The notes beneath the pieces were generated by a model. The model saw nothing but the letters and a program-made list of their open reading frames with translations, was not told where the DNA came from and did no database searches. Of a DNA stretch of 64,000 nt, positions 1-64,000 are shown in pieces (position 1 is the stretch's first letter; every line of letters begins with the position of its first letter). Source of the DNA: Bacteroidales bacterium. Lineage in GTDB: Bacteria > Bacteroidota > Bacteroidia > Bacteroidales > F082. Location: positions 1-64,000 of the forward strand of contig JAFXLL010000007.1 of assembly GCA_017531225.1 (NCBI GenBank). The letters run 5' to 3'. The translations under genes and the position numbers were made by a program.

Positions 1-96
1 GGCTCCAAATACAACCCGTATGGTGTGGAGATTTTGAGCCATACCAATGGATCACCTTGGGTAGATGAAGGAACAACAGTTACCTTTGCAACCTAA
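1..96 (+). CDS. C-terminal end of an unidentified protein (partial)
   Basis: The first 31 codons of the window are open in frame 1 and end at a TAA at 94-96. The tail contains the segments YNPYGVEILSHTNGS and VDEGTTVTFAT, which read like the last strands of a beta-rich secreted or cell-surface protein. Too little is present to assign a family. The reading frame is not interrupted and codon use matches coding DNA of this genome, so I take it as a real gene end rather than chance. Confidence 0.5.
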   Translation, partial: GSKYNPYGVEILSHTNGSPWVDEGTTVTFAT

Positions 97-252
97 TTTC
101 ATCGTCTCACGAAAGCAGAAACGTCAGATATTAAGAGATTAATTTTTCAGTTAAAAGGAAAGTGGAATGAGAAGGGGAGAGTATAAATTGGTTCATCTTC
201 AGTAAAAAGAAAAATGCGAATTTTGGGAAACATCAAGACGTTTCATTTTGCA

Positions 253-385
253 AAGTTTAGGTTTACGTTTACCCATGTATATATACATGCACCTCTAAAC
301 TTAAAGATTAAACCTTCAATCTCTTGATTTGGGTTTACTATACCTTATTATATATATAAGAACATCTAAACTTAAACCTAAACTT
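253..385. repeat. 18-bp imperfect inverted repeat enclosing a palindrome
   Basis: AAGTTTAGGTTTACGTTT at 253-270 is matched at 17 of 18 positions by the reverse complement of 368-385. Between them lies the perfect 16-bp palindrome CATGTATATATACATG at 274-289, and further AAACTTAAA/AAACCT words. This could form a large cruciform or a folded RNA. Function unknown. Confidence 0.55.
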
Positions 386-468
386 ATGGCATTGAATTCC
401 ATCCATTTTTCTTTTAATCGAAACAAAAATTTGGTAGCAGAATGTCGTTTCCACCTTAATATATATTA

Positions 469-769
469 AAATCATACACGTTCTGCAAGAAAAACGTGCA
501 GAATGAACGTAAAGTCAGAATAAATCATTAACTTTGCAAACAAAGTTTGCAGAATGTGCTTTTCGGGGATTATTTCCCTTACTGAGTATGTGATGCAACT
601 ACAGTGAAAATGGTCAGTCAAGATGTAGACCAGATTGTTGACCAAATAGAAAAGTAACTCTAAAGATTAAGATAGGATTAGATGAAGACAGAATTAATTA
701 CGTAAGTGACAATTTTTGCAGAAGAATACGAGTCAGAAACGTGCAGAACGTGCAGAACGTGTATGATTT
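469..769. repeat. Perfect 19-bp inverted repeat bounding a 301-bp segment
   Basis: AAATCATACACGTTCTGCA at 469-487 is the exact reverse complement of 751-769. The 263-bp interior has no gene. I see no target-site duplication outside the arms and no transposase, so a MITE-like element is only a possibility. The arms contain the ACGT(G)CAGA word that is also tandemly repeated at the right end. Confidence 0.6.
739..761. repeat. Short tandem repeat ACGTGCAGA, about 2.5 copies
   Basis: ACGTGCAGA occurs at 739-747 and 748-756, followed by ACGTG at 757-761. One more copy stands alone at 494-502. The array overlaps the right arm of the 19-bp inverted repeat. Confidence 0.6.
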
Positions 770-800
770 GCATTCGGAATGTTGACCAGTCCTTTCGTAA

Positions 801-866
801 GTCATTGATAATCAGTACTCGTTAGCCGCAGCACAGGCTGCTATTGAAGAAGAAAGAGCTAAGTAA
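801..866 (+). pseudogene. Possible C-terminal gene remnant directly before msrA
   Basis: After a TAA at 798-800 the frame is open for 21 codons and ends SLAAAQAAIEEERAK before a TAA at 864-866, which touches the GTG start of msrA. The last 14 residues look like a real alpha-helical protein tail rich in Ala, Glu and charged residues. There is no start codon of note, so this could be the surviving end of a deleted gene that was once translationally coupled to msrA, or simply chance. Confidence 0.2.
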
Positions 867-1346
867 GTGGCTACAGCTTATTTTTCTGCAGGATGCTTCT
901 GGGGCGTTGAATACTATTTCAAACGCCTCAGGGGCATTCTTTTTACCCAAGTCGGATTCATGGGTGGATCACTCGATAATCCAAGCTATAAAGAGGTAAA
1001 AACAGGCCTTACTGGCCATCTGGAGACCATCCGTGTAGAGTACGACCCCGAAGTGGTTTCATACGAAGCCTTGGTAAAGTATTTCTTCGAGATCCACGAC
1101 TTTGAGCAAGCGGATGGACAAGGTATCGACATCGGCACACAATACCTCTCCGCCATCTGGTTCCAAAATGCAGAGGAACGGGACATCGCTATCAAAGTGT
1201 TCGGTGAACTGATCAAAATGGGCTATAATCCAGCCACACAGATCCGCGAAGCCATGACCTTCTACCCTGCTGAAGATTACCATCAGGATTATCTCGACCA
1301 ACGGCAGGAATCCCCTGAATGTCACGTTTACAGGAAAGTTTTCTAA
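867..1346 (+). CDS. msrA: Peptide-methionine (S)-S-oxide reductase MsrA
   Basis: Reduces the S epimer of methionine sulfoxide in proteins, a repair step after oxidative damage in the cytoplasm. The 159-residue product has the family signature GCFWGVE with the catalytic Cys at residue 10, then GTQYLSAIW, the FYPAEDYHQDYL segment typical of the C-terminal half, and a further Cys at 152 near the end that could serve as resolving Cys. The usual start would be this GTG, which follows the preceding stop codon without a gap; no ATG lies upstream before the conserved core. The stand-alone form without a fused MsrB domain is common. The 3' end overlaps the convergent aat gene by 4 bp. Confidence 0.93.
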   Translation: MATAYFSAGCFWGVEYYFKRLRGILFTQVGFMGGSLDNPSYKEVKTGLTGHLETIRVEYDPEVVSYEALVKYFFEIHDFEQADGQGIDIGTQYLSAIWFQNAEERDIAIKVFGELIKMGYNPATQIREAMTFYPAEDYHQDYLDQRQESPECHVYRKVF

Positions 1347-2023
1347 ATCTTCCAATCGCCCACAAGGCTTGACTCCACCACCAGCGTCTCCAACTCCTCA
1401 AGGAAGTCGTGACGAGGAATGGCGTATGCGCCCAGGCTCTTTAAATGAGGAGTCTCCTGCTGACAGTCGATGAGTTTGAAATCATGGCGCAACAGGAACT
1501 GATGCAAGTGCCAAAAAGCCACTTTGGATGCGTCGCTGACCGTATGGAACATCGACTCGCCAAAAAACGCCTTTCCGATGGCAATGCCATACAACCCTCC
1601 TACCAACTCACCATCCTGCCAGGTCTCAAACGAATGGGCAAAACCCAGCTCGTGAAGACGGCAATAAGCTTCCAGAATATCATTGGTAATCCAAGTGCCA
1701 TCCTGACCCTCACGGGGCGTTGCGGCACAATGTTGCATCACCGAGCGGAAAGCCGTGTCGATGCGTGCCTCGAATTTATTGCTTCTTAACGTATGGCGCA
1801 ACGATTTGCTGACTTTCATCTCACCCGGACGGATGATAAGCCTTGGGTCAAGTGACCACCAAAGGATAGGCTCATCTTCATTGTACCAAGGAAAGATGCC
1901 ATTGGCGTAGGCATTCAGCAGTCGCATTGGAGAAAGGTCTCCGCCAATGGCCAACAATCCGTCTGGTTCAGCCAAATCAGCTGAAGGGAATGCATAATCG
2001 TCATCAAGAAGCCTGAATATCAT
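1343..2023 (-). CDS. aat: Leucyl/phenylalanyl-tRNA--protein transferase
   Basis: Transfers Leu or Phe from aminoacyl-tRNA to the N-terminus of proteins that begin with Arg or Lys, tagging them for degradation by the ClpS/ClpAP N-end rule pathway. The 226-residue length is normal for the family. Recognisable segments are FPSADLAEPDGLLAIGGDL near the N-terminus, GIFPWYNEDEPILWWSLDPR, and the C-terminal core VGGLYGIAIGKAFFGESMF. The ATG overlaps the stop codon of the upstream adhesin gene (ATGA), so the two are probably translationally coupled even though they are functionally unrelated. Confidence 0.95.
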   Translation of the reverse strand: MIFRLLDDDYAFPSADLAEPDGLLAIGGDLSPMRLLNAYANGIFPWYNEDEPILWWSLDPRLIIRPGEMKVSKSLRHTLRSNKFEARIDTAFRSVMQHCAATPREGQDGTWITNDILEAYCRLHELGFAHSFETWQDGELVGGLYGIAIGKAFFGESMFHTVSDASKVAFWHLHQFLLRHDFKLIDCQQETPHLKSLGAYAIPRHDFLEELETLVVESSLVGDWKI

Positions 2024-4671
2024 TCTACCACCGAGACCTTCTTGATCAACGTCTCACGCTCTGTTTCGACACGGATCAAATACATTCCAGAACCATATTG
2101 TCCGAGATTCAAAGAGACCTTTTCCGTCTCAACAGGAGCTTCCATCACCACCTGACCCAAAGCATTCATCACCGTGATGTGTTTCATGCCTGCGCCCTCA
2201 ATGCTGAGGTGGCCATGGGTCGGATTAGGATAAACGCTAACACTCTGTTTGGTCTCATCGATACCCAAAGTCTGCATATACACGTAATCGTGAATGCCGT
2301 CGACCGACATGGCAAAGGCTGATTCACAGGTCTCGCCTCCTGAAATGGTGTTCACGGCTGTCACCTTATAATATTGGTTGACGTTCTGAATGTCGTTGTC
2401 GTTATAGCTGGTGGCATCGCCGTCAGCCCCGCCGATATAGGTATAATCCGTGCCATTGAACGAGCGATAGACGTTGTAATGATCCGTTTCACTTGCCGTG
2501 CCTGCCCAAAGGGCATTAGTCACCGTGATGTTGTCAATACAAAAGGCGTAAGCGGCCTGTGCGGTATGATGGCGGAAACCAAGGAACACCTTTTCGCCAG
2601 CGTAACCCGACAGATCAACCGTGTATTTCGCATAAGGGTTCGAGGTAGTCCAAGTGTTTAGTGTGACAATGTTCGAGCCGTCTTCAGAAGCCACCACAAA
2701 GCTGAAAGTCTCAGCAGGATAATTCGGGTCAAAGCCCGCAGCCCAGAACTCTATTTTAGCATTTTGGAGAATCTTGGTCAAAGGCATGAAAGCATAATTG
2801 TCAGGTGTAAGCGCTCCATAATCGTTGAGGTATGAGAACGAGGTCAACGAAGCGTTTGTTCCTGTGGTATTGACACTTCCGTCAGGTTCCATACCGCCAG
2901 CCGCATACACGCCGAACACCGAGCCGTCGCCGTCAGCGTCGAGGTAAGTCCAGCCCTGAGGATCATTTTCGAAATCGATGAAGATATTGCGTTCCCAAGT
3001 GAGGGTGACTTTCAGGTTGTCGTAGTCGGCATCGAGATTTGTTGGAGCAACGCAGTCGAGTTGGGCTGTGGCGCATTGTGGAGCGGCCAAAGCGTAATAC
3101 GTGCCGTCGTCCTTGTTTCCTTCCTGGATCACACGAATGCAGTACTCTGACTCATAACGGTTGACCATGTGCTCATAACTGGTCTCACCATGATTCAAGG
3201 TCGCAATCAAATCATTGTTGGCATACAGGAGCACGCCTTTTGCGGGACGGGTTACATTAGCCTCAATATTGGTGATGCTGATATTATCAATATTGAGATA
3301 ATAAGTCTCGCCGTTGGTGTTAAAATGGCGGAATGCCACGTAAACTTGCTGTCCGGCATAAGCTGAAAGGTCAACGGAATACTCGGTGTAGCTGCCTGTG
3401 CTGTTCCATTCCTGGACCATCGTGAAATCAGACGCATTGGTGTTGCCATTGGTCGAAACAGCCACGCCGAAATGCTCCGGATCAGGGGCGATGCCAGGTT
3501 GGTCGGCGTCACGGGCTACAAATGAAAGCACCGTATTTGCCGAAGCTATGAGTTGCGGCAACACCGCGAAATTGTCAGGATTCAACAGTTGTCCTTGAAA
3601 CGAATTGGAGCGCAGACAGGGACCGCTTCCATAGCCGCCATAAGAGCAAGCGTAAAAGTTAAGTCCGTCGCCATCGGCATCAATCACGGTAAGATCCGAC
3701 AGCGTGCCATCCTCAAAGTCGTAAAGCAGCTCATCCACGGTATAGGACGAGGGCATCATCGGGATTTCCCAGCTGAGGTTGACCGTATTACCGTCACTTT
3801 CAGCATGAAGACCAGTAGGCGAACCTTGGAAATTATCAGCTGAACGGAAGATCCAATCTGTTGTCTTTGACAAAGAAGCTCCTGATTGGTAAGTAGCGGT
3901 AACAGCAGTCGTATGTGATGAGTTGTTTGCGAATCCTGTGGTATTAAGCAGGTATTGTGTTCCTGTGACATTGGAAGCCACCATGGTGCCATCAAGGGAG
4001 ATGCCGCAACTAATTAACGGATCCTTGGTTTGAGGTCCAACGAAGACATCATCGACACAGAGGCAGAAATTGTCATGGCTGTTGAAGTGACGGATGGCGA
4101 TATAAACCTCCTGACCTACATAGCTGTTCAGATCAACGGTGTATTCATGCCAGCCACCCTGTTTAGCCGTCATCGTCCATTCCTGAAGCATGGTGAAATC
4201 AGATGTTGACGTGCCTGTTGTCGACACAGCCAGTCCAAAGTGATCAGCCGGATAAGCCTCGTCGAGAGCGCAAGCATAGAACGTCACATAGTGGTTGTTC
4301 GAAGTAATCGTCAGTTTAGGTGAAACAAGATAGTTGTTCGGATTGAGGGCGCCCGAGTAGTTACTGTAAGAGTACGACAACACAACGCCGTCGGATCCGT
4401 TATGGCCATAGCCCTCGCCGAGAGGAGATAGCGTCCAGTTATAGCTGTCGCCATCGGCATCGATGGTTTTCCAACCGATCAAACGGCCTTCAACATAATC
4501 ATTTTCAAAATCAAAGGCATAGCCATCAGTGCCAGTGTTGTAGAACGGGGCGTTGAATATGACGTAACCTGAAGCGGAAACGTAGTTTTGAACGCCTTGT
4601 TGGGCTTGACTCACGAAAGATAAAGAGAGCATCAAGGCTACAAGTGCGAATGGGAAGAGATGTTTTCTCAT
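2020..4671 (-). CDS. Secreted T9SS protein with three cleaved-adhesin (choice-of-anchor J) domains
   Basis: An 883-residue exported protein. The N-terminus MRKHLFPFALVALMLSL begins a signal peptide ending near VSQAQQ; I chose this ATG because the 15 codons before it would place residues ahead of the signal. Three similar beta-sandwich domains follow at about residues 30-195, 315-470 and 560-720, each starting with DFE and an IDADGDG or LDADGDG motif and ending with a RHFN/RHHT plus DNI/DDV segment, as in cleaved-adhesin domains of gingipain and haemagglutinin-type proteins. A fibronectin-III-like segment lies at about 730-800, then a type A T9SS sorting domain starting SVYPNPTHGHLSIEG. It should be moved across the outer membrane and attached to the surface. 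Ligand unknown; adhesin-like role is inferred from the domains. Confidence 0.85.
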   Translation of the reverse strand: MRKHLFPFALVALMLSLSFVSQAQQGVQNYVSASGYVIFNAPFYNTGTDGYAFDFENDYVEGRLIGWKTIDADGDSYNWTLSPLGEGYGHNGSDGVVLSYSYSNYSGALNPNNYLVSPKLTITSNNHYVTFYACALDEAYPADHFGLAVSTTGTSTSDFTMLQEWTMTAKQGGWHEYTVDLNSYVGQEVYIAIRHFNSHDNFCLCVDDVFVGPQTKDPLISCGISLDGTMVASNVTGTQYLLNTTGFANNSSHTTAVTATYQSGASLSKTTDWIFRSADNFQGSPTGLHAESDGNTVNLSWEIPMMPSSYTVDELLYDFEDGTLSDLTVIDADGDGLNFYACSYGGYGSGPCLRSNSFQGQLLNPDNFAVLPQLIASANTVLSFVARDADQPGIAPDPEHFGVAVSTNGNTNASDFTMVQEWNSTGSYTEYSVDLSAYAGQQVYVAFRHFNTNGETYYLNIDNISITNIEANVTRPAKGVLLYANNDLIATLNHGETSYEHMVNRYESEYCIRVIQEGNKDDGTYYALAAPQCATAQLDCVAPTNLDADYDNLKVTLTWERNIFIDFENDPQGWTYLDADGDGSVFGVYAAGGMEPDGSVNTTGTNASLTSFSYLNDYGALTPDNYAFMPLTKILQNAKIEFWAAGFDPNYPAETFSFVVASEDGSNIVTLNTWTTSNPYAKYTVDLSGYAGEKVFLGFRHHTAQAAYAFCIDNITVTNALWAGTASETDHYNVYRSFNGTDYTYIGGADGDATSYNDNDIQNVNQYYKVTAVNTISGGETCESAFAMSVDGIHDYVYMQTLGIDETKQSVSVYPNPTHGHLSIEGAGMKHITVMNALGQVVMEAPVETEKVSLNLGQYGSGMYLIRVETERETLIKKVSVVE

Positions 4672-4713
4672 GTTTTTTAATGGGTTTAATGGATAAAAAT
4701 TTGCATTGGGCAG

Positions 4714-4721
4714 CAAAGATA
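4714..4721 (-). promoter_or_regulatory. Promoter -7 element for the adhesin-aat operon
   Basis: TATCTTTG on the minus strand matches the Bacteroidetes TAnnTTTG -7 consensus and ends 42 bp before the adhesin ATG. No clear -33 TTTG at the right distance. It lies back to back with the pckA -7 box. Confidence 0.55.
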
Positions 4722-4734
4722 CGATTTATTTAAC

Positions 4735-4742
4735 TAACTTTG
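4735..4742 (+). promoter_or_regulatory. Promoter -7 element for pckA
   Basis: TAACTTTG matches TAnnTTTG and lies 26 bp before the pckA ATG at 4769. No convincing -33 element. Confidence 0.55.
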
Positions 4743-4768
4743 CCCATCATTCATTTAAACCAACAATT

Positions 4769-6400
4769 ATGGCTAACAACATTGATGCAATCAAAAAGGC
4801 ATTGGAATCCTACGGAATCACCAATGTAAAGGACATTTATTATAACCCTTCCTACGAACAGTTGTTCAAGGATGAGATGAACCCCGCCCTGACAGGCTAC
4901 GACAAAGGCGTGTTGACCGAGCTCGACGCTGTCAACGTGATGACTGGTATTTACACTGGCCGTTCGCCTAAGGACAAATACATTGTGATGGATGCCAAGT
5001 CAAAGGACACCGTTTGGTGGACCACTGATGGCTACAAGAACGACAACCACCCCATGAGCGAAGAGGTTTGGGCTCAGGTAAGAGACCTTGCCAAGAAGCA
5101 ACTCAGCGGCAAGAACCTCTATGTGGTCGATGCTTTCTGCGGTGCCAACAAGGACACCCGCATGGCCGTCCGTTTCATCATGGAAGTGGCTTGGCAGGCT
5201 CATTTCGTGCTGAACATGTTCATCAAGCCTACGGCTGAAGAGCTGGCTAACTTCAAGCCAAACTTCACCGTTTACACCGCTTCAAAGGCCAAGGTCGACA
5301 ACTACAAGGAACTCGGCCTGAACAGCGACACCTGCGTGGCTTTCAACGTCACAAGCCGCGAGCAAGTGATCCTGAACACCTGGTACGGTGGTGAGATGAA
5401 GAAGGGTATGTTCTCCATGATGAACTACTACCTGCCGCTGCAAGGCATTGCTGCCATGCACTGCTCCGCCAACACCGATATGAAGGGTGAGAACACCGCC
5501 ATCTTCTTCGGCCTCTCTGGCACAGGTAAGACCACCTTGTCAACCGACCCGAAGCGTCTGCTGATCGGTGACGACGAGCATGGCTGGGACGACGAAGGCG
5601 TCTTCAACTTCGAAGGCGGCTGCTATGCCAAGGTCATTAACCTCGACAAGGAAAGCGAACCCGATATCTACAACGCCATCCGTCGCAACGCCCTGTTGGA
5701 GAACGTTACCGTTGACGCCAACGGCAAGATCGACTTCAAGGACAAGAGCGTGACCGAGAACACCCGTGTCTCCTACCCCATCGAGCACATCGAGAAGATC
5801 GTCAAGAATGTGCGTCCAGTGTCATCAGGCCCGGCTGCAAAGAACGTCATCTTCCTCAGCGCCGACGCTTTCGGCGTGCTGCCTCCTGTCAGCATCCTGA
5901 CTCCTGAACAGTGCAAGTACTACTTCCTGAGCGGCTTCACCGCCAAGTTGGCCGGCACCGAGCGCGGCATCACCGAGCCTACGCCTACCTTCAGTGCCTG
6001 CTTTGGCCAAGCCTTCCTTGAGCTGCATCCTACCAAATATGCCGAGGAACTGGTGAAGCGTATGGAACAGAGCGGCGCCAAGGCTTACTTGGTGAACACC
6101 GGTTGGAATGGCACTGGCAAGCGCATCAGCATCCGCGACACCCGTGGCATCATCGATGCCATCCTCGATGGTTCTATCGAGAAGGCCCCGACCAAGATGA
6201 TCCCGTATTTCAACTTCGAAGTGCCCACCGCATTGCCGGGTGTGGATCCTAACATCCTCGATCCTCGCGACACATACGCTGACAAGAACGCATGGGAAGA
6301 GAAAGCCAAAGACCTCTCTGGCCGTTTCATCAAGAACTTCGAGAAGTTCACCACGAACGACGCCGGCAAGGCTCTGGTGGCCGCAGGTCCAAAACTCTAA
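4769..6400 (+). CDS. pckA: Phosphoenolpyruvate carboxykinase (ATP)
   Basis: Interconverts oxaloacetate plus ATP with phosphoenolpyruvate, CO2 and ADP. In fermenting Bacteroidales it is commonly thought to run in the carboxylating direction, feeding the succinate/propionate branch. The 543-residue length is normal for the ATP-dependent enzyme. It has the substrate-site segment [12 protein letters not shown], the P-loop GLSGTGKTT around residue 248, the kinase-2 motif IGDDEHGW, and the C-terminal [11 protein letters not shown] segment. The ATG at 4769 is preferred to an in-frame ATG 63 bp upstream because homology begins at the second one and the -7 box lies between the two. It forms its own transcription unit closed by a hairpin terminator. 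Confidence 0.96.
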
Positions 6401-6410
6401 AACAATCAAA

Positions 6411-6436
6411 TAGAGACGGCCCTCAAGCCGTCTCTA
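6411..6436 (+). terminator. Intrinsic terminator after pckA
   Basis: TAGAGACGGC (6411-6420) pairs perfectly with GCCGTCTCTA (6427-6436) across a 6-nt loop, followed by TCTATTTTAA. Confidence 0.8.
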
Positions 6437-6464
6437 TCTATTTTAATACAACTATAATACAACT

Positions 6465-7247
6465 ATGAAAAACAAACTCTCAATTCTCTTACTCATCCTG
6501 ATCGGAATGAGTTCTTTGACTGCCAACGCTCAAAAAGCCATCACCTTGAGACTCCAACCGAAGCAAGGTCAAACCTTCACTGCCAATTCAAAAGCAACAA
6601 TGACAACCCTAATGAATGTTCAAGGCCAATCTATGAGCATGGGGCAAAACATGGAGTTCAGACAGTCTTTCACAACAAAAGCGGTTTCCGACAAACAAGT
6701 CGACATCGAAACTCAGATCGAATCCATCAAGATGTCCATGTCACAGATGGGCATGAAACTCGAGTATGACTCCGAACATCCTGAAAAGACCAGCCCTATG
6801 TTGGCCGGACAAACCAAGGAGCTTGAAAAGGCCCTCAAAAAGTCCACCACTTTAGCTTATGATGCGATGGGAAAATTGATTAGCGACAGCATCGACCTTG
6901 AGATGAATCAACTTGCCAACATCATTCTTGAGTTCCCCGAGCAAGAAGTTACTGAAGGAAGCAAATGGAATATCCAGAAAACTCAGCCTGTCAACGATGT
7001 TGACATCGTTGTTGACATGGAATACACCGTTACCAGCATCTCCAAAAAGAAAGTCGAATTAAGCTTCACTGGCAATGTCGACTCCAAGGAGGTCAAAGGC
7101 ACCTACACTGGCACAGCTACCGTCGACCCGCAAACAGGCTTGGTCATCACTAGCACGACAAGATCGAACGTCTCTATGACCATCAATGAGCAAGGGATGA
7201 GCATGCCTATCACCATTGCAGGATCCACTACTATTGAGGTGAAATAA
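6465..7247 (+). CDS. Exported protein, DUF6263-like
   Basis: A 260-residue protein with a clear signal peptide (MKNKLSILLLILIGMSS, cleavage probably near ANAQK). The mature part is rich in beta strands and contains TTLMNVQGQSMSMGQNMEF and a repeat-like TYTGTATVDPQTGLV segment towards the end. This arrangement resembles the Bacteroidetes family DUF6263, whose function is not known; I recall the family from its motif pattern and could not check it. There is no lipobox and no T9SS tail, so a periplasmic location is most likely. It lies alone between two terminators. Confidence 0.6.
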   Translation: MKNKLSILLLILIGMSSLTANAQKAITLRLQPKQGQTFTANSKATMTTLMNVQGQSMSMGQNMEFRQSFTTKAVSDKQVDIETQIESIKMSMSQMGMKLEYDSEHPEKTSPMLAGQTKELEKALKKSTTLAYDAMGKLISDSIDLEMNQLANIILEFPEQEVTEGSKWNIQKTQPVNDVDIVVDMEYTVTSISKKKVELSFTGNVDSKEVKGTYTGTATVDPQTGLVITSTTRSNVSMTINEQGMSMPITIAGSTTIEVK

Positions 7248-7266
7248 GCATCAGACCGATACTAAC

Positions 7267-7296
7267 AAAAAGCCCCGCCGAATGGCGGGGCTTTTT
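7267..7296. terminator. Bidirectional terminator between the DUF6263-like gene and dnaN
   Basis: A 13-bp perfect stem (7267-7279 with 7284-7296) of AGCCCCGCC type, loop GAAT, with A-run on the left and T-run on the right, so it works for both convergent genes. Confidence 0.9.
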
Positions 7297-7313
7297 TCGT
7301 TTATGGATGTGGG

Positions 7314-8441
7314 TTAGGAATTCAGCATCACCGGCATCAGCAGCATGAGGACGTCCTCCCCTGCGTTCTGATTGTCGACCGGGACAAGAATACCAGCGCG
7401 GTTTGGAGCTGACATCTCAAGACGCACCTCAGCGGTTTCCAGGTTGTTGAGCATCTCCTGGAAGAAGCGTGAGTTGAAACCAATCTCGATATCATCGCCT
7501 GTATAGCTGCAAGTCAGGCGTTCCTTAGCTTCGTTGTAGAAGTCGATGTCTTCAGCAGTCAGCATGATTTCCTGACCTGAGATCTTGAAACGCACCTGAT
7601 GGGTAGCCTTGCTTGAGAACACGGCCACACGGCGGATAGCCGACAGGAACAGCTGACGGTCGATGGTCAACTGGTTGGGGTTGTTGGCTGGGATGACAGC
7701 CTCGTAGTTCGGATAATGGCCTTCGATGAGGCGGCACACCAACTTATAGTCGCCAAACACGTAGCTGGCGTTGGTGCGGTTGAACTCGATCTTCACCGGT
7801 TCGTCGCCCATGGAGCCAAGGATGTTCTTCAACTGGTTGATGGGCTTCTTAGGCATGATGAACGAAGCCTGCACGTCGGAACGGATGTCCGTTCTGCGAT
7901 AGCGCACCAGCTTGTGAGCATCGGTGGCCACGAAGGTCATGTAGTTTTCCTTCATCTCCATCAGCACGCCTGACATGATAGGACGGATCTCGTCGTTGCC
8001 AGTGGCGAACACGGTCTTCTCGAAACCAGCAGCCAGCACGTCGGCAGGGATCTCCCAAACGGAGGTATCCTCCATCACGGGGATCTGTGGGAACTCGTCG
8101 CTCTTATGGCCTGACAGCTTGTATTGGCCATCGCCAGCTCTCAGCACCACTGCCAAAGTGTCCTCAGCCACGCTCACGGTCACGGGCACATCGGGGAAGT
8201 TCTTCATGATGTCGAGCAGGATACGAGCGGGGATGGTCACCTCGCCAGCACCTTCAACCATATCGGGCTGCATACGCACCGTCATGGTGGTCTCGAGGTC
8301 CGACACGGTGATCTTCAGACCATCTTCACCCAGCTGGAAAAGGAAGTCATCCAAAATCGGCAGCGTGTTGTTGGAGCCGATCACGCCACTCATAGCCTGG
8401 AGGCTCTTCAACAGTTTTAAACTTGATAAGATAAATTTCAT
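7314..8441 (-). CDS. dnaN: DNA polymerase III subunit beta (sliding clamp)
   Basis: Forms the ring-shaped dimer that holds the replicative polymerase on DNA. The 375-residue product starts MKFILSSLKLLKSLQ, followed by SNNTLPILDDFLF and LETTMTVRM of domain 1, and ends in the conserved hydrophobic tail LMLLMPVML that borders the peptide-binding pocket. Three clamp domains of about 120-125 residues fit the length. The gene is not next to dnaA here. It lies downstream of the 1,196-residue gene on the same strand but has its own -7 box. Confidence 0.96.
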   Translation of the reverse strand: MKFILSSLKLLKSLQAMSGVIGSNNTLPILDDFLFQLGEDGLKITVSDLETTMTVRMQPDMVEGAGEVTIPARILLDIMKNFPDVPVTVSVAEDTLAVVLRAGDGQYKLSGHKSDEFPQIPVMEDTSVWEIPADVLAAGFEKTVFATGNDEIRPIMSGVLMEMKENYMTFVATDAHKLVRYRRTDIRSDVQASFIMPKKPINQLKNILGSMGDEPVKIEFNRTNASYVFGDYKLVCRLIEGHYPNYEAVIPANNPNQLTIDRQLFLSAIRRVAVFSSKATHQVRFKISGQEIMLTAEDIDFYNEAKERLTCSYTGDDIEIGFNSRFFQEMLNNLETAEVRLEMSAPNRAGILVPVDNQNAGEDVLMLLMPVMLNS

Positions 8442-8494
8442 TGTATTATGTTTTGTTTGATTGATTATTACTATTTATCCATTTTACCAATCTA

Positions 8495-8502
8495 CAAAAA
8501 TA
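8495..8502 (-). promoter_or_regulatory. Promoter -7 element for dnaN
   Basis: TATTTTTG on the minus strand, 53 bp before the dnaN ATG, within an AT-rich gap. Confidence 0.5.
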
Positions 8503-8560
8503 CAAAAAAATTCGATTTAGGAATAATTTTTTAATTTTTTTATTCCCTATAGGAACCACC

Positions 8561-8581
8561 TCTCACCTTTAACCTCTCACC
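8561..8581 (-). repeat. Heptamer array, GGTGAGA type, at the stop codon of the 1,196-residue gene
   Basis: Minus strand: GGTGAGA (8581-8575), GGTTAAA (8574-8568), GGTGAGA (8567-8561), with a degenerate fourth unit at 8560-8554. The gene's TGA (8579-8577) lies inside the first unit. Two reading frames are closed here because the middle unit is mutated. Confidence 0.75.
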
Positions 8582-11500
8582 TAATTCCCGCTCTCTTCAG
8601 TCGGCTCAAGAAATCCGTTATCGCCTCGTAAGGCGTCACCACGTATTCAAAATAAGCATTCTTATCCTTGATCTCGCGGCTCTTCTCCTTCATGTCGGAG
8701 AGTTTCATGTTGATCGATCCGTAGGTGGCATGCACTTGCAGCTGTCCGTCGCCGCAGTTATAGCTCAAATAAGTCATAAACATGTCATCCACAAAATAAT
8801 AAGTAATCACACCTAAGCGGCGGTCAAACATCACATACCCGTCAACGTAGCGGTTTACGATGTTCTTGCCAAGGCAGCCCAAGCCTATCTTACCTTCTGA
8901 GATAAACGCCCTCAGTGTGGGGTTCCAAACCATCTTCATCGAAGGAATCACGATGGTGTTGGTATAGATCTCCGCTTTCTCGTCCTCGGGATATTCAACC
9001 ATACCCACCGGATCGCCTTCAATATGGGCATATATATCGGCAATCTCTTCCAGCAGTTTCTCGTCAAACAGAGGTGCCTTGAAGACGTTCATCACCTCCA
9101 TGGTCAGGCTGTCGTTGGGATAATTCACAAAATCGCCAGTGCACTCAAAATGGGTCAAGCCTTCGTCGAAGCCCATGTTCGATGCGCCTTTCATGGAAAC
9201 CACACAACGGTCCGACAGTCGCAATTCCTGATGGTTCAGTGTGTCTTGAATCACATAGCTCTGGCTTTCGGTATCGTAGGTTAAAGCGCCATCCTGCGAC
9301 GTCACCGTCACCGTTTCAGGATTCATTGGCTTCAGGAAGTTGACATGATAGCCTCCCTGACTGCCGAACTCGTAGCACAAGCCGTTAAAGATGCCTTGAC
9401 GCACTTTCTTGATGTCGTCCATCACCACAGGGATCTCCACCGCCTGCGGATTGATATTGGCCTTGGAAACGAACCATACGGTATCCTCGAGGCACGACTG
9501 CTCTAAGCGGAAGCTGCCTTCAAAGAAGTCATACGGCTCCGATGCCTTGGAGGTAATCTTTCCCTTGAAGCCGAAATACGGACTCAACTTAAACCCAACG
9601 GAATCGACAGATTCAGTATGGGCTACAGTGATACCATCGACGGGAGTGATCTCATCGAAGAATATCGGCGTGGCCACACCGTCAACATCCACGTAATCCT
9701 TGATACCCAGTGCCATATAGTTGTTACGGCTATAGATGGACACCGCCGCATCCTTGAAGTGATGCATCCGGGTAGCGGTATCCGCCTCAACAACGGCATG
9801 CTCCAACGGACTGATTTCGGCGTTACGCATGATCTTGACATTGCCATTCATCGGGATGATCTCGGCATCGGCCACAAACAGATTGGTGACCTCATGGGCA
9901 TGTATGACGTAGTCGTTCATGTCGTAGTCGGCGTTGGTGGAGTTGAACGACAGCGAGTCGTGCTCAGGCAGCAGCGACACAAACTTCGACTCGATCTGCG
10001 ACTCCGCAGGACTGGAGAGATGCACCCTGTTTGACGCCATATCCCATTCCGCCTCGTTCAACGAGCAATAGAACCGGTTCAGCGGGAAGTCGAGGTTACT
10101 CGTTTCATCTAAGTATTCATAGCGTGCCTTCTTGGCGTTCAAATCCACATGCGAGCGGTAATTTTCCGCCACGAAAGCCTTGGTGGTGCCATCCTCATCA
10201 TACAGGATGAAGTCCGATGAATCGGCCACAAACGAGCGTGTGTCGAAGTCGAAATATTTTGAATCCAACCTTGTCAGGCCGAATGTCATCACACCATCGC
10301 CACGCAAGCCCTCAGGGGTAAGCATCGTATGGCCTTCAAACATGGTGTTGTCATACATCACGATAGGCTCTTCCTTGGTATAGACGAAGAGTTGCGGCAG
10401 CGTAACGTCCCACTTCATGTCGAGTGGTCCGCAGGAGGCTTTCGGGAAATGCGTTCCGGTGCTGCTTTCATGCATGGCGAAAGACTGAACGGACGCCACC
10501 ACGGAGTCAAGATAGAAATCAAAGCGTGGCGAGAGGTATTCCGAGGTCTCCACGCCGAGCTTACCCTCGCCGTAAAAGCCTTCGTCGGAGAGGTACACCT
10601 CATGATGGAAACGCCCTTTGCCGCCGTACACCGGATAATTGGAGTCGCCACCATCGCCAATGACGTGCTTGAAGCCGAGCGAATGGTCGTCCATCACCAC
10701 CAAAGGCTGGATGATGTCTGGAAAGATGCCACCCGACACCAGCCTACCCTTAAATGCGATATCGGTACTATTGAGGTTATCGAGGCTCTCCATGGAGAAT
10801 GGCTCCAAGCAATAATAGAACTTACCCACTAAAGAGTCGACAAGCAACGAATCAGCAGGCAGCTCCAAGTCGAACACGCCACTGTTGATGTCTCGGTAAA
10901 ACTTGTATGCTTCGCCCTCGCTTTGGAACTTCGGGAACGTCGGGGTCTCCCTCACGCTCGACTTATTGTCGCTTTCGTCGATGGTCAGGATGCCTTTAAG
11001 CCGTTCGATGGTGCCATAAACGGGATAAACCTTGTTGCTGAAACGGGCGTAGAAGCGCAACGAGTCGACCTTGGTCATCTCGATGGAGAACTTGCTGTAG
11101 TTGAAAAGGCAGTCCTTGGTGAAGAATTCATACATGCCTGCCATGATGCAGCCTGAGAAATTGAAATTCCTGTGTTTTTTCAGCACGATACGGGCATTGT
11201 CGGGCAGGATCAGCACGTGTTTGTAATCGCTCAGCGTGATCGACGGCACATCCGATTGCGTCTGGTAATCCTTGATGCCATATACCAGCATATCGTTCGA
11301 ATCAAGCAGCAGGCGAATGTTAGGCTGTCGGTTTTCCACCCTGGTCTGGAACTTGATCACGTCGAAGTCGAACTCGCCATGGTTTGAAGCCAGCACATCG
11401 AAAAACCTGTCGAGCACCGCCACCATTTTCGTCTCCTTGTCGTATTCGACATAGCCTTCAGACTGCAGGTTGAGCACCAGCGTCAGCACTTGGGAATATG

Positions 11501-12167
11501 GGTATTTGAGATAATTCGTTAAATCATTGATGTTAAACTGGTTATGCTCATCTCCATAGATCTTGATGAACTTATTCAGGCTCTCCATGGGATGCTTCAT
11601 GTCGAGTGCCTGCATCTTCAGGTAGTCTGACTTACGGAAATAGTTCACCGAGGCGACATAACCTTCGCTCGCGCCACTGGTACCGCCAATGCGGCGAAAC
11701 TCCATCTCGTCATCGTTTCGATTCCAATAGATGGCTTCCAAGAAGATGTCGTACTCATGATAGGTATCGTGAAAAGGTCCCGTCCCCACGCCGCCGTCTT
11801 TCCGGTAGAACATGACCTGATGGTTGTCGTTGTTATAGCGGAACCCGAGGTCGTTATGATAGATGGAGTCGATGGTTTGATGGACAGTGTCGTAAAGGTA
11901 AATGCGGACTTTCGCATTGTTGGATGCGAGGTTGTTGTCTGTCATCGTGAAACGTGGCGACATCACTCTGACGGCAATACGGTTCTTGTACTTGAACACC
12001 AGATGCGCCAGTTCAGGCTTTGTCCCTGTGATCACCGTTGACTTGCCCGTAGTGTCGACACAGCCGGAATAGGCGATATCGCCAAAGATTGTGTTCTTTG
12101 TCACCTGGGCGAAGCCACTGATGGACAAGACCAAGAGCGTCAGCAGTACCGTTACGACCCTTTTCAT
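8577..12167 (-). CDS. Large exported protein of unknown function (1,196 residues)
   Basis: The N-terminus MKRVVTVLLTLLVLSISGFAQ is a signal peptide, so the protein is exported; there is no lipobox and no T9SS sorting domain, leaving the periplasm or outer membrane. The body is long and mixed alpha/beta, with a winged-helix-like stretch around residues 200-260 (FNINDLTNYLKYPYSQVLTL) and then many beta-rich repeats with the pattern of filled bowl-like sheets, e.g. FKGRLVSGGIFPDI and FEGHTMLTPEGLRGDGVM. The ending EAITDFLSRLKRAGIR is charged. Large single-copy proteins of this type occur in other Bacteroidales but I know no function. The stop codon lies in a heptamer array. Confidence 0.75.
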   Translation of the reverse strand: MKRVVTVLLTLLVLSISGFAQVTKNTIFGDIAYSGCVDTTGKSTVITGTKPELAHLVFKYKNRIAVRVMSPRFTMTDNNLASNNAKVRIYLYDTVHQTIDSIYHNDLGFRYNNDNHQVMFYRKDGGVGTGPFHDTYHEYDIFLEAIYWNRNDDEMEFRRIGGTSGASEGYVASVNYFRKSDYLKMQALDMKHPMESLNKFIKIYGDEHNQFNINDLTNYLKYPYSQVLTLVLNLQSEGYVEYDKETKMVAVLDRFFDVLASNHGEFDFDVIKFQTRVENRQPNIRLLLDSNDMLVYGIKDYQTQSDVPSITLSDYKHVLILPDNARIVLKKHRNFNFSGCIMAGMYEFFTKDCLFNYSKFSIEMTKVDSLRFYARFSNKVYPVYGTIERLKGILTIDESDNKSSVRETPTFPKFQSEGEAYKFYRDINSGVFDLELPADSLLVDSLVGKFYYCLEPFSMESLDNLNSTDIAFKGRLVSGGIFPDIIQPLVVMDDHSLGFKHVIGDGGDSNYPVYGGKGRFHHEVYLSDEGFYGEGKLGVETSEYLSPRFDFYLDSVVASVQSFAMHESSTGTHFPKASCGPLDMKWDVTLPQLFVYTKEEPIVMYDNTMFEGHTMLTPEGLRGDGVMTFGLTRLDSKYFDFDTRSFVADSSDFILYDEDGTTKAFVAENYRSHVDLNAKKARYEYLDETSNLDFPLNRFYCSLNEAEWDMASNRVHLSSPAESQIESKFVSLLPEHDSLSFNSTNADYDMNDYVIHAHEVTNLFVADAEIIPMNGNVKIMRNAEISPLEHAVVEADTATRMHHFKDAAVSIYSRNNYMALGIKDYVDVDGVATPIFFDEITPVDGITVAHTESVDSVGFKLSPYFGFKGKITSKASEPYDFFEGSFRLEQSCLEDTVWFVSKANINPQAVEIPVVMDDIKKVRQGIFNGLCYEFGSQGGYHVNFLKPMNPETVTVTSQDGALTYDTESQSYVIQDTLNHQELRLSDRCVVSMKGASNMGFDEGLTHFECTGDFVNYPNDSLTMEVMNVFKAPLFDEKLLEEIADIYAHIEGDPVGMVEYPEDEKAEIYTNTIVIPSMKMVWNPTLRAFISEGKIGLGCLGKNIVNRYVDGYVMFDRRLGVITYYFVDDMFMTYLSYNCGDGQLQVHATYGSINMKLSDMKEKSREIKDKNAYFEYVVTPYEAITDFLSRLKRAGIR

Positions 12168-12172
12168 AACCT

Positions 12173-13000
12173 TTATTTTACGAATTCAGCCGCCACCCAG
12201 CGGTTTTTGGCAAGATGGCGCTTATAGCTTAATCCAAGATGCGCAGCCTCTTCCTTGATGCTTTGGAGGTCTTCCTCGTAGAAGCCGCTGAAGAAGATAT
12301 GTGCCTGAGGTCGCATAGCGTCGACATAGCAATGCATGTCCCTCAGCAGGATGTTGCGGTTGATGTTGGCCAGCACCACGTCAAAGGTTCCCTTGATGGC
12401 TGAGGCGTCGCCCAGCACGATCTCGATGTCGTTGATGCCGTTCAGCGCCACATTGGTGAAGGCGTTGCGGTAGGCCCACTCGTCGTTATCGATAGCCACC
12501 GTTTTAGCTGCACCTAACTTCTTGGCGAGAATGGCTAATACCGCAGTGCCACTGCCCATGTCGAGCACCTCCTTGCCTTGGAAATCCGTCTCCAGCATTA
12601 AGGTGATGATCTGTGCGGTGGTCTCATGGTTGGCGGTGCCAAATGACATCTTAGGCTCGATCACCAGGTCGAACTCGAAGCTCGGATCGGGCTCATGGAA
12701 TGGTGCTCTCACACGACAGCGCTCATTGACAACCACAGGCTGGTAGGAGGCTTCCCACAGCTCGTTCCAGTCCTTTTCCGGCATGGCTTCTACATTGAGG
12801 AGCTTCACACCATGAAAGACCTCCATCCTGAGCAGCTCCTCCACGGCTTGGTCATCACGCTGATCCTCGGTGCAATAGGCTTTCAGCGTCATGTCGTCAT
12901 CCATAAACGAGTCAAAGCCCAAGTCGCCCAGCATGGTGGTCAGCATGTCGTGCTGAATGTCGGAAGTCGGCAGGGTAAATGTGTATTCAAACGTTTTCAT
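12173..13000 (-). CDS. prmA: Ribosomal protein L11 methyltransferase
   Basis: SAM-dependent enzyme that trimethylates ribosomal protein L11. The 275-residue product has an N-terminal recognition domain (about 1-95), then the catalytic domain with FGTANHETT in place of the more usual FGTGxHxTT, the SAM-binding motif DMGSGTAVLAILA, an acidic turn VAIDND and the family motif ANINRNIL (usually DxVxANI). The Gly to Ala change in FGTANH is seen in other members of the phylum as far as I recall. The ATG follows the last heptamer of the array by one base; the heptamer also provides an AGGTG that may act as a ribosome binding site. Confidence 0.93.
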   Translation of the reverse strand: MKTFEYTFTLPTSDIQHDMLTTMLGDLGFDSFMDDDMTLKAYCTEDQRDDQAVEELLRMEVFHGVKLLNVEAMPEKDWNELWEASYQPVVVNERCRVRAPFHEPDPSFEFDLVIEPKMSFGTANHETTAQIITLMLETDFQGKEVLDMGSGTAVLAILAKKLGAAKTVAIDNDEWAYRNAFTNVALNGINDIEIVLGDASAIKGTFDVVLANINRNILLRDMHCYVDAMRPQAHIFFSGFYEEDLQSIKEEAAHLGLSYKRHLAKNRWVAAEFVK

Positions 13001-13001
13001 C

Positions 13002-13029
13002 TCTCACCTTTCACCTCTCACTTCTCACC
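13002..13029 (-). repeat. Heptamer array, GGTGAGA type, spanning the tpiA stop and the prmA start
   Basis: Four units on the minus strand: GGTGAGA (13029-13023), AGTGAGA (13022-13016), GGTGAAA (13015-13009), GGTGAGA (13008-13002). The tpiA stop TGA is 13020-13018. TGA occurs in all four units and covers all three frames. Confidence 0.85.
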
Positions 13030-13797
13030 TATCTTAGAAGCTTGTTTGCAGATCGAAACGAAGTCTTCAGCCTTGAGCGAAGCGCCGCCGATCAAGCCAC
13101 CGTCCACGTCGGGTTGTGAGAACAGCTCCGTGGCGTTCTTGGCGTTGCAACTGCCGCCGTAAAGGATGCGGATGTCATCAGCAGCGGCTTGGTCGTAGTG
13201 TTCCTTCACCAGTTGGCGGATGTAGGCATGCATCTCCTGTGCCTGCTCGGGTGTAGCGGTCTTGCCGGTGCCGATGGCCCAAACGGGTTCGTAGGCGATG
13301 ATGGCGTCGTAGATGGCGTCGCCGTCCAGATGGAACAGGCCTTTCTCCAGTTGTTCCTTCACCACCTCGAAATGACGGCCAGCCTCACGTTCCTCGAGCA
13401 CCTCACCCACGCAGTAAATGGGCGACATGTTGTTCTCGATCACGCGGTTCACCTTCTCTGCCAGGATCTCGTTGGTCTCGCCGAAGTATTTACGGCGCTC
13501 GCTGTGACCGATGATACAGTAATCCACGTCGAGTGACTTCAGCATCTTGGCTGACACCTCGCCGGTATAAGCACCCTTGTCGTAAGCACTGCAGTTTTGC
13601 GCACCCACGTTGAACTTCTGTTCCTCATACTCCATGTCGGTGAGCATCTCTAAGTATGGGAATGGCGGGCATACGATCACCTCGCATTTCATTTCATGCT
13701 CTTCGTCCAGACGATCCAGCATGTCATTCACCAATTCGTCAGCCTCATCGAAAGTGAGGTTCATTTTCCAGTTTCCTGCTACGATTTTGCTACGCAT
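13018..13797 (-). CDS. tpiA: Triose-phosphate isomerase
   Basis: Interconverts dihydroxyacetone phosphate and glyceraldehyde 3-phosphate in glycolysis and gluconeogenesis. The 259-residue product carries the three catalytic elements: Lys11 in GNWKMN, the His in IIGHSERRKYFGE, and the Glu in AYEPVWAIGTGKTAT, plus the phosphate-binding ILYGGSCN and GGLIGGAS loops. The last codons (for IGEK and the stop) are made from the heptamer repeat, so the extreme C-terminus has been set by the repeat rather than by protein function. In several Bacteroides genomes tpiA sits next to BT_3928- and DUF1599-type genes; here they are about 6 kb apart. Confidence 0.97.
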   Translation of the reverse strand: MRSKIVAGNWKMNLTFDEADELVNDMLDRLDEEHEMKCEVIVCPPFPYLEMLTDMEYEEQKFNVGAQNCSAYDKGAYTGEVSAKMLKSLDVDYCIIGHSERRKYFGETNEILAEKVNRVIENNMSPIYCVGEVLEEREAGRHFEVVKEQLEKGLFHLDGDAIYDAIIAYEPVWAIGTGKTATPEQAQEMHAYIRQLVKEHYDQAAADDIRILYGGSCNAKNATELFSQPDVDGGLIGGASLKAEDFVSICKQASKIGEK

Positions 13798-13817
13798 ATT
13801 TTAAAGATTTTAAATAT

Positions 13818-15506
13818 TTATATTGTCAATGAATTGTCATGGTATTGTTCCAGGCTCTGACGGTGCGCCACGCTGATGATGGTCGTCTCGGGCAGTTCCA
13901 TCATCAGTGTCTGGATCAGCCTCTGTTCGAGTTTGGTATCCATCGCCGAGGTAGCTTCGTCCATAAACAGATAATCAGGGCGGACCAACAGAATCCTGGC
14001 AAAGGCCAGACGTTGTTTCTCGCCTGGTGAGAGCTTGCGGTACCAGGTGTTGTCGTCATCGTCGAGATGATCGGCATATTGCGGCAGCTCGCACTGCGTC
14101 ATAGCCCGTTGGCACTGCTCATCGGTGAATTTCTCAGGCGGCTCGGGATAACACAGCGACAGTCGCAGTGTACCCAATGGCAGATAAGGCTCCTGGGGCA
14201 GGAACATCATGCTGCCTTTCGGCAAACAGACTTCACCTGTGCCGTATTGCCAGATGCCCGAAAGCACCTTGAGGAAGGTGGTCTTGCCCGCACCCGACTC
14301 GCCCTTGATCAGCCAACGCGAGCCTGGTTCAATGACCAAGTCATCCACTTGGTTGACCACCTTGCCGTCCGACAGGTACATCTTCAAGTCCTTCACCCTC
14401 AAAGTCCCATCATCGCTATTGCTGAACGTGATGTTATGGCTTACATCCAGATTGAGATAGAAATGCAACTCACTCAAACGGCGGGCCATGGAGCGGAGAG
14501 AAGTTAAACGCTTATACTGGAACACAAACCAAGCAAAACCCACCCTCACATTGGTAAATGCCATGGTAAGCTGCATGATGGAGCCAATGGCTATCTGATG
14601 GGCGAAATAGCGTGGGATGATCATCAGGTAAGCCAACAGGATGCCAAATTCCGTATACCCTTTCTCAAATCCGGTAATTCTCCGCGTATAGCGTTTGAAG
14701 GCTTCCCAATTGATCTCGATCTTGCGGAACCTGTTTTCCAAAATTTGTTTCTCCGTATCGCTGCCTTTGCTGATGGCAATTTCAGCGCTATTTTCGCGGA
14801 TGCGCATCAGTTGGAACCTGAAGTCTGATTCCCTCAGCTGCTGCTCGTACTCCACTTCCACGATTTTCTTGCCCCATTTTTCGAGGACGATGGACGACAC
14901 CAGGGCGTATATAATGGAGACCCAAAGCATATAGCCCGGGATGTTGATATGCAGGCCGAACAACGCGATGGTTGCAGTGCCTGACATGCTCCAAATGATC
15001 ATGGAAAACGTCACGATCTTGACGAGGTTGGCGAAGAAGCCCAGGCTCAGATGCAGGGCCAACTCCGTCATGTCGCGGATATCCTCGGCGATACGTTGGT
15101 CGGCATTGTCAATCTGATGGTTGCTTTCGACGCGGTAAAACGCAGCACCGTTGAGCCATTGTTTCATGTAGACGTCGGTGAGCCACTTGCGCCATTTGAT
15201 CTGCAGGGTCTGGTAGAACCAGGTGCGCGACACTTCGGCAATGATGCCGCTGAGGGCGATCAGCAGGGCCTCGAACATCAACTTCCATACCAGACCCTTG
15301 TCGTAGGCAGCAAAGGCATTGAAAAAATTCTTGTTCCAATACGAAAGCCATGCGCCGATGCCGACAAGAGCCATGTCGAACAGGAAGACCAAGAGGAACA
15401 GTCCCCTAGCCTGCCATCGTTCTTCGGAGACCCACCACGGTTTGATCAGTTCCCAGCAACTCCGCAGTTCGGTCTTGGAGAGTCGGTCGCGCTGACGTTT
15501 CGCCAT
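13818..15506 (-). CDS. Fused ABC transporter permease/ATPase of the YddA/SbmA-like group
   Basis: A 562-residue half transporter with permease and ATPase in one chain. The N-terminal half has about six membrane spans (first at LFLLVFLFDMALVGIGAWL) and matches the SbmA/BacA-like membrane domain (WRKWLTDVYMKQWL, NADQRIAEDI). The C-terminal ATPase has Walker A GESGAGKTT, signature LSPGEKQR, Walker B YLFMDEATSAMD and the H-loop VAHR. Members of this group move vitamin B12, peptides or siderophores. It starts 12 bp after the TonB-dependent receptor gene and is probably in the same operon, which suggests transport of the same or a related ligand at the inner membrane. Substrate not certain. Confidence 0.85.
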   Translation of the reverse strand: MAKRQRDRLSKTELRSCWELIKPWWVSEERWQARGLFLLVFLFDMALVGIGAWLSYWNKNFFNAFAAYDKGLVWKLMFEALLIALSGIIAEVSRTWFYQTLQIKWRKWLTDVYMKQWLNGAAFYRVESNHQIDNADQRIAEDIRDMTELALHLSLGFFANLVKIVTFSMIIWSMSGTATIALFGLHINIPGYMLWVSIIYALVSSIVLEKWGKKIVEVEYEQQLRESDFRFQLMRIRENSAEIAISKGSDTEKQILENRFRKIEINWEAFKRYTRRITGFEKGYTEFGILLAYLMIIPRYFAHQIAIGSIMQLTMAFTNVRVGFAWFVFQYKRLTSLRSMARRLSELHFYLNLDVSHNITFSNSDDGTLRVKDLKMYLSDGKVVNQVDDLVIEPGSRWLIKGESGAGKTTFLKVLSGIWQYGTGEVCLPKGSMMFLPQEPYLPLGTLRLSLCYPEPPEKFTDEQCQRAMTQCELPQYADHLDDDDNTWYRKLSPGEKQRLAFARILLVRPDYLFMDEATSAMDTKLEQRLIQTLMMELPETTIISVAHRQSLEQYHDNSLTI

Positions 15507-15518
15507 GACATCACATGA

Positions 15519-17618
15519 TTAGAAATGGAATCTGGCACTGAACATGAAGTTGCGCGGGTCACCCCAGAAGTCGCCATTGCCACCCACACGAGAGTAATAG
15601 ACGCAATCGGTGAGGTTGTTACCGGTCAGGTAAAGCGAGATGTGACTGTTGATGTCGTATGAGACAAAGGCATTGAGCAAGCAGTAAGGATCCTGCTTAC
15701 GTTCTGGGGTATACACTGAAGCATAAGTCGTGCTGGCAAACGTGGAGTTGACGCCAAGTGAGAGGCCACTCACGGCTCCGTGACGGAAGCGATAAACGAC
15801 GGACAGTCTTGCCGAGTGTTCAGGTTCGACAGGGCTGAAGGCTAGGCCTTCGTCGCCATCCGAAGATTTCACGATCTTGGTCTTCAAATAGGTGTAACCA
15901 GCACTGATTTCAAGTCCATCGACAGGATAGGCATCGAGGTCAAGTTCAACGCCCTTGTTTTCTACCCTACCGCCGTTGACATACGTATCGTAAGTCTCCG
16001 GAACCTTGTAAGGACGTCCGTCGTCCCTGATGAAGAACCCTGCCAGATTGGCTTGCAGATGGCTGTCGAAGAACTCCGTCTTGAGACCACCTTCCACTTG
16101 GAAGCCCTTTCTGGGTTTCAGGAAGTTGCCGTCGGCATCCTTTACGGTCTGCGGAACAAAGATGCTGGTATAGCTGGCATAAATGGTCATGGCTTCAATG
16201 GGATCGAAAGTGATGCCAAGGTTGGGGGTAAATCTGAATTTCTCGGAGATGGCTTCGACCCAAGTCTCATCGTTGAAGTTGTACATGCTGGCAGTCACGG
16301 TGCCCAAACGGCCTCCCAGATGGAGTTTCAGGTTGCGGAGCAAGGCCATATGCCATTGGGCATAAAGGCCGTACTGGCGCACGCGCATCTTTGAAGTATT
16401 GAGATAGTCGTATGGAATCTCAAAATCGGAAACGATGAAAGGATTGCCGAATTTGATCGGACCGGTATAAGCACTCAACGCACGTTTGTCATCGATGAAA
16501 TTCTCATAGTTGGCGCCAATCACCACACGCTGGATCTGGCCAAGCATGCTGAACTTGCCGTTGACGTCGAGGGCTGCTACGAAATGGGGCAGTTTCTCGT
16601 CTTGGTAACCGCGCAGATAGTTGGAGGTGGTATCGGACGAAGAGACCGTTCCGGCAAGCGCATATTTGTTTTCCTGGCTCTGAAGTTTATAGCTGGCTTT
16701 TAAGTTCAAATCCCAATTGTCACAGAGTTTCTGCCCCACCTTAAGCAAGGCTTCCTGCGTCTCCCAGTTGGTATAGTCCCAATCGGGTGTGGGATTGAAG
16801 CTGCGATCCACGTCAAGATGATAGCGATGGGAATCGCTACTATTCTCACGCAGTGCCGGCAGACCATTGTACAACACGTCACCATGAGCTCTCTGATAGG
16901 CATACGACAAGCTGACAAAAGTGGTCTTGGTGGCGTCCCATTCCAACACGCCATACGCGCCTCCCTTGTTCATCGCCGAACGCTCGTAGAAAAAGTTACG
17001 GGTGTTCATGAAAACCACCCAGCGGCTTCTGAGCTTACCGTCTTTGGTGATCGGGATGTTAAGGTCGAGCTCGGTGCGATAGTTGTTCCAAGTGCCAACG
17101 CTAAAGGAAGCATCAAAGAAGAAATCCTTTTTGGCGCTTTTACGAACCATGTTGATGACACCACCTAAAGACTGTCCATCTGGAACACCCTGAAGGATGC
17201 TCGACACGCCACGGAGCACCTCCACCTGATCGAAAATGGCCAGGTCGAACTGCTGTGAGAGTTGCAAAGCGCTGTAGGAAGGTAGTCCGTCGGTCATGAT
17301 GCTCATGTAAAAGCCTCTGGACCGGTAGTGGCTACGCATATAGTCGTTGGCAATGGTGGTAACGCCGGTGACCTGATGCATGGCCTCGTCTAAGGTGTTG
17401 ATGTTCAATTCTTTGATACGAACAGGATTGACGATCGACACCGACTGCGGCACCTGGCGTACTGGTATCGTCATACCGGAGACGGAGACGGGAGCGACAT
17501 ATTTGGCAGTGACCTCCACCTCATTCACGGTGATGGTGTCACTTAGCGATTGATTCACTTGAGCGTTCATGGTCATTGCACAAAGAATCACTAAAAGCAA
17601 TAGGGTAAGTTTTTTCAT
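15519..17618 (-). CDS. TonB-dependent siderophore-type receptor
   Basis: A 699-residue outer-membrane receptor with signal peptide (MKKLTLLLLVILCAMTMNAQ). The plug domain (about residues 35-165) contains the segments RQVPQSVSIV, LDEAMHQVTGVTT, RGFYMSIMTDGLPSY and EVLRGVSSILQGVPDGQSLGGVINM, the pattern of FhuE/FpvA-type siderophore receptors. The rest is a 22-strand barrel ending in aromatic residues (NFMFSARFHF). It lacks the N-terminal carboxypeptidase-D-like domain usual in SusC-type receptors of this phylum, which supports a small-molecule (iron-siderophore or similar) ligand rather than a glycan. It is followed by the YddA-like ABC transporter. No Fur box was identified by eye. Confidence 0.88.
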   Translation of the reverse strand: MKKLTLLLLVILCAMTMNAQVNQSLSDTITVNEVEVTAKYVAPVSVSGMTIPVRQVPQSVSIVNPVRIKELNINTLDEAMHQVTGVTTIANDYMRSHYRSRGFYMSIMTDGLPSYSALQLSQQFDLAIFDQVEVLRGVSSILQGVPDGQSLGGVINMVRKSAKKDFFFDASFSVGTWNNYRTELDLNIPITKDGKLRSRWVVFMNTRNFFYERSAMNKGGAYGVLEWDATKTTFVSLSYAYQRAHGDVLYNGLPALRENSSDSHRYHLDVDRSFNPTPDWDYTNWETQEALLKVGQKLCDNWDLNLKASYKLQSQENKYALAGTVSSSDTTSNYLRGYQDEKLPHFVAALDVNGKFSMLGQIQRVVIGANYENFIDDKRALSAYTGPIKFGNPFIVSDFEIPYDYLNTSKMRVRQYGLYAQWHMALLRNLKLHLGGRLGTVTASMYNFNDETWVEAISEKFRFTPNLGITFDPIEAMTIYASYTSIFVPQTVKDADGNFLKPRKGFQVEGGLKTEFFDSHLQANLAGFFIRDDGRPYKVPETYDTYVNGGRVENKGVELDLDAYPVDGLEISAGYTYLKTKIVKSSDGDEGLAFSPVEPEHSARLSVVYRFRHGAVSGLSLGVNSTFASTTYASVYTPERKQDPYCLLNAFVSYDINSHISLYLTGNNLTDCVYYSRVGGNGDFWGDPRNFMFSARFHF

Positions 17619-17652
17619 GGTAGCTTATTTAGTTAATAATAGGATTAAAAGG

Positions 17653-17660
17653 CAAAGATA
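17653..17660 (-). promoter_or_regulatory. Promoter -7 element for the receptor operon
   Basis: TATCTTTG on the minus strand, 34 bp before the receptor ATG. Confidence 0.55.
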
Positions 17661-17673
17661 AAAGTTTTTTTGA

Positions 17674-17681
17674 TATTTTTG
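17674..17681 (+). promoter_or_regulatory. Promoter -7 element for the 245-residue outer-membrane protein
   Basis: TATTTTTG, 23 bp before the ATG at 17705. Confidence 0.55.
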
Positions 17682-17704
17682 TCCATCCTATAATAAAACC
17701 CTTG

Positions 17705-18442
17705 ATGAAAAAACACATTTTATTTTTTGCGTTCCTGTTGATGGCCGGATTGTGCAACGCACAGGAAGAGGAATTCTCCTTCCCCACCGACCGTCCGGGC
17801 AATGTTTGGGGCACCGAAGTACTGCCTTTCCAAAAAGTTTCTTGGGAAAACGGCTTCAGTTATGAGCGAAGCGACGGAGGCCGCACCATTACGCTGCCCA
17901 GCACCATTGTCAGATACGGCATTTTCGAAAACGTGGAACTCAGGGTAGGTGCCGACTTTCAGCTGAATGACGCCATGACTTTTGGCATGAATCCACTCAC
18001 TCTCGGCACCAAGATCCATTGCTTCGACGGCACTGACATCCTGCCTTCGGTGGGCATATTGGCACAGTTGCAATCACCGCATGTCGGTTCAGCCGATCTC
18101 CTCCCCGACCATCTGGCGCCAGCCCTGTATCTGATCTTCGAAAATGACATCAACGACTGGTTTGCGATATGTTACAATGTAGGTGCCGAATGGGACGGCG
18201 TAACGGCCACCCCGACTACATTTCTGGGTTTGAATCTTGGTTTCTCTCTCACCGACGATCTTGGCACCTACGTAGAGACGTTCAATTATCTGCACCCCGA
18301 TGGAAATCAGTACATGACTGAAATTGGATTCACTTTCAATCCCATCCCGCGACTGCAACTCGATGTTGAGGCTGATTTCGACTTACAGCATCTGAAGGAT
18401 TATTTCCGTGTGGGTTGCGGCATTGCCTGGCGCATCAACTGA
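17705..18442 (+). CDS. Outer-membrane beta-barrel protein, MetA-pathway transporter-like
   Basis: A 245-residue protein with a signal peptide (MKKHILFFAFLLMAGLCNAQ). The mature part is made of alternating strands: FSFPTDRPGNV, VSWENGFSYER, IVRYGIFENVELRVGAD, LGTKIHCF and so on, ending GCGIAWRIN with a near-terminal aromatic residue. The DRP motif just after the signal and the strand order resemble the phenol-degradation MetA-like transporter family (PF13557), which is often found as small porin-like proteins. Start: the ATG at 17705, not the in-frame TTG one codon upstream. It overlaps the convergent dppB-like gene by 8 bp. Substrate unknown. Confidence 0.6.
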   Translation: MKKHILFFAFLLMAGLCNAQEEEFSFPTDRPGNVWGTEVLPFQKVSWENGFSYERSDGGRTITLPSTIVRYGIFENVELRVGADFQLNDAMTFGMNPLTLGTKIHCFDGTDILPSVGILAQLQSPHVGSADLLPDHLAPALYLIFENDINDWFAICYNVGAEWDGVTATPTTFLGLNLGFSLTDDLGTYVETFNYLHPDGNQYMTEIGFTFNPIPRLQLDVEADFDLQHLKDYFRVGCGIAWRIN

Positions 18443-19502
18443 TTCTGACCCTCGGGTCGATGATGCCGTAAATGATATCGACGATCAAGTTCACGATGAT
18501 CAACATCACGGCGATCAAGAGCACCGCTCCCATGATCACCGGGAAGTCGTATTTCTCGAGGGCGTCGACCACCACCACGCCAATGCCTTTCCAGTCGAAC
18601 ACATATTCGATAAACACTGCGCCCGCAAGCAGCGAGGCAAACCATCCCGAGATGGCCGTCACCACCGGGTTCAAGGCGTTGCGTAAGGCATGGACACAGA
18701 TCACTCGCCATGGACGCAAGCCTTTGGCTTTAGCCGTCCTTACATAGTCCATTGACATGGCTTCGAGCAGCGAGGTACGCGTCAGCTCCACCACCACCGC
18801 CAAGGGACGCATGCCCAAGGTCAGGGCAGGCAGGATGAGGTTGGACAGGGTGAGGTATTCGCCCCGGCCGTATTCATCCACCGTGTAGAGGCTTCCCGTC
18901 ATGCTCAGCCCGGTGACATCTTCCAAGATAAAACCGAAAATCCACGCCATCAGGATGGCCGCGAAAAACGAAGGCAACGACATGCCTATGGTGGTGATGA
19001 ACAAAGTCAGTTTATTCAGGAAATTCGTGTTGATGATGGCCGTCAGGATGCCGATGGCTAATCCGATGATGAAGGCAAGTGTGATAGACACGAAGGCCAA
19101 CAGCAGCGTATTGGGGAATGCGTCGCCGAGTACGTCAGAGACCTTGCGCTTGCTTTGGTATGACATCCTGAGGTAAGGCGCCTTCAGCACCACCGCCGTT
19201 GATCCGATAGTGGCGACACGGACGTAGGGAGCCACTTTGGCGAGCTTCTCCTCCCCTTTCGACACGTCGTAAAACGACAATGGCACCAGGTCGTTAAGGT
19301 AGTCCACATATTGCTTGCCGAGGCTTTGGTTGAGACCCAACTCCTCACGGATGGCGTCGACCGATTCCTTATCAGCACGCTGACCGAGCATCATTTGAGC
19401 TGGGTCGCCCGGAAGGATGTTGAAGAGGAAAAACACCAACGTGGCGACACCCCAAAGCACCGCCAAACCATACAGCAACTTCCTGATTACATACGCTCCC
19501 AT
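18435..19502 (-). CDS. DppB/OppB-type ABC transporter permease
   Basis: A 355-residue inner-membrane protein with about six spans. The N-terminal VIRKLLYGLAVLWGVATLVF and LPGDPAQMMLGQRA, and the EAA-like loop MDYVRTAKAKGLRPWRVI, are typical of the DppB subunit of peptide/nickel transporters. Unusual for the type, no DppC, ATPase or binding-protein gene is next to it. Its start overlaps the end of the BT_3928-like gene by 16 bp, so it belongs to the DUF1599 operon. Partners must be encoded elsewhere or the gene has another role. Confidence 0.88.
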   Translation of the reverse strand: MGAYVIRKLLYGLAVLWGVATLVFFLFNILPGDPAQMMLGQRADKESVDAIREELGLNQSLGKQYVDYLNDLVPLSFYDVSKGEEKLAKVAPYVRVATIGSTAVVLKAPYLRMSYQSKRKVSDVLGDAFPNTLLLAFVSITLAFIIGLAIGILTAIINTNFLNKLTLFITTIGMSLPSFFAAILMAWIFGFILEDVTGLSMTGSLYTVDEYGRGEYLTLSNLILPALTLGMRPLAVVVELTRTSLLEAMSMDYVRTAKAKGLRPWRVICVHALRNALNPVVTAISGWFASLLAGAVFIEYVFDWKGIGVVVVDALEKYDFPVIMGAVLLIAVMLIIVNLIVDIIYGIIDPRVRIS

Positions 19503-20578
19503 ACCTTGTCAAAATCAATGGCACTCCATTTATCGACTACCAAGCCCTCATCAAGCAAGATCAATCCAGGATTGAACCTCACGATAGTCTTGATTTCCAA
19601 TTCATCGCCGTAATACACCTCTTCCACAAAGGGATGCTTCTCCTGATAGGCCTTCATATCCTCAGGCATCTCAGCCACCATCCAAATCACCTCATAGCCG
19701 TTTTGGCGGGCCTTCTCGGTGATCGTCTTGGCCTTCTCCCATCCCTTGTCGGTGACTTCGCTCAGGTCGTTCGAGGTGAACATGAAGAGTTTCGGGGTGG
19801 TCAGGATCATCTCGGTGACGTCTTCACCATCCTCGTCGAGGGCTGAGAAGCCGAGATAGCTTACACCTCCCTCCACACGTTGGTCAACAAACTCCCACTG
19901 ACTCATCCACACGGAGTCGTTCCAAGGATAATTGGGCGAGAGGTATTCCTGAGTCTTTCCCGTCTCTTTATTTTTGAAGATCAGATAGATCTGTTGTTCT
20001 TGCTCAGGTTGGGCATTCATCTGCTTGCCCACCTTCCAGTCCATGAAATCGACCACGGGCAGGTGGCGGTAGTTATAGATCTCGAAGCCCATAAATGCAA
20101 GGGCGTAAGCCAATCCAATCAAGAACTGTGTTCCCGGTTTCAGCTTGCATTTCAGCGACTTGATGTTGATGAGCAGGGGTAGCAGCAGCACGTCGATCAC
20201 CACGTTTTTGTAAAAGGTCTGCCAGTTGGTTAGCTTGACGGCAGTGCCGAAGCAGCCGCAGTCGGGCACCATGTCGTAAAGTGCGTCGAAGAACGTCGCT
20301 GTGGTGAAAAGCGCCATGAAGGCCGTACAGCCGATGACGGCGATCTTGGGACAGATGTTAGTGATCAGGCAGATACCAATGAGGAACTCCGCCAGGATCA
20401 TCAGCATAGCCAACACCAAGGCGGCAGGATCGAGCCATTGGATGTGGTAGGCGGCGAAATACTCCAGCATCTTGTACTTCGTGCCCAGAGGGTCTACCCC
20501 TTTAGTGAAGCTGCTGAAGATGAATACCGCACCTACCAGCAGGCGGCAGATGAGGAGTATGGTTTTCTTAGCCTTCAT
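19487..20578 (-). CDS. BT_3928-like DoxX/MauE-family membrane protein
   Basis: A 363-residue protein whose first 165 residues form four membrane spans of the DoxX/MauE type (LICRLLVGAVFIFSSFTKG; LVLAMLMILAEFLIGICL) with the redox-like motif DCGCFG followed by NWQTFYKNVVIDVLLL, as in MauE. The C-terminal 180 residues are soluble and look thioredoxin-fold-like (PKLFMFTSNDLSEV, GLILLDEGLVVDKW) without a CxxC. The family is named after a Bacteroides gene; the pair Cys-Gly-Cys suggests a role in electron or disulfide transfer, but this is inference. It overlaps DUF1599 upstream (11 bp) and dppB downstream (16 bp), so all three are one operon. Confidence 0.8.
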   Translation of the reverse strand: MKAKKTILLICRLLVGAVFIFSSFTKGVDPLGTKYKMLEYFAAYHIQWLDPAALVLAMLMILAEFLIGICLITNICPKIAVIGCTAFMALFTTATFFDALYDMVPDCGCFGTAVKLTNWQTFYKNVVIDVLLLPLLINIKSLKCKLKPGTQFLIGLAYALAFMGFEIYNYRHLPVVDFMDWKVGKQMNAQPEQEQQIYLIFKNKETGKTQEYLSPNYPWNDSVWMSQWEFVDQRVEGGVSYLGFSALDEDGEDVTEMILTTPKLFMFTSNDLSEVTDKGWEKAKTITEKARQNGYEVIWMVAEMPEDMKAYQEKHPFVEEVYYGDELEIKTIVRFNPGLILLDEGLVVDKWSAIDFDKVWERM

Positions 20579-21134
20579 GAGCGTTTTCTTTCTGTTCGTT
20601 GAGCAGGATGAGTGCGAACACCGCGTAGTTGATCATGTCGTAGTAGTTGGCGTCGAGGCCTTCGCTAACGAGCGTCTTGCCGTCATTGTCCTCGATGGAC
20701 TTGGTGCGAAGCACTTTGGCCATGATAAGGTCGGTGATGGAGCTCACACGCATGTCGCGCCATGCCTCGGAGTAGTCGTGGTTTTTGCGGGTCATCAGCT
20801 CGTAGGCCTCGTTGGTCACCTTGTCGTAGAGCTTGGTAGCCTCTTCGGAGGTTAGGTCTGGTTGATCCACCACGCCAAGTTGAAGTTGGATGATACCCAT
20901 AGCGGCGTAGTTAACGATGCCAATGAACTCTGGTTCGATGCCTTCGTCCACGAGGTGTTCCGACACGGTCTGGAGGGTACGGATGCGTTTCACCTTGATG
21001 AAGATCTGGTCGGTGATGGAGGTAGAGCGCAGGATGCGCCAGGCCGGACCGTAGTCCTTCATTTTATCGATATAGAGCTTGCGGCAGGTAGCCAGCACAG
21101 CATGAAATTCCTTTTCAGTGTTAGGTTTATTCAT
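20568..21134 (-). CDS. DUF1599 domain protein
   Basis: A 188-residue cytoplasmic protein made of two similar halves: KMKDYGPAWRILRSTSITDQI in the first and KNHDYSEAWRDMRVSSITDLI in the second. This internal duplication with the DY-x-AWR-x(2)R-x-(T/S)SITD motif defines DUF1599, which resembles the all-alpha NTP-pyrophosphatase fold; activity is not known. I start it at MNKPNTEKEF; an upstream ATG would overlap the -7 box. First gene of the operon with the BT_3928-like and dppB-like genes. Confidence 0.88.
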   Translation of the reverse strand: MNKPNTEKEFHAVLATCRKLYIDKMKDYGPAWRILRSTSITDQIFIKVKRIRTLQTVSEHLVDEGIEPEFIGIVNYAAMGIIQLQLGVVDQPDLTSEEATKLYDKVTNEAYELMTRKNHDYSEAWRDMRVSSITDLIMAKVLRTKSIEDNDGKTLVSEGLDANYYDMINYAVFALILLNEQKENAHEG

Positions 21135-21154
21135 TTGCTTCGATTTTTGCGAAG

Positions 21155-21162
21155 CAAAGATA
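21155..21162 (-). promoter_or_regulatory. Promoter -7 element for the DUF1599 operon
   Basis: TATCTTTG on the minus strand, 20 bp before the chosen ATG; this supports the shorter start. Confidence 0.6.
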
Positions 21163-21200
21163 GGAAATTTTGTCAAAAAACGTTCGAGATCGGATGAAGT

Positions 21201-22061
21201 TTACAGTTTTTGGATTTCGTCTTCCGTCAAGCCCGTGATTTCAGCGATTTCAGAGACTTTAAAACCCTCGGCTTTCATTCTGTGTGCAATTTCGAGTTTC
21301 GTTTTTTCTGTACCTGACATCTCGCCCCTCACGTATGCGGTCCGATTAGTATTGTAGTTGTCGCGCCAGGCATTCATGCTGTCCTCATACGACCATCGTT
21401 CCGCGGGAGTATATTTGGCGATTTCAGCCTCATCGAACAGCTGGGTAAAGACCTTTTCTTGCAGTGTCTTAGGACGATCGAGTAAATAACAAAGATTTTT
21501 GATGGCGAACATCCATTTGTCGAACATGGTTTCCAGTTCATCTTCCGTTTTGGTAAACTTCGGCATCTCCAGATAGATGAAAGTGAGTTTGTCATAAAAC
21601 ACCTGCTTGAATTCCTTATCCATCAGCACCACCTCATGGCGGAAGCTATCCTCTGGATACTCACCTTTTGGGAAGGTGAAGTCGAGCAGGCTTATCACGT
21701 AAACGTCCTTCAGGTGATAGTCCCAGTCGCCACGGGGAGCCTGTTCTCGGATGACCGTTGCAGCATAGTAAACGGTTCGGTCTTTAAAGTAAAACTGGTC
21801 GGCTTTCTGCATTTCAACGACGAACCTGCTTCCGTCGGCAGTCTCGCAGTACACATCGAACACGGAGTGTCGATCCACCATCAAGTCGCCAAGCCGCTCA
21901 GTGTTGAGGTATTTCACATCAGTAATGGTATTTTCTTTGCCAACGAGCAAGGCATTGAGAAAGCTGATGAGTAGTTCTTTGTTCAATTCCGTGCCGAAGA
22001 GTTTCTTGAAGCCGAAATCTGTATATGGATTGATATAGCGGTCTTTTTCATTAAGAAACAT
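21201..22061 (-). CDS. Rpn-family recombination-promoting nuclease (PD-(D/E)XK transposase-like)
   Basis: A 286-residue full-length member of the Rpn/TIGR01784 family. It begins with the typical YINPYTDFGFKKLFGTE, and has the PD-(D/E)XK nuclease core VFDVYCETADGSRFVVEMQ with the Asp, Glu and Gln in the expected spacing, then the family segment DYHLKDVYVISLLDF. The C-terminal tail ends EGFKVSEIAEITGLTEDEIQKL, a helix-turn-helix-like repeat common in this family. Rpn proteins promote RecA-independent recombination and occur as many copies per genome in the Bacteroidales; some have been linked to phage defence. No terminal inverted repeats are visible, so it is not itself a normal insertion sequence. 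Confidence 0.9.
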   Translation of the reverse strand: MFLNEKDRYINPYTDFGFKKLFGTELNKELLISFLNALLVGKENTITDVKYLNTERLGDLMVDRHSVFDVYCETADGSRFVVEMQKADQFYFKDRTVYYAATVIREQAPRGDWDYHLKDVYVISLLDFTFPKGEYPEDSFRHEVVLMDKEFKQVFYDKLTFIYLEMPKFTKTEDELETMFDKWMFAIKNLCYLLDRPKTLQEKVFTQLFDEAEIAKYTPAERWSYEDSMNAWRDNYNTNRTAYVRGEMSGTEKTKLEIAHRMKAEGFKVSEIAEITGLTEDEIQKL

Positions 22062-22085
22062 GGCTTTTTGTTTTTAATTACGATG

Positions 22086-22116
22086 CAAATATACCACAGA
22101 AAAGAGCATTTGTCAA
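22086..22116 (-). promoter_or_regulatory. Full promoter of the Rpn gene
   Basis: On the minus strand TTG (22116-22114), 20-bp spacer, TATATTTG (22093-22086), 25 bp before the ATG. This matches the -33/-7 arrangement of the Bacteroidetes primary sigma factor. Confidence 0.65.
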
Positions 22117-22191
22117 TACCTTTTTGTATTAATTATTAATTCGTTATTGAAAACTTTGATTATCTGATAGTTCAGCATCGTAATAAACAAA

Positions 22192-22218
22192 AAAGGACGG
22201 CTGAGTCAGCCGTCCTTT
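22192..22218 (-). terminator. Intrinsic terminator after the 88-residue gene
   Basis: AAAGGACGGC (22192-22201) pairs with GCCGTCCTTT (22209-22218) over a 7-nt loop; the minus strand continues with a T-run (TTTTTTG). Confidence 0.85.
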
Positions 22219-22240
22219 GGTTGCTTTTACGCAATGCTTC

Positions 22241-22507
22241 TTACTTCTGCTTCTGTCTCTTCTTCAGAGCGTAAGCTGCGCCGAAGCCGATGAGCAGCAG
22301 TGCACCAGTGCCCAGAGGAGCATCCTGGTCGCTGCCATGTTGGCCAGGCAGTTCGATGAGGGCGCTGGGGGTAACATCACGGTTATCCATGTACTGGTTA
22401 TCCATGCGTTGGTCACCCATGCCAAACAAACCACCACCCTGCTTTTGCGCTACTGCGCCGAGAGTCATTCCGAGAACGATTGCGATAGTTAATAAGGTCT
22501 TTTTCAT
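22241..22507 (-). CDS. Small exported protein with a C-terminal sorting-like tail
   Basis: An 88-residue protein. Residues 1-20 are a signal peptide (MKKTLLTIAIVLGMTLGAVA, then QKQGGG). The middle is short, polar and low in complexity. The end is tripartite: a motif GSDQDAPLGTG, a hydrophobic span ALLLIGFGAAYAL, and a basic tail KKRQKQK. This layout (motif, transmembrane helix, positive tail) is that of exosortase or rhombosortase-type sorting signals and is close to the PID-CTERM type of the Bacteroidetes; I cannot confirm which. It starts 27 bp after the stop of the large T9SS gene, with a heptamer array between, and ends at a terminator, so the two form an operon. Confidence 0.7.
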   Translation of the reverse strand: MKKTLLTIAIVLGMTLGAVAQKQGGGLFGMGDQRMDNQYMDNRDVTPSALIELPGQHGSDQDAPLGTGALLLIGFGAAYALKKRQKQK

Positions 22508-22518
22508 AATATGTAACT

Positions 22519-22539
22519 TTTATCTTTTATCTCTTATCT
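22519..22539 (-). repeat. Heptamer array, AGATAAA type, at the stop of the large T9SS gene
   Basis: Minus strand: AGATAAG (22539-22533), AGATAAA (22532-22526), AGATAAA (22525-22519). The upstream gene's TAA is 22536-22534, in the first unit. TAA in the three units covers all three frames. Followed by AGTTA, as in the array at 27252. Confidence 0.85.
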
Positions 22540-25500
22540 AATAACCATTTTCTGAGTCTTCACGTCGGTGCCGTTGATCAGGCGAAGCACATAGACACCA
22601 GCCTTGGCGTTGATGGCCATGCTGCAGGTGCCGTTGATGTTTTCAGTGGCAACCACACGGCCTGTGACGTCGATCACCTGGAGGGTAGCCTCACCCTCGT
22701 TGGCGATGACGAGCTGACCGTCGCTCATGAAGGCGAAGTCCTCGCCCATCTCGGCGTTGACCATGGTGGTGCTGAACACCAGGCGGAAGCGGCTCTCGTA
22801 GTCATCGGTGCGGGCATTGAAGGTGTAGCTCGGGTTGGCGAGCAGGTCGACGTCCTTACCTGCGATATTATCAATAAGGTGCAGGTAACCCATCTCCACT
22901 TCTTCGGGGTTGACGGTGATGGTGTACTCACCAGCCACGTAAGCCCTGAAGTTGACGGGCATCTCGCCTTGTCCGTTGCTGCTCACGATAGCATATTCCT
23001 CGTTGTCCATCGGGATGTAGATGTTGGCGTTCTGTGTGCCGAAGTAGAACTTAGGCAGCTCGGAGCCCTCGTTGAAGCTTACGATGGCGTTGTCGATGGT
23101 TGTTGTATTCTCACCATTACGTGTAGCGACAGTCTGAGCCAGAACCATTTCAACATTACCCTTACCGGGTGACGAAACTGCATCATCCGTAGTTGGAGTG
23201 AAAGTTACTGAAGAGCCGCTAATGATCACTCCAGTACAAGGAGCGATTGGATTACTTCCGGCAACTGATTCTGATAAGATGACGTCACCTGTAGCATTCA
23301 GCTTATAATAACTTACGTTTAAGCGAGCGTTACATGTGAATGGGTTGCCAACAAGATTGTATCCTGAGTTAAGTCCTGTGATTTCTTTTTCGTCGCTTGG
23401 CTGGATTGTACCAGCGAACTCCAAGGTAACATCACTCTGGTTAGCATAGAGATAACCTTGGCCATTTACAAGGTTAAAGCCGTCCGTATGTTCCTCGTTA
23501 CGATAGTTTTCCCAATAGTCTTTTGGTTTGCTCCCATCATATCTATAAAGGTCGTAGGTGTGTGCTTCTTCAATATCAGCAGTAATCATGTTGGCCACAG
23601 AAGCAGGTGTCGTATTGCTGCTGAGCGGCGAAGCGATGAAGTTCCAGCCATTGCTTTCAGTTCCCCAATTAGTAGCAGCGGAAATGTTCTTTTTAACTGT
23701 GGCCTGAACAGCATCTTTGGCCCCATTGTCATGGAAGAACAACTGGGCACCGTCTTCGATAACAAGGTTTGCGGCGGTGCCATTGTTAGTTAATGTACCA
23801 GTGAGTGTTAACGAAGCGCCCGATTTGACCACAAGAGCTGCTTTAGCTGGAATTGTTAGATTTTCAGTTGACATATTAGATGAAATAGCAATATTGGCAC
23901 CGTCTGACAAGGTAGATGGTAAGGTTGATTCAGGATTCCAAGGCGTAAAATTACCGTATGGCAAATAAATAACCGTTATTTCCCATACACGAACACCTCC
24001 TGTTGACATAATATATCCAGTAGTATAAAAACTTGTTGATAAATCAATAGTTTTCAGTTTTAATGATGAACTTTCACTACTTGCTATTGCTGAACCGTCT
24101 GTTGCTGTTTTAAAAACTAATTGAGTCGATGTAGCAGAACCCTCTTCATAACTTGAATCACTATTGCTAGCACCAGTTACTTTAAATGAAATTTCTTTTA
24201 TTTTACCGTTAAATATAGGAAGTTGAATATAGGGATTGTTATTGGTTCTTAACTGAATCATATTCTTTAGTGTAGAAGTTTGGTATCCTGTTGTTTGCCA
24301 AGTCAAACCATTAAACGTTATTGATTTAAGCGTTCCATATCCAGAACCACTATTTGACATTTCTGATATTTTAGTACCCGAAAGTTTTGCTTGTAAATAT
24401 GGATTAACCTCTGTGGTAATATATATATATACTTCACTTGCTGGCATAGTAAACTTGTTTTCATCGTCAACATCTACATTATTATCCTCCGAGTCAACAA
24501 CAGAAATGGAATAACCATACCCGGCACTTACACTAACATTAATTGTTACTTCTGCATTATAATCGATCTCTGCATTCTCATCTAAAGTTACACCACCAAC
24601 TGAAACAGATGCTGTTGCGCCAGAGTCTGGTCCAGTTACATCAATAGCGTATGCATAAGTAACAGGGATCCATTGAGCAGTTAATGTAACATTGCCTGTA
24701 AGAGGATATGTTGCGCTAGCGGCATAAGTCTTAGTTCCATCATTCCAGCCGCCAAAAGTATAGTTTGTTTTTGTAGGTTCAGTTGAACTTATTATAAAGT
24801 CTCCTGACGGAACATTATTTTCATTAGCAGGACCGCCGGAGCCTCCGTTGCAATTGTATGTAACCGTATAACCAGAAACTGTTCCTGAAAGTGAAACTGT
24901 TTTTTGTGTTGCACCAGTTGAAGCAAGAGTTACATTTTCAGAATTATAATTTCCAACATTCTGCCCTGCTTTGAGACGAGCATAAATCGTAGTGTTGCTT
25001 ACTGTTCCTGCTGCTTGTGTGAGAGTAATAGAACCACTATATGTTCCGTTTTGTGTTGTACAGACCTCGTAATGTGTAGGAGCTGTTATGCTTATATTTG
25101 TTGTTAAGTTTGTTCCACTAACTGTAAATGTTTTCGATGTGCTTGGGCCAGTGCCATGATTATATGACAAACCTGTTAAAGAAGTTGGTAAAACCGTGAT
25201 TGTTGGCTCATCTGATTCTTCTTCGAGAAGATAAACGGTAAAATCATGCTGATAATCGTCTATATTAGATGTGGCATATGCTTTATACTTATGATTGGGT
25301 GTTTCCTTTCCAGAATCACCTAAGAAACGATTTGAGTTGCTTGTATTAGATATTAAAGCCGTGCCATTTGAAAACGAAATACTCCAGATAGCGCTTTTGT
25401 CGCCAAATGCCATATCTGTTTTACTACTATTATTTATGTATTGGTTAGAAGAAAGGCTTACATTTTTTAAGTAGAAACCACCAGTAGCTGCTTCTAGAGT

Positions 25501-25752
25501 CCATACGAAAACCTCGTTTCCCTCCAAATTAGTTGTGGAATATGAATCAGTAGTTTGTAATGCTTTCGAATCGATAGTGTTACTTAATGCATGACTGTCT
25601 CTTACGAATACGTATTTATTACCTGCAGAAACAGATGTGACTTGCGTAAGTTTATACGTGGTTGTTTTTGCTTGTCCCACCGCCTTCCCCGGCAGGTTAA
25701 TCATTGTCAGCAGCATCAACGCCGCAATTAGAAAAGTAAATTTCTTTTTCAT
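22534..25752 (-). CDS. Large T9SS surface protein with InlB-type repeat
   Basis: A 1,072-residue exported protein. The start is the ATG at 25752 (MKKKFTFLIAALMLLTM, a signal peptide); a longer reading frame upstream runs through the structured leader and is not likely translated. Domains: residues about 25-180 a beta-trefoil-like or adhesin N-terminal region; about 185-290 an Ig-like repeat (SKTFTVSGTNL) common in secreted nucleases and adhesins; about 294-360 a Listeria-Bacteroides InlB B-repeat (YTVTYNCNGGSGG to LTAQWIP); a carbohydrate-binding-like region around 490-630; a right part with cleaved-adhesin-like and auto-anchor segments; and a type A T9SS sorting domain from about 1005 (QVIDVTGRVVATENING to KMVIR). 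No catalytic motif seen. Surface adhesin is the likely role. Confidence 0.8.
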   Translation of the reverse strand: MKKKFTFLIAALMLLTMINLPGKAVGQAKTTTYKLTQVTSVSAGNKYVFVRDSHALSNTIDSKALQTTDSYSTTNLEGNEVFVWTLEAATGGFYLKNVSLSSNQYINNSSKTDMAFGDKSAIWSISFSNGTALISNTSNSNRFLGDSGKETPNHKYKAYATSNIDDYQHDFTVYLLEEESDEPTITVLPTSLTGLSYNHGTGPSTSKTFTVSGTNLTTNISITAPTHYEVCTTQNGTYSGSITLTQAAGTVSNTTIYARLKAGQNVGNYNSENVTLASTGATQKTVSLSGTVSGYTVTYNCNGGSGGPANENNVPSGDFIISSTEPTKTNYTFGGWNDGTKTYAASATYPLTGNVTLTAQWIPVTYAYAIDVTGPDSGATASVSVGGVTLDENAEIDYNAEVTINVSVSAGYGYSISVVDSEDNNVDVDDENKFTMPASEVYIYITTEVNPYLQAKLSGTKISEMSNSGSGYGTLKSITFNGLTWQTTGYQTSTLKNMIQLRTNNNPYIQLPIFNGKIKEISFKVTGASNSDSSYEEGSATSTQLVFKTATDGSAIASSESSSLKLKTIDLSTSFYTTGYIMSTGGVRVWEITVIYLPYGNFTPWNPESTLPSTLSDGANIAISSNMSTENLTIPAKAALVVKSGASLTLTGTLTNNGTAANLVIEDGAQLFFHDNGAKDAVQATVKKNISAATNWGTESNGWNFIASPLSSNTTPASVANMITADIEEAHTYDLYRYDGSKPKDYWENYRNEEHTDGFNLVNGQGYLYANQSDVTLEFAGTIQPSDEKEITGLNSGYNLVGNPFTCNARLNVSYYKLNATGDVILSESVAGSNPIAPCTGVIISGSSVTFTPTTDDAVSSPGKGNVEMVLAQTVATRNGENTTTIDNAIVSFNEGSELPKFYFGTQNANIYIPMDNEEYAIVSSNGQGEMPVNFRAYVAGEYTITVNPEEVEMGYLHLIDNIAGKDVDLLANPSYTFNARTDDYESRFRLVFSTTMVNAEMGEDFAFMSDGQLVIANEGEATLQVIDVTGRVVATENINGTCSMAINAKAGVYVLRLINGTDVKTQKMVIR

Positions 25753-25815
25753 TCTGTTTTGTTTTTTGTTAGATATTAATTTGTTTTTGTTGTTCGCGTT
25801 GGTGGGAGCGGGTAC

Positions 25816-25895
25816 AAAAAAAACTCGGGAGCGATAAGTGGGAAAAGGGATTCGCGCCTTGTGGCGAAAGCCCATTCCGACTGCTTATTCTCCCG
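25816..25895 (-). promoter_or_regulatory. Terminator-like hairpin in the leader of the large T9SS gene (possible attenuator)
   Basis: On the minus strand the region folds into one long interrupted hairpin: CGGGAG (25895-25890) with CTCCCG (25831-25826), ATAAG with CTTAT, GGAA with TTCC, GGG with CCC, and an apical CGCC-ACAA-GGCG. Two bases after the stem comes a run of eight T (25823-25816). This is the form of an intrinsic terminator, yet it lies between the promoter -7 box (26014-26007) and the start codon (25752). Confidence 0.6.
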
Positions 25896-26006
25896 CTAAC
25901 AAAAAATTTACCAGATTTTCCGAGTGAGAACAAGAGCGTAAAGCCCTGATATTTATTTTAATACACTACTCTTTTCTAATTTTATAATGCTTTTATTTTT
26001 CGGGCG

Positions 26007-26014
26007 CAAAGATA
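26007..26014 (-). promoter_or_regulatory. Promoter -7 element for the large T9SS gene
   Basis: TATCTTTG on the minus strand, 254 bp before the ATG, giving an unusually long leader of about 250 nt. Confidence 0.55.
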
Positions 26015-26154
26015 CAAATAATTTCGGAATTTCAGAAAGTTTTTTTTAAAAGAAGTTCTTGCGAAGTTAGAAAAATGTATAAAAAATAGATATGAAATAT
26101 TTTCTAATAAAAAAGTTGCGAAGAGAATATAACAACGCATTTTATCAAAAGCCT

Positions 26155-26162
26155 TATCTTTG
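26155..26162 (+). promoter_or_regulatory. Promoter -7 element for hydE
   Basis: TATCTTTG, 20 bp before the hydE ATG. Confidence 0.6.
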
Positions 26163-26182
26163 CTCCCTCAATCTGACCCGAC

Positions 26183-27271
26183 ATGAACATCGACGGAATC
26201 CTACATAAGCAAGACCTCAACAAAGAAGAGATCAAGCTCCTTTTGGCTGCCGAAGGCGACGACAAGAAGAGGCTCTTCGACCGTGCCCTGCAGGTGAAGT
26301 TCGAGCATTTAGACAACTACGTCCATCTGCGCGGCCTCATCGAGTACAGCAACATCTGCACTAAATACTGCCTCTACTGCGGTGTACGGAGCAAGAATCC
26401 AAACTTTACTCGGTACCAGCTCAGCGACGAGGAAGTAATTGAGTGTGCCAAGTTGGCGCATGAACTGGGCTATGGCTCCGTGGCCTTGCAAAGCGGCGAA
26501 CGCTCCGACAAGGAGTTCACCGACAAGATCACACATCTGGTCAAGGAGATTAAGAAGATTGATAACGGGAGTTTGGGCATCACCCTGTCGCTGGGCGAAC
26601 AGAGCGAAGAGGTCTACAAAGAGTGGTTCGAAGCCGGCGCGCACCGTTACCTGCTACGCATCGAAGCAAGCAACGAAGAACTCTATTATAAGATCCATCC
26701 GCATGATGCCAAACACGACTTCAAAACGCGATTGAACTGCATTGACACCTTGCTGAAACTCGGCTACCAGACTGGCACCGGAGTGATGGTGGGACTCCCC
26801 TTCCAGACCCTCGACGACCTCGCCGGAGACCTGCTCTTCTTCAAGCAGAAAGACGTAGCCATGGTGGGCATGGGACCTTTCATCCCCCACCCTGACACGC
26901 CGCTTTGGCAGTATAGAGACCAGATTCCGACAGCTGAGAAACGCATGGAGCTGACCTTAAAAATGATCGCCATACTCCGCCTGATGATGCCAGAAATCAA
27001 CATGGTGGCCGCCACGGCTAACCAAACGGTCGATCCGATGGGACGCGAGAAAGCCATCGCTGTCGGGGCCAATGTCATCATGCCCAACCTCACGCCAAAC
27101 GAGTTCCGAGAGAACTACCTCATCTACCCTGACAAGGCCTGCGTCAAAGACAAACCCGACCAATGCCAAACCTGCCTGGATGTGAGACTGGCGGCTATTG
27201 GACATCGGGTTTTATATAACGCTTGGGGGGATTCGGTGGCGTTTACAAAAAAGATAAAAGATAAAAGATAA
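26183..27271 (+). CDS. hydE: [FeFe]-hydrogenase maturase HydE (radical SAM)
   Basis: Radical SAM enzyme that works with HydF and HydG to build the H-cluster of [FeFe]-hydrogenase; HydE is linked to the dithiomethylamine bridge. The 362-residue product has the CX3CX2C cluster motif at Cys59, Cys63 and Cys66 (NICTKYCLYCGVR) and the C-terminal CX7CX2C at Cys320, Cys328 and Cys331, which in known HydE binds a second, auxiliary iron-sulfur cluster. This second motif and the MVAATANQTVDP segment favour HydE over the related PylB and BioB. hydF, hydG and the hydrogenase are not in the window. The stop codon lies in the third heptamer of an AGATAAA array. Confidence 0.9.
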   Translation: MNIDGILHKQDLNKEEIKLLLAAEGDDKKRLFDRALQVKFEHLDNYVHLRGLIEYSNICTKYCLYCGVRSKNPNFTRYQLSDEEVIECAKLAHELGYGSVALQSGERSDKEFTDKITHLVKEIKKIDNGSLGITLSLGEQSEEVYKEWFEAGAHRYLLRIEASNEELYYKIHPHDAKHDFKTRLNCIDTLLKLGYQTGTGVMVGLPFQTLDDLAGDLLFFKQKDVAMVGMGPFIPHPDTPLWQYRDQIPTAEKRMELTLKMIAILRLMMPEINMVAATANQTVDPMGREKAIAVGANVIMPNLTPNEFRENYLIYPDKACVKDKPDQCQTCLDVRLAAIGHRVLYNAWGDSVAFTKKIKDKR

Positions 27272-27272
27272 A
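27252..27272 (+). repeat. Heptamer array, AGATAAA type, at the hydE stop
   Basis: Three perfect AGATAAA units (27252-27258, 27259-27265, 27266-27272), then AGTTAAT. TAA at 27255, 27262 and 27269 covers all three frames; hydE ends at the last one. The array also encodes the last residues of HydE (KDKR). Confidence 0.9.
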
Positions 27273-27280
27273 AGTTAATA

Positions 27281-28060
27281 GTGGAAAAGATAGGAAAATA
27301 CGAATTCATTGCCGAGCCGTTCCATTGCGACTTCTCGGGACGACTTTGTCTGGGACATCTGGGCAACGACTTGCTTAATGCAGCCGACTTCCACTCTACC
27401 GACCGTGGCTTCGGCATGAAATACCTCATGACCATCCATCGATCCTGGGTACTGTCAAGACTATCCATCGAAATGACCGAGATGCCCTCTCAATATGAGC
27501 GCTTCACCGTCGAAACCTGGGTGGAAAGCGCCATGAGATTCTTTACCCAGCGCAACTTTCAAATCGCCGAAAGCAACGGTAAAGTCTATGGCTACGGCAG
27601 ATCTGTATGGGCCATGATCGACACTCAGACAAGACAGCCAGCCGACATCTTCGCCATCAACGACGGCACTATCAATCAATGGATTGAGACCGACAAACCT
27701 TGTCCCATCGAGAAAGGCGATCGTGTAAAGATGGATCATAACGCCGAGTTGGTCCGCACAATCGACGTGTATTATCACGACATCGACATCAACGGACACG
27801 TCAATTCCATCAAGTACATCGAGCACGTCATCGATTTATGGGACATTTCGTGGTACCGCGAGCATCGGATCAAACGTTTCGACATCGCCTACGTAGCCGA
27901 GACCCATCAAGGCGACAAGCTTAGCTTTTACAGGGAACAAACAGGCGAACAGACCTATTGCGTGCGGTTAGTGAAGACAGATCAAAACACACTTCAAGAC
28001 ACCGAGGTTTGTCGGTGCAAAATCCTGTTCACCTCGCACCTCATTCAGCGCCCTCAATAA
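27281..28060 (+). CDS. Acyl-ACP thioesterase (FatA-like)
   Basis: Hydrolyses acyl-acyl carrier protein to free fatty acid and ACP, ending fatty acid synthesis. The 259-residue protein is two tandem hot-dog domains. The first contains LGNDLLNAADFH and the second the catalytic DIDINGHVNSIKYIEHVID, where the N-x-H motif is in the expected place. It belongs to the bacterial PF01643 family. The start is GTG (27281), 9 bp after hydE; no ATG lies nearby that keeps the N-terminal motif KYEFIAEPFHCDFSGR. It is co-transcribed with hydE and its 3' end overlaps the convergent AI-2E-family gene by 20 bp. Confidence 0.88.
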   Translation: MEKIGKYEFIAEPFHCDFSGRLCLGHLGNDLLNAADFHSTDRGFGMKYLMTIHRSWVLSRLSIEMTEMPSQYERFTVETWVESAMRFFTQRNFQIAESNGKVYGYGRSVWAMIDTQTRQPADIFAINDGTINQWIETDKPCPIEKGDRVKMDHNAELVRTIDVYYHDIDINGHVNSIKYIEHVIDLWDISWYREHRIKRFDIAYVAETHQGDKLSFYREQTGEQTYCVRLVKTDQNTLQDTEVCRCKILFTSHLIQRPQ

Positions 28061-29198
28061 GCTTATCCTCCTCGCTGAGGTCAGGAACAAGCCGTTGAAT
28101 GATCTTGAAGCGATAGAAGAAGCGGACAGCGATGACACGGATCACGGTGTATGCTGGGATAGCTACTAGCATGCCCACGATGCCACCGATATGGCCTGCC
28201 ATCAAGAAGACGATGAAGATCTCCAACGGATGAGCCTTGATGCTCGTAGAGTAAATCAAAGGCTGGAAGACGAAATTGTCGATCAACTGAACCGCCAACA
28301 TGATGGCTAAGATAATGAGACCGAACAGCCACACATTCACATCCAGTCCGATGCCTGGAATACCCGCCTTCAGAATCATGCCCAACAGCGCGCCTATCAC
28401 CTCGCCGATAAGAGGACCGATATAAGGAATGATATTCAAGATGCCCGCGATAACGGCAATACCAAGGGCATAGCTGACATTAAGACGCGCGATAAGCCAA
28501 ATCCCCAGGAAGTTGATCAAGGCAACGCCCAACATTTCCAGCAACAAGCCAACGAAATAACGTGAAAGCAGCTGTCTGATCTCGTCGAGCGTCTTGCTCA
28601 CCATTTGCTCAATCTTATTGGGCACCAAAGCGCAGATAATCCTTCCGAAAAGCGTTTCATCCTTCAGAAAGAAGAATGAAATGAACGACACGGTGAACAC
28701 GCCGACGACAATATCAACGACTACACTGGCCACCGATCCCACAAAGCCTGTCACACCGCTGAAGCTCAAAGCGTCAGAAAGGACTTTCAACAGCGAGGTG
28801 ATCAGATTGAAGTCCGGACCCAGGCCAGGGAAAATCCCGATCAGCCACTGGTTGATACCTTCAATCCAGCTCGTCCCCGAAACAGTCGAATCGCTTGCCA
28901 CCGAGGCTTCGTTGATGATGTTCATCACCATAGGAATCATCACAGCAATGATCAACGCCAACATGGCGACGATGATGAGAATGGTCAGCAACGCCGATAT
29001 CCAATCAGGAATATGCAACTTCTTGATGTGGATCTTTCTGAAGATTCGCACAATCGGATGCCCAATCAGCGAAACCACCACGGCGCTAAGAATGTAAATC
29101 AGCACATTACTGAAAATGCAACAAATGGCGATTATGGCCGCCAAACCCGCAATCTTGATGATGTAATCAGCCAACCTGTTGATACTGCTTTGTCCCAT
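28041..29198 (-). CDS. AI-2E family transporter (PerM-like)
   Basis: A 385-residue inner-membrane protein with about eight spans, in the order typical of the PF01594 family: two N-terminal spans around IKIAGLAAIIAICCIFSNVLIY, a soluble loop (about 105-145), then FISFFFLKDE, YFVGLLLEMLGVALINFLGIWLI, and the conserved NIIPYIGPLIGEVIGALLG and LAVQLIDNFVFQPLI motifs. Family members export small molecules or act as Na+/H+ antiporters; a role in AI-2 export is known only for some. Substrate here is unknown. Confidence 0.88.
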   Translation of the reverse strand: MGQSSINRLADYIIKIAGLAAIIAICCIFSNVLIYILSAVVVSLIGHPIVRIFRKIHIKKLHIPDWISALLTILIIVAMLALIIAVMIPMVMNIINEASVASDSTVSGTSWIEGINQWLIGIFPGLGPDFNLITSLLKVLSDALSFSGVTGFVGSVASVVVDIVVGVFTVSFISFFFLKDETLFGRIICALVPNKIEQMVSKTLDEIRQLLSRYFVGLLLEMLGVALINFLGIWLIARLNVSYALGIAVIAGILNIIPYIGPLIGEVIGALLGMILKAGIPGIGLDVNVWLFGLIILAIMLAVQLIDNFVFQPLIYSTSIKAHPLEIFIVFLMAGHIGGIVGMLVAIPAYTVIRVIAVRFFYRFKIIQRLVPDLSEEDKLIEGAE

Positions 29199-29218
29199 TT
29201 TATAAACAATTTATATGG

Positions 29219-29226
29219 CAAATTTA
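29219..29226 (-). promoter_or_regulatory. Promoter -7 element for the AI-2E-family gene
   Basis: TAAATTTG on the minus strand, 20 bp before the ATG. Confidence 0.5.
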
Positions 29227-29246
29227 GTAAATATTTTAAATTTTGA

Positions 29247-29254
29247 TATTTTTG
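29247..29254 (+). promoter_or_regulatory. Promoter -7 element for the 337-residue secreted protein
   Basis: TATTTTTG, 19 bp before the ATG at 29274. Confidence 0.55.
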
Positions 29255-29273
29255 CGTTTTAAAACTGATAAAA

Positions 29274-30287
29274 ATGAAAAAACTATTCCTCGCACTACTC
29301 ATCTGTCTAAGTACATCTTTTGTTTTCGCCGATAGCGTCTTCATCGAAGGTTTTGAATACGGAAACCACGACTATACCGTTCCCGTTGGATGGACTTGCG
29401 ATGACAATTCATGGTTGAGCGGTTACCTCGAGAAGGATCACAACCGCATTGCCCATTCAGGCAACTGGTACGCCTTTACCGAGGCCACTGACTCGTGGAT
29501 GTTCATGGAGTTGTACATGAGCGACGAGCTCAAATACCGTTACCATTTCTGGGGAATTTCAGACGGAACATACGATATTGAGTTTTGGGCAGGCAGCGGT
29601 CCCTCGACCAGCCAGATGACCACCTTGTTATTCACCAAGACGGTGAGCAGCGGAGAGTATGAGCGTTTTTCAGAATACATCGAAACGATTGCCGTCGATT
29701 ACCAGTATTTTGGCATTCACGCCATCGCCCACGAAGGCGCCTATTGCCTCACCATTGATGACATTTTGGTGGACATGGTCGGAAAGTACAACCTTGAAGT
29801 CACCCCCGAGCGAATTGACGCATTCATGATGCCCGGAGAGCAGATCACCATCGAGTATGACGTTCAAAATACAGGTTATGAGGACTTGCATATTTACATG
29901 ACGCCTTACACCGATTATTTCAATGACATTTCTTTCACTGAAGACGGCTTCAACTACAGCTCCTTCCCCACCGTTGCCGACCAGGTGGTGCATTGCACCT
30001 GCACTGCAACGCTCAAGCCCGACACCGAGCTGGGCAGCGTCTGTTTTATGGATATCATGTTCACCGTGAGTTGCGACTGCGTGACACGAATGCTCACCTT
30101 ATGGGTGACCGTGGGACATGACACCACTGGAATTGAAGAATTTGATGACGAAGAAGGCCTAAAGCATGTGGAGGTATACGACCTCACAGGCAAAAAAGTG
30201 AACTCCTCCGACCTGAAGGCTGGCATCTATATTGAAAGGACAACCACCTCACAGGGGGTATCCATCAAAAAAATCTTTAAGCAATAA
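29274..30287 (+). CDS. Secreted adhesin-like protein with short T9SS-type tail
   Basis: A 337-residue protein with signal peptide (MKKLFLALLICLSTSFVFA). Residues about 20-170 form a cleaved-adhesin/choice-of-anchor-like domain (FIEGFEYGNHDYTVPVGW, WMFMELYMSD, CLTIDDILVDM). Residues about 175-285 are an Ig-like region (EQITIEYDVQNTGYEDL). The last 50 residues (VEVYDLTGKKVNSSDLKAG, then IYIERTT and KIFKQ) look like the second half of a type A T9SS sorting domain, though the usual YPNP segment is missing. Surface or secreted location is likely. Ends 2 bp from the convergent metal-GTPase gene. Confidence 0.7.
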   Translation: MKKLFLALLICLSTSFVFADSVFIEGFEYGNHDYTVPVGWTCDDNSWLSGYLEKDHNRIAHSGNWYAFTEATDSWMFMELYMSDELKYRYHFWGISDGTYDIEFWAGSGPSTSQMTTLLFTKTVSSGEYERFSEYIETIAVDYQYFGIHAIAHEGAYCLTIDDILVDMVGKYNLEVTPERIDAFMMPGEQITIEYDVQNTGYEDLHIYMTPYTDYFNDISFTEDGFNYSSFPTVADQVVHCTCTATLKPDTELGSVCFMDIMFTVSCDCVTRMLTLWVTVGHDTTGIEEFDDEEGLKHVEVYDLTGKKVNSSDLKAGIYIERTTTSQGVSIKKIFKQ

Positions 30288-30288
30288 C

Positions 30289-31497
30289 TTATACTGAAAG
30301 GCACTCATCCAAAGCCTTGGTGATTGCCTCTTGATCCATGTGCTGGCCAATGAAGACCAGTTTCTGCATGCGGTCGCCATAGGTCTCATCCCAGTCGCGA
30401 CGCAGGCCTGCATCTTGTGCCATCATCTCACGGAGCTCGTTTTCTGGCATGGTAGCAAACCAAGCACCAGCATTGCGGAGCTGTACCTGCTTACCTGCTT
30501 GCTCGAAGATGTAGCATACCTCATCCTCGTTCTTGAACCAGCAGATGCCTTTGGCACGGATCACGTTACGCGGCATCTTACGGGCTACAAACTCATCGAA
30601 ACGGGCGAGGTTAAAGGGCTTACGGCGGAAATAAACAAAGGTTCCAATGCCATATTCTTCGGCTTCACCCTCTTCATGATCATGGTGATGATGGTGGTGG
30701 TGATGACCTTCTTCGTGATCGTGGTCGTCGTCATCATCATCGTCATGATGGTCTTCCGGCTCGTTATGGCCTTCAACCTCACGGATCCAAGTGGCGGAGG
30801 TAGCCACCTCGTCGAAGTCGAACATACGGGTGTTCAGAATCTTGTCGAAATCGATGTCGCAGTAGTCGCACTCGATGATCTCGGCCTTAGGCTGCAAGGC
30901 ACGGATGATCTGCTTGATGCGTCCGCGTTCAGAGTCGGAGACTTCGGAGGCCTTGTTCAGCAGGATGATATTGCAGAACTCAATCTGTTGGATCACGAGG
31001 CTCTCGAGGTCGTCCTCCTTCAAGGTTTTACCCACGAGGTTCTCGCCGCAGGAGAACTCATCCTGCAAGCGAAGGGCATCCACCACGGTGACGATGCAGT
31101 CGAGGCGTGCGAGGCCATCTTTATAATATTCATAACCCATGCGGGGATAGGTGCAGAGTGTCTGGGCGATCGGCTCCGGCTCGCAGATGCCGCTGGCCTC
31201 GATGACGATGTAGTCGAACTTACGCATGGAGGTGATTTCGCTCAGTTGCTTCACCAGGTCCATCTTCAGCGTGCAGCAAATGCAGCCGTTTTGAAGGGCC
31301 ATCAGGCTGTCGTCTCCCTGACCGACGACACCACCTTTTTCAATCAGGTCGGCATCGATATTGACCTCGCCGAGGTCGTTGACAATGACGGCAAACTTAA
31401 TGCCCTTGCGGTTGTTAAGAATCTTGTTTACCAGTGTGGTCTTGCCGCTGCCGAGGTAGCCAGTGAGCAGCAAAGTGGGTATTTGAGGTACTGCCAT
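30289..31497 (-). CDS. CobW/COG0523-family metal-trafficking GTPase with His/Asp-rich insert
   Basis: A 402-residue G3E GTPase. It has Walker A GYLGSGKTTL (about residues 13-22), the family CxCC motif at Cys72, Cys74 and Cys75 (GCICCTL), the DLGEVNID switch region, and NKASEVSDSE near the NKxD position. Between the GTPase and the C-terminal domain (residues about 244-277) is a run of mixed His, Asp and Glu, including eight His in a row, fit to hold Zn2+, Ni2+ or Co2+. Such proteins deliver metals, often under zinc limitation. I start at MAVPQIPT because the upstream part overlaps the promoter. No Zur-type palindrome was found by eye. Confidence 0.9.
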   Translation of the reverse strand: MAVPQIPTLLLTGYLGSGKTTLVNKILNNRKGIKFAVIVNDLGEVNIDADLIEKGGVVGQGDDSLMALQNGCICCTLKMDLVKQLSEITSMRKFDYIVIEASGICEPEPIAQTLCTYPRMGYEYYKDGLARLDCIVTVVDALRLQDEFSCGENLVGKTLKEDDLESLVIQQIEFCNIILLNKASEVSDSERGRIKQIIRALQPKAEIIECDYCDIDFDKILNTRMFDFDEVATSATWIREVEGHNEPEDHHDDDDDDDHDHEEGHHHHHHHHDHEEGEAEEYGIGTFVYFRRKPFNLARFDEFVARKMPRNVIRAKGICWFKNEDEVCYIFEQAGKQVQLRNAGAWFATMPENELREMMAQDAGLRRDWDETYGDRMQKLVFIGQHMDQEAITKALDECLSV

Positions 31498-31523
31498 AAT
31501 GTTCTTGTTTTGATTTAGGGGTG

Positions 31524-31531
31524 CAAAAGTA
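31524..31531 (-). promoter_or_regulatory. Promoter -7 element for the CobW-like gene
   Basis: TACTTTTG on the minus strand, 26 bp before the ATG at 31497. Confidence 0.5.
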
Positions 31532-31552
31532 ATTCTTTTTCTTGAAAAGTGG

Positions 31553-31560
31553 TATCTTTG
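31553..31560 (+). promoter_or_regulatory. Promoter -7 element for the SprT-like gene, almost touching its ATG
   Basis: TATCTTTG ends 4 bp before the ATG at 31565, which predicts a leaderless or nearly leaderless mRNA. Confidence 0.6.
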
Positions 31561-31564
31561 CGAC

Positions 31565-32191
31565 ATGAAAAACGAAGAGCTTCAAATCCTGCAACGTTAC
31601 TTCCCAGCCGCTGCCGTCCCCATGGTGGCGGAGGCCTATGCGCAGTCGCGTTTCCAGCTGAAGTTCAAGAAGCCAAGAAACTCAAAGTTAGGCGATTTCC
31701 GTCCACCAAGAGGCATCAATGGGATTTGCTGCATCACCCTCAACGGCGACCTCAACCCTTATCAGATGCTGGTGACTTTTGTGCATGAGTTCGCCCATTA
31801 CATGGTCTATGTGAATTACCCCAGGCGCCGATTGGAGCCACATGGCGAAGAGTGGAAGCAGACTTTCGCGCAGCTGCTCCTACCCTATCTGAAGCCCGAG
31901 ATCTTCCCTGAAGACATCATCATCGCCTTGAAACGGCATCTCCAGCATATCAAAGCCAGCTCCACTGCCGATGCCAATCTCGCCAAGGTAATGAAACGCT
32001 ATGACTCCAATCCTTCTGGAGACAAGCCATTAACCGTGGACGACATCCCCGAAGGAGCCGTCTTCCAACTGGGTAATGGCATGAGATTCAAAAAAGGTCC
32101 GAAACGCCGCACCCGCTATCAATGCGAATGTTTGGATAATGGTAGAACGTATAGCGTTTCCGGCTTAGCTGAAGTGATCTTCAGCAAATAG
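31565..32191 (+). CDS. SprT-like zinc metalloprotease domain protein
   Basis: A 208-residue cytoplasmic protein with the zinc-binding HEFAHY (HExxH) at His74-His78, preceded by FRPPRGINGICCITLN and followed by PHGEEWKQTF, where a third ligand His is likely. This is the SprT/SPRTN-like PF10263 core; the second half (YQCECLDNGRTY) lacks a full four-Cys zinc ribbon and has only two Cys. Bacterial members are little studied; the eukaryotic relative cleaves DNA-protein crosslinks. Its last 24 codons overlap the convergent GLUG-protein gene over 73 bp. Confidence 0.8.
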   Translation: MKNEELQILQRYFPAAAVPMVAEAYAQSRFQLKFKKPRNSKLGDFRPPRGINGICCITLNGDLNPYQMLVTFVHEFAHYMVYVNYPRRRLEPHGEEWKQTFAQLLLPYLKPEIFPEDIIIALKRHLQHIKASSTADANLAKVMKRYDSNPSGDKPLTVDDIPEGAVFQLGNGMRFKKGPKRRTRYQCECLDNGRTYSVSGLAEVIFSK

Positions 32192-33768
32192 TTTCCAGCC
32201 TGCAATTCACTGACATTCGCTTCATTGGAACCTTGAACAGTCTTTACCAGCTGACCCAACGTGTTGAACACTTGAATTTCGGTAGCTTCAACGCCTTGAA
32301 TATGAACAAAATCCGTGGCAGGATTAGGATAAACCAAAACCGCTGGAGCCTCGAATGATGACACTGCCACATTGGACTCGGTGGTGAAATAACGTGGTGA
32401 GCTAACCCAAAGAATACCATCATCGAACTTTAACGACAGCATATAGCCATACAAAGTGTCAGGGATAAGGTTCTCAATGAGGAGTTCAACATGATCTTCA
32501 ACATCGATAATCACATTATACATCTCGTTGATTGCTCCATCGTCCATATCGTAATAGGAGAACTTGGCTTCCACAAAGTGACCATTGCCTTGGTGAATGT
32601 CAGCAGAGAGTTTCGCTGAAGTAGCGGTAATGTCACTTGCTTCCCAAACCTTGTAATCGGAAAGGCCATGGATGGGATAGCCGTTATTGGTGCCATCGTC
32701 CATCACGTAGGCATGAGCGTAGTTATCGACCGTATTCTTGAACTCCTCGGTCTGCATCTCGGCAGAGGTCATGCTGGTGCCATAAGCCGTGGTGCCGCCG
32801 CAGGTATTCAGGAAATAGCAGTTGGTAACCGAAAGCGAGGACTCGTCTTTTGTCGGGTTGATAGGGCTGACCATGCCGAAGATGCCGCCTTTGGTGGAAG
32901 CATTAAGGGTTCCCACGTTATAGCAACTCTCAATGCTCACTTCATTCTCCTGCAAGGTGGCTCCAAGTATGCCAGCCGCCACGCTCAATAAAGTAGCATT
33001 AGACGTAATGGTAGCTGTGTTATAACATTCTTTAATCTGGGCTTTATTCATCGCTATTCCGACGATGCCGCCAGCGCCCGCTGCCGCAGTGACGCCACCA
33101 TTATTGGTTGCGTTGATGCTTCCTGAGAACGAGCACTCTTCAACGACACTGTTCTCAGCCGCAAGTGCCACAATACCGCCTACGCCACAGAAAGATCCGT
33201 TGTTGCTCACGGTGATGGTGCCTGAGAAACTGCACTGGAACAGCATGGCATTGTCAGCCATACCGCCTACGATACCACCAGCGCTGGTACCTGTGGAAGT
33301 GATGTTGCCATTGGTTACCGACAGGTGCCTGATCTGTCCGAAGTCATTCTCTCCAATGATGCCGCCCCATTCGCCGCCAAGACCTCCAAACAAGCCGCAC
33401 ACATCGGCACTCGACTGGATCTTCAGATGATCAATATTGTGATACCAAGCGTCGAAAATGCCTGCGAAATAATAGCCTTCCATATTCATGTTGACGTTAC
33501 CGATTGGCGTCCAGTTGATGTCATTCAGGTCGAAATCGTCGGTCATCAGGAAGTAGGTATGTCTGAAGACTGCTGAGCCTTGGGCCTGATAGCCCTCGTT
33601 GACCTTTTCAGCGAGATAAGCTAAATTGGCGGCTGTCTCAATCAGATACGGATCGCTTTCGGTGCCGCTGCCGTTGGTCCAGGGTTCGGAACTGCCGTCC
33701 CATACGTTGACGGCCATCAGGTTAGATGCCAGAAAGATGGCAATAAGGGTGAAGAAAAGTTGCTTCAT
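32119..33768 (-). CDS. T9SS protein with GLUG repeats
   Basis: A 549-residue exported protein with signal peptide (MKQLFFTLIAIFLASNLMA). Residues about 20-165 contain WTNGSGTESDPYLIETAANLAYLA, the usual start of GLUG-type surface proteins. Residues about 165-300 hold repeated units of the form GGIVG...C.FSG.I..., a right-handed beta-helix or solenoid typical of IgA-protease-like GLUG motifs. A fibronectin-III-like domain lies at about 370-465, then a type A T9SS sorting domain from about 475 (VYPNPATDFVHIQG to NYLLKIT). The final 17 residues (up to KHSH) are encoded antisense to the end of the SprT-like gene. Probable surface adhesin. Confidence 0.8.
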   Translation of the reverse strand: MKQLFFTLIAIFLASNLMAVNVWDGSSEPWTNGSGTESDPYLIETAANLAYLAEKVNEGYQAQGSAVFRHTYFLMTDDFDLNDINWTPIGNVNMNMEGYYFAGIFDAWYHNIDHLKIQSSADVCGLFGGLGGEWGGIIGENDFGQIRHLSVTNGNITSTGTSAGGIVGGMADNAMLFQCSFSGTITVSNNGSFCGVGGIVALAAENSVVEECSFSGSINATNNGGVTAAAGAGGIVGIAMNKAQIKECYNTATITSNATLLSVAAGILGATLQENEVSIESCYNVGTLNASTKGGIFGMVSPINPTKDESSLSVTNCYFLNTCGGTTAYGTSMTSAEMQTEEFKNTVDNYAHAYVMDDGTNNGYPIHGLSDYKVWEASDITATSAKLSADIHQGNGHFVEAKFSYYDMDDGAINEMYNVIIDVEDHVELLIENLIPDTLYGYMLSLKFDDGILWVSSPRYFTTESNVAVSSFEAPAVLVYPNPATDFVHIQGVEATEIQVFNTLGQLVKTVQGSNEANVSELQAGNYLLKITSAKPETLYVLPLSKHSH

Positions 33769-33797
33769 AATTTTTCAAATAACCGGTTTTGGGTCTG

Positions 33798-33805
33798 CAA
33801 AAATA
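33798..33805 (-). promoter_or_regulatory. Promoter -7 element for the GLUG-protein gene
   Basis: TATTTTTG on the minus strand, 29 bp before the ATG. Confidence 0.5.
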
Positions 33806-33817
33806 ACAAATTCTGTG

Positions 33818-33825
33818 TATCTTTG
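33818..33825 (+). promoter_or_regulatory. Promoter -7 element for uvrD-DUF4290-murA
   Basis: TATCTTTG, 22 bp before the helicase ATG; only 12 bp from the divergent minus-strand box. Confidence 0.6.
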
Positions 33826-33847
33826 CACCTTAATTTGAAAGCGTAAA

Positions 33848-36229
33848 ATGTCCAATATACTCGACCAACTTAACGAACCCCAACGCGAAGCCGTCACCAC
33901 GGTGAACGGTCCCGTGATGGTCATCGCCGGTGCCGGCTCGGGCAAGACCCGTGCCCTCACCTATCGCATCGCTTACATGATCTCCGAAGGCGTGGATCCC
34001 TTCTCGATCATGGCGCTGACCTTCACCAACAAGGCCGCCCGTGAGATGAAAGACCGTATCGTGAAGCTCGTCAACGCCGACGACGCCCGCAACGTGTGGA
34101 TGGGCACCTTCCACTCCATCTTCGCCCGTATCCTCCGCATTGAGGCGCAATACATCGGCTTCACCTCTACCTTCACCATCTACGACACCGACGACTCCAA
34201 GGCGCTCATCAACTTGATCCTGAAAGAGATGCAACTCGACCCCAAGGTGTATCCCGCCAAGTCAGTGCTGGCACGCATCTCCGCCGCCAAGTCGAGCCTT
34301 TATTCACCGGAGGACTACGCCAAGGATCCCGACATCCAGGAAACTGACAACAAGGCCAAAAAGCCGTTGATCGCCCAGATTTTCAAGGTATACAACGAGC
34401 GTCTGCATCGCGCCAACGCCATGGATTTCGACGATATCCTTTATTACACCAACGTGTTGCTCCGCGACAACCCCAACATCCTCTACAAATACCAGAACCA
34501 CTTCAAATATATCCTGGTCGACGAGTATCAGGACACCAACTTCGCACAATACCTGATTGTCCGCCGTTTGGCCGCCCTCTTCGAGAACATCTGCGTGGTG
34601 GGCGACGATGCCCAGTCCATCTATGGCTTCCGCGGCGCCAACATCCAGAATATCCTCAATTTCAAGAACGATTATCCCGATTATAAGCTGATTCGACTGG
34701 AGCAGAACTATCGCTCCACCAAGACCATCGTAGAGGCGTCGAACAACATCATCGCACATAATAAAGACCAGATCAAAAAGCGCGTGTGGAGCGACAATGA
34801 GCAAGGCGAGCTCATCACCCTGCTGCATGCTGCCACCGACTCGGAAGAAGGCACCTTGGTGGCCAACTCCATCTTCCACTACAAGATGTCGAGACAGCTC
34901 AACAACAAGGACTTCGCCATCCTTTACCGCACCAACGCCCAGTCGAGATCGATGGAAGCCGCCCTGCGCAAGCAGAACATCCCCTACAAGATCTACGGTG
35001 GCCTCTCGTTCTACGACCGTAAGGAAATCAAAGACCTCCTGGCCTATTTCCGCATGGTGATCAACCCTGAGGACGAGCAGTCGCTACTGCGCATCATTAA
35101 CTACCCGGCACGTGGCATCGGCGAGAAGACCGTCGAACGCATGATGGTGTTCGCCAACGAGCACAACACCTCCATCTGGCAATGCATCGCCAACGACCAG
35201 TTCCCGCAGGACTTCAACATGGGTACGGTCAATAGAGTTCGTGATTTCGTGGTGCTCATCAAGAGTTTCCAGAGCCTGCAAGGCAAGATGAACGCCTTTG
35301 AGCTGGCCAAACATATCACCAATACCATCGGCATCATCAAGCTTTTGAAGGAAGAAGACACCCCCGAGAGCATCAGCCGTGTGGAGAACATCGAGGAGTT
35401 GCTCAACGCCATCATGGAGTTCAGCGACCAGCAGGTAGATGAAACCACGGGCGAAGCCGCCCAGGTCGATCTGGTGCGTTTCATGGAGGACGTGGCCCTG
35501 CTCACCGACAGCGAGATGAAGAAGGATGACAACACCGAGGATTGCGTAAGCCTGATGACCATCCACTCCGCCAAAGGATTGGAGTTCCCATACGTCTACG
35601 TGGTGGGCATGGAAGAAAACCTGTTCCCTGGCATCTTGAGTTTGAGCACCCGCGAGGAGCTGGAAGAAGAACGCCGCTTGTTCTACGTGGCCGTCACCCG
35701 TGCCATGACCAAGCTCACGCTGAGTTGTGCCGAGACCCGTTATCGCTATGGCAACCTGACGCTCAGCGAGCCTTCGAGATTCATCGAGGAAATCGACGAG
35801 AAACTCATTGACAAACCCAAGAAAGCCTCCTTCCACGACACTTCATCATTCGACGAAGAACGCAGCGGATGGGGACGCCGACCCGGCTTTGGATCCAGTG
35901 GAGGCGGATATGGAACGAGTGGAAGCGGTTATGGCTCCACCGGAAGCAAGCCTCAAGCTGGAAAAACAATCACCGATCCTGAGAAACATGGCTTTACTAA
36001 GGTTAGTGCCGCCACCAACACTCCAACTCCAAACACCCCGAGCGGACCTTTTGAGGCCTCCAACCCCGACCTCATCCAAGAAGGCTTCCGTGTGATGCAC
36101 CAGAAATTCGGCGAAGGCACCGTCGTCTCCATTGACGGCGCAGGTGCCAATAAAAAAGCCACGGTGCATTTCGATAGTGCTGGTACCAAACAATTAATGC
36201 TTAAATTTGCAAAATTAAAAATCATCTAA
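33848..36229 (+). CDS. uvrD: UvrD/PcrA-type DNA helicase
   Basis: A 793-residue superfamily 1A 3'-5' helicase used in nucleotide excision and mismatch repair and in removing proteins from DNA. Motifs in order: Q motif LNEPQREAV, Walker A AGAGSGKT, Ia ALTFTNKAAREM, Walker B VDEYQDTN, III GDDAQSIYGFRGA, IV LEQNYRST, V LMTIHSAKGLEF, VI VAVTRAM. A low-complexity Gly/Ser linker (about residues 675-705) leads to a C-terminal Tudor-like domain (GFRVMHQKFGEGTVVSIDG) that in PcrA binds RNA polymerase. First gene of an operon with DUF4290 and murA. Confidence 0.95.
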   Translation: MSNILDQLNEPQREAVTTVNGPVMVIAGAGSGKTRALTYRIAYMISEGVDPFSIMALTFTNKAAREMKDRIVKLVNADDARNVWMGTFHSIFARILRIEAQYIGFTSTFTIYDTDDSKALINLILKEMQLDPKVYPAKSVLARISAAKSSLYSPEDYAKDPDIQETDNKAKKPLIAQIFKVYNERLHRANAMDFDDILYYTNVLLRDNPNILYKYQNHFKYILVDEYQDTNFAQYLIVRRLAALFENICVVGDDAQSIYGFRGANIQNILNFKNDYPDYKLIRLEQNYRSTKTIVEASNNIIAHNKDQIKKRVWSDNEQGELITLLHAATDSEEGTLVANSIFHYKMSRQLNNKDFAILYRTNAQSRSMEAALRKQNIPYKIYGGLSFYDRKEIKDLLAYFRMVINPEDEQSLLRIINYPARGIGEKTVERMMVFANEHNTSIWQCIANDQFPQDFNMGTVNRVRDFVVLIKSFQSLQGKMNAFELAKHITNTIGIIKLLKEEDTPESISRVENIEELLNAIMEFSDQQVDETTGEAAQVDLVRFMEDVALLTDSEMKKDDNTEDCVSLMTIHSAKGLEFPYVYVVGMEENLFPGILSLSTREELEEERRLFYVAVTRAMTKLTLSCAETRYRYGNLTLSEPSRFIEEIDEKLIDKPKKASFHDTSSFDEERSGWGRRPGFGSSGGGYGTSGSGYGSTGSKPQAGKTITDPEKHGFTKVSAATNTPTPNTPSGPFEASNPDLIQEGFRVMHQKFGEGTVVSIDGAGANKKATVHFDSAGTKQLMLKFAKLKII

Positions 36230-36230
36230 T

Positions 36231-36914
36231 ATGGACAAACAAGGATTGCTATACAACACCGAACGCGGCCAGATCATCATTTCGGAATACGGTCGCAACA
36301 TGCAAGAGATGATCCGTCACCTGATGGAGATCGAGGATCGGCAGAAACGCACTGAAGCCGCCCAGTTCATCATCCAAGTGATGGCACAGATGAACCCCCA
36401 GGTGAAGCAGTCTGACGACTACATCCACAAGCTTTGGGACCATCTCTACATCATCTCCGACTACCAGCTCGACGTGGACAGCCCCTTCCCTGCTCCTCAG
36501 CCCATGAACGAGGCCAGCAAGCCACAACGTGTCGGTTACCAAAACCATGATATCAAATACGGTCACTATGGCTATTACATGGCCAAGATGATCGAAATCG
36601 CCTCTGAGCGCGAAGACGAAGACATGCGCCAAGCCTTGGCTTATTCCATCGCCAACCAGATGAAGCGTAATTTCATGGAATGGAGTGGCAACATGGTCAA
36701 CGACCAACAGATCATCGACGACCTGAAAGCCATGTCGAACGGCCGTCTGGTGCTTCCTGACGAGACCAAACTCAACGGCACCACAGACGTCCTCACCAAG
36801 CCCGTGCTGTCACAAAAACAAGGCAGCAAAAAGAAAAAGAAGAAACAGTCGAACCTCAAGGCCGACATGAACAACCCCAACAACCCCGCATATAAAAAAC
36901 GCAAACTCCAATAA
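36231..36914 (+). CDS. DUF4290 protein
   Basis: A 227-residue soluble protein found only in the Bacteroidetes. Typical segments are LLYNTERGQIIISEYGRNMQ, DYIHKLWDHLYIISDY and KYGHYGYYMAKMIEIA. The C-terminal 35 residues are very basic (SKKKKKKQ and KKRK), which may bind nucleic acid or a membrane. The ATG follows the helicase stop by one base and the stop lies 3 bp before murA; the DUF4290-murA neighbourhood is conserved in the phylum, suggesting a link with cell-wall synthesis. Function unknown. Confidence 0.85.
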   Translation: MDKQGLLYNTERGQIIISEYGRNMQEMIRHLMEIEDRQKRTEAAQFIIQVMAQMNPQVKQSDDYIHKLWDHLYIISDYQLDVDSPFPAPQPMNEASKPQRVGYQNHDIKYGHYGYYMAKMIEIASEREDEDMRQALAYSIANQMKRNFMEWSGNMVNDQQIIDDLKAMSNGRLVLPDETKLNGTTDVLTKPVLSQKQGSKKKKKKQSNLKADMNNPNNPAYKKRKLQ

Positions 36915-36917
36915 GCC

Positions 36918-38219
36918 ATGGGATCATTCAGGATTGAAGGAGGGTGCAAACTCAAAGGTGAGATTGTCCCTCAAGGCGCTAAAAACGAGGCCATGCAGAT
37001 CATCTGCGCCAGCCTCCTCACCGACGAGGAAGTCATCATCGAAAACCTGCCCAACATCCTCGACATCAACAACTTGATCGACTTGCTGAAAGGCATGGGC
37101 GTCAAGGTGGTGCGCAACACCCCCGATGTGGTGTCGTTGCAGGCCAAAGACATCAACTTCGATTATTTCCAGACCCCCGACTTCATCCAGAAGGCCTCGC
37201 GTCTGCGTGGCAGCGTGATGATGATCGGCCCCCTGCTCGCCCGTTTCGGCACGGCTTACATGCCCAAGCCCGGCGGCGACAAGATCGGACGTCGGCGTTT
37301 GGACACCCACGTGATCGGTTTGATGAAACTCGGCGCCATCTTCAACAACGACGGCATCGTGCAGAAAGCCACCGCTCCCAACGGTTTACACGGCTGTTAC
37401 ATGCTGTTGGACGAGGCCTCTGTGACTGGTACCGCCAACATCGTGATGGCTGCCGTGATGGCTGAAGGCCAGACCACCATCTTCAACGCCGCCTGCGAAC
37501 CCTATTTGGTGCAACTTTGCAGGATGCTGGTCAGCATGGGCGCCCAGATTGAAGGCATCGGATCCAACTTACTGAAGATCACCGGCGTGAGCAAGCTGAA
37601 AGGCACTAAACATAGATTATTGGCCGACATGATCGAGGTCGGTTCCTTCATCGGCATGGCAGCCATGACGGGATCGGAGATCACCATCAAGAACGCCGGC
37701 ATCGAGCAATTGGGCATCATCCCTGAGATGTTCAGACGCATCGGCATCAAGATGGAGTATCGCAATGATGACATCTATATCCCTGCCCAGGACCATTACG
37801 AGGTGGAAACCTTCATGGACGGCAGTATCCTCACCATCGCCGACGCTCCCTGGCCCGGCTTCACCCCTGACTTGATCAGTATCATCTTGGTGGTGGCCAC
37901 CCAGGCTAAAGGCACCGTGTTGATCCACCAGAAGATGTTTGAGAGCCGTTTGTTCTTTGTGGATAAGCTCATCGACATGGGCGCTCAGATCATCCTCTGC
38001 GACCCCCACAGAGCCAATGTCATCGGTTTGGACCATCATCACGCACTGCGTGGCATCCGCATGAGTTCACCCGACATCCGCGCCGGTGTCGCCCTGCTCA
38101 TCGCCGCCATGTCAGCCCAAGGCGTCAGCATCATCGACAACATCGACCAGATCGACCGCGGCTATCAGTATATCGACCTCCGACTCAATAGTTTGGGAGC
38201 GAAGATTGAGAGAATCTAG
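36918..38219 (+). CDS. murA: UDP-N-acetylglucosamine 1-carboxyvinyltransferase MurA (Asp variant)
   Basis: First committed step of peptidoglycan synthesis: transfers enolpyruvate from PEP to UDP-GlcNAc. The 433-residue product has the catalytic Lys22 in GAKNEAM and the segment LRGSVMMIGPLLARFG. The flexible loop reads PGGDKIGRRRLDTH: the residue that matches Cys115 of E. coli MurA, the fosfomycin target, is Asp121 (GAC at 37278-37280). Asp at this site is natural in mycobacteria and Chlamydia and makes the enzyme insensitive to fosfomycin. Third gene of the uvrD operon; overlaps the convergent phosphatase gene by 4 bp. Confidence 0.96.
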   Translation: MGSFRIEGGCKLKGEIVPQGAKNEAMQIICASLLTDEEVIIENLPNILDINNLIDLLKGMGVKVVRNTPDVVSLQAKDINFDYFQTPDFIQKASRLRGSVMMIGPLLARFGTAYMPKPGGDKIGRRRLDTHVIGLMKLGAIFNNDGIVQKATAPNGLHGCYMLLDEASVTGTANIVMAAVMAEGQTTIFNAACEPYLVQLCRMLVSMGAQIEGIGSNLLKITGVSKLKGTKHRLLADMIEVGSFIGMAAMTGSEITIKNAGIEQLGIIPEMFRRIGIKMEYRNDDIYIPAQDHYEVETFMDGSILTIADAPWPGFTPDLISIILVVATQAKGTVLIHQKMFESRLFFVDKLIDMGAQIILCDPHRANVIGLDHHHALRGIRMSSPDIRAGVALLIAAMSAQGVSIIDNIDQIDRGYQYIDLRLNSLGAKIERI

Positions 38220-38902
38220 TTGAACAGCAGCCTTTGCAGTTCTTCAATGGTTTCAGCCACAAAGAATTCGGGCCCTGAACTTTCCGAAGGGTCGATTTTC
38301 CGTTTTGTTTGATCTCTCGTATCGCGATAACCCCAGCCGACGATGATGCCCTTGATGCCGCCGTTGGCAGCAGTCCTCATGTCGGTAGGCGAGTCACCGA
38401 CCATAACGGCCTCTTCCTTATTGACACCCACTTTGCGAAGCACTTCTCCAACAATTTCAGGATCTGGCTTTAAGGGTTTATTGGGGCGGTTGCCCAGGAC
38501 AGCCACAAAGGGGATGTCGGGAAAGAATTCCTTAATCAGGTGTTCCGTTCCCGCTTGGAACTTGTTGGAGGCGACAGCCAAGAGGATGCCCCGGTGGTGC
38601 AGCTCCTTGAGGAGTTCAGGAATGCCAGGATAGGGTTGAGTGTATATGTCAATGTGGGCAAAATAGTAGTCCGTGAAATCAGCAAGCACGGCATCTATCA
38701 AAGCATCATCGTCACTTAGTTCGGCAGGCAGCGCCTGTGTGATGAGGTTTCGGGCCCCGTGTCCGATCATTTGGGTAATCACTTCAAGCGAGTGCTGCGG
38801 TAGGCCTCGAAGTTTCAAGGCATGGTTGACGGCTTCCCTGAGGTCGGCAATGGTATTGAGCAAAGTGCCGTCAAGATCAAAAAGAACAAGTTTTGGTGTC
38901 AT
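38216..38902 (-). CDS. HAD-superfamily phosphatase, phosphoglycolate phosphatase-like
   Basis: A 228-residue HAD hydrolase with motif I FDLDGTLLNT, motif II VASNKF, the motif III Lys in KPLKPDPE and motif IV VGDSPTDMRTA. The cap is helical (C1 type), as in Gph phosphoglycolate phosphatase and beta-phosphoglucomutase; the GIPELLKELHHRGILLA stretch and overall length favour Gph. The true substrate cannot be read from sequence. It lies 8 bp after the PfkB-type kinase on the same strand, so both may handle sugar phosphates. Confidence 0.85.
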   Translation of the reverse strand: MTPKLVLFDLDGTLLNTIADLREAVNHALKLRGLPQHSLEVITQMIGHGARNLITQALPAELSDDDALIDAVLADFTDYYFAHIDIYTQPYPGIPELLKELHHRGILLAVASNKFQAGTEHLIKEFFPDIPFVAVLGNRPNKPLKPDPEIVGEVLRKVGVNKEEAVMVGDSPTDMRTAANGGIKGIIVGWGYRDTRDQTKRKIDPSESSGPEFFVAETIEELQRLLFN

Positions 38903-38910
38903 GGCTTGAA

Positions 38911-39819
38911 CTATGGGTTTATTACTTCGTTTTTAAGGGAGGCGACCAATGCATCGCTGATGTTATTTCCTAATTGACGGCATACATCCTGGCTCCAGCG
39001 TTGCGCCATCGCAATACGGGCGGCTTGGTCATTCATGCCTTGAAGTTTAGCGTAGATATAGCCAGCGTTGAAGTTGTCCCCTGCCCCTACCGTACTAACC
39101 GTCTCTATTGGCTGCACCGGATAGGTCTCACAACCTTCGGGTGTATAGACCCTTAAGGGGCGGGCGCCATCGGTCAGAATCAAGGTGTTGCAAAAACCAT
39201 TCACCTTTTCGTAGATAGCGTCACCCTCGTGCAAACTGTACAGATAATCGAAATCCTCCATCGAACCGCGCACCACATCGGCCAGGCTCATGTTTTCCTC
39301 GATATTGGGCTTCAAAATGGGGATATCTGCAATATAGTTTTTACGGAAGTTGACGTCGTAATAGAGCCAAGCGCCTTTATCGTGCGCCTCGTGCAGCAAA
39401 CTGCCCACTATGGGCCGTATGGCGGGATTGATGGCGAAATAGGATCCAAAGAGTACCATGTCATCCTTGCTAAACTCAGGCAGCTTTCCGCCAAGTGCGA
39501 CGGGTGATGGATCCTTGTAAAACATGTATTGTGCATCGTTATGCTCATCGAGGAAGGCCAGCGAGATGGGTGATTTGACGTGTTCGCGACGGAAGACATA
39601 TTCCGATGAAACGCCGTTCTCGTTTAAGAAACGGCAGATCATATCGCCTACGTGGTCGCCGCCCACTTCGGTCACCATGACGCAGTTCACCCCCGCCCTT
39701 CCGAGCGAGACGATGCTATTGAAAGTCGATCCTCCAGGAACCGCTTTTAGTGGTTGGTCATCCTTGAAGAGGATGTCGAGAACGGTTTCTCCGATGCCGA
39801 TAACACGATGGTTGGTCAT
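38911..39819 (-). CDS. PfkB-family carbohydrate kinase
   Basis: A 302-residue ribokinase-like sugar kinase, probably a fructokinase. N-terminal signature GGSTFNSIVSLGRAGVNC and C-terminal signature VSTVGAGDNFNAGYIYAKL, where the Asp in GAGD is the catalytic base. Substrate contacts such as DINFRK-like YDVNFRKNYI match fructokinase and 2-keto-3-deoxygluconate kinases. In an apparent operon with the HAD phosphatase. The specific sugar is not certain. Confidence 0.85.
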   Translation of the reverse strand: MTNHRVIGIGETVLDILFKDDQPLKAVPGGSTFNSIVSLGRAGVNCVMVTEVGGDHVGDMICRFLNENGVSSEYVFRREHVKSPISLAFLDEHNDAQYMFYKDPSPVALGGKLPEFSKDDMVLFGSYFAINPAIRPIVGSLLHEAHDKGAWLYYDVNFRKNYIADIPILKPNIEENMSLADVVRGSMEDFDYLYSLHEGDAIYEKVNGFCNTLILTDGARPLRVYTPEGCETYPVQPIETVSTVGAGDNFNAGYIYAKLQGMNDQAARIAMAQRWSQDVCRQLGNNISDALVASLKNEVINP

Positions 39820-39833
39820 ATAATTTTTGTTTG

Positions 39834-40343
39834 TCAGTTATTATTCAATTCTTCCGCCGCCATTGGCAGGTTGTTATCATCTTCGTTTTGATGGTAGATG
39901 AAGGGTTTGCGTGTTTGATAGAGCGACAGCAGCTTCTCGTTGAGCAAGAGTTCCACCTCGCCCATGGTGCGTTCCAGACGGTCGGTCTTGAGTTGGCATT
40001 CCCAGATGACGATCACCTGCCAGCCGTTGTCCTTGAGGAGCTGGTAGTTCTGTTGGTCCCGATGCTGGTTTCGGGTGATTTTGTTGACCCAGAACTCGGT
40101 GTTGGTTTGCGGTATCTTACAGCACCCCTCGTGCCCATGCCAGAAGCATCCGTTGACGAAGATGGCCGTATGGTAGCGGCGCATCACGATGTCGGGCTTC
40201 CCCGGAACGCCTTTCACGTTGAGGCGGTAGCGGTAGCCGTGACGCCACAGCCATTGCCGCACCTTCAGCTCGGGCTTGGTGTTGCGGCTGCGGATGTGCG
40301 ACATCACAAGATGGCGCTGCGCTGGAGTGAGGCGATCCGTCAT
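39834..40343 (-). CDS. vsr: Very short patch repair endonuclease Vsr
   Basis: Nicks DNA next to T:G mismatches that arise when 5-methylcytosine deaminates, starting short-patch repair. The 169-residue product contains TPAQRHLVMSHIRSRNTKPEL, the catalytic core GVPGKPDIVM with the active-site Asp, and the zinc-site segment FVNGCFWHGHEGC. Vsr normally travels with a C5-cytosine methyltransferase, but none lies in the window, so this is a lone copy and possibly an island remnant. Its promoter is back to back with that of the toxin-like gene. Confidence 0.93.
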   Translation of the reverse strand: MTDRLTPAQRHLVMSHIRSRNTKPELKVRQWLWRHGYRYRLNVKGVPGKPDIVMRRYHTAIFVNGCFWHGHEGCCKIPQTNTEFWVNKITRNQHRDQQNYQLLKDNGWQVIVIWECQLKTDRLERTMGEVELLLNEKLLSLYQTRKPFIYHQNEDDNNLPMAAEELNNN

Positions 40344-40368
40344 GATTCATTGTGTTTCTGACTGGTTG

Positions 40369-40376
40369 CAAAGATA
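40369..40376 (-). promoter_or_regulatory. Promoter -7 element for vsr
   Basis: TATCTTTG on the minus strand, 25 bp before the vsr ATG. With the plus-strand box it makes a symmetric TGCAAAGATA...TATCTTTGCA arrangement. Confidence 0.6.
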
Positions 40377-40388
40377 ATGTATTTATTT

Positions 40389-40396
40389 TATCTTTG
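40389..40396 (+). promoter_or_regulatory. Promoter -7 element for the PBECR-like gene
   Basis: TATCTTTG, 51 bp before the ATG at 40448; divergent from the vsr promoter with only 12 bp between boxes. Confidence 0.6.
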
Positions 40397-40447
40397 CAGC
40401 GAGATGCAAGTGAGCTATGTTTTATTATTAACATAGATTTACTTGAA

Positions 40448-40894
40448 ATGAAAAAAGAAAAAACCATCAACCAGGAAACCAAAGTCGAAATTGGAGACTT
40501 TGGACCGATTTACAGACAGTTTGAAAGGAAGCCGAAAGAAGCAATCGAATATTTGTGTAAAATGAAAGACGGTGATTGTATCCGTGCTTTATACCGCGAA
40601 GACATTGGCTTCATTGACATTATTTGGGGTGAAATAACCGACCCAATTAAGCACAAAGGTTATGGATTGGCACACATTATTGACAAACACGGCGATGACA
40701 TCAAAGCACTTGGCTTTAGTCTGGAACAATTCATTCCTATTCTTGTTAAATATGGAGATTTGGCAGAATCCAAAGACCCAGATAAAATCATTCTTAAAGG
40801 AAACAATTTTAAAATCATTATATCTAAGAAAGCATATAAAAACAATAGGGTTATGAACAAAACGTTCGTATTGACTTCATTTAGTATAAAATAA
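40448..40894 (+). CDS. Toxin-like nuclease, PBECR (barnase-EndoU-ColicinE5/D-RelE) type
   Basis: A 148-residue protein. The second half (about residues 60-148) matches the PBECR fold of phage and toxin RNases: GFIDIIWGEI, the GYGLAHIIDKHGDDI motif with two His, a strand pair GNNFKIIISKKAY, and a final NKTFVLTSF strand. The N-terminal 55 residues (KEKTINQETKVEIGDFG) have no known domain. I start at the ATG in ACTTGAAATG; the longer frame upstream overlaps the promoter. RNase activity is a family-based inference. No antitoxin gene is visible next to it, which is odd for a free toxin. AT-rich compared with its neighbours. Other reading: a domesticated or phage-derived fragment. Confidence 0.65.
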   Translation: MKKEKTINQETKVEIGDFGPIYRQFERKPKEAIEYLCKMKDGDCIRALYREDIGFIDIIWGEITDPIKHKGYGLAHIIDKHGDDIKALGFSLEQFIPILVKYGDLAESKDPDKIILKGNNFKIIISKKAYKNNRVMNKTFVLTSFSIK

Positions 40895-40922
40895 AATCGC
40901 CAGCATGAAAGTGCTGGCGATT
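40895..40922 (+). terminator. Hairpin after the PBECR-like gene
   Basis: AATCGCCAGCA (40895-40905) pairs perfectly with TGCTGGCGATT (40912-40922), loop TGAAAG. No T-run follows, so termination would be weak or factor-aided. Confidence 0.65.
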
Positions 40923-41060
40923 AAGTGGAAATATTCAGAACGTATGACGTAGAATATTTTAAATTTGGTCCGCTGCACCAAAGAACCACTAAGTCTATAT
41001 TATGTTTTGCAAAATTACAACAAAGTTTCGACATCCGCAAGGGGTTTCGGCATTTATTGT

Positions 41061-41140
41061 TAACTTTGCATTTTAGAAAACACTATTAAGCGATGGACGA
41101 CGGACTGAAAAACTACCTCATCGGCGCTCGATATCATTGA
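41061..41140 (+). pseudogene. Promoter and 15-codon stub cut off at the 109-bp repeat
   Basis: TAACTTTG (41061-41068) is followed by ATG at 41093 and the frame MDDGLKNYLIGARYH, which stops at TGA 41138-41140 inside the repeat. It looks like the start of a gene joined by deletion to the tail of a second phosphoesterase copy. The lost gene cannot be named. Confidence 0.35.
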
Positions 41141-41234
41141 ACTACGAGGATTGTAATACTCATCGCAAGTGTTTGAAAAAATTTTTCAGGAAAACCTTGC
41201 GGAATATGGAGAATGTTGTTTATCTTTGCCACGT
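41126..41234 (+). repeat. 109-bp direct repeat, copy 1
   Basis: 101 of 109 bases are identical to 42217-42325, without gaps. It begins with codons LDIIELRGL and a stop, matching the LDIMELCEL end of the phosphoesterase, so it is the tail of a second, deleted gene copy plus its downstream region. The right end holds a promoter: TTG (41197-41199), 21 bp, TATCTTTG (41221-41228). Confidence 0.85.
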
Positions 41235-41332
41235 CAATCGGAAACGGATTGGCTATCCGGGCAGAATCCCGAGAGGGCAAGCCTTTATCGACACTACCCA
41301 GTTTAAAAGAAGCCTCAAACGAGGCTTTTTTT
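41233..41332 (+). ncRNA. Candidate small RNA, about 100 nt
   Basis: It starts just after the promoter of repeat copy 1 and ends at an intrinsic terminator AAGCCTC-AAAC-GAGGCTT plus seven T (41310-41332). Predicted folds: CAATCG-GAAA-CGgATTG with a GNRA loop (41235-41251) and CGGG-CAGAAT-CCCG (41258-41271). No known RNA family recognised; not SRP RNA, as its conserved loop is missing. Confidence 0.5.
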
Positions 41333-41461
41333 GTTAAAACTTCTCGCGCTTCTTTGTTCGCTTTAAAATAGATTTCACCTTTTCAGCAGTTTTTTTTGCT
41401 TTCCGATGAAACATTTCTGCTCTTTTTGCTACTTATAAGCGAAACAACCGACAAATAAGCT

Positions 41462-42247
41462 ATGAAAAGCAAGATTTTAATAGCATATGAGTTTCCAGGA
41501 GTAAAGCACGTTGTTGTAAGCGGCGACATTCATGGTGATTTTACGGAGTTTGTATTCAGGTGCTGTAAGAAATATGGAATGACGGACACATTGATTATCG
41601 TAGCAGGTGACTGCGGCTTTGGGTTTGAACGGCCTGAATATTATAAGGATGTTTACATAAAATGTAGCAAGCAACTTTCAAAATCCAATAATTGGATCGC
41701 GTTTGTTCGTGGCAACCATGACAACCCCGCTTACTTTAATCAACAGCCCATCAAACATCGGCGTTGGATGACGCTTCCTGATTATTCTGTAGTGAAAGCC
41801 TGTGGTCATACCATTCTTTGCGTTGGAGGCGCCACATCCATCGACCGGATGTGGCGCATGACGCTCAGACAATTTCACTTACAGCAACCTGACGAGCCAT
41901 TGATTCCAAATGTCTATTGGATAGATGAAGGTCCTACTTATGATGGGTTAAAGCTGGAAACTATCAATGAGTTGTACACCATTGACGCGGTGATCACACA
42001 CACTTCCCCATCGTTTTGTGAGTTGGTGTCACATCAGGGTATTCAAAATTGGACAATTCATGATGAGGATTTAATGGATGACGTGAAAGCCGAAAGGAAT
42101 GTCATGGATCAACTTCATTCCTATCTAAAATCCAAGAAACATCCGCTTCGCTACTGGTATTACGGTCATTTCCATCAAAGTTGGCATGCGGAGATAGATG
42201 GCGTAACGTTCCGCATGCTCGACATCATGGAACTATGCGAATTGTAA
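41462..42247 (+). CDS. Calcineurin-like metallophosphoesterase
   Basis: A 261-residue cytoplasmic enzyme with the full set of metal-binding motifs: SGDIHGD, AGDCGFG, RGNHD (Asn and His), a His in VITHTSP, and the GHFHQSW (GHxH) end. It therefore should be an active phosphoesterase using two metal ions. Similar stand-alone proteins occur in accessory regions and near phage or toxin genes; substrate may be a nucleotide, RNA end or protein. The gene lies between two copies of a 109-bp repeat, of which the second includes its last 10 codons, suggesting a past tandem duplication. AT-rich relative to neighbours. Confidence 0.8.
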   Translation: MKSKILIAYEFPGVKHVVVSGDIHGDFTEFVFRCCKKYGMTDTLIIVAGDCGFGFERPEYYKDVYIKCSKQLSKSNNWIAFVRGNHDNPAYFNQQPIKHRRWMTLPDYSVVKACGHTILCVGGATSIDRMWRMTLRQFHLQQPDEPLIPNVYWIDEGPTYDGLKLETINELYTIDAVITHTSPSFCELVSHQGIQNWTIHDEDLMDDVKAERNVMDQLHSYLKSKKHPLRYWYYGHFHQSWHAEIDGVTFRMLDIMELCEL

Positions 42248-42325
42248 CACTCCTCGCAAGTGTTTGAAAAAATTTTTCAGGAAAACATTGCGGAATATGG
42301 AGAATGTTGTTTATCTTTGCCACGT
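42217..42325 (+). repeat. 109-bp direct repeat, copy 2
   Basis: Begins in the last 10 codons of the phosphoesterase and ends after its own promoter (TATCTTTG at 42312-42319). Directly downstream a small hairpin GTTGA-AACA-TCAAC (42324-42337) would be at the 5' end of any transcript. A weaker third match (TCATCACAAGTGCTTGAAAA) lies at 42624-42643. Confidence 0.85.
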
Positions 42326-42452
42326 TGAAACATCAACCCTTCCCCTTGCAATAATACAATTTTTTCCGGGAACGACAATAGTAAGCACTCACAATTTGGG
42401 ATATCTTGGGGTTAGCGAAAAGACAGGGGTAGTAGCGAGAAGCAACTTTTTA

Positions 42453-42477
42453 CTGTAGCACTGTAGCAACTGTAGCA
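42453..42477. repeat. CTGTAGCA tandem repeat, three copies
   Basis: CTGTAGCA at 42453-42460, 42461-42468 and 42470-42477, with one extra A before the third copy. Confidence 0.7.
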
Positions 42478-42798
42478 AAACAACAAAAACAACAACAGAA
42501 AAGAGAAAACAACTTCAACAAAATAAATAATTTCTAAGTCTAATGTAACTCTAACCTAACTCTAACTTTTCGCTAACCAAATATTCACGTTCCAGACGCT
42601 GCTTCGAATTATTTGTAGATTCTTCATCACAAGTGCTTGAAAACTTTTAATTTTCTTACGTATTTCCCGCTTTTGATGTCGTTGTAGCTGAGGCTCACAC
42701 CCGAATCATTCTTTGGTGGTTTGATTACAACCAAGCCTGCTTGGATACTTTTTCAGTTCACCGAAAGGGCTTCGACTAAAAAAAGCCCGTAAAATCCC

Positions 42799-42839
42799 TG
42801 CCATTTTGTCAATTTCCTCCCTTTGGCAAAGCTTTTGCT
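42799..42839 (+). promoter_or_regulatory. Chaperone-type upstream element and sigma-54-like promoter of grpE-dnaJ
   Basis: TGCCA (42799), TGTCA (42807) and TTGGCAAAGCTTTTGCT (42823-42839). The last has GG and GC 10 bp apart, as in -24/-12 sigma-54 promoters, about 50 bp before the ATG. The same order of words occurs before htpG. Confidence 0.5.
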
Positions 42840-42890
42840 ATGTCAGAGGCGCTCCTAATTTGAAAATAATTAATAAATAAAAATATCGTC

Positions 42891-43469
42891 ATGGAAGAAA
42901 AGAAAGACATTGAAATTCAGGAAGATGAAACCCAAAAACAAACTGAGCAGCAAGTTGAGAACCCATCAGTAGAGCCACAAGAGACCGAAAACAAGCGACA
43001 TAAAGGCAGACGCGCCCATGCCAAGGCTTTGGAAGAAGCCAAGGCAAAATTCGCCGAGCTTAACGACACTTACCTCCGCCTCTACTCGGAGTTCGACAAC
43101 TACCGCAAGCGCACCGCCAAGGAGAAACTTGAGCTGTCTGCTACCGCTTCGGCCGCTGTCATGAAAGACCTGCTCCCTGTGCTCGACGACTTTGAACGCG
43201 CGCTCCAAAACATGGAGAAGAACGGCAACGAAGCCGACCTGCAAGGCGTCACGCTGATCTACAACAAGTTCAAATCGACTCTCCAAAAGAGAGGCTTGGA
43301 AGAGATCGTAGCCATCGACTGCGACTTCAATACCGACGAACATGAGGCCCTGACTATGGTTCCTGCCCCCGACGAGTCGAAGAAAGGCAAGGTGATCGAC
43401 GTGATTCAAAAGGGTTACAAGCTCAACGGAACGGTGATCCGCTTCGCCAGAGTGGTAGTGGGAAATTGA
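42891..43469 (+). CDS. grpE: Nucleotide exchange factor GrpE
   Basis: Releases ADP from DnaK so that the chaperone cycle can go on. The 192-residue product has an acidic, disordered N-terminus (about 1-45), a long coiled coil (about 50-105; KFAELNDTYLRLYSEFDNYRK) and a C-terminal beta domain (LVPAPDESKKGKVIDVIQKGYKLNGTVIR-type sequence; here MVPAPDESKKGKV). It is followed by dnaJ, as in many Bacteroidetes. The TGA stop is inside the first unit of an ATTGAAA array. Its promoter region shares words with that of htpG. Confidence 0.95.
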   Translation: MEEKKDIEIQEDETQKQTEQQVENPSVEPQETENKRHKGRRAHAKALEEAKAKFAELNDTYLRLYSEFDNYRKRTAKEKLELSATASAAVMKDLLPVLDDFERALQNMEKNGNEADLQGVTLIYNKFKSTLQKRGLEEIVAIDCDFNTDEHEALTMVPAPDESKKGKVIDVIQKGYKLNGTVIRFARVVVGN

Positions 43470-43485
43470 AAATTGAAAATTGAAA
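43465..43485 (+). repeat. Heptamer array, ATTGAAA type, at the grpE stop
   Basis: Three perfect ATTGAAA units (43465-43471, 43472-43478, 43479-43485). TGA at 43467, 43474 and 43481 covers all three frames; grpE ends at the first. The dnaJ ATG is 3 bp after the array. Confidence 0.9.
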
Positions 43486-43488
43486 GGT

Positions 43489-44646
43489 ATGGCAGAAAAA
43501 AGAGATTATTACGAAGTGTTAGGTGTCAGCAAGATCGCCACTCCAGAGGAGTTGAAAAAGGCGTATCGTAAGCTGGCCTTGCAATATCACCCTGACCGCA
43601 ACCCCGGCAACAAAGAGGCCGAGGAGAAGTTCAAGGAGGCAGCTGAGGCCTACGAGGTGCTGAGCAACCCTGAGAAGCGGCAGCGTTACGACCAGTTCGG
43701 CTTTGCCGGCATGGGCGGCGCAGGCGGCTACAGCGGCCAAGGCATGTCCATGGACGACATCTTCAGCCAGTTCGGCGACCTGTTCGCCGACTTTGGCTTA
43801 GGCAGTTTCTTCGGCGGCGGCTTCGGCGGTGGATCCCGCTCAGGCGGCAGCATGCGTGAGCGCGGCGGCAACATCCGGGTCAAGGTCAAGATGAACCTCC
43901 AAGAGATCGAGAAAGGCGCCAAGAAAAAGATCAAAGTGAGCAAATACGTCACCTGCGACCACTGTCATGGTTCAGGTTCCGAAGACGGTCGCACCGACAC
44001 CTGCCCCACCTGCAAGGGCCGCGGCCAGGTGATCCGCACGGTCAACTCGTTTCTCGGACAGATGCAGACGGCTTCCACCTGCCCCAACTGCGGCGGCACG
44101 GGTAAGATCATCAAGAACAAATGCACCCACTGCCACGGCGATGGCATCGTCAAAGGTGAGGAAGTGATCGACATCGACATCCCGGCCGGCGTGGGCGAAG
44201 GCATGCAGCTCACCTTACGTGGCAAAGGCGGCGCAGGCCCACACAACGGCATCAACGGCGACCTCTACGTGCTCATCGAAGAAGAGGCCAATCCCGAACT
44301 CGAACGCGACGGCAGCAACCTGATTTACAACCTGTTCATCTCCGTACCCCAGGCCATCCTCGGCACCGAGGCCGAAGTGCCTACGGTAAGTGGCAAGGTG
44401 AGGGTGAAGATCGCTCCTGGCACGCAGAGCGGCAAGATCCTGCGACTCAGGGGCAAGGGACTTCCCGTGGTGAACGGCTACGGCAACGGCGACCTGCTGG
44501 TCTACGTCAATGTGTGGATTCCGAAGAAGGTCACCAAGGACGAGGAAAAGGTGCTGCAAGGCTTGGTCAATTCAGAGAGCTTCAAGCCTGCTCCCAATGA
44601 AGACGACCGCTCGTTCTTCAAGCGCCTACGCGACTATTTCAGCTAA
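43489..44646 (+). CDS. dnaJ: Chaperone DnaJ
   Basis: Hsp40 co-chaperone that brings unfolded clients to DnaK and stimulates its ATPase. The 385-residue product has an N-terminal J domain with the HPD motif (YHPDRNPG), a Gly/Phe-rich linker (about 75-130), four zinc-finger repeats [24 protein letters not shown] and CTHCHGDG, and the C-terminal client-binding domains. All parts of type I DnaJ are there. I use the ATG at 43489; a TTG three codons upstream lies in the heptamer array. Confidence 0.96.
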
Positions 44647-44664
44647 TCACGACTCCTTCACAAC

Positions 44665-45408
44665 ATGAAAATAGAAGTCATCAACGTTACAAAACGCTAT
44701 GCCGAGCACCTGGCGCTCAACAACATCAGCCTCCAGGTGCCCGAGCAGAGCATTTATGGGCTTTTAGGTCCCAACGGTGCCGGAAAGACCACCCTCATCC
44801 GCATCCTTAACCAGATTACCGGACCCGACACCGGGCAGGTGCTCATCGACGGAGAGCCGCTCAAGCCACAGCACGTGGAACGCATCGGCTACCTGCCGGA
44901 AGAGCGAGGGCTTTACAAGAAAATGAAAGTCGGCGAGCAGGCCATCTACCTGGCCCAACTCAAAGGCATCAGCAAAGCTGAAGCCACCAAAAGGCTGAAG
45001 CTTTGGTTCGATAAATTTGAAATCGGCGAGTGGTGGAACAAGACCGTGGAAGAGCTCTCCAAAGGCATGCAGCAGAAGATCCAGTTCATCACCACCATCA
45101 TCCATGAGCCCGACATCCTCATCTTCGACGAGCCTTTCTCTGGCTTCGACCCCATCAACGCCAACCTGCTCAAGGAGTCGATCCTTGAACTGCGCAACAA
45201 TGGCGCCACCATCCTGCTGTCGACACACAACATGAATTCCGTCGAGGAAATGTGCGACAGCATCTCCCTTATTAATAAAGGTGAGAAAATCTTGGAAGGC
45301 AAAGTGGCCGAGATCAAGGCACATCACCGCCTCTCCACCGACGCGCCCATGCCGTCGATGAACGACATTTTCATTCAGGAAGTCCAAGCTAAAAACGTCA
45401 AGTCATGA
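44665..45408 (+). CDS. ABC transporter ATP-binding protein (NatA-like)
   Basis: A 247-residue cytoplasmic ATPase of the ABC-2 exporter type. Walker A LLGPNGAGKTT, Q-loop NQITGPDTG/YLPEERGLYKKM, signature LSKGMQQKIQF, Walker B ILIFDEPFSGFDP, and H-loop STHNMNS. The YLPEERGLY segment is typical of NatA, which with NatB extrudes Na+. Its stop overlaps the start of the permease gene (ATGA), 19 bp after dnaJ, so it is read with grpE-dnaJ or just after it. Ion or drug export is the likely role. Confidence 0.9.
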   Translation: MKIEVINVTKRYAEHLALNNISLQVPEQSIYGLLGPNGAGKTTLIRILNQITGPDTGQVLIDGEPLKPQHVERIGYLPEERGLYKKMKVGEQAIYLAQLKGISKAEATKRLKLWFDKFEIGEWWNKTVEELSKGMQQKIQFITTIIHEPDILIFDEPFSGFDPINANLLKESILELRNNGATILLSTHNMNSVEEMCDSISLINKGEKILEGKVAEIKAHHRLSTDAPMPSMNDIFIQEVQAKNVKS

Positions 45409-46715
45409 ACAAGATCGGACTTATCATCAGGCGTGAATACTTCACCCGTGTGAAGAAACGTAGCTTCATCATCATGACCTTCTTAGGTCCCTTGCTCATC
45501 GCAGCCATATACATCATCCCTATCCTGCTTGCCTTGCATGGCGACAACGAGAAGCGTACCATCGCCGTTGTCGACCAAAGCCATTGGTTTGAGCGTCAGT
45601 TCGTCAACACCGAGAACCAGACCTTCATCCGTCTTGACGATATCGACATCGACTCCACCAAGAGACTGGTGCAGCAGGGATTCTTCGACATCGCACTTTT
45701 CATTCCAGAGACCCAGCTCAACATCCCATCGAGTGCCGTGGTTTACAGCATGAAACAAGTGCCAATGACCGTAGAGAGCCACATCAAGGAGGTAATGAAA
45801 AACGAGATCCAGGTGCAGAAACTACTTGCTGCCGGCGTGGATCCTGACATTTTGGAAAGCATCAAGACCAACATCAACCTTTCGGTGATCCGAATGGACG
45901 AGGAAGGCGGTGAAAAAGAGACGTTTACGGAGGTACAATTCATCCTCGGCATGGTCCTTTCCGTGTTGATTTACATGTTCATCATGCTGTTTGGAGGCCA
46001 GGTAATGCAAGGCGTCACCGAAGAGAAGAGCAGCCGCATCGTGGAGGTCATCGTCAGCAGCGTGAAGCCATTCCAGTTGATGATGGGCAAGATCATCGGC
46101 GTTTCGCTTGTGGCCTTGACCCAGTTCGTGATGTGGATTATCCTGACAGGTATCATTTATGTCGGTTTCTCAGCCGCTGTAGGCATCAGCCATCCCGAAG
46201 CCATCAGCCAAGGCACTGTGATGGCGCAGGAGATCAGCAGCACCAACATCATGGACAATGAAGCGGTACAGAATGTGCTCAACATCGTCCACTCCATCGA
46301 CTTTGGCACCATCATCTTCAGCTTCATCGTGTTCTTCCTTTTGGGCTATCTGCTTTATGCCACCATGTTCGCTGCTATAGGCTCATTAGTCGACAACAAT
46401 ACTGATTCACAGCAGTTTACATTACCAGTCACCGTACCTCTGATCATCGCCATCCTCTCGGCGATTTACATCGTCAACGACCCTGACAGCAGTTTGGCCG
46501 TGTGGATGTCGATGATTCCTTTCACCTCTCCCGTGGTAATGATGGTACGTATTCCCTTTGGCATCCCCATTTGGCAAGTCATTGTTTCTGCGGTGATTCT
46601 GGCGGGTACTTTCGTCGGGATGACCTGGGTGGCGGCCAAGATTTACCGTACCGGCATTTTGATGTACGGCAAGAAACCCACCTACAAGGAAATCTTCAAA
46701 TGGCTAAAATATTAA
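45405..46715 (+). CDS. ABC-2 type transporter permease (NatB-like)
   Basis: A 436-residue membrane protein with six spans: one near the N-terminus (SFIIMTFLGPLLIAAIYII), a large extracytoplasmic domain (about 55-170), then five spans in the C-terminal half (VLSVLIYMFIMLFGGQVMQGV onward). VTEEKSSRIVEVIVSSVKPFQLMMGKI is the hallmark of NatB/ABC-2 permeases. It forms the transporter together with the ATPase encoded directly upstream. Confidence 0.88.
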   Translation: MNKIGLIIRREYFTRVKKRSFIIMTFLGPLLIAAIYIIPILLALHGDNEKRTIAVVDQSHWFERQFVNTENQTFIRLDDIDIDSTKRLVQQGFFDIALFIPETQLNIPSSAVVYSMKQVPMTVESHIKEVMKNEIQVQKLLAAGVDPDILESIKTNINLSVIRMDEEGGEKETFTEVQFILGMVLSVLIYMFIMLFGGQVMQGVTEEKSSRIVEVIVSSVKPFQLMMGKIIGVSLVALTQFVMWIILTGIIYVGFSAAVGISHPEAISQGTVMAQEISSTNIMDNEAVQNVLNIVHSIDFGTIIFSFIVFFLLGYLLYATMFAAIGSLVDNNTDSQQFTLPVTVPLIIAILSAIYIVNDPDSSLAVWMSMIPFTSPVVMMVRIPFGIPIWQVIVSAVILAGTFVGMTWVAAKIYRTGILMYGKKPTYKEIFKWLKY

Positions 46716-46721
46716 AAACAA

Positions 46722-46753
46722 TTTGTGAAATCGAACAAAAAGCAGTAATTTTG
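46722..46753 (+). promoter_or_regulatory. Full promoter of secDF
   Basis: TTTG (46722-46725), 20-bp spacer, TAATTTTG (46746-46753). Close match to the -33/-7 pattern of the Bacteroidetes primary sigma factor. The ATG follows after 76 bp. Confidence 0.7.
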
Positions 46754-46829
46754 CAGGCTCGATTTTAGGCAAAAACCGACTAAATTGAAGTTAAAATATT
46801 AAAAGTCAAATAATTAAATCGTTTTTACA

Positions 46830-49800
46830 ATGCAAAACAAAGGAGCAATCAAGACGCTAGCCATCATCTTCGGGCTGATCTTCTTGTACCAGCTTTCCTT
46901 CACTGTGGTGACCAAGGTCGTCGAGAAGAAAGCTGTCAAGTACGCCCAAGGCGATGAAGCCAAGGAAAACTACTATTTAGACTCTGTGAGCAACGTACCG
47001 GTGTACAATCTGTTAGTGAAGAAATACACCTATCGTGAAGCTAAAGAAAGAGAAATCAACTTAGGTTTGGACTTGAAGGGCGGTATGAACGTCACCCTCG
47101 AAGTCTCAGTGAAGGACATCGTCAACGCTTTGGCAGGTGCCAACGCCAACGACCCGACCTTCCAGCAGGCCATGCAGCTCGCCACCGAGCGCCATCAGAA
47201 GAGCGAAGGCGACTTCGTCACCTTGTTCGGACAGGCCTATGAAGAAGTTGACCCGAACGCTAAGTTAGCCTCGATTTTCCTGTTTGAGTTCAAGGATAAG
47301 GGCATCACCGTCAACTCCAGCAACAGCGATGTGCTGAAGGTTTTGAAGGAGGAAAGCGATGGCGCCATCGACCGTTCCTATCAGATTTTGAGAACACGTA
47401 TCGACCGTTTCGGTGTCGCACAGCCTAACATCCAGAAGCTGGAAGGCAGCGGCCGTATCTTGGTCGAACTTCCTGGTATCAAGGATCCACAGCGTGTCCG
47501 CAAACTCCTCCAGGGAACAGCACAACTCGAGTTCTGGGAGACCTACAACTTCAGCGAGATCTACATGTACTTCGACCAAGCCAACGCCAAGTTAGCTGAG
47601 AAGAGCAAGGCCGCCAAGGCTTTGGAAGAGACTCCTGCTGAGGAAGAAGTCGCCGAGAACACTCCTGCTGTTGAAGGCGAAGAAGTGGCAGAAGCTACTG
47701 AAACTGAAACCGAGACCGAAGAAGAAGCTGGTCTGCTGGATCAACTGGCTGAAGAAAGCAGCGATGAGAACATCACTGAAGACGAAGCCCTGGCTAAGTT
47801 CCGTACTGAGAACCCACTGTACGCCCTGCTGCAACCCTCCTACACTCAGAACGGCCCTGCTCAAGGTGCTTGCGTAGGTATCGCTCAGGTGAAGGACACC
47901 GCCACCATCAACCGCATGTTGGCTGAGACCGCCAGCATCTTCCCACGCACCTTGAAACTGGCTTGGAGCGTGAAGACCAAAAACTACGGTGGCGAGACTG
48001 AGTTCCTCGAACTCGTTGCCCTGAAGATGTCACGTGACAACAAGTGCGCCCTCGGCGGTGAAGTCATCACCGACGCCCGTCAGGACTACGGCCAAAACAA
48101 CCAAGTGGAAGTCTCCCTGCAGATGAACTCTGAGGGTGCCAAAGCTTGGAAGCGCCTCACTGGCGAAAACATCGGCAAGCAAGTTGCTATCGTGCTTGAT
48201 AACTACGTCTACAGCTATCCTGTCGTCAACGACGAGATCCCGAACGGCCGTTCAAGCATCTCTGGCGGTGGCATGACCATCGAAGAGGCTCAAGACTTGG
48301 CCAACATCCTGAAGGCTGGTAAGTTGCCTGCACCTGCACGTATCCTTGAAGAACAAGTGGTTGGTCCTTCACTCGGTAAGGAATCCGTCCAAAAGGGTAT
48401 GTGGTCCATGGTGTTCGCCTTCATCCTGGTGCTGGTTTACATGGTCTTCTTCTATAAGAAAGCCGGTCTGGTATCCGATGTCGCTTTGATCGTCAACGTG
48501 TTCTTCCTGTTCGGTGTGCTGGCTTGCCTCGGCTCCGTGCTGACTCTGCCTGGCATCGCTGGTATCGTGTTGACTCTCGGTATGGCAGTGGACTCCAACG
48601 TGATTATCTTTGAACGTATTAAGGAAGAGCTCCGTGGCGGCAAGGGTCTCCGTCCCGCTATCGACGCTGGTTATAAGAACGCTTACTCCGCCATTATCGA
48701 CGGTAACGTCACCACCTTGATCACTGGTATCGTGCTGATCATCCTGGGTACCGGCCCTGTCCACAGCTTCGCCGTCACCCTCTGCATCGGTATCCTCACC
48801 TCACTGTTCACCTCCATCTTCATCAGCCGTCTCATCTTCACGAGAATGCTCGATAAGGAAAAGGAAATCTCCTTCACCACCAAGTTCACTGAGAACTTCC
48901 TGAAGGACACCAAGTTCGACTTCATCAAGTTCCGTAAGACCGCTTACATCATCGCTCTCGTGATGATCCTCATCAGCGGCTGCTCACTTGCTTTCAAGGG
49001 TTTGAACCTCGGTATCGACTTCAAGGGTGGTCGTAACTACATCGTTCGTTTCGACCAAGACGTGAAGGTTGACCAAGTTCGTGAAGCCCTTTCAAGCCTT
49101 GATGTTGAAGGTTGGGAGACTCCTGAGGTGAAGACCTACGGTCCTAACGGTCAGGTGAAGATCACAACCAAGTACAAGATCGAAGACAACAATCCTGATG
49201 TGGACACTGAGATCCAGGGTATCCTCTACCAAGGTTTGAACGGTTTGTTCAGCCAGAGCATCACCGCTGAGCAGTTCTCATCAGAGGACGAGACCATCGG
49301 CGTGTTGAGCACCCAAAAGGTGGGCGCCACCATCGCCAGCGACGTCACACGTAAGTCCATCTGGGCCATCATCGTGTCACTCGTCTTGATGTTCGCCTAC
49401 ATCGCCATCCGTTTCCGCAGATGGCAGTACGGTCTCTCCGCTCTGGCGGCTCTGACCCACGATACCATCATCATGCTCGGCATGTACTCCCTGTTCTTCA
49501 ACATCCTGCCTTTCACCATGGAAGTTGACCAGGCCTTCATCGCCGCCGTGTTGACCATCATCGGTTACTCCATCAACGCTACCGTGGTTATCTTCGACCG
49601 TGTGCGTGAGAACACCACACTCCACCCGAAGGCCACTTGGAGAGAGAACATCAACAACGCCGTCAATAGCACATTGACCCGTTCGTTCAACACCTCAGGA
49701 TCAACCTTCGTCGTGTTGCTCGCCATCTTCATCTTCGGCGGCGACACCATCCGCGGATTCATCTTCGCTCTGTTGGTTGGTATCCTGGCTGGTACCTTCT

Positions 49801-49901
49801 CCTCAGTGTTCCTGTCATCACCTGTCGCTTACAACCTCTTGAAAGGTGACAAGCAGGAAAAGGAACTTGCCGAGGCTGAAGAAAACAGCAAGAAGAAATA
49901 A
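46830..49901 (+). CDS. secDF: Protein translocase subunit SecDF (fused)
   Basis: Uses the proton gradient to help pull proteins through SecYEG and release them in the periplasm. SecD and SecF are joined in one 1,023-residue chain with 12 spans. The SecD half has GLDLKGGMNVTLEV and VDSNVIIFERIKEEL; the SecF half has GIDFKGGRNYIVRF and INATVVIFDRVREN. An insert of about 60 residues in the SecD periplasmic domain (about 265-325) is very rich in Glu and Thr, which is known in other Bacteroidetes SecDF. The gene stands as its own unit with a good promoter and terminator. It would supply the many exported proteins of this genome. Confidence 0.96.
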   Translation: MQNKGAIKTLAIIFGLIFLYQLSFTVVTKVVEKKAVKYAQGDEAKENYYLDSVSNVPVYNLLVKKYTYREAKEREINLGLDLKGGMNVTLEVSVKDIVNALAGANANDPTFQQAMQLATERHQKSEGDFVTLFGQAYEEVDPNAKLASIFLFEFKDKGITVNSSNSDVLKVLKEESDGAIDRSYQILRTRIDRFGVAQPNIQKLEGSGRILVELPGIKDPQRVRKLLQGTAQLEFWETYNFSEIYMYFDQANAKLAEKSKAAKALEETPAEEEVAENTPAVEGEEVAEATETETETEEEAGLLDQLAEESSDENITEDEALAKFRTENPLYALLQPSYTQNGPAQGACVGIAQVKDTATINRMLAETASIFPRTLKLAWSVKTKNYGGETEFLELVALKMSRDNKCALGGEVITDARQDYGQNNQVEVSLQMNSEGAKAWKRLTGENIGKQVAIVLDNYVYSYPVVNDEIPNGRSSISGGGMTIEEAQDLANILKAGKLPAPARILEEQVVGPSLGKESVQKGMWSMVFAFILVLVYMVFFYKKAGLVSDVALIVNVFFLFGVLACLGSVLTLPGIAGIVLTLGMAVDSNVIIFERIKEELRGGKGLRPAIDAGYKNAYSAIIDGNVTTLITGIVLIILGTGPVHSFAVTLCIGILTSLFTSIFISRLIFTRMLDKEKEISFTTKFTENFLKDTKFDFIKFRKTAYIIALVMILISGCSLAFKGLNLGIDFKGGRNYIVRFDQDVKVDQVREALSSLDVEGWETPEVKTYGPNGQVKITTKYKIEDNNPDVDTEIQGILYQGLNGLFSQSITAEQFSSEDETIGVLSTQKVGATIASDVTRKSIWAIIVSLVLMFAYIAIRFRRWQYGLSALAALTHDTIIMLGMYSLFFNILPFTMEVDQAFIAAVLTIIGYSINATVVIFDRVRENTTLHPKATWRENINNAVNSTLTRSFNTSGSTFVVLLAIFIFGGDTIRGFIFALLVGILAGTFSSVFLSSPVAYNLLKGDKQEKELAEAEENSKKK

Positions 49902-49927
49902 CCCATAAAGGTTAATCGATCACTAAA

Positions 49928-49964
49928 AAGAATCCCACTGGAAACGGCGGGATTCTTTTTTTTT
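49928..49964 (+). terminator. Intrinsic terminator after secDF
   Basis: AAGAATCCC (49928-49936) pairs with GGGATTCTT (49949-49957) and a run of T to 49964 follows. Confidence 0.85.
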
Positions 49965-49966
49965 CG

Positions 49967-49974
49967 TATTTTTG
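49967..49974 (+). promoter_or_regulatory. Promoter -7 element for the PorE-like gene
   Basis: TATTTTTG, immediately after the secDF terminator and 22 bp before the ATG at 49997. Confidence 0.55.
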
Positions 49975-49996
49975 CATAATTAATGCGAATCACGTC

Positions 49997-52456
49997 ATGA
50001 TCATGAAAAAATATATCATCATCCTGCTTTCAATTCTGTGCCTCTGCCTCGATACCGATTTGTATGCGCAAAGGAGAAACCCTGCCAAGAACGCCGATTT
50101 AGCCTTTGACCGGAAGCAATATACCGAAGCCGCTGACCTATACAAGAAAGCCTATAAGAAGAGCAAGCGTAACAAGGCTGAACGCGCCCGCATCAGCTAC
50201 CAGATGGGCGAATGTTACCGCCTCATCGGTCTTACCAAACGCGCTGAACCGTATTACGCCAGAGTGCTTAAGACCGATTTCCCCAACACCCATCCCGAGG
50301 TTTATCTCAACCTGGCCGAGACCTATAAGATGAACAAAAAGTACAAGGATGCCATAGCCTGCTACGAGAGCTACATCCAAGCGGTGCCTGATGATCCTCG
50401 CGGCCCATTGGGACTTGAGACCACACAGCTCATCGAGAATTGGACTGAGAATCCATCGCGCTACGAGCTCACCGAACTTAAGAAAGTCAACTCGAAATAT
50501 TCCGACTTCGGTGCCTTTTGGATCAACTCCAACTACAACGAAATCCTCTTCACCTCCTCACGCAATGGCGCCACCGGAGGCGAAAAGGAAGGCATCACCG
50601 GACAGGACTTCACCGACTTCTGGACCTCAAAACAAGACCGTAAGGGCGAATGGAGTGCTCCCGTCTTAGCCGACGAGAACGAGAACATCAATTCCGACGA
50701 CAGCGATGGTGCCGGATTCATGAACTCCAACTATTCCAAGCTTTACTTCACCCGCTGCGAGGCTGGCGAACACAAAAAGAACGGCTGCATGATCATGGTC
50801 GCCTCTAAGTCAGGAGGTGCCTTCTCCACAGCTCGTCCCGTTGAGATTGCCACTGTCGACACGCTCGACATCGTAGGTCACCCTACCCTCTCAGATGATG
50901 AGTTGATCCTCTATTTCTCAGCTGAACGCAAAGGCGGATTTGGCGGCAAGGACCTCTGGATCTCCACACGTAAAAGTTCCAGCGAGGCTTTTGGCAGACC
51001 GTTCAACCTCGGCGAAAACATCAACACCGCAGGCGACGAGGTGTTCCCCTTCCTGCGCAATGACACTACGCTGTATTTCTCCTCCAACGGCCACGGCGGC
51101 ATGGGCGGCCTCGACGTCTTCGTCTCCACCATCGACACAGCCGGCAACTGGGGCAAACCCGTCAACCTCAAATACCCCATGAACTCCACTGGCGACGACT
51201 TCGCCATCATGTTCCATCCCACCCAGGAAAAAGGCTTCGTCTCTTCCAACCGTGGTAACACCAGAGGCGATGACAATATCTATTACTTCGAAGAGCCACA
51301 AATCCATTTCACCTTCTCAGGTACTGTCAAGGACGAGAACACCCTTCAACTCGTTTCCAATGCCACCGTGCGTTTTGTAGGCTCTGACGGCTCCGTGATG
51401 AGCACCCGCACCAACGACAAGGGCTACTTCAACTTCAGCGAGTCGCAAGTCAACAAAAACACCACTTACGAAATCACCATCGACAAGGAGAACTACTTCA
51501 CGCTTAATGCCACTGAGACCACCGTTGGACTGGAATTCAGCAAGGACTTCGTGAAAGAATTCACCATACAGCCCATCCCCGAAGAGCCCATCATGCTGCC
51601 AGATATCCTGTACGACTTAGGTAAATGGGATCTGAAACCGCAGTTTGAGGACTCACTGCAAGGCTTGATCGAGACCCTGCAGGTCAACCCGACCATCACC
51701 ATTGAGCTGGCTTCACATACCGACGCCCGCGACACCGACGAGCACAACGACATCCTGTCGCAGAAGCGTGCCCAGAGCGTGGTCGACTACCTCATTATCC
51801 GTGGCATCGACCCATTGCGTCTGACCGCCAAGGGCTACGGCGAGCGTGTGCCTCGTACCCTCCAAAAGGACATCACCGTGAAGGGATACAACTTCAAGGC
51901 TGGCACCCAGCTCACAGAAGACTTCATCAACAAGCTGCCCAACAACGAGGTTAAGGAAGTCGCTCACCAGATGAACCGCCGCACCGAGTTCCGCATCCTG
52001 TCGAAAGACTACGTGCCACGCGACATCATTGGCGAGGGCGGCACCGTCAATATTGCCATCAACCCCGCTGAGGTTAACTACGTCATTTTCGACACCGACA
52101 AGAGAGGCTATTTCACTTTCGACGCCAATGTTGATGGCTACAAGGAACGCTTCACCTACAGCCAAAACGCCGACTTCTGCATGTCGGAGGCTACGGCTTT
52201 GAGGCTATTGAAGGACGGACGCATCAGCCGCGACAACTTCGAAGGCGACGTAGAGAAGATCCTCGGCACAGGAACCGTGGCCAACGGCGCCATCCTCACC
52301 CTGAAGGAGATCCGCATTGCCAACAAGAGCCTCACCGATGTGAAGGTGAAAGTCATGCAAAAGATGGTTGAGCAATGGGTCATCGGCAAGAAGACCCTCG
52401 AACAGATGGGCAGTTTTGAATTCGATACTAAAGAAAGAAAACTTATATTCAAATAA
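49997..52456 (+). CDS. PorE-like OmpA-family protein with a degenerate retropepsin-like C-terminal domain
   Basis: An 819-residue exported protein with the domain order of PorE (PG1058) of the type IX secretion system: signal peptide (MKKYIIILLSILCLC), TPR repeats (about 30-150), a PD40/WD40-like propeller (about 165-430; repeated FSSNGHGG, FTSSRNG), a carboxypeptidase-regulatory-like domain (about 438-520), and an OmpA-like peptidoglycan-binding domain (about 535-655; ELASHTDARDTDEHNDILSQ). After OmpA comes an extra 140-residue domain (about 678-819) that follows the strand pattern of retropepsin-like aspartic proteases but with SQNAD where the catalytic DTGA would be, so it should be inactive. 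PorE anchors the secretion complex to the cell wall. The start could also be the second Met, two codons later. Stop overlaps the purM start (TAATG). Confidence 0.82.
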   Translation: MIMKKYIIILLSILCLCLDTDLYAQRRNPAKNADLAFDRKQYTEAADLYKKAYKKSKRNKAERARISYQMGECYRLIGLTKRAEPYYARVLKTDFPNTHPEVYLNLAETYKMNKKYKDAIACYESYIQAVPDDPRGPLGLETTQLIENWTENPSRYELTELKKVNSKYSDFGAFWINSNYNEILFTSSRNGATGGEKEGITGQDFTDFWTSKQDRKGEWSAPVLADENENINSDDSDGAGFMNSNYSKLYFTRCEAGEHKKNGCMIMVASKSGGAFSTARPVEIATVDTLDIVGHPTLSDDELILYFSAERKGGFGGKDLWISTRKSSSEAFGRPFNLGENINTAGDEVFPFLRNDTTLYFSSNGHGGMGGLDVFVSTIDTAGNWGKPVNLKYPMNSTGDDFAIMFHPTQEKGFVSSNRGNTRGDDNIYYFEEPQIHFTFSGTVKDENTLQLVSNATVRFVGSDGSVMSTRTNDKGYFNFSESQVNKNTTYEITIDKENYFTLNATETTVGLEFSKDFVKEFTIQPIPEEPIMLPDILYDLGKWDLKPQFEDSLQGLIETLQVNPTITIELASHTDARDTDEHNDILSQKRAQSVVDYLIIRGIDPLRLTAKGYGERVPRTLQKDITVKGYNFKAGTQLTEDFINKLPNNEVKEVAHQMNRRTEFRILSKDYVPRDIIGEGGTVNIAINPAEVNYVIFDTDKRGYFTFDANVDGYKERFTYSQNADFCMSEATALRLLKDGRISRDNFEGDVEKILGTGTVANGAILTLKEIRIANKSLTDVKVKVMQKMVEQWVIGKKTLEQMGSFEFDTKERKLIFK

Positions 52457-53619
52457 TGAATAACCAACGTTATAGTTTGCGCGGCGTATCCGCCGAAAAG
52501 GAAGACATCCACAACGCCATCAAGAACCTTGATAAAGGCCTGTATCCCAATGCATTCTGCAAAATCATCCCCGACATCCTTGGTGGTGATCCTGAGTATT
52601 GCAACATCATGCACGCCGACGGCGCGGGAACGAAGTCGTCATTGGCCTACCTCTATTGGAAAGAGACAGGCGACATGAGCGTGTGGGAAGGCGTGGCACA
52701 AGACGCAGTGGTGATGAACACCGACGACCTCATTTGCGTAGGAGCGACCGACAATATGCTGCTCTCCTCCACCATCGGGCGCAACAAAAGCCTCATTCCG
52801 GGCGAGGTGATTTCAGCATTGATTAACGGAACGGAGCATTTCTTGGAGAAGTTGCGCAAACTCGGCATTGGCATCTACCTCACCGGCGGCGAGACCGCTG
52901 ACGTGGGTGACCTGGTGCGCACCGTCATCGTCGACAGCACCGTAACAACCCGTATCAAACGCGACGAGGTAATCGAGAACAACCTCCAGCCAGGCGATGT
53001 CATCGTGGCCTTCGCTTCTTACGGACAAGCCACCTACGAGGACAGCTACAACGGCGGCATGGGCAGCAACGGCCTCACTTCAGCACGTCACGACATGCTC
53101 AACCATTATTTGGCAGAGAAATACGACGAGAGTTTCGACCACAGCATCCCTGAGGACTTGGTCTATTCCGGTCCACACAAACTGACCGACCCCACCGAGG
53201 TTCCAGGCGTGGATGTTGGCAAGCTCATCCTCTCGCCTACCCGTACATACGCTCCGCTGATGATCCCGATTCTGAAGGACTTCCGCAAGCAAATCCACGG
53301 CATCATCCATTGCAGCGGCGGTGCCCAGACCAAAGTGCTGCATTTCGTTGATAAGCTGCACATCGTGAAGGACAACATGCTGGCCTTACCTCCTTTGTTC
53401 CGCATGATCCAGGCCGCTTCGGGCACCGACTGGCATGAGATGTACAAGGTCTTCAACATGGGTCACCGTTTGGAAATCTATACCAACGAAAAGGCCGCCA
53501 ACGAGATGATTGCCATTGCCAAGGAATTCAACATCGACAGCCAGATCATTGGCCATGTAGAGGCTTCTGACAAGAAGCAACTGACCATTAAGAGCGAGTT
53601 TGGCACTTTTGAATACTAA
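52456..53619 (+). CDS. purM: Phosphoribosylformylglycinamidine cyclo-ligase (AIR synthetase)
   Basis: Fifth step of purine synthesis: closes FGAM to AIR with ATP. The 387-residue form is the divergent type found in the Bacteroidetes, with MHADGAGTKSSLAYLYW, DAVVMNTDDLICVGA, LTGGETADVGD and GMGSNGLTSARH as the ATP- and substrate-binding motifs, and IIHCSGGAQTKVL near the C-terminal domain. Length is about 40 residues above the E. coli enzyme, as is usual for this group. It starts within the stop of the PorE-like gene and is followed after 3 bp by prfA. Confidence 0.92.
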   Translation: MNNQRYSLRGVSAEKEDIHNAIKNLDKGLYPNAFCKIIPDILGGDPEYCNIMHADGAGTKSSLAYLYWKETGDMSVWEGVAQDAVVMNTDDLICVGATDNMLLSSTIGRNKSLIPGEVISALINGTEHFLEKLRKLGIGIYLTGGETADVGDLVRTVIVDSTVTTRIKRDEVIENNLQPGDVIVAFASYGQATYEDSYNGGMGSNGLTSARHDMLNHYLAEKYDESFDHSIPEDLVYSGPHKLTDPTEVPGVDVGKLILSPTRTYAPLMIPILKDFRKQIHGIIHCSGGAQTKVLHFVDKLHIVKDNMLALPPLFRMIQAASGTDWHEMYKVFNMGHRLEIYTNEKAANEMIAIAKEFNIDSQIIGHVEASDKKQLTIKSEFGTFEY

Positions 53620-53622
53620 ACC

Positions 53623-54729
53623 ATGGACATCACCGAAAAACTCGAGACCATACGTCACCGCTGGGAAGAGATGGGCGAACAGCTCGCCGACCCTGCCGTG
53701 GCTTCCGACATGAAGCGATTCGTGAAGCTCAACAAGGACTACAAGGACTTGGAGCCGATCGTCATGGCCTTCAAGGAATACAAGACCTTGCAAGCCAACG
53801 TAGAGGAAGCCAAGGAAATCCTTGCTACCGAGAAGGACGAGGACATGCGGAAGATGGCTCAGGAAGAGTTGGATTCGGCACAAACGCGTATTGAGCAGCT
53901 GGAGCAAGACATCCGCGTAATGATGATCCCCAAAGACCCACAGGACAGCAAGAACGCCATCATGGAAATCCGTGCCGGCACGGGCGGCGACGAGGCCTGT
54001 CTGTTTGCGGGAGACCTGTTCCGCATGTACACTAAGTTCTGCGAAGCCAAAGGCTGGAAGACCGAAGTCACCAGTGTGAGCGAAGGCGCCAGCGGCGGCT
54101 ATAAAGAGATCGACTTCACCGTGACAGGCAACGGCTGCTATGGCATCCTGAAGTTTGAGTCGGGCGTGCACCGCGTGCAGCGTGTACCCAAGACCGAGAC
54201 CCAAGGCCGTATCCACACTTCTGCTGCTTCTGTAGCAGTTTTGCCAGAAGCCGAAGAGTTCGACGTGGAAATCAACGAAGGCGAGATCAAATGGGACACC
54301 TTCCGCTCCTCAGGTGCTGGTGGACAGAACGTAAACAAGGTGGAATCAGGCGTGCGCCTGCGTTATATGTGGAAGAACCCCAACACAGGAGAGATGCAGG
54401 AGATCCTCATCGAGTGCACCGAGACCCGCGACCAACCCAAGAACAGGGAACGTGCCTTGGCCAGACTGCGCACGCGCATCTACGACATGGAGTACCAGAA
54501 ATACATCAGCGACATCTCCGCCAAGCGCAAGACCATGGTCTCGACTGGCGACCGCTCGGCAAAGATTCGCACCTACAACTACCCTCAAGGCCGCGTCACC
54601 GACCATCGCGTCGAAGGCCTGACGGTATATAACCTCGCCGCCGTCATGGATGGCGACCTGAATGAAATCATCAACCGTCTGCAAATGGCGGAAAACGCTG
54701 AAAGACTGAAAGAAAACATAGAATCATAA
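53623..54729 (+). CDS. prfA: Peptide chain release factor 1
   Basis: Recognises UAA and UAG and triggers release of the finished protein. The 368-residue product has the GGQ motif ([15 protein letters not shown]) and, in the codon-recognition domain, [15 protein letters not shown], where the PxT tripeptide (here PKT) is that of RF1 and not the SPF of RF2. Contacts for methylation by PrmC (around GGQ) are intact. It is placed between purM and pyrF, an order seen in other Bacteroidales. Confidence 0.95.
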
Positions 54730-54731
54730 AT

Positions 54732-55541
54732 ATGAACAAGCAGCAACTCATCGATCAAATCCACCAGAAGAAATCTTTCCTCTGCGTTGGCTTGGACACT
54801 GACATCAACAAGATTCCTCAAGACCTGTTGGCATTGGAAGACCCTGTCTTCGAGTTTAACAAGCAGATCATCACCAAAACGGCTGAGTTTGCCGTGGCCT
54901 ACAAGCCCAACACCGCTTTCTACGAGGTGTATGGTGCCAAAGGATGGCAGAGCTTGGAACGTACCATCCAATACATCAAGGTGAACTACCCTGACATCTT
55001 CATCATCGCTGACGCCAAGCGTGGCGACATCGGCAACACCTCGGCCAACTACGCCAAGGCCTTCTTCAACACCTTGAATGCTGACGCCCTGACCGTGGCT
55101 CCATACATGGGCAAGGATTCCGTGGAACCGTTCCTGGGATTTGAGGACAAATGGGTGATTCTGTTGGCCTTAACATCCAATAAGGGTTCGCAAGACTTCC
55201 AGTATCTGAACGTCGGTGAGCGTATGCTTCACCAACAGGTGCTGCAAACCGCCACCACTTGGGCTTCGTCCGAAAAGATGATGTTCGTTGTTGGCGCCAC
55301 CCATCCTGAGGAGTTGGGCGAGATCCGCAAAATGCTGCCTGACTATTTCTTCCTCGTTCCCGGCGTAGGCGCTCAGGGCGGCGACCTTCAAACCGTGGCC
55401 AAATACGGCTTAAACAAGGAATGCGGCTTACTTGTCAACTCGTCAAGAGGTATCATCTACGCCTCCAACGGATTCGATTTCGCTGATCGAGCGGCCGAAG
55501 AAGCCCAGAAGCTACAACAGCAGATGGCAGCTCTGCTGTAA
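54732..55541 (+). CDS. pyrF: Orotidine 5'-phosphate decarboxylase
   Basis: Last step of UMP synthesis. The 269-residue product belongs to the longer type 2 group, with [14 protein letters not shown] at the N-terminus, KPNTAFYE, and the catalytic Lys/Asp motif [16 protein letters not shown]. Two bases separate it from prfA, so it is the last gene of the purM-prfA-pyrF operon, which ends at a strong hairpin. Confidence 0.95.
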
Positions 55542-55547
55542 ACCAAC

Positions 55548-55578
55548 AAAAAAGGCGACCTTGAAGGTCGCCTTTTTT
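55548..55578. terminator. Bidirectional terminator after pyrF and the Omp28-like gene
   Basis: AAAAAAGGCGACC (55548-55560) pairs perfectly with GGTCGCCTTTTTT (55566-55578), loop of five bases; A- and T-runs serve both convergent genes. Confidence 0.92.
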
Positions 55579-55596
55579 CATGATTCATTTTCGTGA

Positions 55597-57345
55597 TCAA
55601 CGATTCACCGAGAACTTACGGGTAGTCACTTCACCGTTGTTATTCACACGGAGGAAGTAAATTCCATTATTGAACTCAGAGAGATTGATGCGGGTGTTGT
55701 TTCCGTTCACCACCTTGGCGAGCATGCGCTGACCAATGGCATTGTAAACCTCAACAGAAGTCATCTCACCCTCCACGATCAGATAATCGTTGGCAGGATT
55801 AGGATACACCTTCAGAGATTCTTGTGACACAGCTTCAACCGAGGTCGTGTTGCCCATAATCGAGATGAGGTGGGAAGCCATCGCACCATATTCGCCATCA
55901 CCTTCGATAATCCTGTTTCCGTTGGCATCCTTGATGTAGTAATAGCCATTACCATAGTTGCAACAGATACCGTTGTTGTTACTGTCATAGATTCTGAACA
56001 GATAGCATTCGTTCACAGAAATATCAGTCACATTCTCCACGTTTACCTGGGTCGCGCCAGAGCCAATGAGGTGTTGGTAAGGGCCTCCATTAGCGATAAT
56101 ATCGCCAGCCGAGTTGATGATATCCCAAGTGATTTGCTCACCCCACTGATCCTGAATGATATACACCTTGAGCGAAGTCGTTTCTCCTTCACATTCAACC
56201 ACTGCCCATTCCTGAGACTCAGCTGCGAAACCTACTGATGATTCAAATGGCTGACCATTGGCTTCGATGATATTAAGTGTTCCATTGAATGAGCCGTATG
56301 GGATTTCCATAGTGAAATCCATCTTGGTGTTATCTCCTGAAGGAAGTTCGCCAGTCCATTCAAACTCTTGCGTTGCGCCAGCGATCGCTGCGCTAAACTT
56401 AACAGAAGTCAGAGGATCTGTTCCAATGTTGGTAAGTGTGAAGTCGAAATTCTTTTCAAGGCTGCATGATGCGTTGATTCTCTGAGTCACTTCGCCCATC
56501 GCAGGATAGATAGGCTCGTCGGACATGAAGGTCTTCTCAAGTTCGCAAGCATTCAGGATTGGACGTGTAGGTGTGCCCTGATAACGTTCTGAGACCCATG
56601 CGAGGAAGAAGATATGGTCAAGAATGACTTCCACTCCATTAGGGCTGCCGATGCTTTCAGGAATCTGATATTCATAAGTCTTTGTGACCAAAGTACCCTG
56701 TGTAGTTGGAGCGATGGATTCACCCCAAGTAGGTGTAACCATGTCACGCAAGATGTGCATGTGGCAATAGGTACCATTGACCACCTGAGCGGGATTGCCT
56801 GTCATACCCGATTGTGATCCCATGATGCTATCCTGAAGCATGGCCACAGTGAGATAGTTCTCGTCATTTCCGCTATTGCCTGTATAATAGACCTCCACTG
56901 TGATTGTAGCAACGCGAGTCTCGGGATTGATTCTGGCGATGCCAGCCACATTACATTCGGCAGCTTGACCCAATTGCTGGGTTGCAAGATTATTCCATGT
57001 ACCACGACCTTGAGCCGTCGCTGTTGAACGGTTTACAACACCTGACGGGAAACCGGAAACCGAAAAACCGCTTAAAATGGTTGCGGAAACATTGGTGTTG
57101 AAGTTAGGATAAGAGGTCGGCGCATAACTGCCCGAGTGCACGTTGATAGCCCAAACACGACCTGGGTTGTTGGTCATAATCTGGTTTGCGATGAGGTGTC
57201 CATCTGGGCAATAGCCGCAGTTACGACCTGTAAACTCCTCAAGGATGACGTTCCTGTTGGCAGGCTCCGTCGATACATACTGCTGAGCTTTCACGTTGAA
57301 AGCCAAAGCCAGCAAAGCCATTACGACAAAAGTAAATTTCTTCAT
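55597..57345 (-). CDS. Omp28-like T9SS protein with a thioredoxin-type CGYC motif
   Basis: A 582-residue exported protein with signal peptide (MKKFTFVVMALLALAFNVKA). Residues about 30-250 match the Omp28-related family: VILEEFTGRNCGYCPDGH with Cys43 and Cys46 in a CxxC, then WAINVHSGSYA and GFPSGVVNR, which is a thioredoxin-like fold. A middle region has Ig-like domains (TNIGTDPLTSVKFSA), then DSNNNGICC, and a type A T9SS sorting domain from about 515 (KVYPNPANDYLIVEG to RKFSVNR). It may be a surface-bound oxidoreductase or adhesin; the role of the CxxC has not been shown for this family. Confidence 0.82.
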   Translation of the reverse strand: MKKFTFVVMALLALAFNVKAQQYVSTEPANRNVILEEFTGRNCGYCPDGHLIANQIMTNNPGRVWAINVHSGSYAPTSYPNFNTNVSATILSGFSVSGFPSGVVNRSTATAQGRGTWNNLATQQLGQAAECNVAGIARINPETRVATITVEVYYTGNSGNDENYLTVAMLQDSIMGSQSGMTGNPAQVVNGTYCHMHILRDMVTPTWGESIAPTTQGTLVTKTYEYQIPESIGSPNGVEVILDHIFFLAWVSERYQGTPTRPILNACELEKTFMSDEPIYPAMGEVTQRINASCSLEKNFDFTLTNIGTDPLTSVKFSAAIAGATQEFEWTGELPSGDNTKMDFTMEIPYGSFNGTLNIIEANGQPFESSVGFAAESQEWAVVECEGETTSLKVYIIQDQWGEQITWDIINSAGDIIANGGPYQHLIGSGATQVNVENVTDISVNECYLFRIYDSNNNGICCNYGNGYYYIKDANGNRIIEGDGEYGAMASHLISIMGNTTSVEAVSQESLKVYPNPANDYLIVEGEMTSVEVYNAIGQRMLAKVVNGNNTRINLSEFNNGIYFLRVNNNGEVTTRKFSVNR

Positions 57346-57387
57346 AGTTTATTGAGTTTGAGTTATTAATGATTTCTTTTCTCGGTA

Positions 57388-57395
57388 CAAAAATA
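57388..57395 (-). promoter_or_regulatory. Promoter -7 element for the Omp28-like gene
   Basis: TATTTTTG on the minus strand, 42 bp before the ATG. Confidence 0.5.
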
Positions 57396-57405
57396 GTAAA
57401 AACAA

Positions 57406-57436
57406 AAAAAATGCGCCACTTTGTAGCGCATTTTTT
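57406..57436 (-). terminator. Intrinsic terminator after ilvE
   Basis: AAAAAATGCGC (57406-57416) pairs with GCGCATTTTTT (57426-57436), loop of nine bases; on the minus strand a T-run follows the stem. It separates ilvE from the next minus-strand gene. Confidence 0.85.
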
Positions 57437-57458
57437 AATCTAATTAAGAAAGTATCTA

Positions 57459-58484
57459 TCAGATACCCTCTACGATAGTAATCCAGCCGAATTCATCGGG
57501 CTCGGTGCCATATTGAATGCCACGGAGCTTGTTGTAAAGCTTCTGGCTCCAAGGACCTGGCTTGCCGTCGCCAAAGGTGTAGGACTTGCCAGTCTCAGGA
57601 TCGTCGATACGTGAGATCGGGCTGATGACAGCAGCAGTACCGCATGCGCCAGCCTCGTCGAAGGTAGCAAGTTCTTCTTCAGCGATAGGACGACGTTCCA
57701 CCTTCATGCCAAGGCTCTCAGCGATCTGGATGAGGCTCTTGTTGGTGATGGAAGGCAGGATGGATGATGACAACGGAGTGATGTAGGTGCCATCCTTGAT
57801 ACCGAAGAAGTTGGCAGCGCCAGCCTCATCGATGTACTTCTTCTCCTTAGCGTCGAGATAGAACTCGCAGGCGTATTGACCACCGTGGCAAGCCTCAACG
57901 TGAGCGCGCATAGAAGCGGCGTAGTTGCCACCGACCTTGTAAATACCAGTGCCCAGAGGAGCTGAACGGTCGTACTTACGGGTGATGACGTATGGGTTAG
58001 CCATGAAGCCGCCCTTGAAGTAAGGACCGACTGGTGTTGCGAAGACGAGGAACAGGTACTCGCTAGCAGGTTTCACACCCACCTGGGCGCCCATGCCGAT
58101 GAGCAATGGACGGAGGTACAATGAAGCGCCGCTCTCGTAAGGAGGAATGAACTCAGCGTTCAGCTTCACGCACTTCACAATGGCTTCTTCGAACTTCTCA
58201 ATAGGAAATTCGGCCATCATGATACCACGGCTTGATGACTGCAAGCGCTTAGCGTTTTCATCCATGCGGAAGATACGCACTTTGCCGTCTTTACCACGGA
58301 AAGCCTTCAGGCCTTCGAATGCTTCCTGACCATAGTGCAGGCAGGTAGCAGCCATGTGGATGTTAATGGTGGTTTCTGAACTGACTTCAAATTCGCCCCA
58401 CTTACCGTTTTTGTAGTAGCAGCGGACGTTGTAATTCGTTGGATAATAACCAAATGGAAGATTTCCCCAATCGATGTTTTGCAT
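57459..58484 (-). CDS. ilvE: Branched-chain amino acid aminotransferase
   Basis: PLP enzyme for the last step in synthesis (or first step in breakdown) of Leu, Ile and Val. The 341-residue length and motifs EAFEGLKAFRGKDGKVRIFR, SASLYLRPLL-like GASLYLRPLLIG and the PLP-Lys segment APLGTGIYKVGGNYAASM identify the long, mitochondrial-like type of BCAT found in many bacteria. DEAGAANFFG and ITPLSSSILPSITN follow as usual. It forms a single-gene unit with its own promoter and terminator. Confidence 0.94.
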   Translation of the reverse strand: MQNIDWGNLPFGYYPTNYNVRCYYKNGKWGEFEVSSETTINIHMAATCLHYGQEAFEGLKAFRGKDGKVRIFRMDENAKRLQSSSRGIMMAEFPIEKFEEAIVKCVKLNAEFIPPYESGASLYLRPLLIGMGAQVGVKPASEYLFLVFATPVGPYFKGGFMANPYVITRKYDRSAPLGTGIYKVGGNYAASMRAHVEACHGGQYACEFYLDAKEKKYIDEAGAANFFGIKDGTYITPLSSSILPSITNKSLIQIAESLGMKVERRPIAEEELATFDEAGACGTAAVISPISRIDDPETGKSYTFGDGKPGPWSQKLYNKLRGIQYGTEPDEFGWITIVEGI

Positions 58485-58521
58485 GATATTTTTTTGTTTT
58501 TTTAAGTTTTTTGTTTGGTCA

Positions 58522-58529
58522 CAAAGATA
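58522..58529 (-). promoter_or_regulatory. Promoter -7 element for ilvE
   Basis: TATCTTTG on the minus strand, 37 bp before the ATG. Confidence 0.6.
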
Positions 58530-58570
58530 CGAAGATTCTTTTGATAAAAGACACTTCTCAACGAATTATT

Positions 58571-59716
58571 TTACAAGATCGTTTCAAGGTAATGATTCTG
58601 AATGCCATAACGCTGTTTCAAATCACTTATTTGCTTGCTAATCATCAGTTTATCTGGCTCTTTATTCGTCTTCTGACCCACCAAAAGCACATTCTTTGGT
58701 GTGTGTTCCATCTCGATGAATTCCATCACCTGGGTCTTGTAGCCGTAGTATTCCATCATCAAGGCACGGATGGTGTCGGTAATCATCACGGCCTGACGCT
58801 CGAGGAAGATGCCGTAACGCGTGATGGCATCCAACTTACCTGAGCGTTCCATCTCCTGACGGATCTGCTTGTGGCAGCATGGAGCGCAAACAATCAGCTT
58901 CGCCCCTGCCCTGATTCCCTTGGCAATGGCATCGTCAGTGGCTGTGTTGCATGCATGAAGGGCAATCAGCACATCCAGTTTCTCAGGACGGAAAGCATCG
59001 ATACTGCTCTCCACAAACTCCAAGCCTTTCAAACCCGGCGACTTAATTATCTCATTGATCTTCAGCACTAAATCAGGTCTAATCTCAACTCCTTTGATAT
59101 CTACATCCAAGTGCATCTTTTGCGTCAGCAGCTCATACAGGGCAAAAGTGAGATATCCCTTCCCCGCCCCCATGCCGGCGATATGAACGGTGCCGTCGAA
59201 CTTCATCGGCTTGACGAGACTTTCCACAATTTCGGCATATTTGTAGATCTGCTTGAACTTATGCTGCATATCAGCCGTGATCTTGCCTTCACGTGTGGTC
59301 AAGCCCAACTGGTACCACCATGGGTTAGCTGGGTTGATCAAACGGGCTTTTTGTTTGTCATGTTCAAGATTCTGCTCCCGACATTCCTGCACCTTTTTGG
59401 TCTGAATCGTCGCCTTGCCTTTAGTTGAAACCAGCAAAGTAACGTCCTCATTCACAGTAAATAGAACGGCATTGAGGAATCGAGTTGGTAACATCTCTTT
59501 CAAGACCTCCAGCATCTGCTCAGCATCATAATTCTTCACTTCATCACGACGCTCGTAACGATAGGTGAAAGCGAATAAACGCTTATCCTTGATCAACACT
59601 GGCTTCACATAAATGTTACGCAACTCGTCATGCTTATTGGCGGGCTTGCTCAACGTCATCTTTACCAGGGTGCCTTGCTCAGCGGCAGACGTTACATGGT
59701 CAAAAAACCTTTCCAT
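58571..59716 (-). CDS. SAM-dependent methyltransferase, Methyltransf_32-like
   Basis: A 381-residue protein. The N-terminal 140 residues form a separate alpha/beta domain (SKPANKHDELRNIYVKPVLI). The catalytic part has AGMGAGKGYLTFALY as SAM-binding motif I, VEIRPDLVLKI as motif II, LIALHACNTATDDAI as motif IV and a conserved APCCHKQIR, which is typical of the Methyltransf_32 (PF13679) group and of distant RNA or protein methyltransferases. The target is not known. Start: ATG at 59716, two bases after the stop of the lipoprotein gene; a TTG just upstream would overlap it. Confidence 0.8.
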   Translation of the reverse strand: MERFFDHVTSAAEQGTLVKMTLSKPANKHDELRNIYVKPVLIKDKRLFAFTYRYERRDEVKNYDAEQMLEVLKEMLPTRFLNAVLFTVNEDVTLLVSTKGKATIQTKKVQECREQNLEHDKQKARLINPANPWWYQLGLTTREGKITADMQHKFKQIYKYAEIVESLVKPMKFDGTVHIAGMGAGKGYLTFALYELLTQKMHLDVDIKGVEIRPDLVLKINEIIKSPGLKGLEFVESSIDAFRPEKLDVLIALHACNTATDDAIAKGIRAGAKLIVCAPCCHKQIRQEMERSGKLDAITRYGIFLERQAVMITDTIRALMMEYYGYKTQVMEFIEMEHTPKNVLLVGQKTNKEPDKLMISKQISDLKQRYGIQNHYLETIL

Positions 59717-59718
59717 AG

Positions 59719-60612
59719 TCAACGAATTCTTAGCAAAGGGCTGTTCTTGGATGGCTCGCCAGAAATGATCGCATGCGTCGATTTTGACTTTTCAGGAACA
59801 AACGAAAGGCGTTTCAAATATGCTTTTTCAATATAATTGTCAGCGTATTCATTTATATAGACAAAGTTTTCGTCAGTCATTTCCAAAATGTTCATTTCGA
59901 AGGATTGGTAACTCGGCGTTTGCGTAGTTAAATAAAGCAACGAATCATGCTCATTAAACGAATATATAAATGTTTTGAAGCCAAGTGAATCCAAACTCCT
60001 ATCAATCAACTCTCCTGTAAGGTCTTCTCTAAAGATCATATCGATGCCATTATCAAGATCACCAGGAACATAATAATATGTTACCATGGTTTCTGGAATA
60101 GGTTCACCAGAATAATCCGTGTTATAATAATCAATTTGTTCGACGCCCCAAACGCCAATAAAACTAGCTTCTGAAAATGGTTCCGGAGCTTCAAGAGTGG
60201 TAAAACTGACCTGACCTCCATAGCCGACACCATTATCGTTGATGGCATAGGCACGCACATAATAAGTCGTTGCCGGCAAGAGATCCGTCATCACACACGT
60301 GAAAACATCCGAGCCTAAAGAGTCAAGCACATGGTCATCGTCCACCTTTGGCTTAGTATTCGTACTCCAGCACAAGCCCCGCTCAATCACGGCTGATTCG
60401 CCTTGGGAAGTAATCTCACCACGACAATAGGCTTGGTTTGCAGTAATATCATACACTTCAGACGTCCTTACCTTAGGGATGGCTGTATTAATTTGATTTC
60501 CATTATTAATTCCATTGTTACTACCATTGTTGACCTCTTCCGGAGTGCATCCCACGAAAAGGATTGTCGCTGCAATTAGCATTACAACTGATAAGAATTT
60601 CACGTTTTTCAT
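59719..60612 (-). CDS. Lipoprotein with a fibronectin-III-like domain
   Basis: A 297-residue lipoprotein: hydrophobic N-terminus (MKNVKFLSVVMLIAATIL) and lipobox LFVGC with the lipidated Cys, then an Asn-rich linker. Residues about 45-145 are a fibronectin-III-like domain (ITSQGESAVIERGLCWST, LPATTYYVRAYAIND), a form very common in Bacteroidales lipoproteins. The rest (about 155-260) is a small lipocalin-like or calycin-like region (FIGVWGVEQIDYYN) that may bind a ligand. The ATG at 60612 gives the proper signal; an earlier ATG adds 8 residues before it. Followed by the methyltransferase gene in the same operon. Confidence 0.75.
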   Translation of the reverse strand: MKNVKFLSVVMLIAATILFVGCTPEEVNNGSNNGINNGNQINTAIPKVRTSEVYDITANQAYCRGEITSQGESAVIERGLCWSTNTKPKVDDDHVLDSLGSDVFTCVMTDLLPATTYYVRAYAINDNGVGYGGQVSFTTLEAPEPFSEASFIGVWGVEQIDYYNTDYSGEPIPETMVTYYYVPGDLDNGIDMIFREDLTGELIDRSLDSLGFKTFIYSFNEHDSLLYLTTQTPSYQSFEMNILEMTDENFVYINEYADNYIEKAYLKRLSFVPEKSKSTHAIISGEPSKNSPLLRIR

Positions 60613-60638
60613 ACCTAATTCTAAATTGATTATCATTG

Positions 60639-60646
60639 CAAAGATA
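60639..60646 (-). promoter_or_regulatory. Promoter -7 element for the lipoprotein-methyltransferase operon
   Basis: TATCTTTG on the minus strand, 26 bp before the ATG. Confidence 0.6.
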
Positions 60647-60665
60647 ATAAAAAAGTGAAAACCTT

Positions 60666-60703
60666 TGCCAAAATGTCAGTTTTTCCAATGGCACACTATT
60701 TGA
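60666..60703 (+). promoter_or_regulatory. Chaperone-type upstream element and sigma-54-like promoter of htpG
   Basis: TGCCA (60666), TGTCA (60674), then TGGCACACTATTTGA (60689-60703). GG and GA are 10 bp apart, so it is one base from the -24/-12 pattern. There is no TAnnTTTG box nearby. Words and order match the region before grpE. Confidence 0.45.
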
Positions 60704-60744
60704 CCATGGGCGCATGTCAAAATGAAATTTAAAACATAAGAGAT

Positions 60745-62664
60745 ATGCAAACTGGTAACATTGGAGTAAAGACAGAAAACATTTTCCCTGTCATCAAAAA
60801 GTTCTTGTATTCGGATCAGGAAATCTTCCTGCGCGAAATCATCAGTAACGCCGTGGATGCCACGCAAAAGCTGAAAGCCTTGGCCGCCTCAGGTGAGTTC
60901 AAGGGCGAGTTGGGCGACCTCACCATCAAAGTGGAAGTTGATAAGAAGAAAAAGACCCTCACCGTGCGTGATAGAGGTATCGGCATGAGCGCTGAAGAAG
61001 TCGATAAGTACATCAACCAAATCGCTTTTTCAGGCGCGGAAGAGTTCATCGCCAAGTTTAAGACCCAGAGCGAGGCCGAGGCTGCCAACATCATCGGACA
61101 TTTTGGCTTGGGCTTCTACTCCGCCTTCATGGTCTCCTCAAAAGTGGCTTTGATTTCGAAATCTTGCAAAGACGAAGGCAAGAATGGCGTCATCTGGGAA
61201 TGTGACGGCAGCCCAGAGTACACCATGAACGAGATCCCGAAGGGTGACCGCGGTACTGACGTCATCCTTTACATCGGTGACGATGCCACTGAGTTCCTCG
61301 AAGAAGGCCGCATCCGCGAGCTGCTTAACAAATACTGCAAGTTCCTGCCCATCCCGATTCAGTTCGGCACACGCAAGGTGCAGGAGGAAATTGAGGGCGA
61401 GACCGACAAGGACGGCAAACCAAAGACCAAAGAGGTTGAAAAACCTTGGATCATCAACGAGGTGGCTCCGCTGTGGAAGAAAGCCCCGACCGACATCAAG
61501 GATGAGGAATACAACGACTTTTACCACACACTCTACCCGATGAACTTCGGTGAGCCGCTGTTCCACATCCACCTCAACGTGGACTACCCCTTTGACCTCA
61601 CGGGCATCCTCTATTTCCCGAAGGTGAAGAACCGCTACGAGTTCCAGCGCAACAAGATCCAGCTCTACTGCAACGAGGTCTTCGTCACCGACTCGGTGGA
61701 AGGCATCCTGCCCGAGTTCCTCTCGTTGCTGCACGGCGTGATTGACTCACCAGACATCCCGCTGAACGTGAGCCGCTCGTTCCTGCAAAGCGATCAGAGC
61801 GTGAAGAAAATCTCGACCTACATCACCAAGAAAGTGGCCGAAAAATTGGAAGAGCTCTTCAAGAAAGACCGCGAGGCCTACGAGAAGAACTGGGATGACA
61901 TCCGCGTGTTCATCGAATACGGCATGATGAGCGACCCGAAGTTCTACGAACGCGCCGAGAAGTTCTTCCTCTTCAAGGATACGGATGACAAATATCACAC
62001 CATTGAGGAGTACAAGAACCTCATCAAGGAGCAGCAGACCGACAAGGACAAGAACCTCGTCTATCTGTACGCCACCGACAAGGACGACCAATATACCAAC
62101 ATCGAGAACGCCAAGGCCAAGGGCTATAACGTTTTAATGATGGACGGCATCCTCGACCCGCACTTCATCAGCGCCTACGAGCAGAAGGAAAGCGAGAAGG
62201 ATGGCGAAGGCCGTGCGATGTTTGCCCGTGTGGACTCCAACACCATCGACAAACTCATCGTGAAGGACGACAAGGAAACTGCCTCGAAGCTCGATGACAA
62301 GCAGAAAGAAACCTTGAAGGCCGCCTTCGAGAAGGTCATCGACAAGGTTCGTTTCAATGTGGAGTTCAGCAACGAAGGCGAGACCGATGCTCCCGTGGAG
62401 GTCACCCAAAACGAGTGGATGCGCCGCATGAAGGAGATGGAACAGATGGGCGGCAGCCCGATGTCGTTCTATGGCTCCATGCCCGACAGCTACACGCTGA
62501 TGCTCAACACCAACAGCCCAGTCATCACTGGCCTTTTGGACAAAGACGAAGCCGCACAGGAAGCTACCATCAGGCAGATTTACGACCTCGCACTGCTTTC
62601 GAAGAACCTGCTGAAAGGCAAGGATTTGAGTGAGTTTGTCAAGAGGAATATGGCGCAGCTGTAA
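60745..62664 (+). CDS. htpG: Molecular chaperone HtpG (Hsp90)
   Basis: ATP-dependent chaperone for late folding steps under stress. The 639-residue protein has the GHKL ATPase motifs EIISNAVDATQK, VRDRGIGMSAEEV and IIGHFGLGFYSAFMV in the N domain, the middle domain with LPLNVSR-like IPLNVSRSFLQ (catalytic Arg), and the C-terminal dimer domain. A charged linker (about residues 215-240; EEIEGETDKDGKPKTKE) is present. Its end abuts the convergent lipoprotein gene with no gap. The likely heat-shock promoter is described separately. Confidence 0.97.
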   Translation: MQTGNIGVKTENIFPVIKKFLYSDQEIFLREIISNAVDATQKLKALAASGEFKGELGDLTIKVEVDKKKKTLTVRDRGIGMSAEEVDKYINQIAFSGAEEFIAKFKTQSEAEAANIIGHFGLGFYSAFMVSSKVALISKSCKDEGKNGVIWECDGSPEYTMNEIPKGDRGTDVILYIGDDATEFLEEGRIRELLNKYCKFLPIPIQFGTRKVQEEIEGETDKDGKPKTKEVEKPWIINEVAPLWKKAPTDIKDEEYNDFYHTLYPMNFGEPLFHIHLNVDYPFDLTGILYFPKVKNRYEFQRNKIQLYCNEVFVTDSVEGILPEFLSLLHGVIDSPDIPLNVSRSFLQSDQSVKKISTYITKKVAEKLEELFKKDREAYEKNWDDIRVFIEYGMMSDPKFYERAEKFFLFKDTDDKYHTIEEYKNLIKEQQTDKDKNLVYLYATDKDDQYTNIENAKAKGYNVLMMDGILDPHFISAYEQKESEKDGEGRAMFARVDSNTIDKLIVKDDKETASKLDDKQKETLKAAFEKVIDKVRFNVEFSNEGETDAPVEVTQNEWMRRMKEMEQMGGSPMSFYGSMPDSYTLMLNTNSPVITGLLDKDEAAQEATIRQIYDLALLSKNLLKGKDLSEFVKRNMAQL

Positions 62665-63417
62665 TTATTTTGCTACTCGAACACCTCTGACACAGTGCCC
62701 GCGACTGCGTTCGTAAGTGGCACACACGTGACATTCCTCCAGATCGGAGTGAAAACTCCATGCACTCACTTGCGAAGTTGTTTGGAGAGAACTTGACCAG
62801 TATATGCCTAGGGTTGTGCAAATGAGTTCATCATACAAAACAAAACCCGTAGTAGGCAGAAAGAGGCTGTTGCCATTTTCACTGGTAAAAAGCCAACCCT
62901 GAACATTGTTTTGAACCGTCACGACAAACGTCGTATTCTGTAAGAGTTCCCTCCATTCTACCTCGGAAGGCAATCGCCAGTTCTCGCCCCAATTGGCCCG
63001 AACTGCGTCATCCATGGGTTCCAAAACAGTTAGGCTGTCAACAAACCCGTTCAAACCACAAAACGAATCGATGCAATACTTTGTCAACCTATAGTCTACG
63101 CCATCGAATTCGCTGTATTTATAGCTCTTCCAATCATAAATATCCTTTGGCTGAGTCTCACCCCAAGCAAAGTAATCGCCACAATCTTCAGGGCAGCTCG
63201 CACCCACATTGCAAGTGGCCCACAAGATACCGCTCGGCAAGCCAAGATCAACGAAACCATGTGCGATGCTATCGTTGCCGCCTCCATTATGAGGGACGAC
63301 CGTGGCAACGTAACCATTATCGTTCCCTCCGTTGTTCGGAACATCGGGTTTGGTACAACCAACCGCGATGACCACCATTAACAGGATAACTGCCACTGTC
63401 TTCAGGGGACTTTTCAT
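62665..63417 (-). CDS. Lipoprotein with a FISUMP/DUF1566-like domain
   Basis: A 250-residue lipoprotein: MKSPLKTVAVILLMVVIAVGC gives the lipid-linked Cys, followed by a Gly/Asn-rich linker. The rest is one domain with the pattern FVDLGLPSGILWATCNVGA, YFAWGET, WRLPSEVEWRELL, YWSSSL and a final HCVRGVRVAK. This pattern is common in lipoproteins of the Bacteroidales and Fibrobacter (major paralogous domain), which resemble C-type-lectin-like folds; function unknown. The ATG at 63417 is used because the longer frame has no signal peptide. Confidence 0.75.
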   Translation of the reverse strand: MKSPLKTVAVILLMVVIAVGCTKPDVPNNGGNDNGYVATVVPHNGGGNDSIAHGFVDLGLPSGILWATCNVGASCPEDCGDYFAWGETQPKDIYDWKSYKYSEFDGVDYRLTKYCIDSFCGLNGFVDSLTVLEPMDDAVRANWGENWRLPSEVEWRELLQNTTFVVTVQNNVQGWLFTSENGNSLFLPTTGFVLYDELICTTLGIYWSSSLQTTSQVSAWSFHSDLEECHVCATYERSRGHCVRGVRVAK

Positions 63418-63463
63418 CTTGTTTGAATTTGATAAAATCATTGCAAAAGAACGAAAAAAACAA

Positions 63464-63471
63464 TACCTTTG
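63464..63471 (+). promoter_or_regulatory. Promoter -7 element for the DUF4301 gene
   Basis: TACCTTTG, 22 bp before the ATG at 63494. Confidence 0.5.
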
Positions 63472-63493
63472 CAAGCAAAACAAAACATTTGAC

Positions 63494-64000
63494 ATGAACA
63501 AAGAAGATCTCCTCCAACTTAAAGAGCGCAACGTCACCGAAGAGCAAGTGAATCAGCAAGTAGCCCAGCTGAAACGTGGCACCGCTTACGTGAAACTAGT
63601 ACGTCCAGCCACCATCGGCGACGGCATCATCCGAATGACCGACGATCAAGTGAAACAGATGACCGAGGCTTTCGAGGAAGATCGCGAATACTACCAGTTC
63701 ACTAAGTTTGTACCTGCCTCTGGTGCCGCCTCTCGCATGTTCAAGGACCTCTTCTCCTTCATCGAGAATGGCGAGGACACCAAGTTCACTGAGATTTTCT
63801 TTGCCCACATCCATAGCTTCGCCTTTTATGACGACCTGAATCAAGCTGCCGAAAAACTTTACGGCATGAACATAGACGCCATGCTGAAAGACGGCAGGAA
63901 AGTGGATGTGGTGAAGGCGCTGTTGCTTGACAAAGGCTTGGGCTATGGAAAGCTACCGAAAGCCTTGCTGAAGTTCCACCACTACGAGCATTTCAACCGC
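63494..64000 (+). CDS. DUF4301 protein (partial, N-terminal 169 residues)
   Basis: The gene runs off the window end. The visible 169 residues begin MNKEDLLQLKERNVTEEQ and contain YVKLVRPATIGDGI and the family motif KFVPASGAASRMFKDLFSFI, followed by LLLDKGLGYGKLPKALLKFH. This matches DUF4301, about 500 residues long in the Bacteroidetes and weakly related to nucleotidyl- or sugar-1-phosphate transferases by the GAASRMFK segment. Activity not known. Confidence 0.85.
   Translation, partial: MNKEDLLQLKERNVTEEQVNQQVAQLKRGTAYVKLVRPATIGDGIIRMTDDQVKQMTEAFEEDREYYQFTKFVPASGAASRMFKDLFSFIENGEDTKFTEIFFAHIHSFAFYDDLNQAAEKLYGMNIDAMLKDGRKVDVVKALLLDKGLGYGKLPKALLKFHHYEHFNR

Follow-up and report, generated by a model that had tools for sequence, protein, structure and literature searches.

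Dispersed heptameric tandem repeats at gene junctions of a Bacteroidales genome and its relatives

Short arrays of degenerate 7-nt units were found throughout the genome of a Bacteroidales bacterium (GTDB F082; GCA_017531225.1) and in its relatives. They have the 7-bp period and the many, mainly intergenic, loci of dispersed heptameric tandem repeats (STRR or heptamer SSR in the broad sense). The repeats are specific to period 7 and widely spread, they add length to the sites they occupy, and the same junctions are reoccupied, often with different units. We regard it as moderately probable that these dispersed arrays are added in blocks of about 30 nt and persist at tight gene junctions, or within genes where the reading frame is left open.

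The window is the whole stretch of DNA that was analyzed, 64,000 nt of contig JAFXLL010000007.1. An earlier note had described five heptamer arrays in it, each with the stop codon of the upstream gene inside. The arrays are present at these positions in the sequence, all five are listed by Tandem Repeats Finder, and the list of open reading frames places the upstream stop within the array at every site (Table 1). The same note held that nearly every unit contains a stop trinucleotide and that four of the five arrays close all three frames, the array at 8561 closing two. Both statements were borne out, with TAA or TGA in 16 of 16 units and the stop counts per frame in agreement. A lenient scan of the window returned 4 period-7 arrays, compared with a mean of 0.017 in 60 shuffles, and 0–2 arrays for each of the other periods from 4 to 14; the array at 8561 was missed because it is too imperfect. 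All five are single direct arrays in which palindromes and terminal inverted repeats, the criterion for REP or MITE elements, are absent. The 1113-aa ORF that ends in the array at 22519 has a weak match to a type IX secretion tail (Por_Secre_tail, 20.3 bits, below the cut-off of 27).

Table 1. Heptamer arrays in the window, with their units (coding-strand reading) and flanking genes
Array type	Positions	Strand	Units	Stops per frame	Upstream gene	ORF end	Downstream gene
GGTGAGA	8561..8581	(-)	3: GGTGAGA GGTTAAA GGTGAGA	0/2/1	1196-aa ORF 8577-12167(-), stop codon within array; no Pfam match	8577(-)	dnaN 7314-8441(-), next gene; Pfam DNA_pol3_beta
GGTGAGA	13002..13029	(-)	4: GGTGAGA AGTGAGA GGTGAAA GGTGAGA	1/1/2	triosephosphate isomerase gene, stop 13018-13020; Pfam TIM	13018(-)	prmA, start 13000; Pfam PrmA
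AGATAAA	22519..22539	(-)	3: AGATAAG AGATAAA AGATAAA	1/1/1	1113-aa ORF 22534-25875(-), stop covered by array	22534(-)	88-aa ORF 22241-22507(-), 11 nt further on
AGATAAA	27249..27279	(+)	3 perfect at 27252-27272, plus AGTTAAT	1/1/1	radical SAM gene 26183-27271(+), stop supplied by third unit	27271(+)	acyl-ACP thioesterase ORF, GTG start 27281, just after array
ATTGAAA	43463..43485	(+)	3 perfect at 43465-43485	1/1/1	grpE, stop 43467-43469 within array	43469(+)	dnaJ, start 43489, 3 nt further on

The preference for period 7 extends well beyond the window. In 857 kb of the same genome (G000; one third of the genome, window included), the array counts for periods 4 to 14 were 0, 0, 2, 28, 1, 3, 1, 1, 0, 0, and 1, and five order-2 shuffles averaged 0–0.2 arrays for each period from 4 to 12. 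One scan of relatives kept the best 80 of 582, and related genomes are not independent of each other. In relatives, period-7 arrays numbered 34 in 300 kb (G023), 17 in 340 kb (G020), and 8 in 160 kb (G068), compared with 0–3 for other periods. The result was replicated in 400 kb of G071, G011, G055, and G017 (16 period-7 arrays; at most 2 for other periods), in 13 other genomes of the same order totaling 241 kb (2; at most 1), and in 63 further loci totaling 387 kb, mostly Bacteroidota by title (6; at most 1). The earlier note would have been refuted by repeats of other lengths occurring at the same rate, but period 7 stands alone. Three-unit patterns with at most 2 mismatches were also searched for in the whole of G000. 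The AGATAAA, GGTGAGA, and ATTGAAA patterns gave 77, 53, and 34 matches, compared with 0, 0, and 10 for the reversed patterns, the reversed ATTGAAA pattern being close to the real AGTTAAA type. Overlapping matches were counted, and the match totals therefore exceed the array totals. With gene ends taken from our simple gene caller, 71 of the 90 sampled arrays are intergenic, 17 lie within genes, and 2 are at edges.

The unit sequences, previously taken to be unrelated, are instead variants of one degenerate form. The consensus units of 81 of the 90 arrays fit RRRR-N-K-N, compared with 37% of junction 7-mers, although arrays of the same family are not independent. The unit order AGAA is common to 7 of 37 arrays, with 1.9 expected, a count reached in 6 of 5000 shuffles, the motif having been chosen post hoc. 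The count of identical arrays, a less selected statistic, is weak, being reached in 447 of 5000 shuffles.

Orthologous sites were compared. Sites with an array exceed their array-free orthologs in length by 27 nt (median of 49 comparisons, 7 of which showed the reverse), and the median array length is 31 nt. Orthologous sites are mostly array-free, with an array present in 27 of 76 comparisons. Certain sites are hot, since another species has an array at the same place for 21 of 43 array sites, whereas for junctions without an array the figure is 52 of 395 (Fisher p = 1.9e-7). The same junction in sister species holds different units, other repeats, or nothing, and unit identity is poorly conserved between arrays at the same site (19 orthologous pairs, partly overlapping). 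At the grpE-dnaJ junction, 7 of 30 loci of the genus carry an array of 3 or more units, with six unit types represented, and the G023 ortholog of the site at 27249..27279 carries an 8-unit AGATAAA/AGTTAAA array. The TIM-prmA junction holds 4 units in G000 and 5 in L081, from a close species. An assembly artefact is unlikely because arrays are also found at this junction in L081 and L092 by the strict scan and, in a shorter form, in L082 by eye. A phage origin was rejected, a 28-nt cassette having 0 exact matches in viral contigs, and neither an enzyme nor a master copy emerged from that one scan.

Purely local replication slippage would have the arrays grow in place from a native 7-mer wherever 7-nt indels are tolerated. 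Over-representation of heptamers in bacteria was reported in 2007 by Mrazek and colleagues, and slippage of the polymerase on heptamers was proposed (cited in PMC4679880 and PMC4692102). The one-unit difference between G000 and L081 and the resemblance of the TIM-prmA arrays, by eye, to native GGTGAAG are in keeping with such growth. A test for local seeds gave no signal, however, with 5.55 compared with 5.48 of 7 (p = 0.29), and a few unit families recur across the genome, with a unit order common to separate loci (post hoc). We consider slippage of this purely local kind improbable.

The overlap with stop codons was compared with the expectation from gap geometry. In G000, a sense stop is covered or abutted by 18 of 20 intergenic arrays, where the narrow gaps would give 12.2 (p = 5e-5); in G023 the figure is 16 of 27 (9.1 expected, p = 1e-4). 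No excess was found in G020 (9 of 14; 8.6 expected), in G068 (2 of 7; 1.7 expected), in G054 plus a mixed sample (1 of 3; 2.0 expected), or in G071, G011, G055, and G017 together (4 of 14; 2.9 expected). Tight gaps account for most of the stop overlap, and a true excess is left in G000 and G023 only, among the genomes tested; the enrichment that the earlier note looked for genome-wide stands in these two and fails in the others. In gaps that leave more than 40 nt free, arrays with a sense stop on the 5′ side cover or abut it in 11 of 14 cases in G000, G020, and G023 (2.3 expected), compared with 3 of 12 in the other genomes (2.3 expected). The roomy-gap arrays of the first three genomes still favor stops, and here gap geometry falls short of a full explanation.

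The arrays might be kept as a three-frame translation barrier that catches readthrough or frameshifted ribosomes before they reach the next gene. Closure of all frames by four of the five window arrays and by 60 of the 90 sampled arrays agrees with this proposal (of the others, 12 close two frames, 7 close one, and 11 close none), and stop-free heptamers are not as frequent as stop-bearing ones. The proposal is also served by the high proportion of G000 intergenic arrays on sense stops. A sense stop is touched by just 2 of the 6 wholly stop-free intergenic arrays, both of them grpE-dnaJ arrays from sister species, and some link between carrying stops and position is therefore possible. The barrier is nevertheless disfavored, mainly because stops persist on the noncoding strand. 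A stop there cannot act, yet among the in-gene antisense units of G000 one is kept in 21 of 25, a rate similar to that for units of arrays on sense stops (164 of 187); a single AGTTGGG array accounts for 3 of the 4 units without one. Fail-safe stops would be kept where active and lost where inactive, which is not the pattern found. Nor is closure tied significantly to position, since a sense stop is touched by 35 of 52 intergenic arrays closing three frames and by 6 of 11 closing none or one (Fisher p = 0.49; small numbers). No stop excess beyond gap geometry is seen in six of the genomes (G020, G068, G071, G011, G055, and G017), and a eubacterial study, by its title, finds no evidence of selection for fail-safe 3′ additional stop codons (PMC6764699). 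A barrier function is thus very improbable.

Within genes, all 6 arrays that close three frames are antisense, those closing one or two frames are 3 sense and 3 antisense, and the wholly stop-free arrays are 4 sense and 1 antisense. This orientation is consistent with the avoidance of in-frame stops. Of the three options in the earlier note, a mobile repeat that inserts without harm is the best supported, by the added length, the hot sites, the turnover, and this orientation filter. In the explanation that we favor, blocks of about 3–5 degenerate RRRR-N-K-N units would be added between genes and sometimes inside them, and purifying selection would decide where the arrays survive. A sense array with TAA or TGA units in the body of a gene would break that gene, and survival within genes would be limited to arrays that leave the frame open. 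An array could be tolerated at the last codons or in the short gap ahead of the next start; it would be harmless at the last codons because a stop is supplied within three units whatever the frame. The median co-directional gap in G000 is 18 nt, so that most surviving arrays would touch a stop codon. The built-in stops would then be mainly a property of the repeat family and a licence to occupy the site, not a purpose. Slippage in a 7-nt register, a switch of template from one array to another, or some dedicated activity may give rise to new arrays.

A role in translation or in the mRNA would make the arrays purine-rich, unstructured spacers that aid termination-restart or mark mRNA 3′ ends, with inverted pairs in convergent gaps acting as hairpin terminators. 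At co-directional junctions, sense arrays outnumber antisense arrays 35 to 11, and the distance from the array end to the next called start is 2–10 nt for 17 of the 35. The 90 arrays include seven inverted pairs, of which five are located in convergent gaps and two in genes, and a role in translation was proposed by MacGregor for TAACTGA repeats (PMC4679880). The closeness of sense arrays to starts, however, is not above gap geometry (21 of 38 within 12 nt; 22.3 expected), the arrays recur in a minority of the orthologous comparisons with poorly kept units, and 17 of the 90 lie inside genes. We find such a role rather unlikely. A start-codon element was rejected, the sense array-to-start distances matching the gap-geometry expectation. 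Of 14 antisense arrays, 7 are no more than 12 nt from a start (4.0 expected, p = 0.03). Divergent gene pairs flank only 3 of the 71 intergenic arrays, as a raw count.

The arrays may also have a polarity, which the filter explanation does not predict. When arrays with free space are considered without G068, the nearer ORF flanks the 5′ side of the purine strand in 38 of 46 (p = 9e-6); with G068 included the proportion is 41 of 52. Orientation was set by the purine majority, a criterion close to chance for certain units (G068, G011, and G017). Among arrays that lie entirely within roomy gaps the proportion was only 12 of 18 (p = 0.24), and data outside the original sample gave 9 of 14, 2 of 2, and 4 of 5. 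A broader proposal is that the RRRR-N-K-N arrays of Xanthomonas, Cyanobacteria, and Bacteroidota are all the product of one process. Its polarity would be fixed, with the purine strand's 5′ end placed against an ORF, at the stop for a sense array and at the start for an antisense one. Every lineage would have its junctions rewritten with new units, possibly through templated addition or inter-array copying in a 7-nt register. We offer this as a speculation that is quite unlikely to be correct as it stands.

The earlier note knew of no account of such stop-codon placement, but it is already in print (MacGregor 2015, PMC4679880; Rehm 2015, PMC4692102), and stop- and start-hugging heptamers are known in Xanthomonas, Nostoc, and Beggiatoaceae. 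The GGGAATC and GGGGA(C/T)T repeats of Xanthomonas and Nostoc are likewise degenerate 7-mers (GGGANTN), dispersed and mainly intergenic, which hug or overlap stops when on the coding strand and lie near starts when on the noncoding strand; few lie between divergent genes, and inverted pairs occur (few in Nostoc) (PMC4692102). The Xanthomonas arrays are mostly of four units, and 83% have a common context between two species, with length and sequence varying (PMC4692102). Both those units and most of the ones described here consist of a run of four purines followed by N(T/K)N. The differences are that the former are G-rich and G-quadruplex-capable, whereas the window units AGATAAA, ATTGAAA, and GGTGAGA are without GGG; that one unit family was studied per lineage, compared with several A-rich families per genome here; that by our own reading of the sequence the former unit in tandem has no stop codon, while most units here carry one; and that co-directional repeats in Xcc are about equal on either strand (30% and 35%; PMC4692102), in contrast to the sense excess reported above.

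TAACTGA direct repeats are known from marine Beggiatoaceae, some Cyanobacteria, and five Bacteroidetes (PMC4679880). They lie in gaps, mostly just upstream of starts; forward repeats place stops in all three frames and overlap upstream stop codons in 13 sets, and the reverse orientation is translatable. They differ in having one fixed unit, near variants of which are rare as repeats, and a start-codon emphasis, where the arrays described here have interchanging units and a stop-codon excess. No rotation of TAACTGA was found among the first units listed for the 90 arrays, and the one-base variant TAATTGA occurs in L089. The same paper mentions other heptamer repeats beside TAACTGA in some Bacteroidetes. 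The cyanobacterial STRR is usually of 7 bp, with translation coupling or transcript stability suggested (PMC2670836); the likeness drawn here is in this length. Our literature searches returned no description of heptamer arrays for the present Bacteroidales group, and queries on Bacteroid heptamers returned MacGregor 2015 only.

Genomes of the genus each have several unit families, and sister species with and without an array can be compared at tens of sites; insertion, loss, and unit turnover are therefore measurable. Caution is warranted, as repeats that bring their own stop codons can pass for designed terminators. The grpE-dnaJ junction of sister species also holds, close after the stop, palindromic repeats that by eye we take to be REP-like; these are palindromic, whereas single heptamer arrays are not.

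The five heptamer arrays that the earlier note had reported in the window are real and correctly placed. The stop codon of the upstream gene is inside the array at 5/5 of these junctions in the ORF list, and its claim of a stop in nearly every unit holds as well, with TAA or TGA present in 16/16 window units.

Heptamer arrays, their neighbors and other short repeats (G, genome; C, contig; L, locus of a relative; window neighbors were named with Pfam)
Sequence	Position	Feature	Neighbors or remarks
Window	738-761	perfect tandem repeat, period 9	AACGTGCAG
Window	6444-6466	perfect tandem repeat, period 11	TAATACAACTA
Window	8561-8581 (-)	array, GGTGAGA type	DNA polymerase III beta clamp, 7314-8441
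Window	8577-12167 (-)	1196-aa ORF beside dnaN	zero Pfam matches
Window	13002-13029 (-)	array, GGTGAGA type	PrmA and triosephosphate isomerase (TIM)
Window	22241-22507	88-aa ORF	zero Pfam matches
Window	22519-22539 (-)	array, AGATAAA type	ORF at 22534, weak Por secretion tail match
Window	27252-27272 (+)	array, AGATAAA type	radical SAM protein and acyl-ACP thioesterase
Window	43465-43485 (+)	array, ATTGAAA type	GrpE and DnaJ
C7	49037	in-gene array, three frames	putative cytochrome c peroxidase (by eye from translation)
C7	157465	in-gene array, three frames	putative C-terminal processing protease (by eye from translation)
G000 C3	5384	ATTGAAA array	A-G-A-A order (by eye)
G000 C5	87495; 138327	ATTGAAA arrays	A-G-A-A order (by eye)
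G000 C5	82300-82373	facing arrays	convergent genes
G023 C1	26682-26764; 54100-54190; 153068-153126; 228653-228731	facing arrays	convergent genes
L115	1236-1340	similar facing pair	co-directional gap

Heptamer arrays exceed chance. In 857 kb of the window's own genome (G000; 2.58 Mb, 14 contigs), comprising the window and ~793 kb of further stretches, 28 arrays of at least three units were found at period 7 versus 0-3 at each other period from 4 to 14, and shuffled sequence gave almost none. Arrays of length 6, 8, and 9, whose equal frequency the earlier note would have counted against its reading, are thus not equally frequent. The excess was also found in the related genomes G023 (34 arrays in 300 kb), G020 (17 in 340 kb), and G068 (8 in 160 kb). 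One array was found in 60 kb of G054, two in 51 kb of G013, G052, and G021 jointly, while G060 and G049, sampled at 60 kb apiece, had none. A fresh 400 kb sample from G071, G011, G055, and G017 gave 16 at period 7 versus at most 2 at any other period. Across 241 kb from 13 more genomes of this order, the counts were 2 versus at most 1, and across another 63 loci, whose titles mostly point to Bacteroidota, they were 6 versus at most 1. The AGATAAA pattern alone is patchy, being present in 13/41 genomes searched, with 0 to 177 matches per genome within the genus.

The units had been described as unrelated, and this did not hold. The consensus could be rotated to RRRR-N-K-N in 81/90 strictly defined arrays of the first sample (G000, G023, G020, G068, G054, and mixed G013/G052/G021) versus 37% of equally oriented 7-mers from gene junctions; members of one family are not independent observations in this count. 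On the purine strand, 60 of the 90 arrays carry stops in three frames, 12 in two, 7 in one, and 11 in none; the stop-free units include AACGGAA (G023, G020), AGTTGGG (G000), and GCCAAAA (G021).

The 90 arrays were divided into 71 intergenic, 17 in-gene, and 2 at edges. With sense meaning that the purine strand is coding, the intergenic arrays comprise 35 sense and 11 antisense in co-directional gaps, 22 between convergent genes, and 3 between divergent genes. In G000, 18/20 intergenic arrays cover or abut a sense stop, versus 12.2 expected from random placement in the same gaps (p = 5e-5), so that the coincidence is mostly due to narrow gaps and the remainder is a true excess. Enrichment at stops was thus found in G000 and in G023 (16/27, 9.1 expected), and was not found in G020 (9/14, 8.6 expected), G068 (2/7, 1.7 expected), G054 with the mixed sample (1/3, 2.0 expected), or pooled G071, G011, G055, and G017 (4/14, 2.9 expected). 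Where more than 40 nt of the gap is free, the stop is touched by 11/14 arrays of G000, G020, and G023 (2.3 expected), a clear excess, and by 3/12 in the remaining genomes (2.3 expected). Among intergenic arrays, a sense stop is touched by 35/52 of those closing three frames versus 6/11 of those closing one or none (p = 0.49, small numbers). Wholly stop-free intergenic arrays, very few in number, touch it in 2/6 cases, both at grpE-dnaJ of sister species.

Inside genes, the arrays closing three frames are all antisense (6/6) and hence are read without those stops. The stop-free arrays (n = 5) are 4 sense and 1 antisense, those closing one or two frames (n = 6) are 3 and 3, and one additional in-gene array in G017 is sense. 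This split by orientation is as predicted if selection removes in-frame stops. In G000, 21/25 units of in-gene antisense arrays retain the stop trinucleotide, and the stop therefore looks like a property of the unit family that is not kept by termination. A recent origin of these antisense arrays may also account for the retained stops.

Orthologous junctions were compared in relatives. At grpE-dnaJ, arrays of at least three units were found at 7/30 genus loci (one lacking a recognizable grpE). The units are ATTGAAA in G000, AGATAAA in G052, AACGGAA in G020 and G023, AATTTAG in G067, a GAGTTAG type in G071, and an inverted GGAATGC pair in G010. Shorter heptamer-like runs were seen by eye in G053, G004, and G014, and the other loci have palindromic or other repeats or merely a short gap. 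In several sister species (loci L060-L080), palindromic repeats like GTCATTGCGAGG... or CCTTCGACAGGCTCAGGG were noted soon after the grpE stop; several unrelated repeat families therefore occupy one site. The same gap holds a ~35-bp TTTACCCCGTTAGGGGTTAAAGCTCGGTAGA repeat, three times in tandem in L060 (G050) and once in L061 (G071).

Among the best 80 of 582 loci, 17 relatives encode a TIM protein 85-96% identical to that of G000. All are titled Bacteroidales or Bacteroidia; 6/17 name a ruminant, and 8 more have RUG isolate names, which we take to denote a rumen collection. No TIM-prmA array was found in 14/17, and by eye the stop and start codons overlap in 11/14 of these (the script scored nine as having a gap of 50 because it took a later ATG). 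The arrays in L081, L082, and L092 are of three unit types.

Over all alignable sites, an array was also present in another species at 21/43 array sites versus 52/395 control junctions. Units at orthologous array sites resemble each other only slightly more than shuffled pairs do (4.79 versus 4.21 of 7, p = 0.02; 19 partly overlapping pairs). The median excess in length of array sites over orthologs that lack an array is 27 nt (7/49 comparisons negative; median array 31 nt), and the arrays are therefore additions. The most likely source of the arrays is a process with a 7-nt register, which adds ~30-nt blocks at gene junctions. The blocks seem to spread inside one genome, since the same few families recur, partly with the same unit order, and selection would then determine which sites retain them. 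The order AGAA of the variable unit base, a motif chosen post hoc, occurs 7 times versus 1.9 expected (reached in 6/5000 shuffles); the observed count of identical arrays was reached in 447/5000 shuffles. By eye, A-G-A-A at a variable unit base is shared by ATTGAAA and AGATAAA arrays. Local seeding of arrays was tested and was unsupported.

This kind of repeat is already known, since comparable heptamers are described in the available excerpts of two papers. Rehm et al. 2015 (PMC4692102) reported GGGANTN heptamers from Xanthomonas and GGGGAYT heptamers from Nostoc, four units being preferred. These hug or overlap stops on the coding strand and hug starts on the non-coding strand; arrays are rare between divergent genes, inverted pairs occur, and 83% of contexts are common to two Xanthomonas species. 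The TAACTGA heptamers of MacGregor 2015 (PMC4679880) give three-frame stops and can overlap coding ends by up to 18 nt. The placement at stop codons, of which the earlier note knew no account, had thus been published. Three features found here are not shown in those excerpts: one genome can hold many unit families that interchange, the unit at a given junction is replaced from one species to the next, and in-gene arrays differ in orientation with their stop content.

In 38/46 arrays with free space (first sample minus G068; 41/52 with G068), the ORF flanking the 5' end of the purine-rich strand is the nearer one, a tendency also reported for Xanthomonas and Nostoc (PMC4692102). For arrays wholly within gaps with more than 20 nt free it was 12/18 (p = 0.24). 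Out of sample it was 9/14, 2/2, and 4/5, in the same direction and not significant alone. Half of the antisense arrays (7/14, 4.0 expected, p = 0.03) are within 12 nt of a start. This polarity, if true, would point to a shared polarized process. Two facing arrays were seen at five sampled convergent gene pairs; such arrays form an inverted repeat that could conceivably fold into a hairpin.
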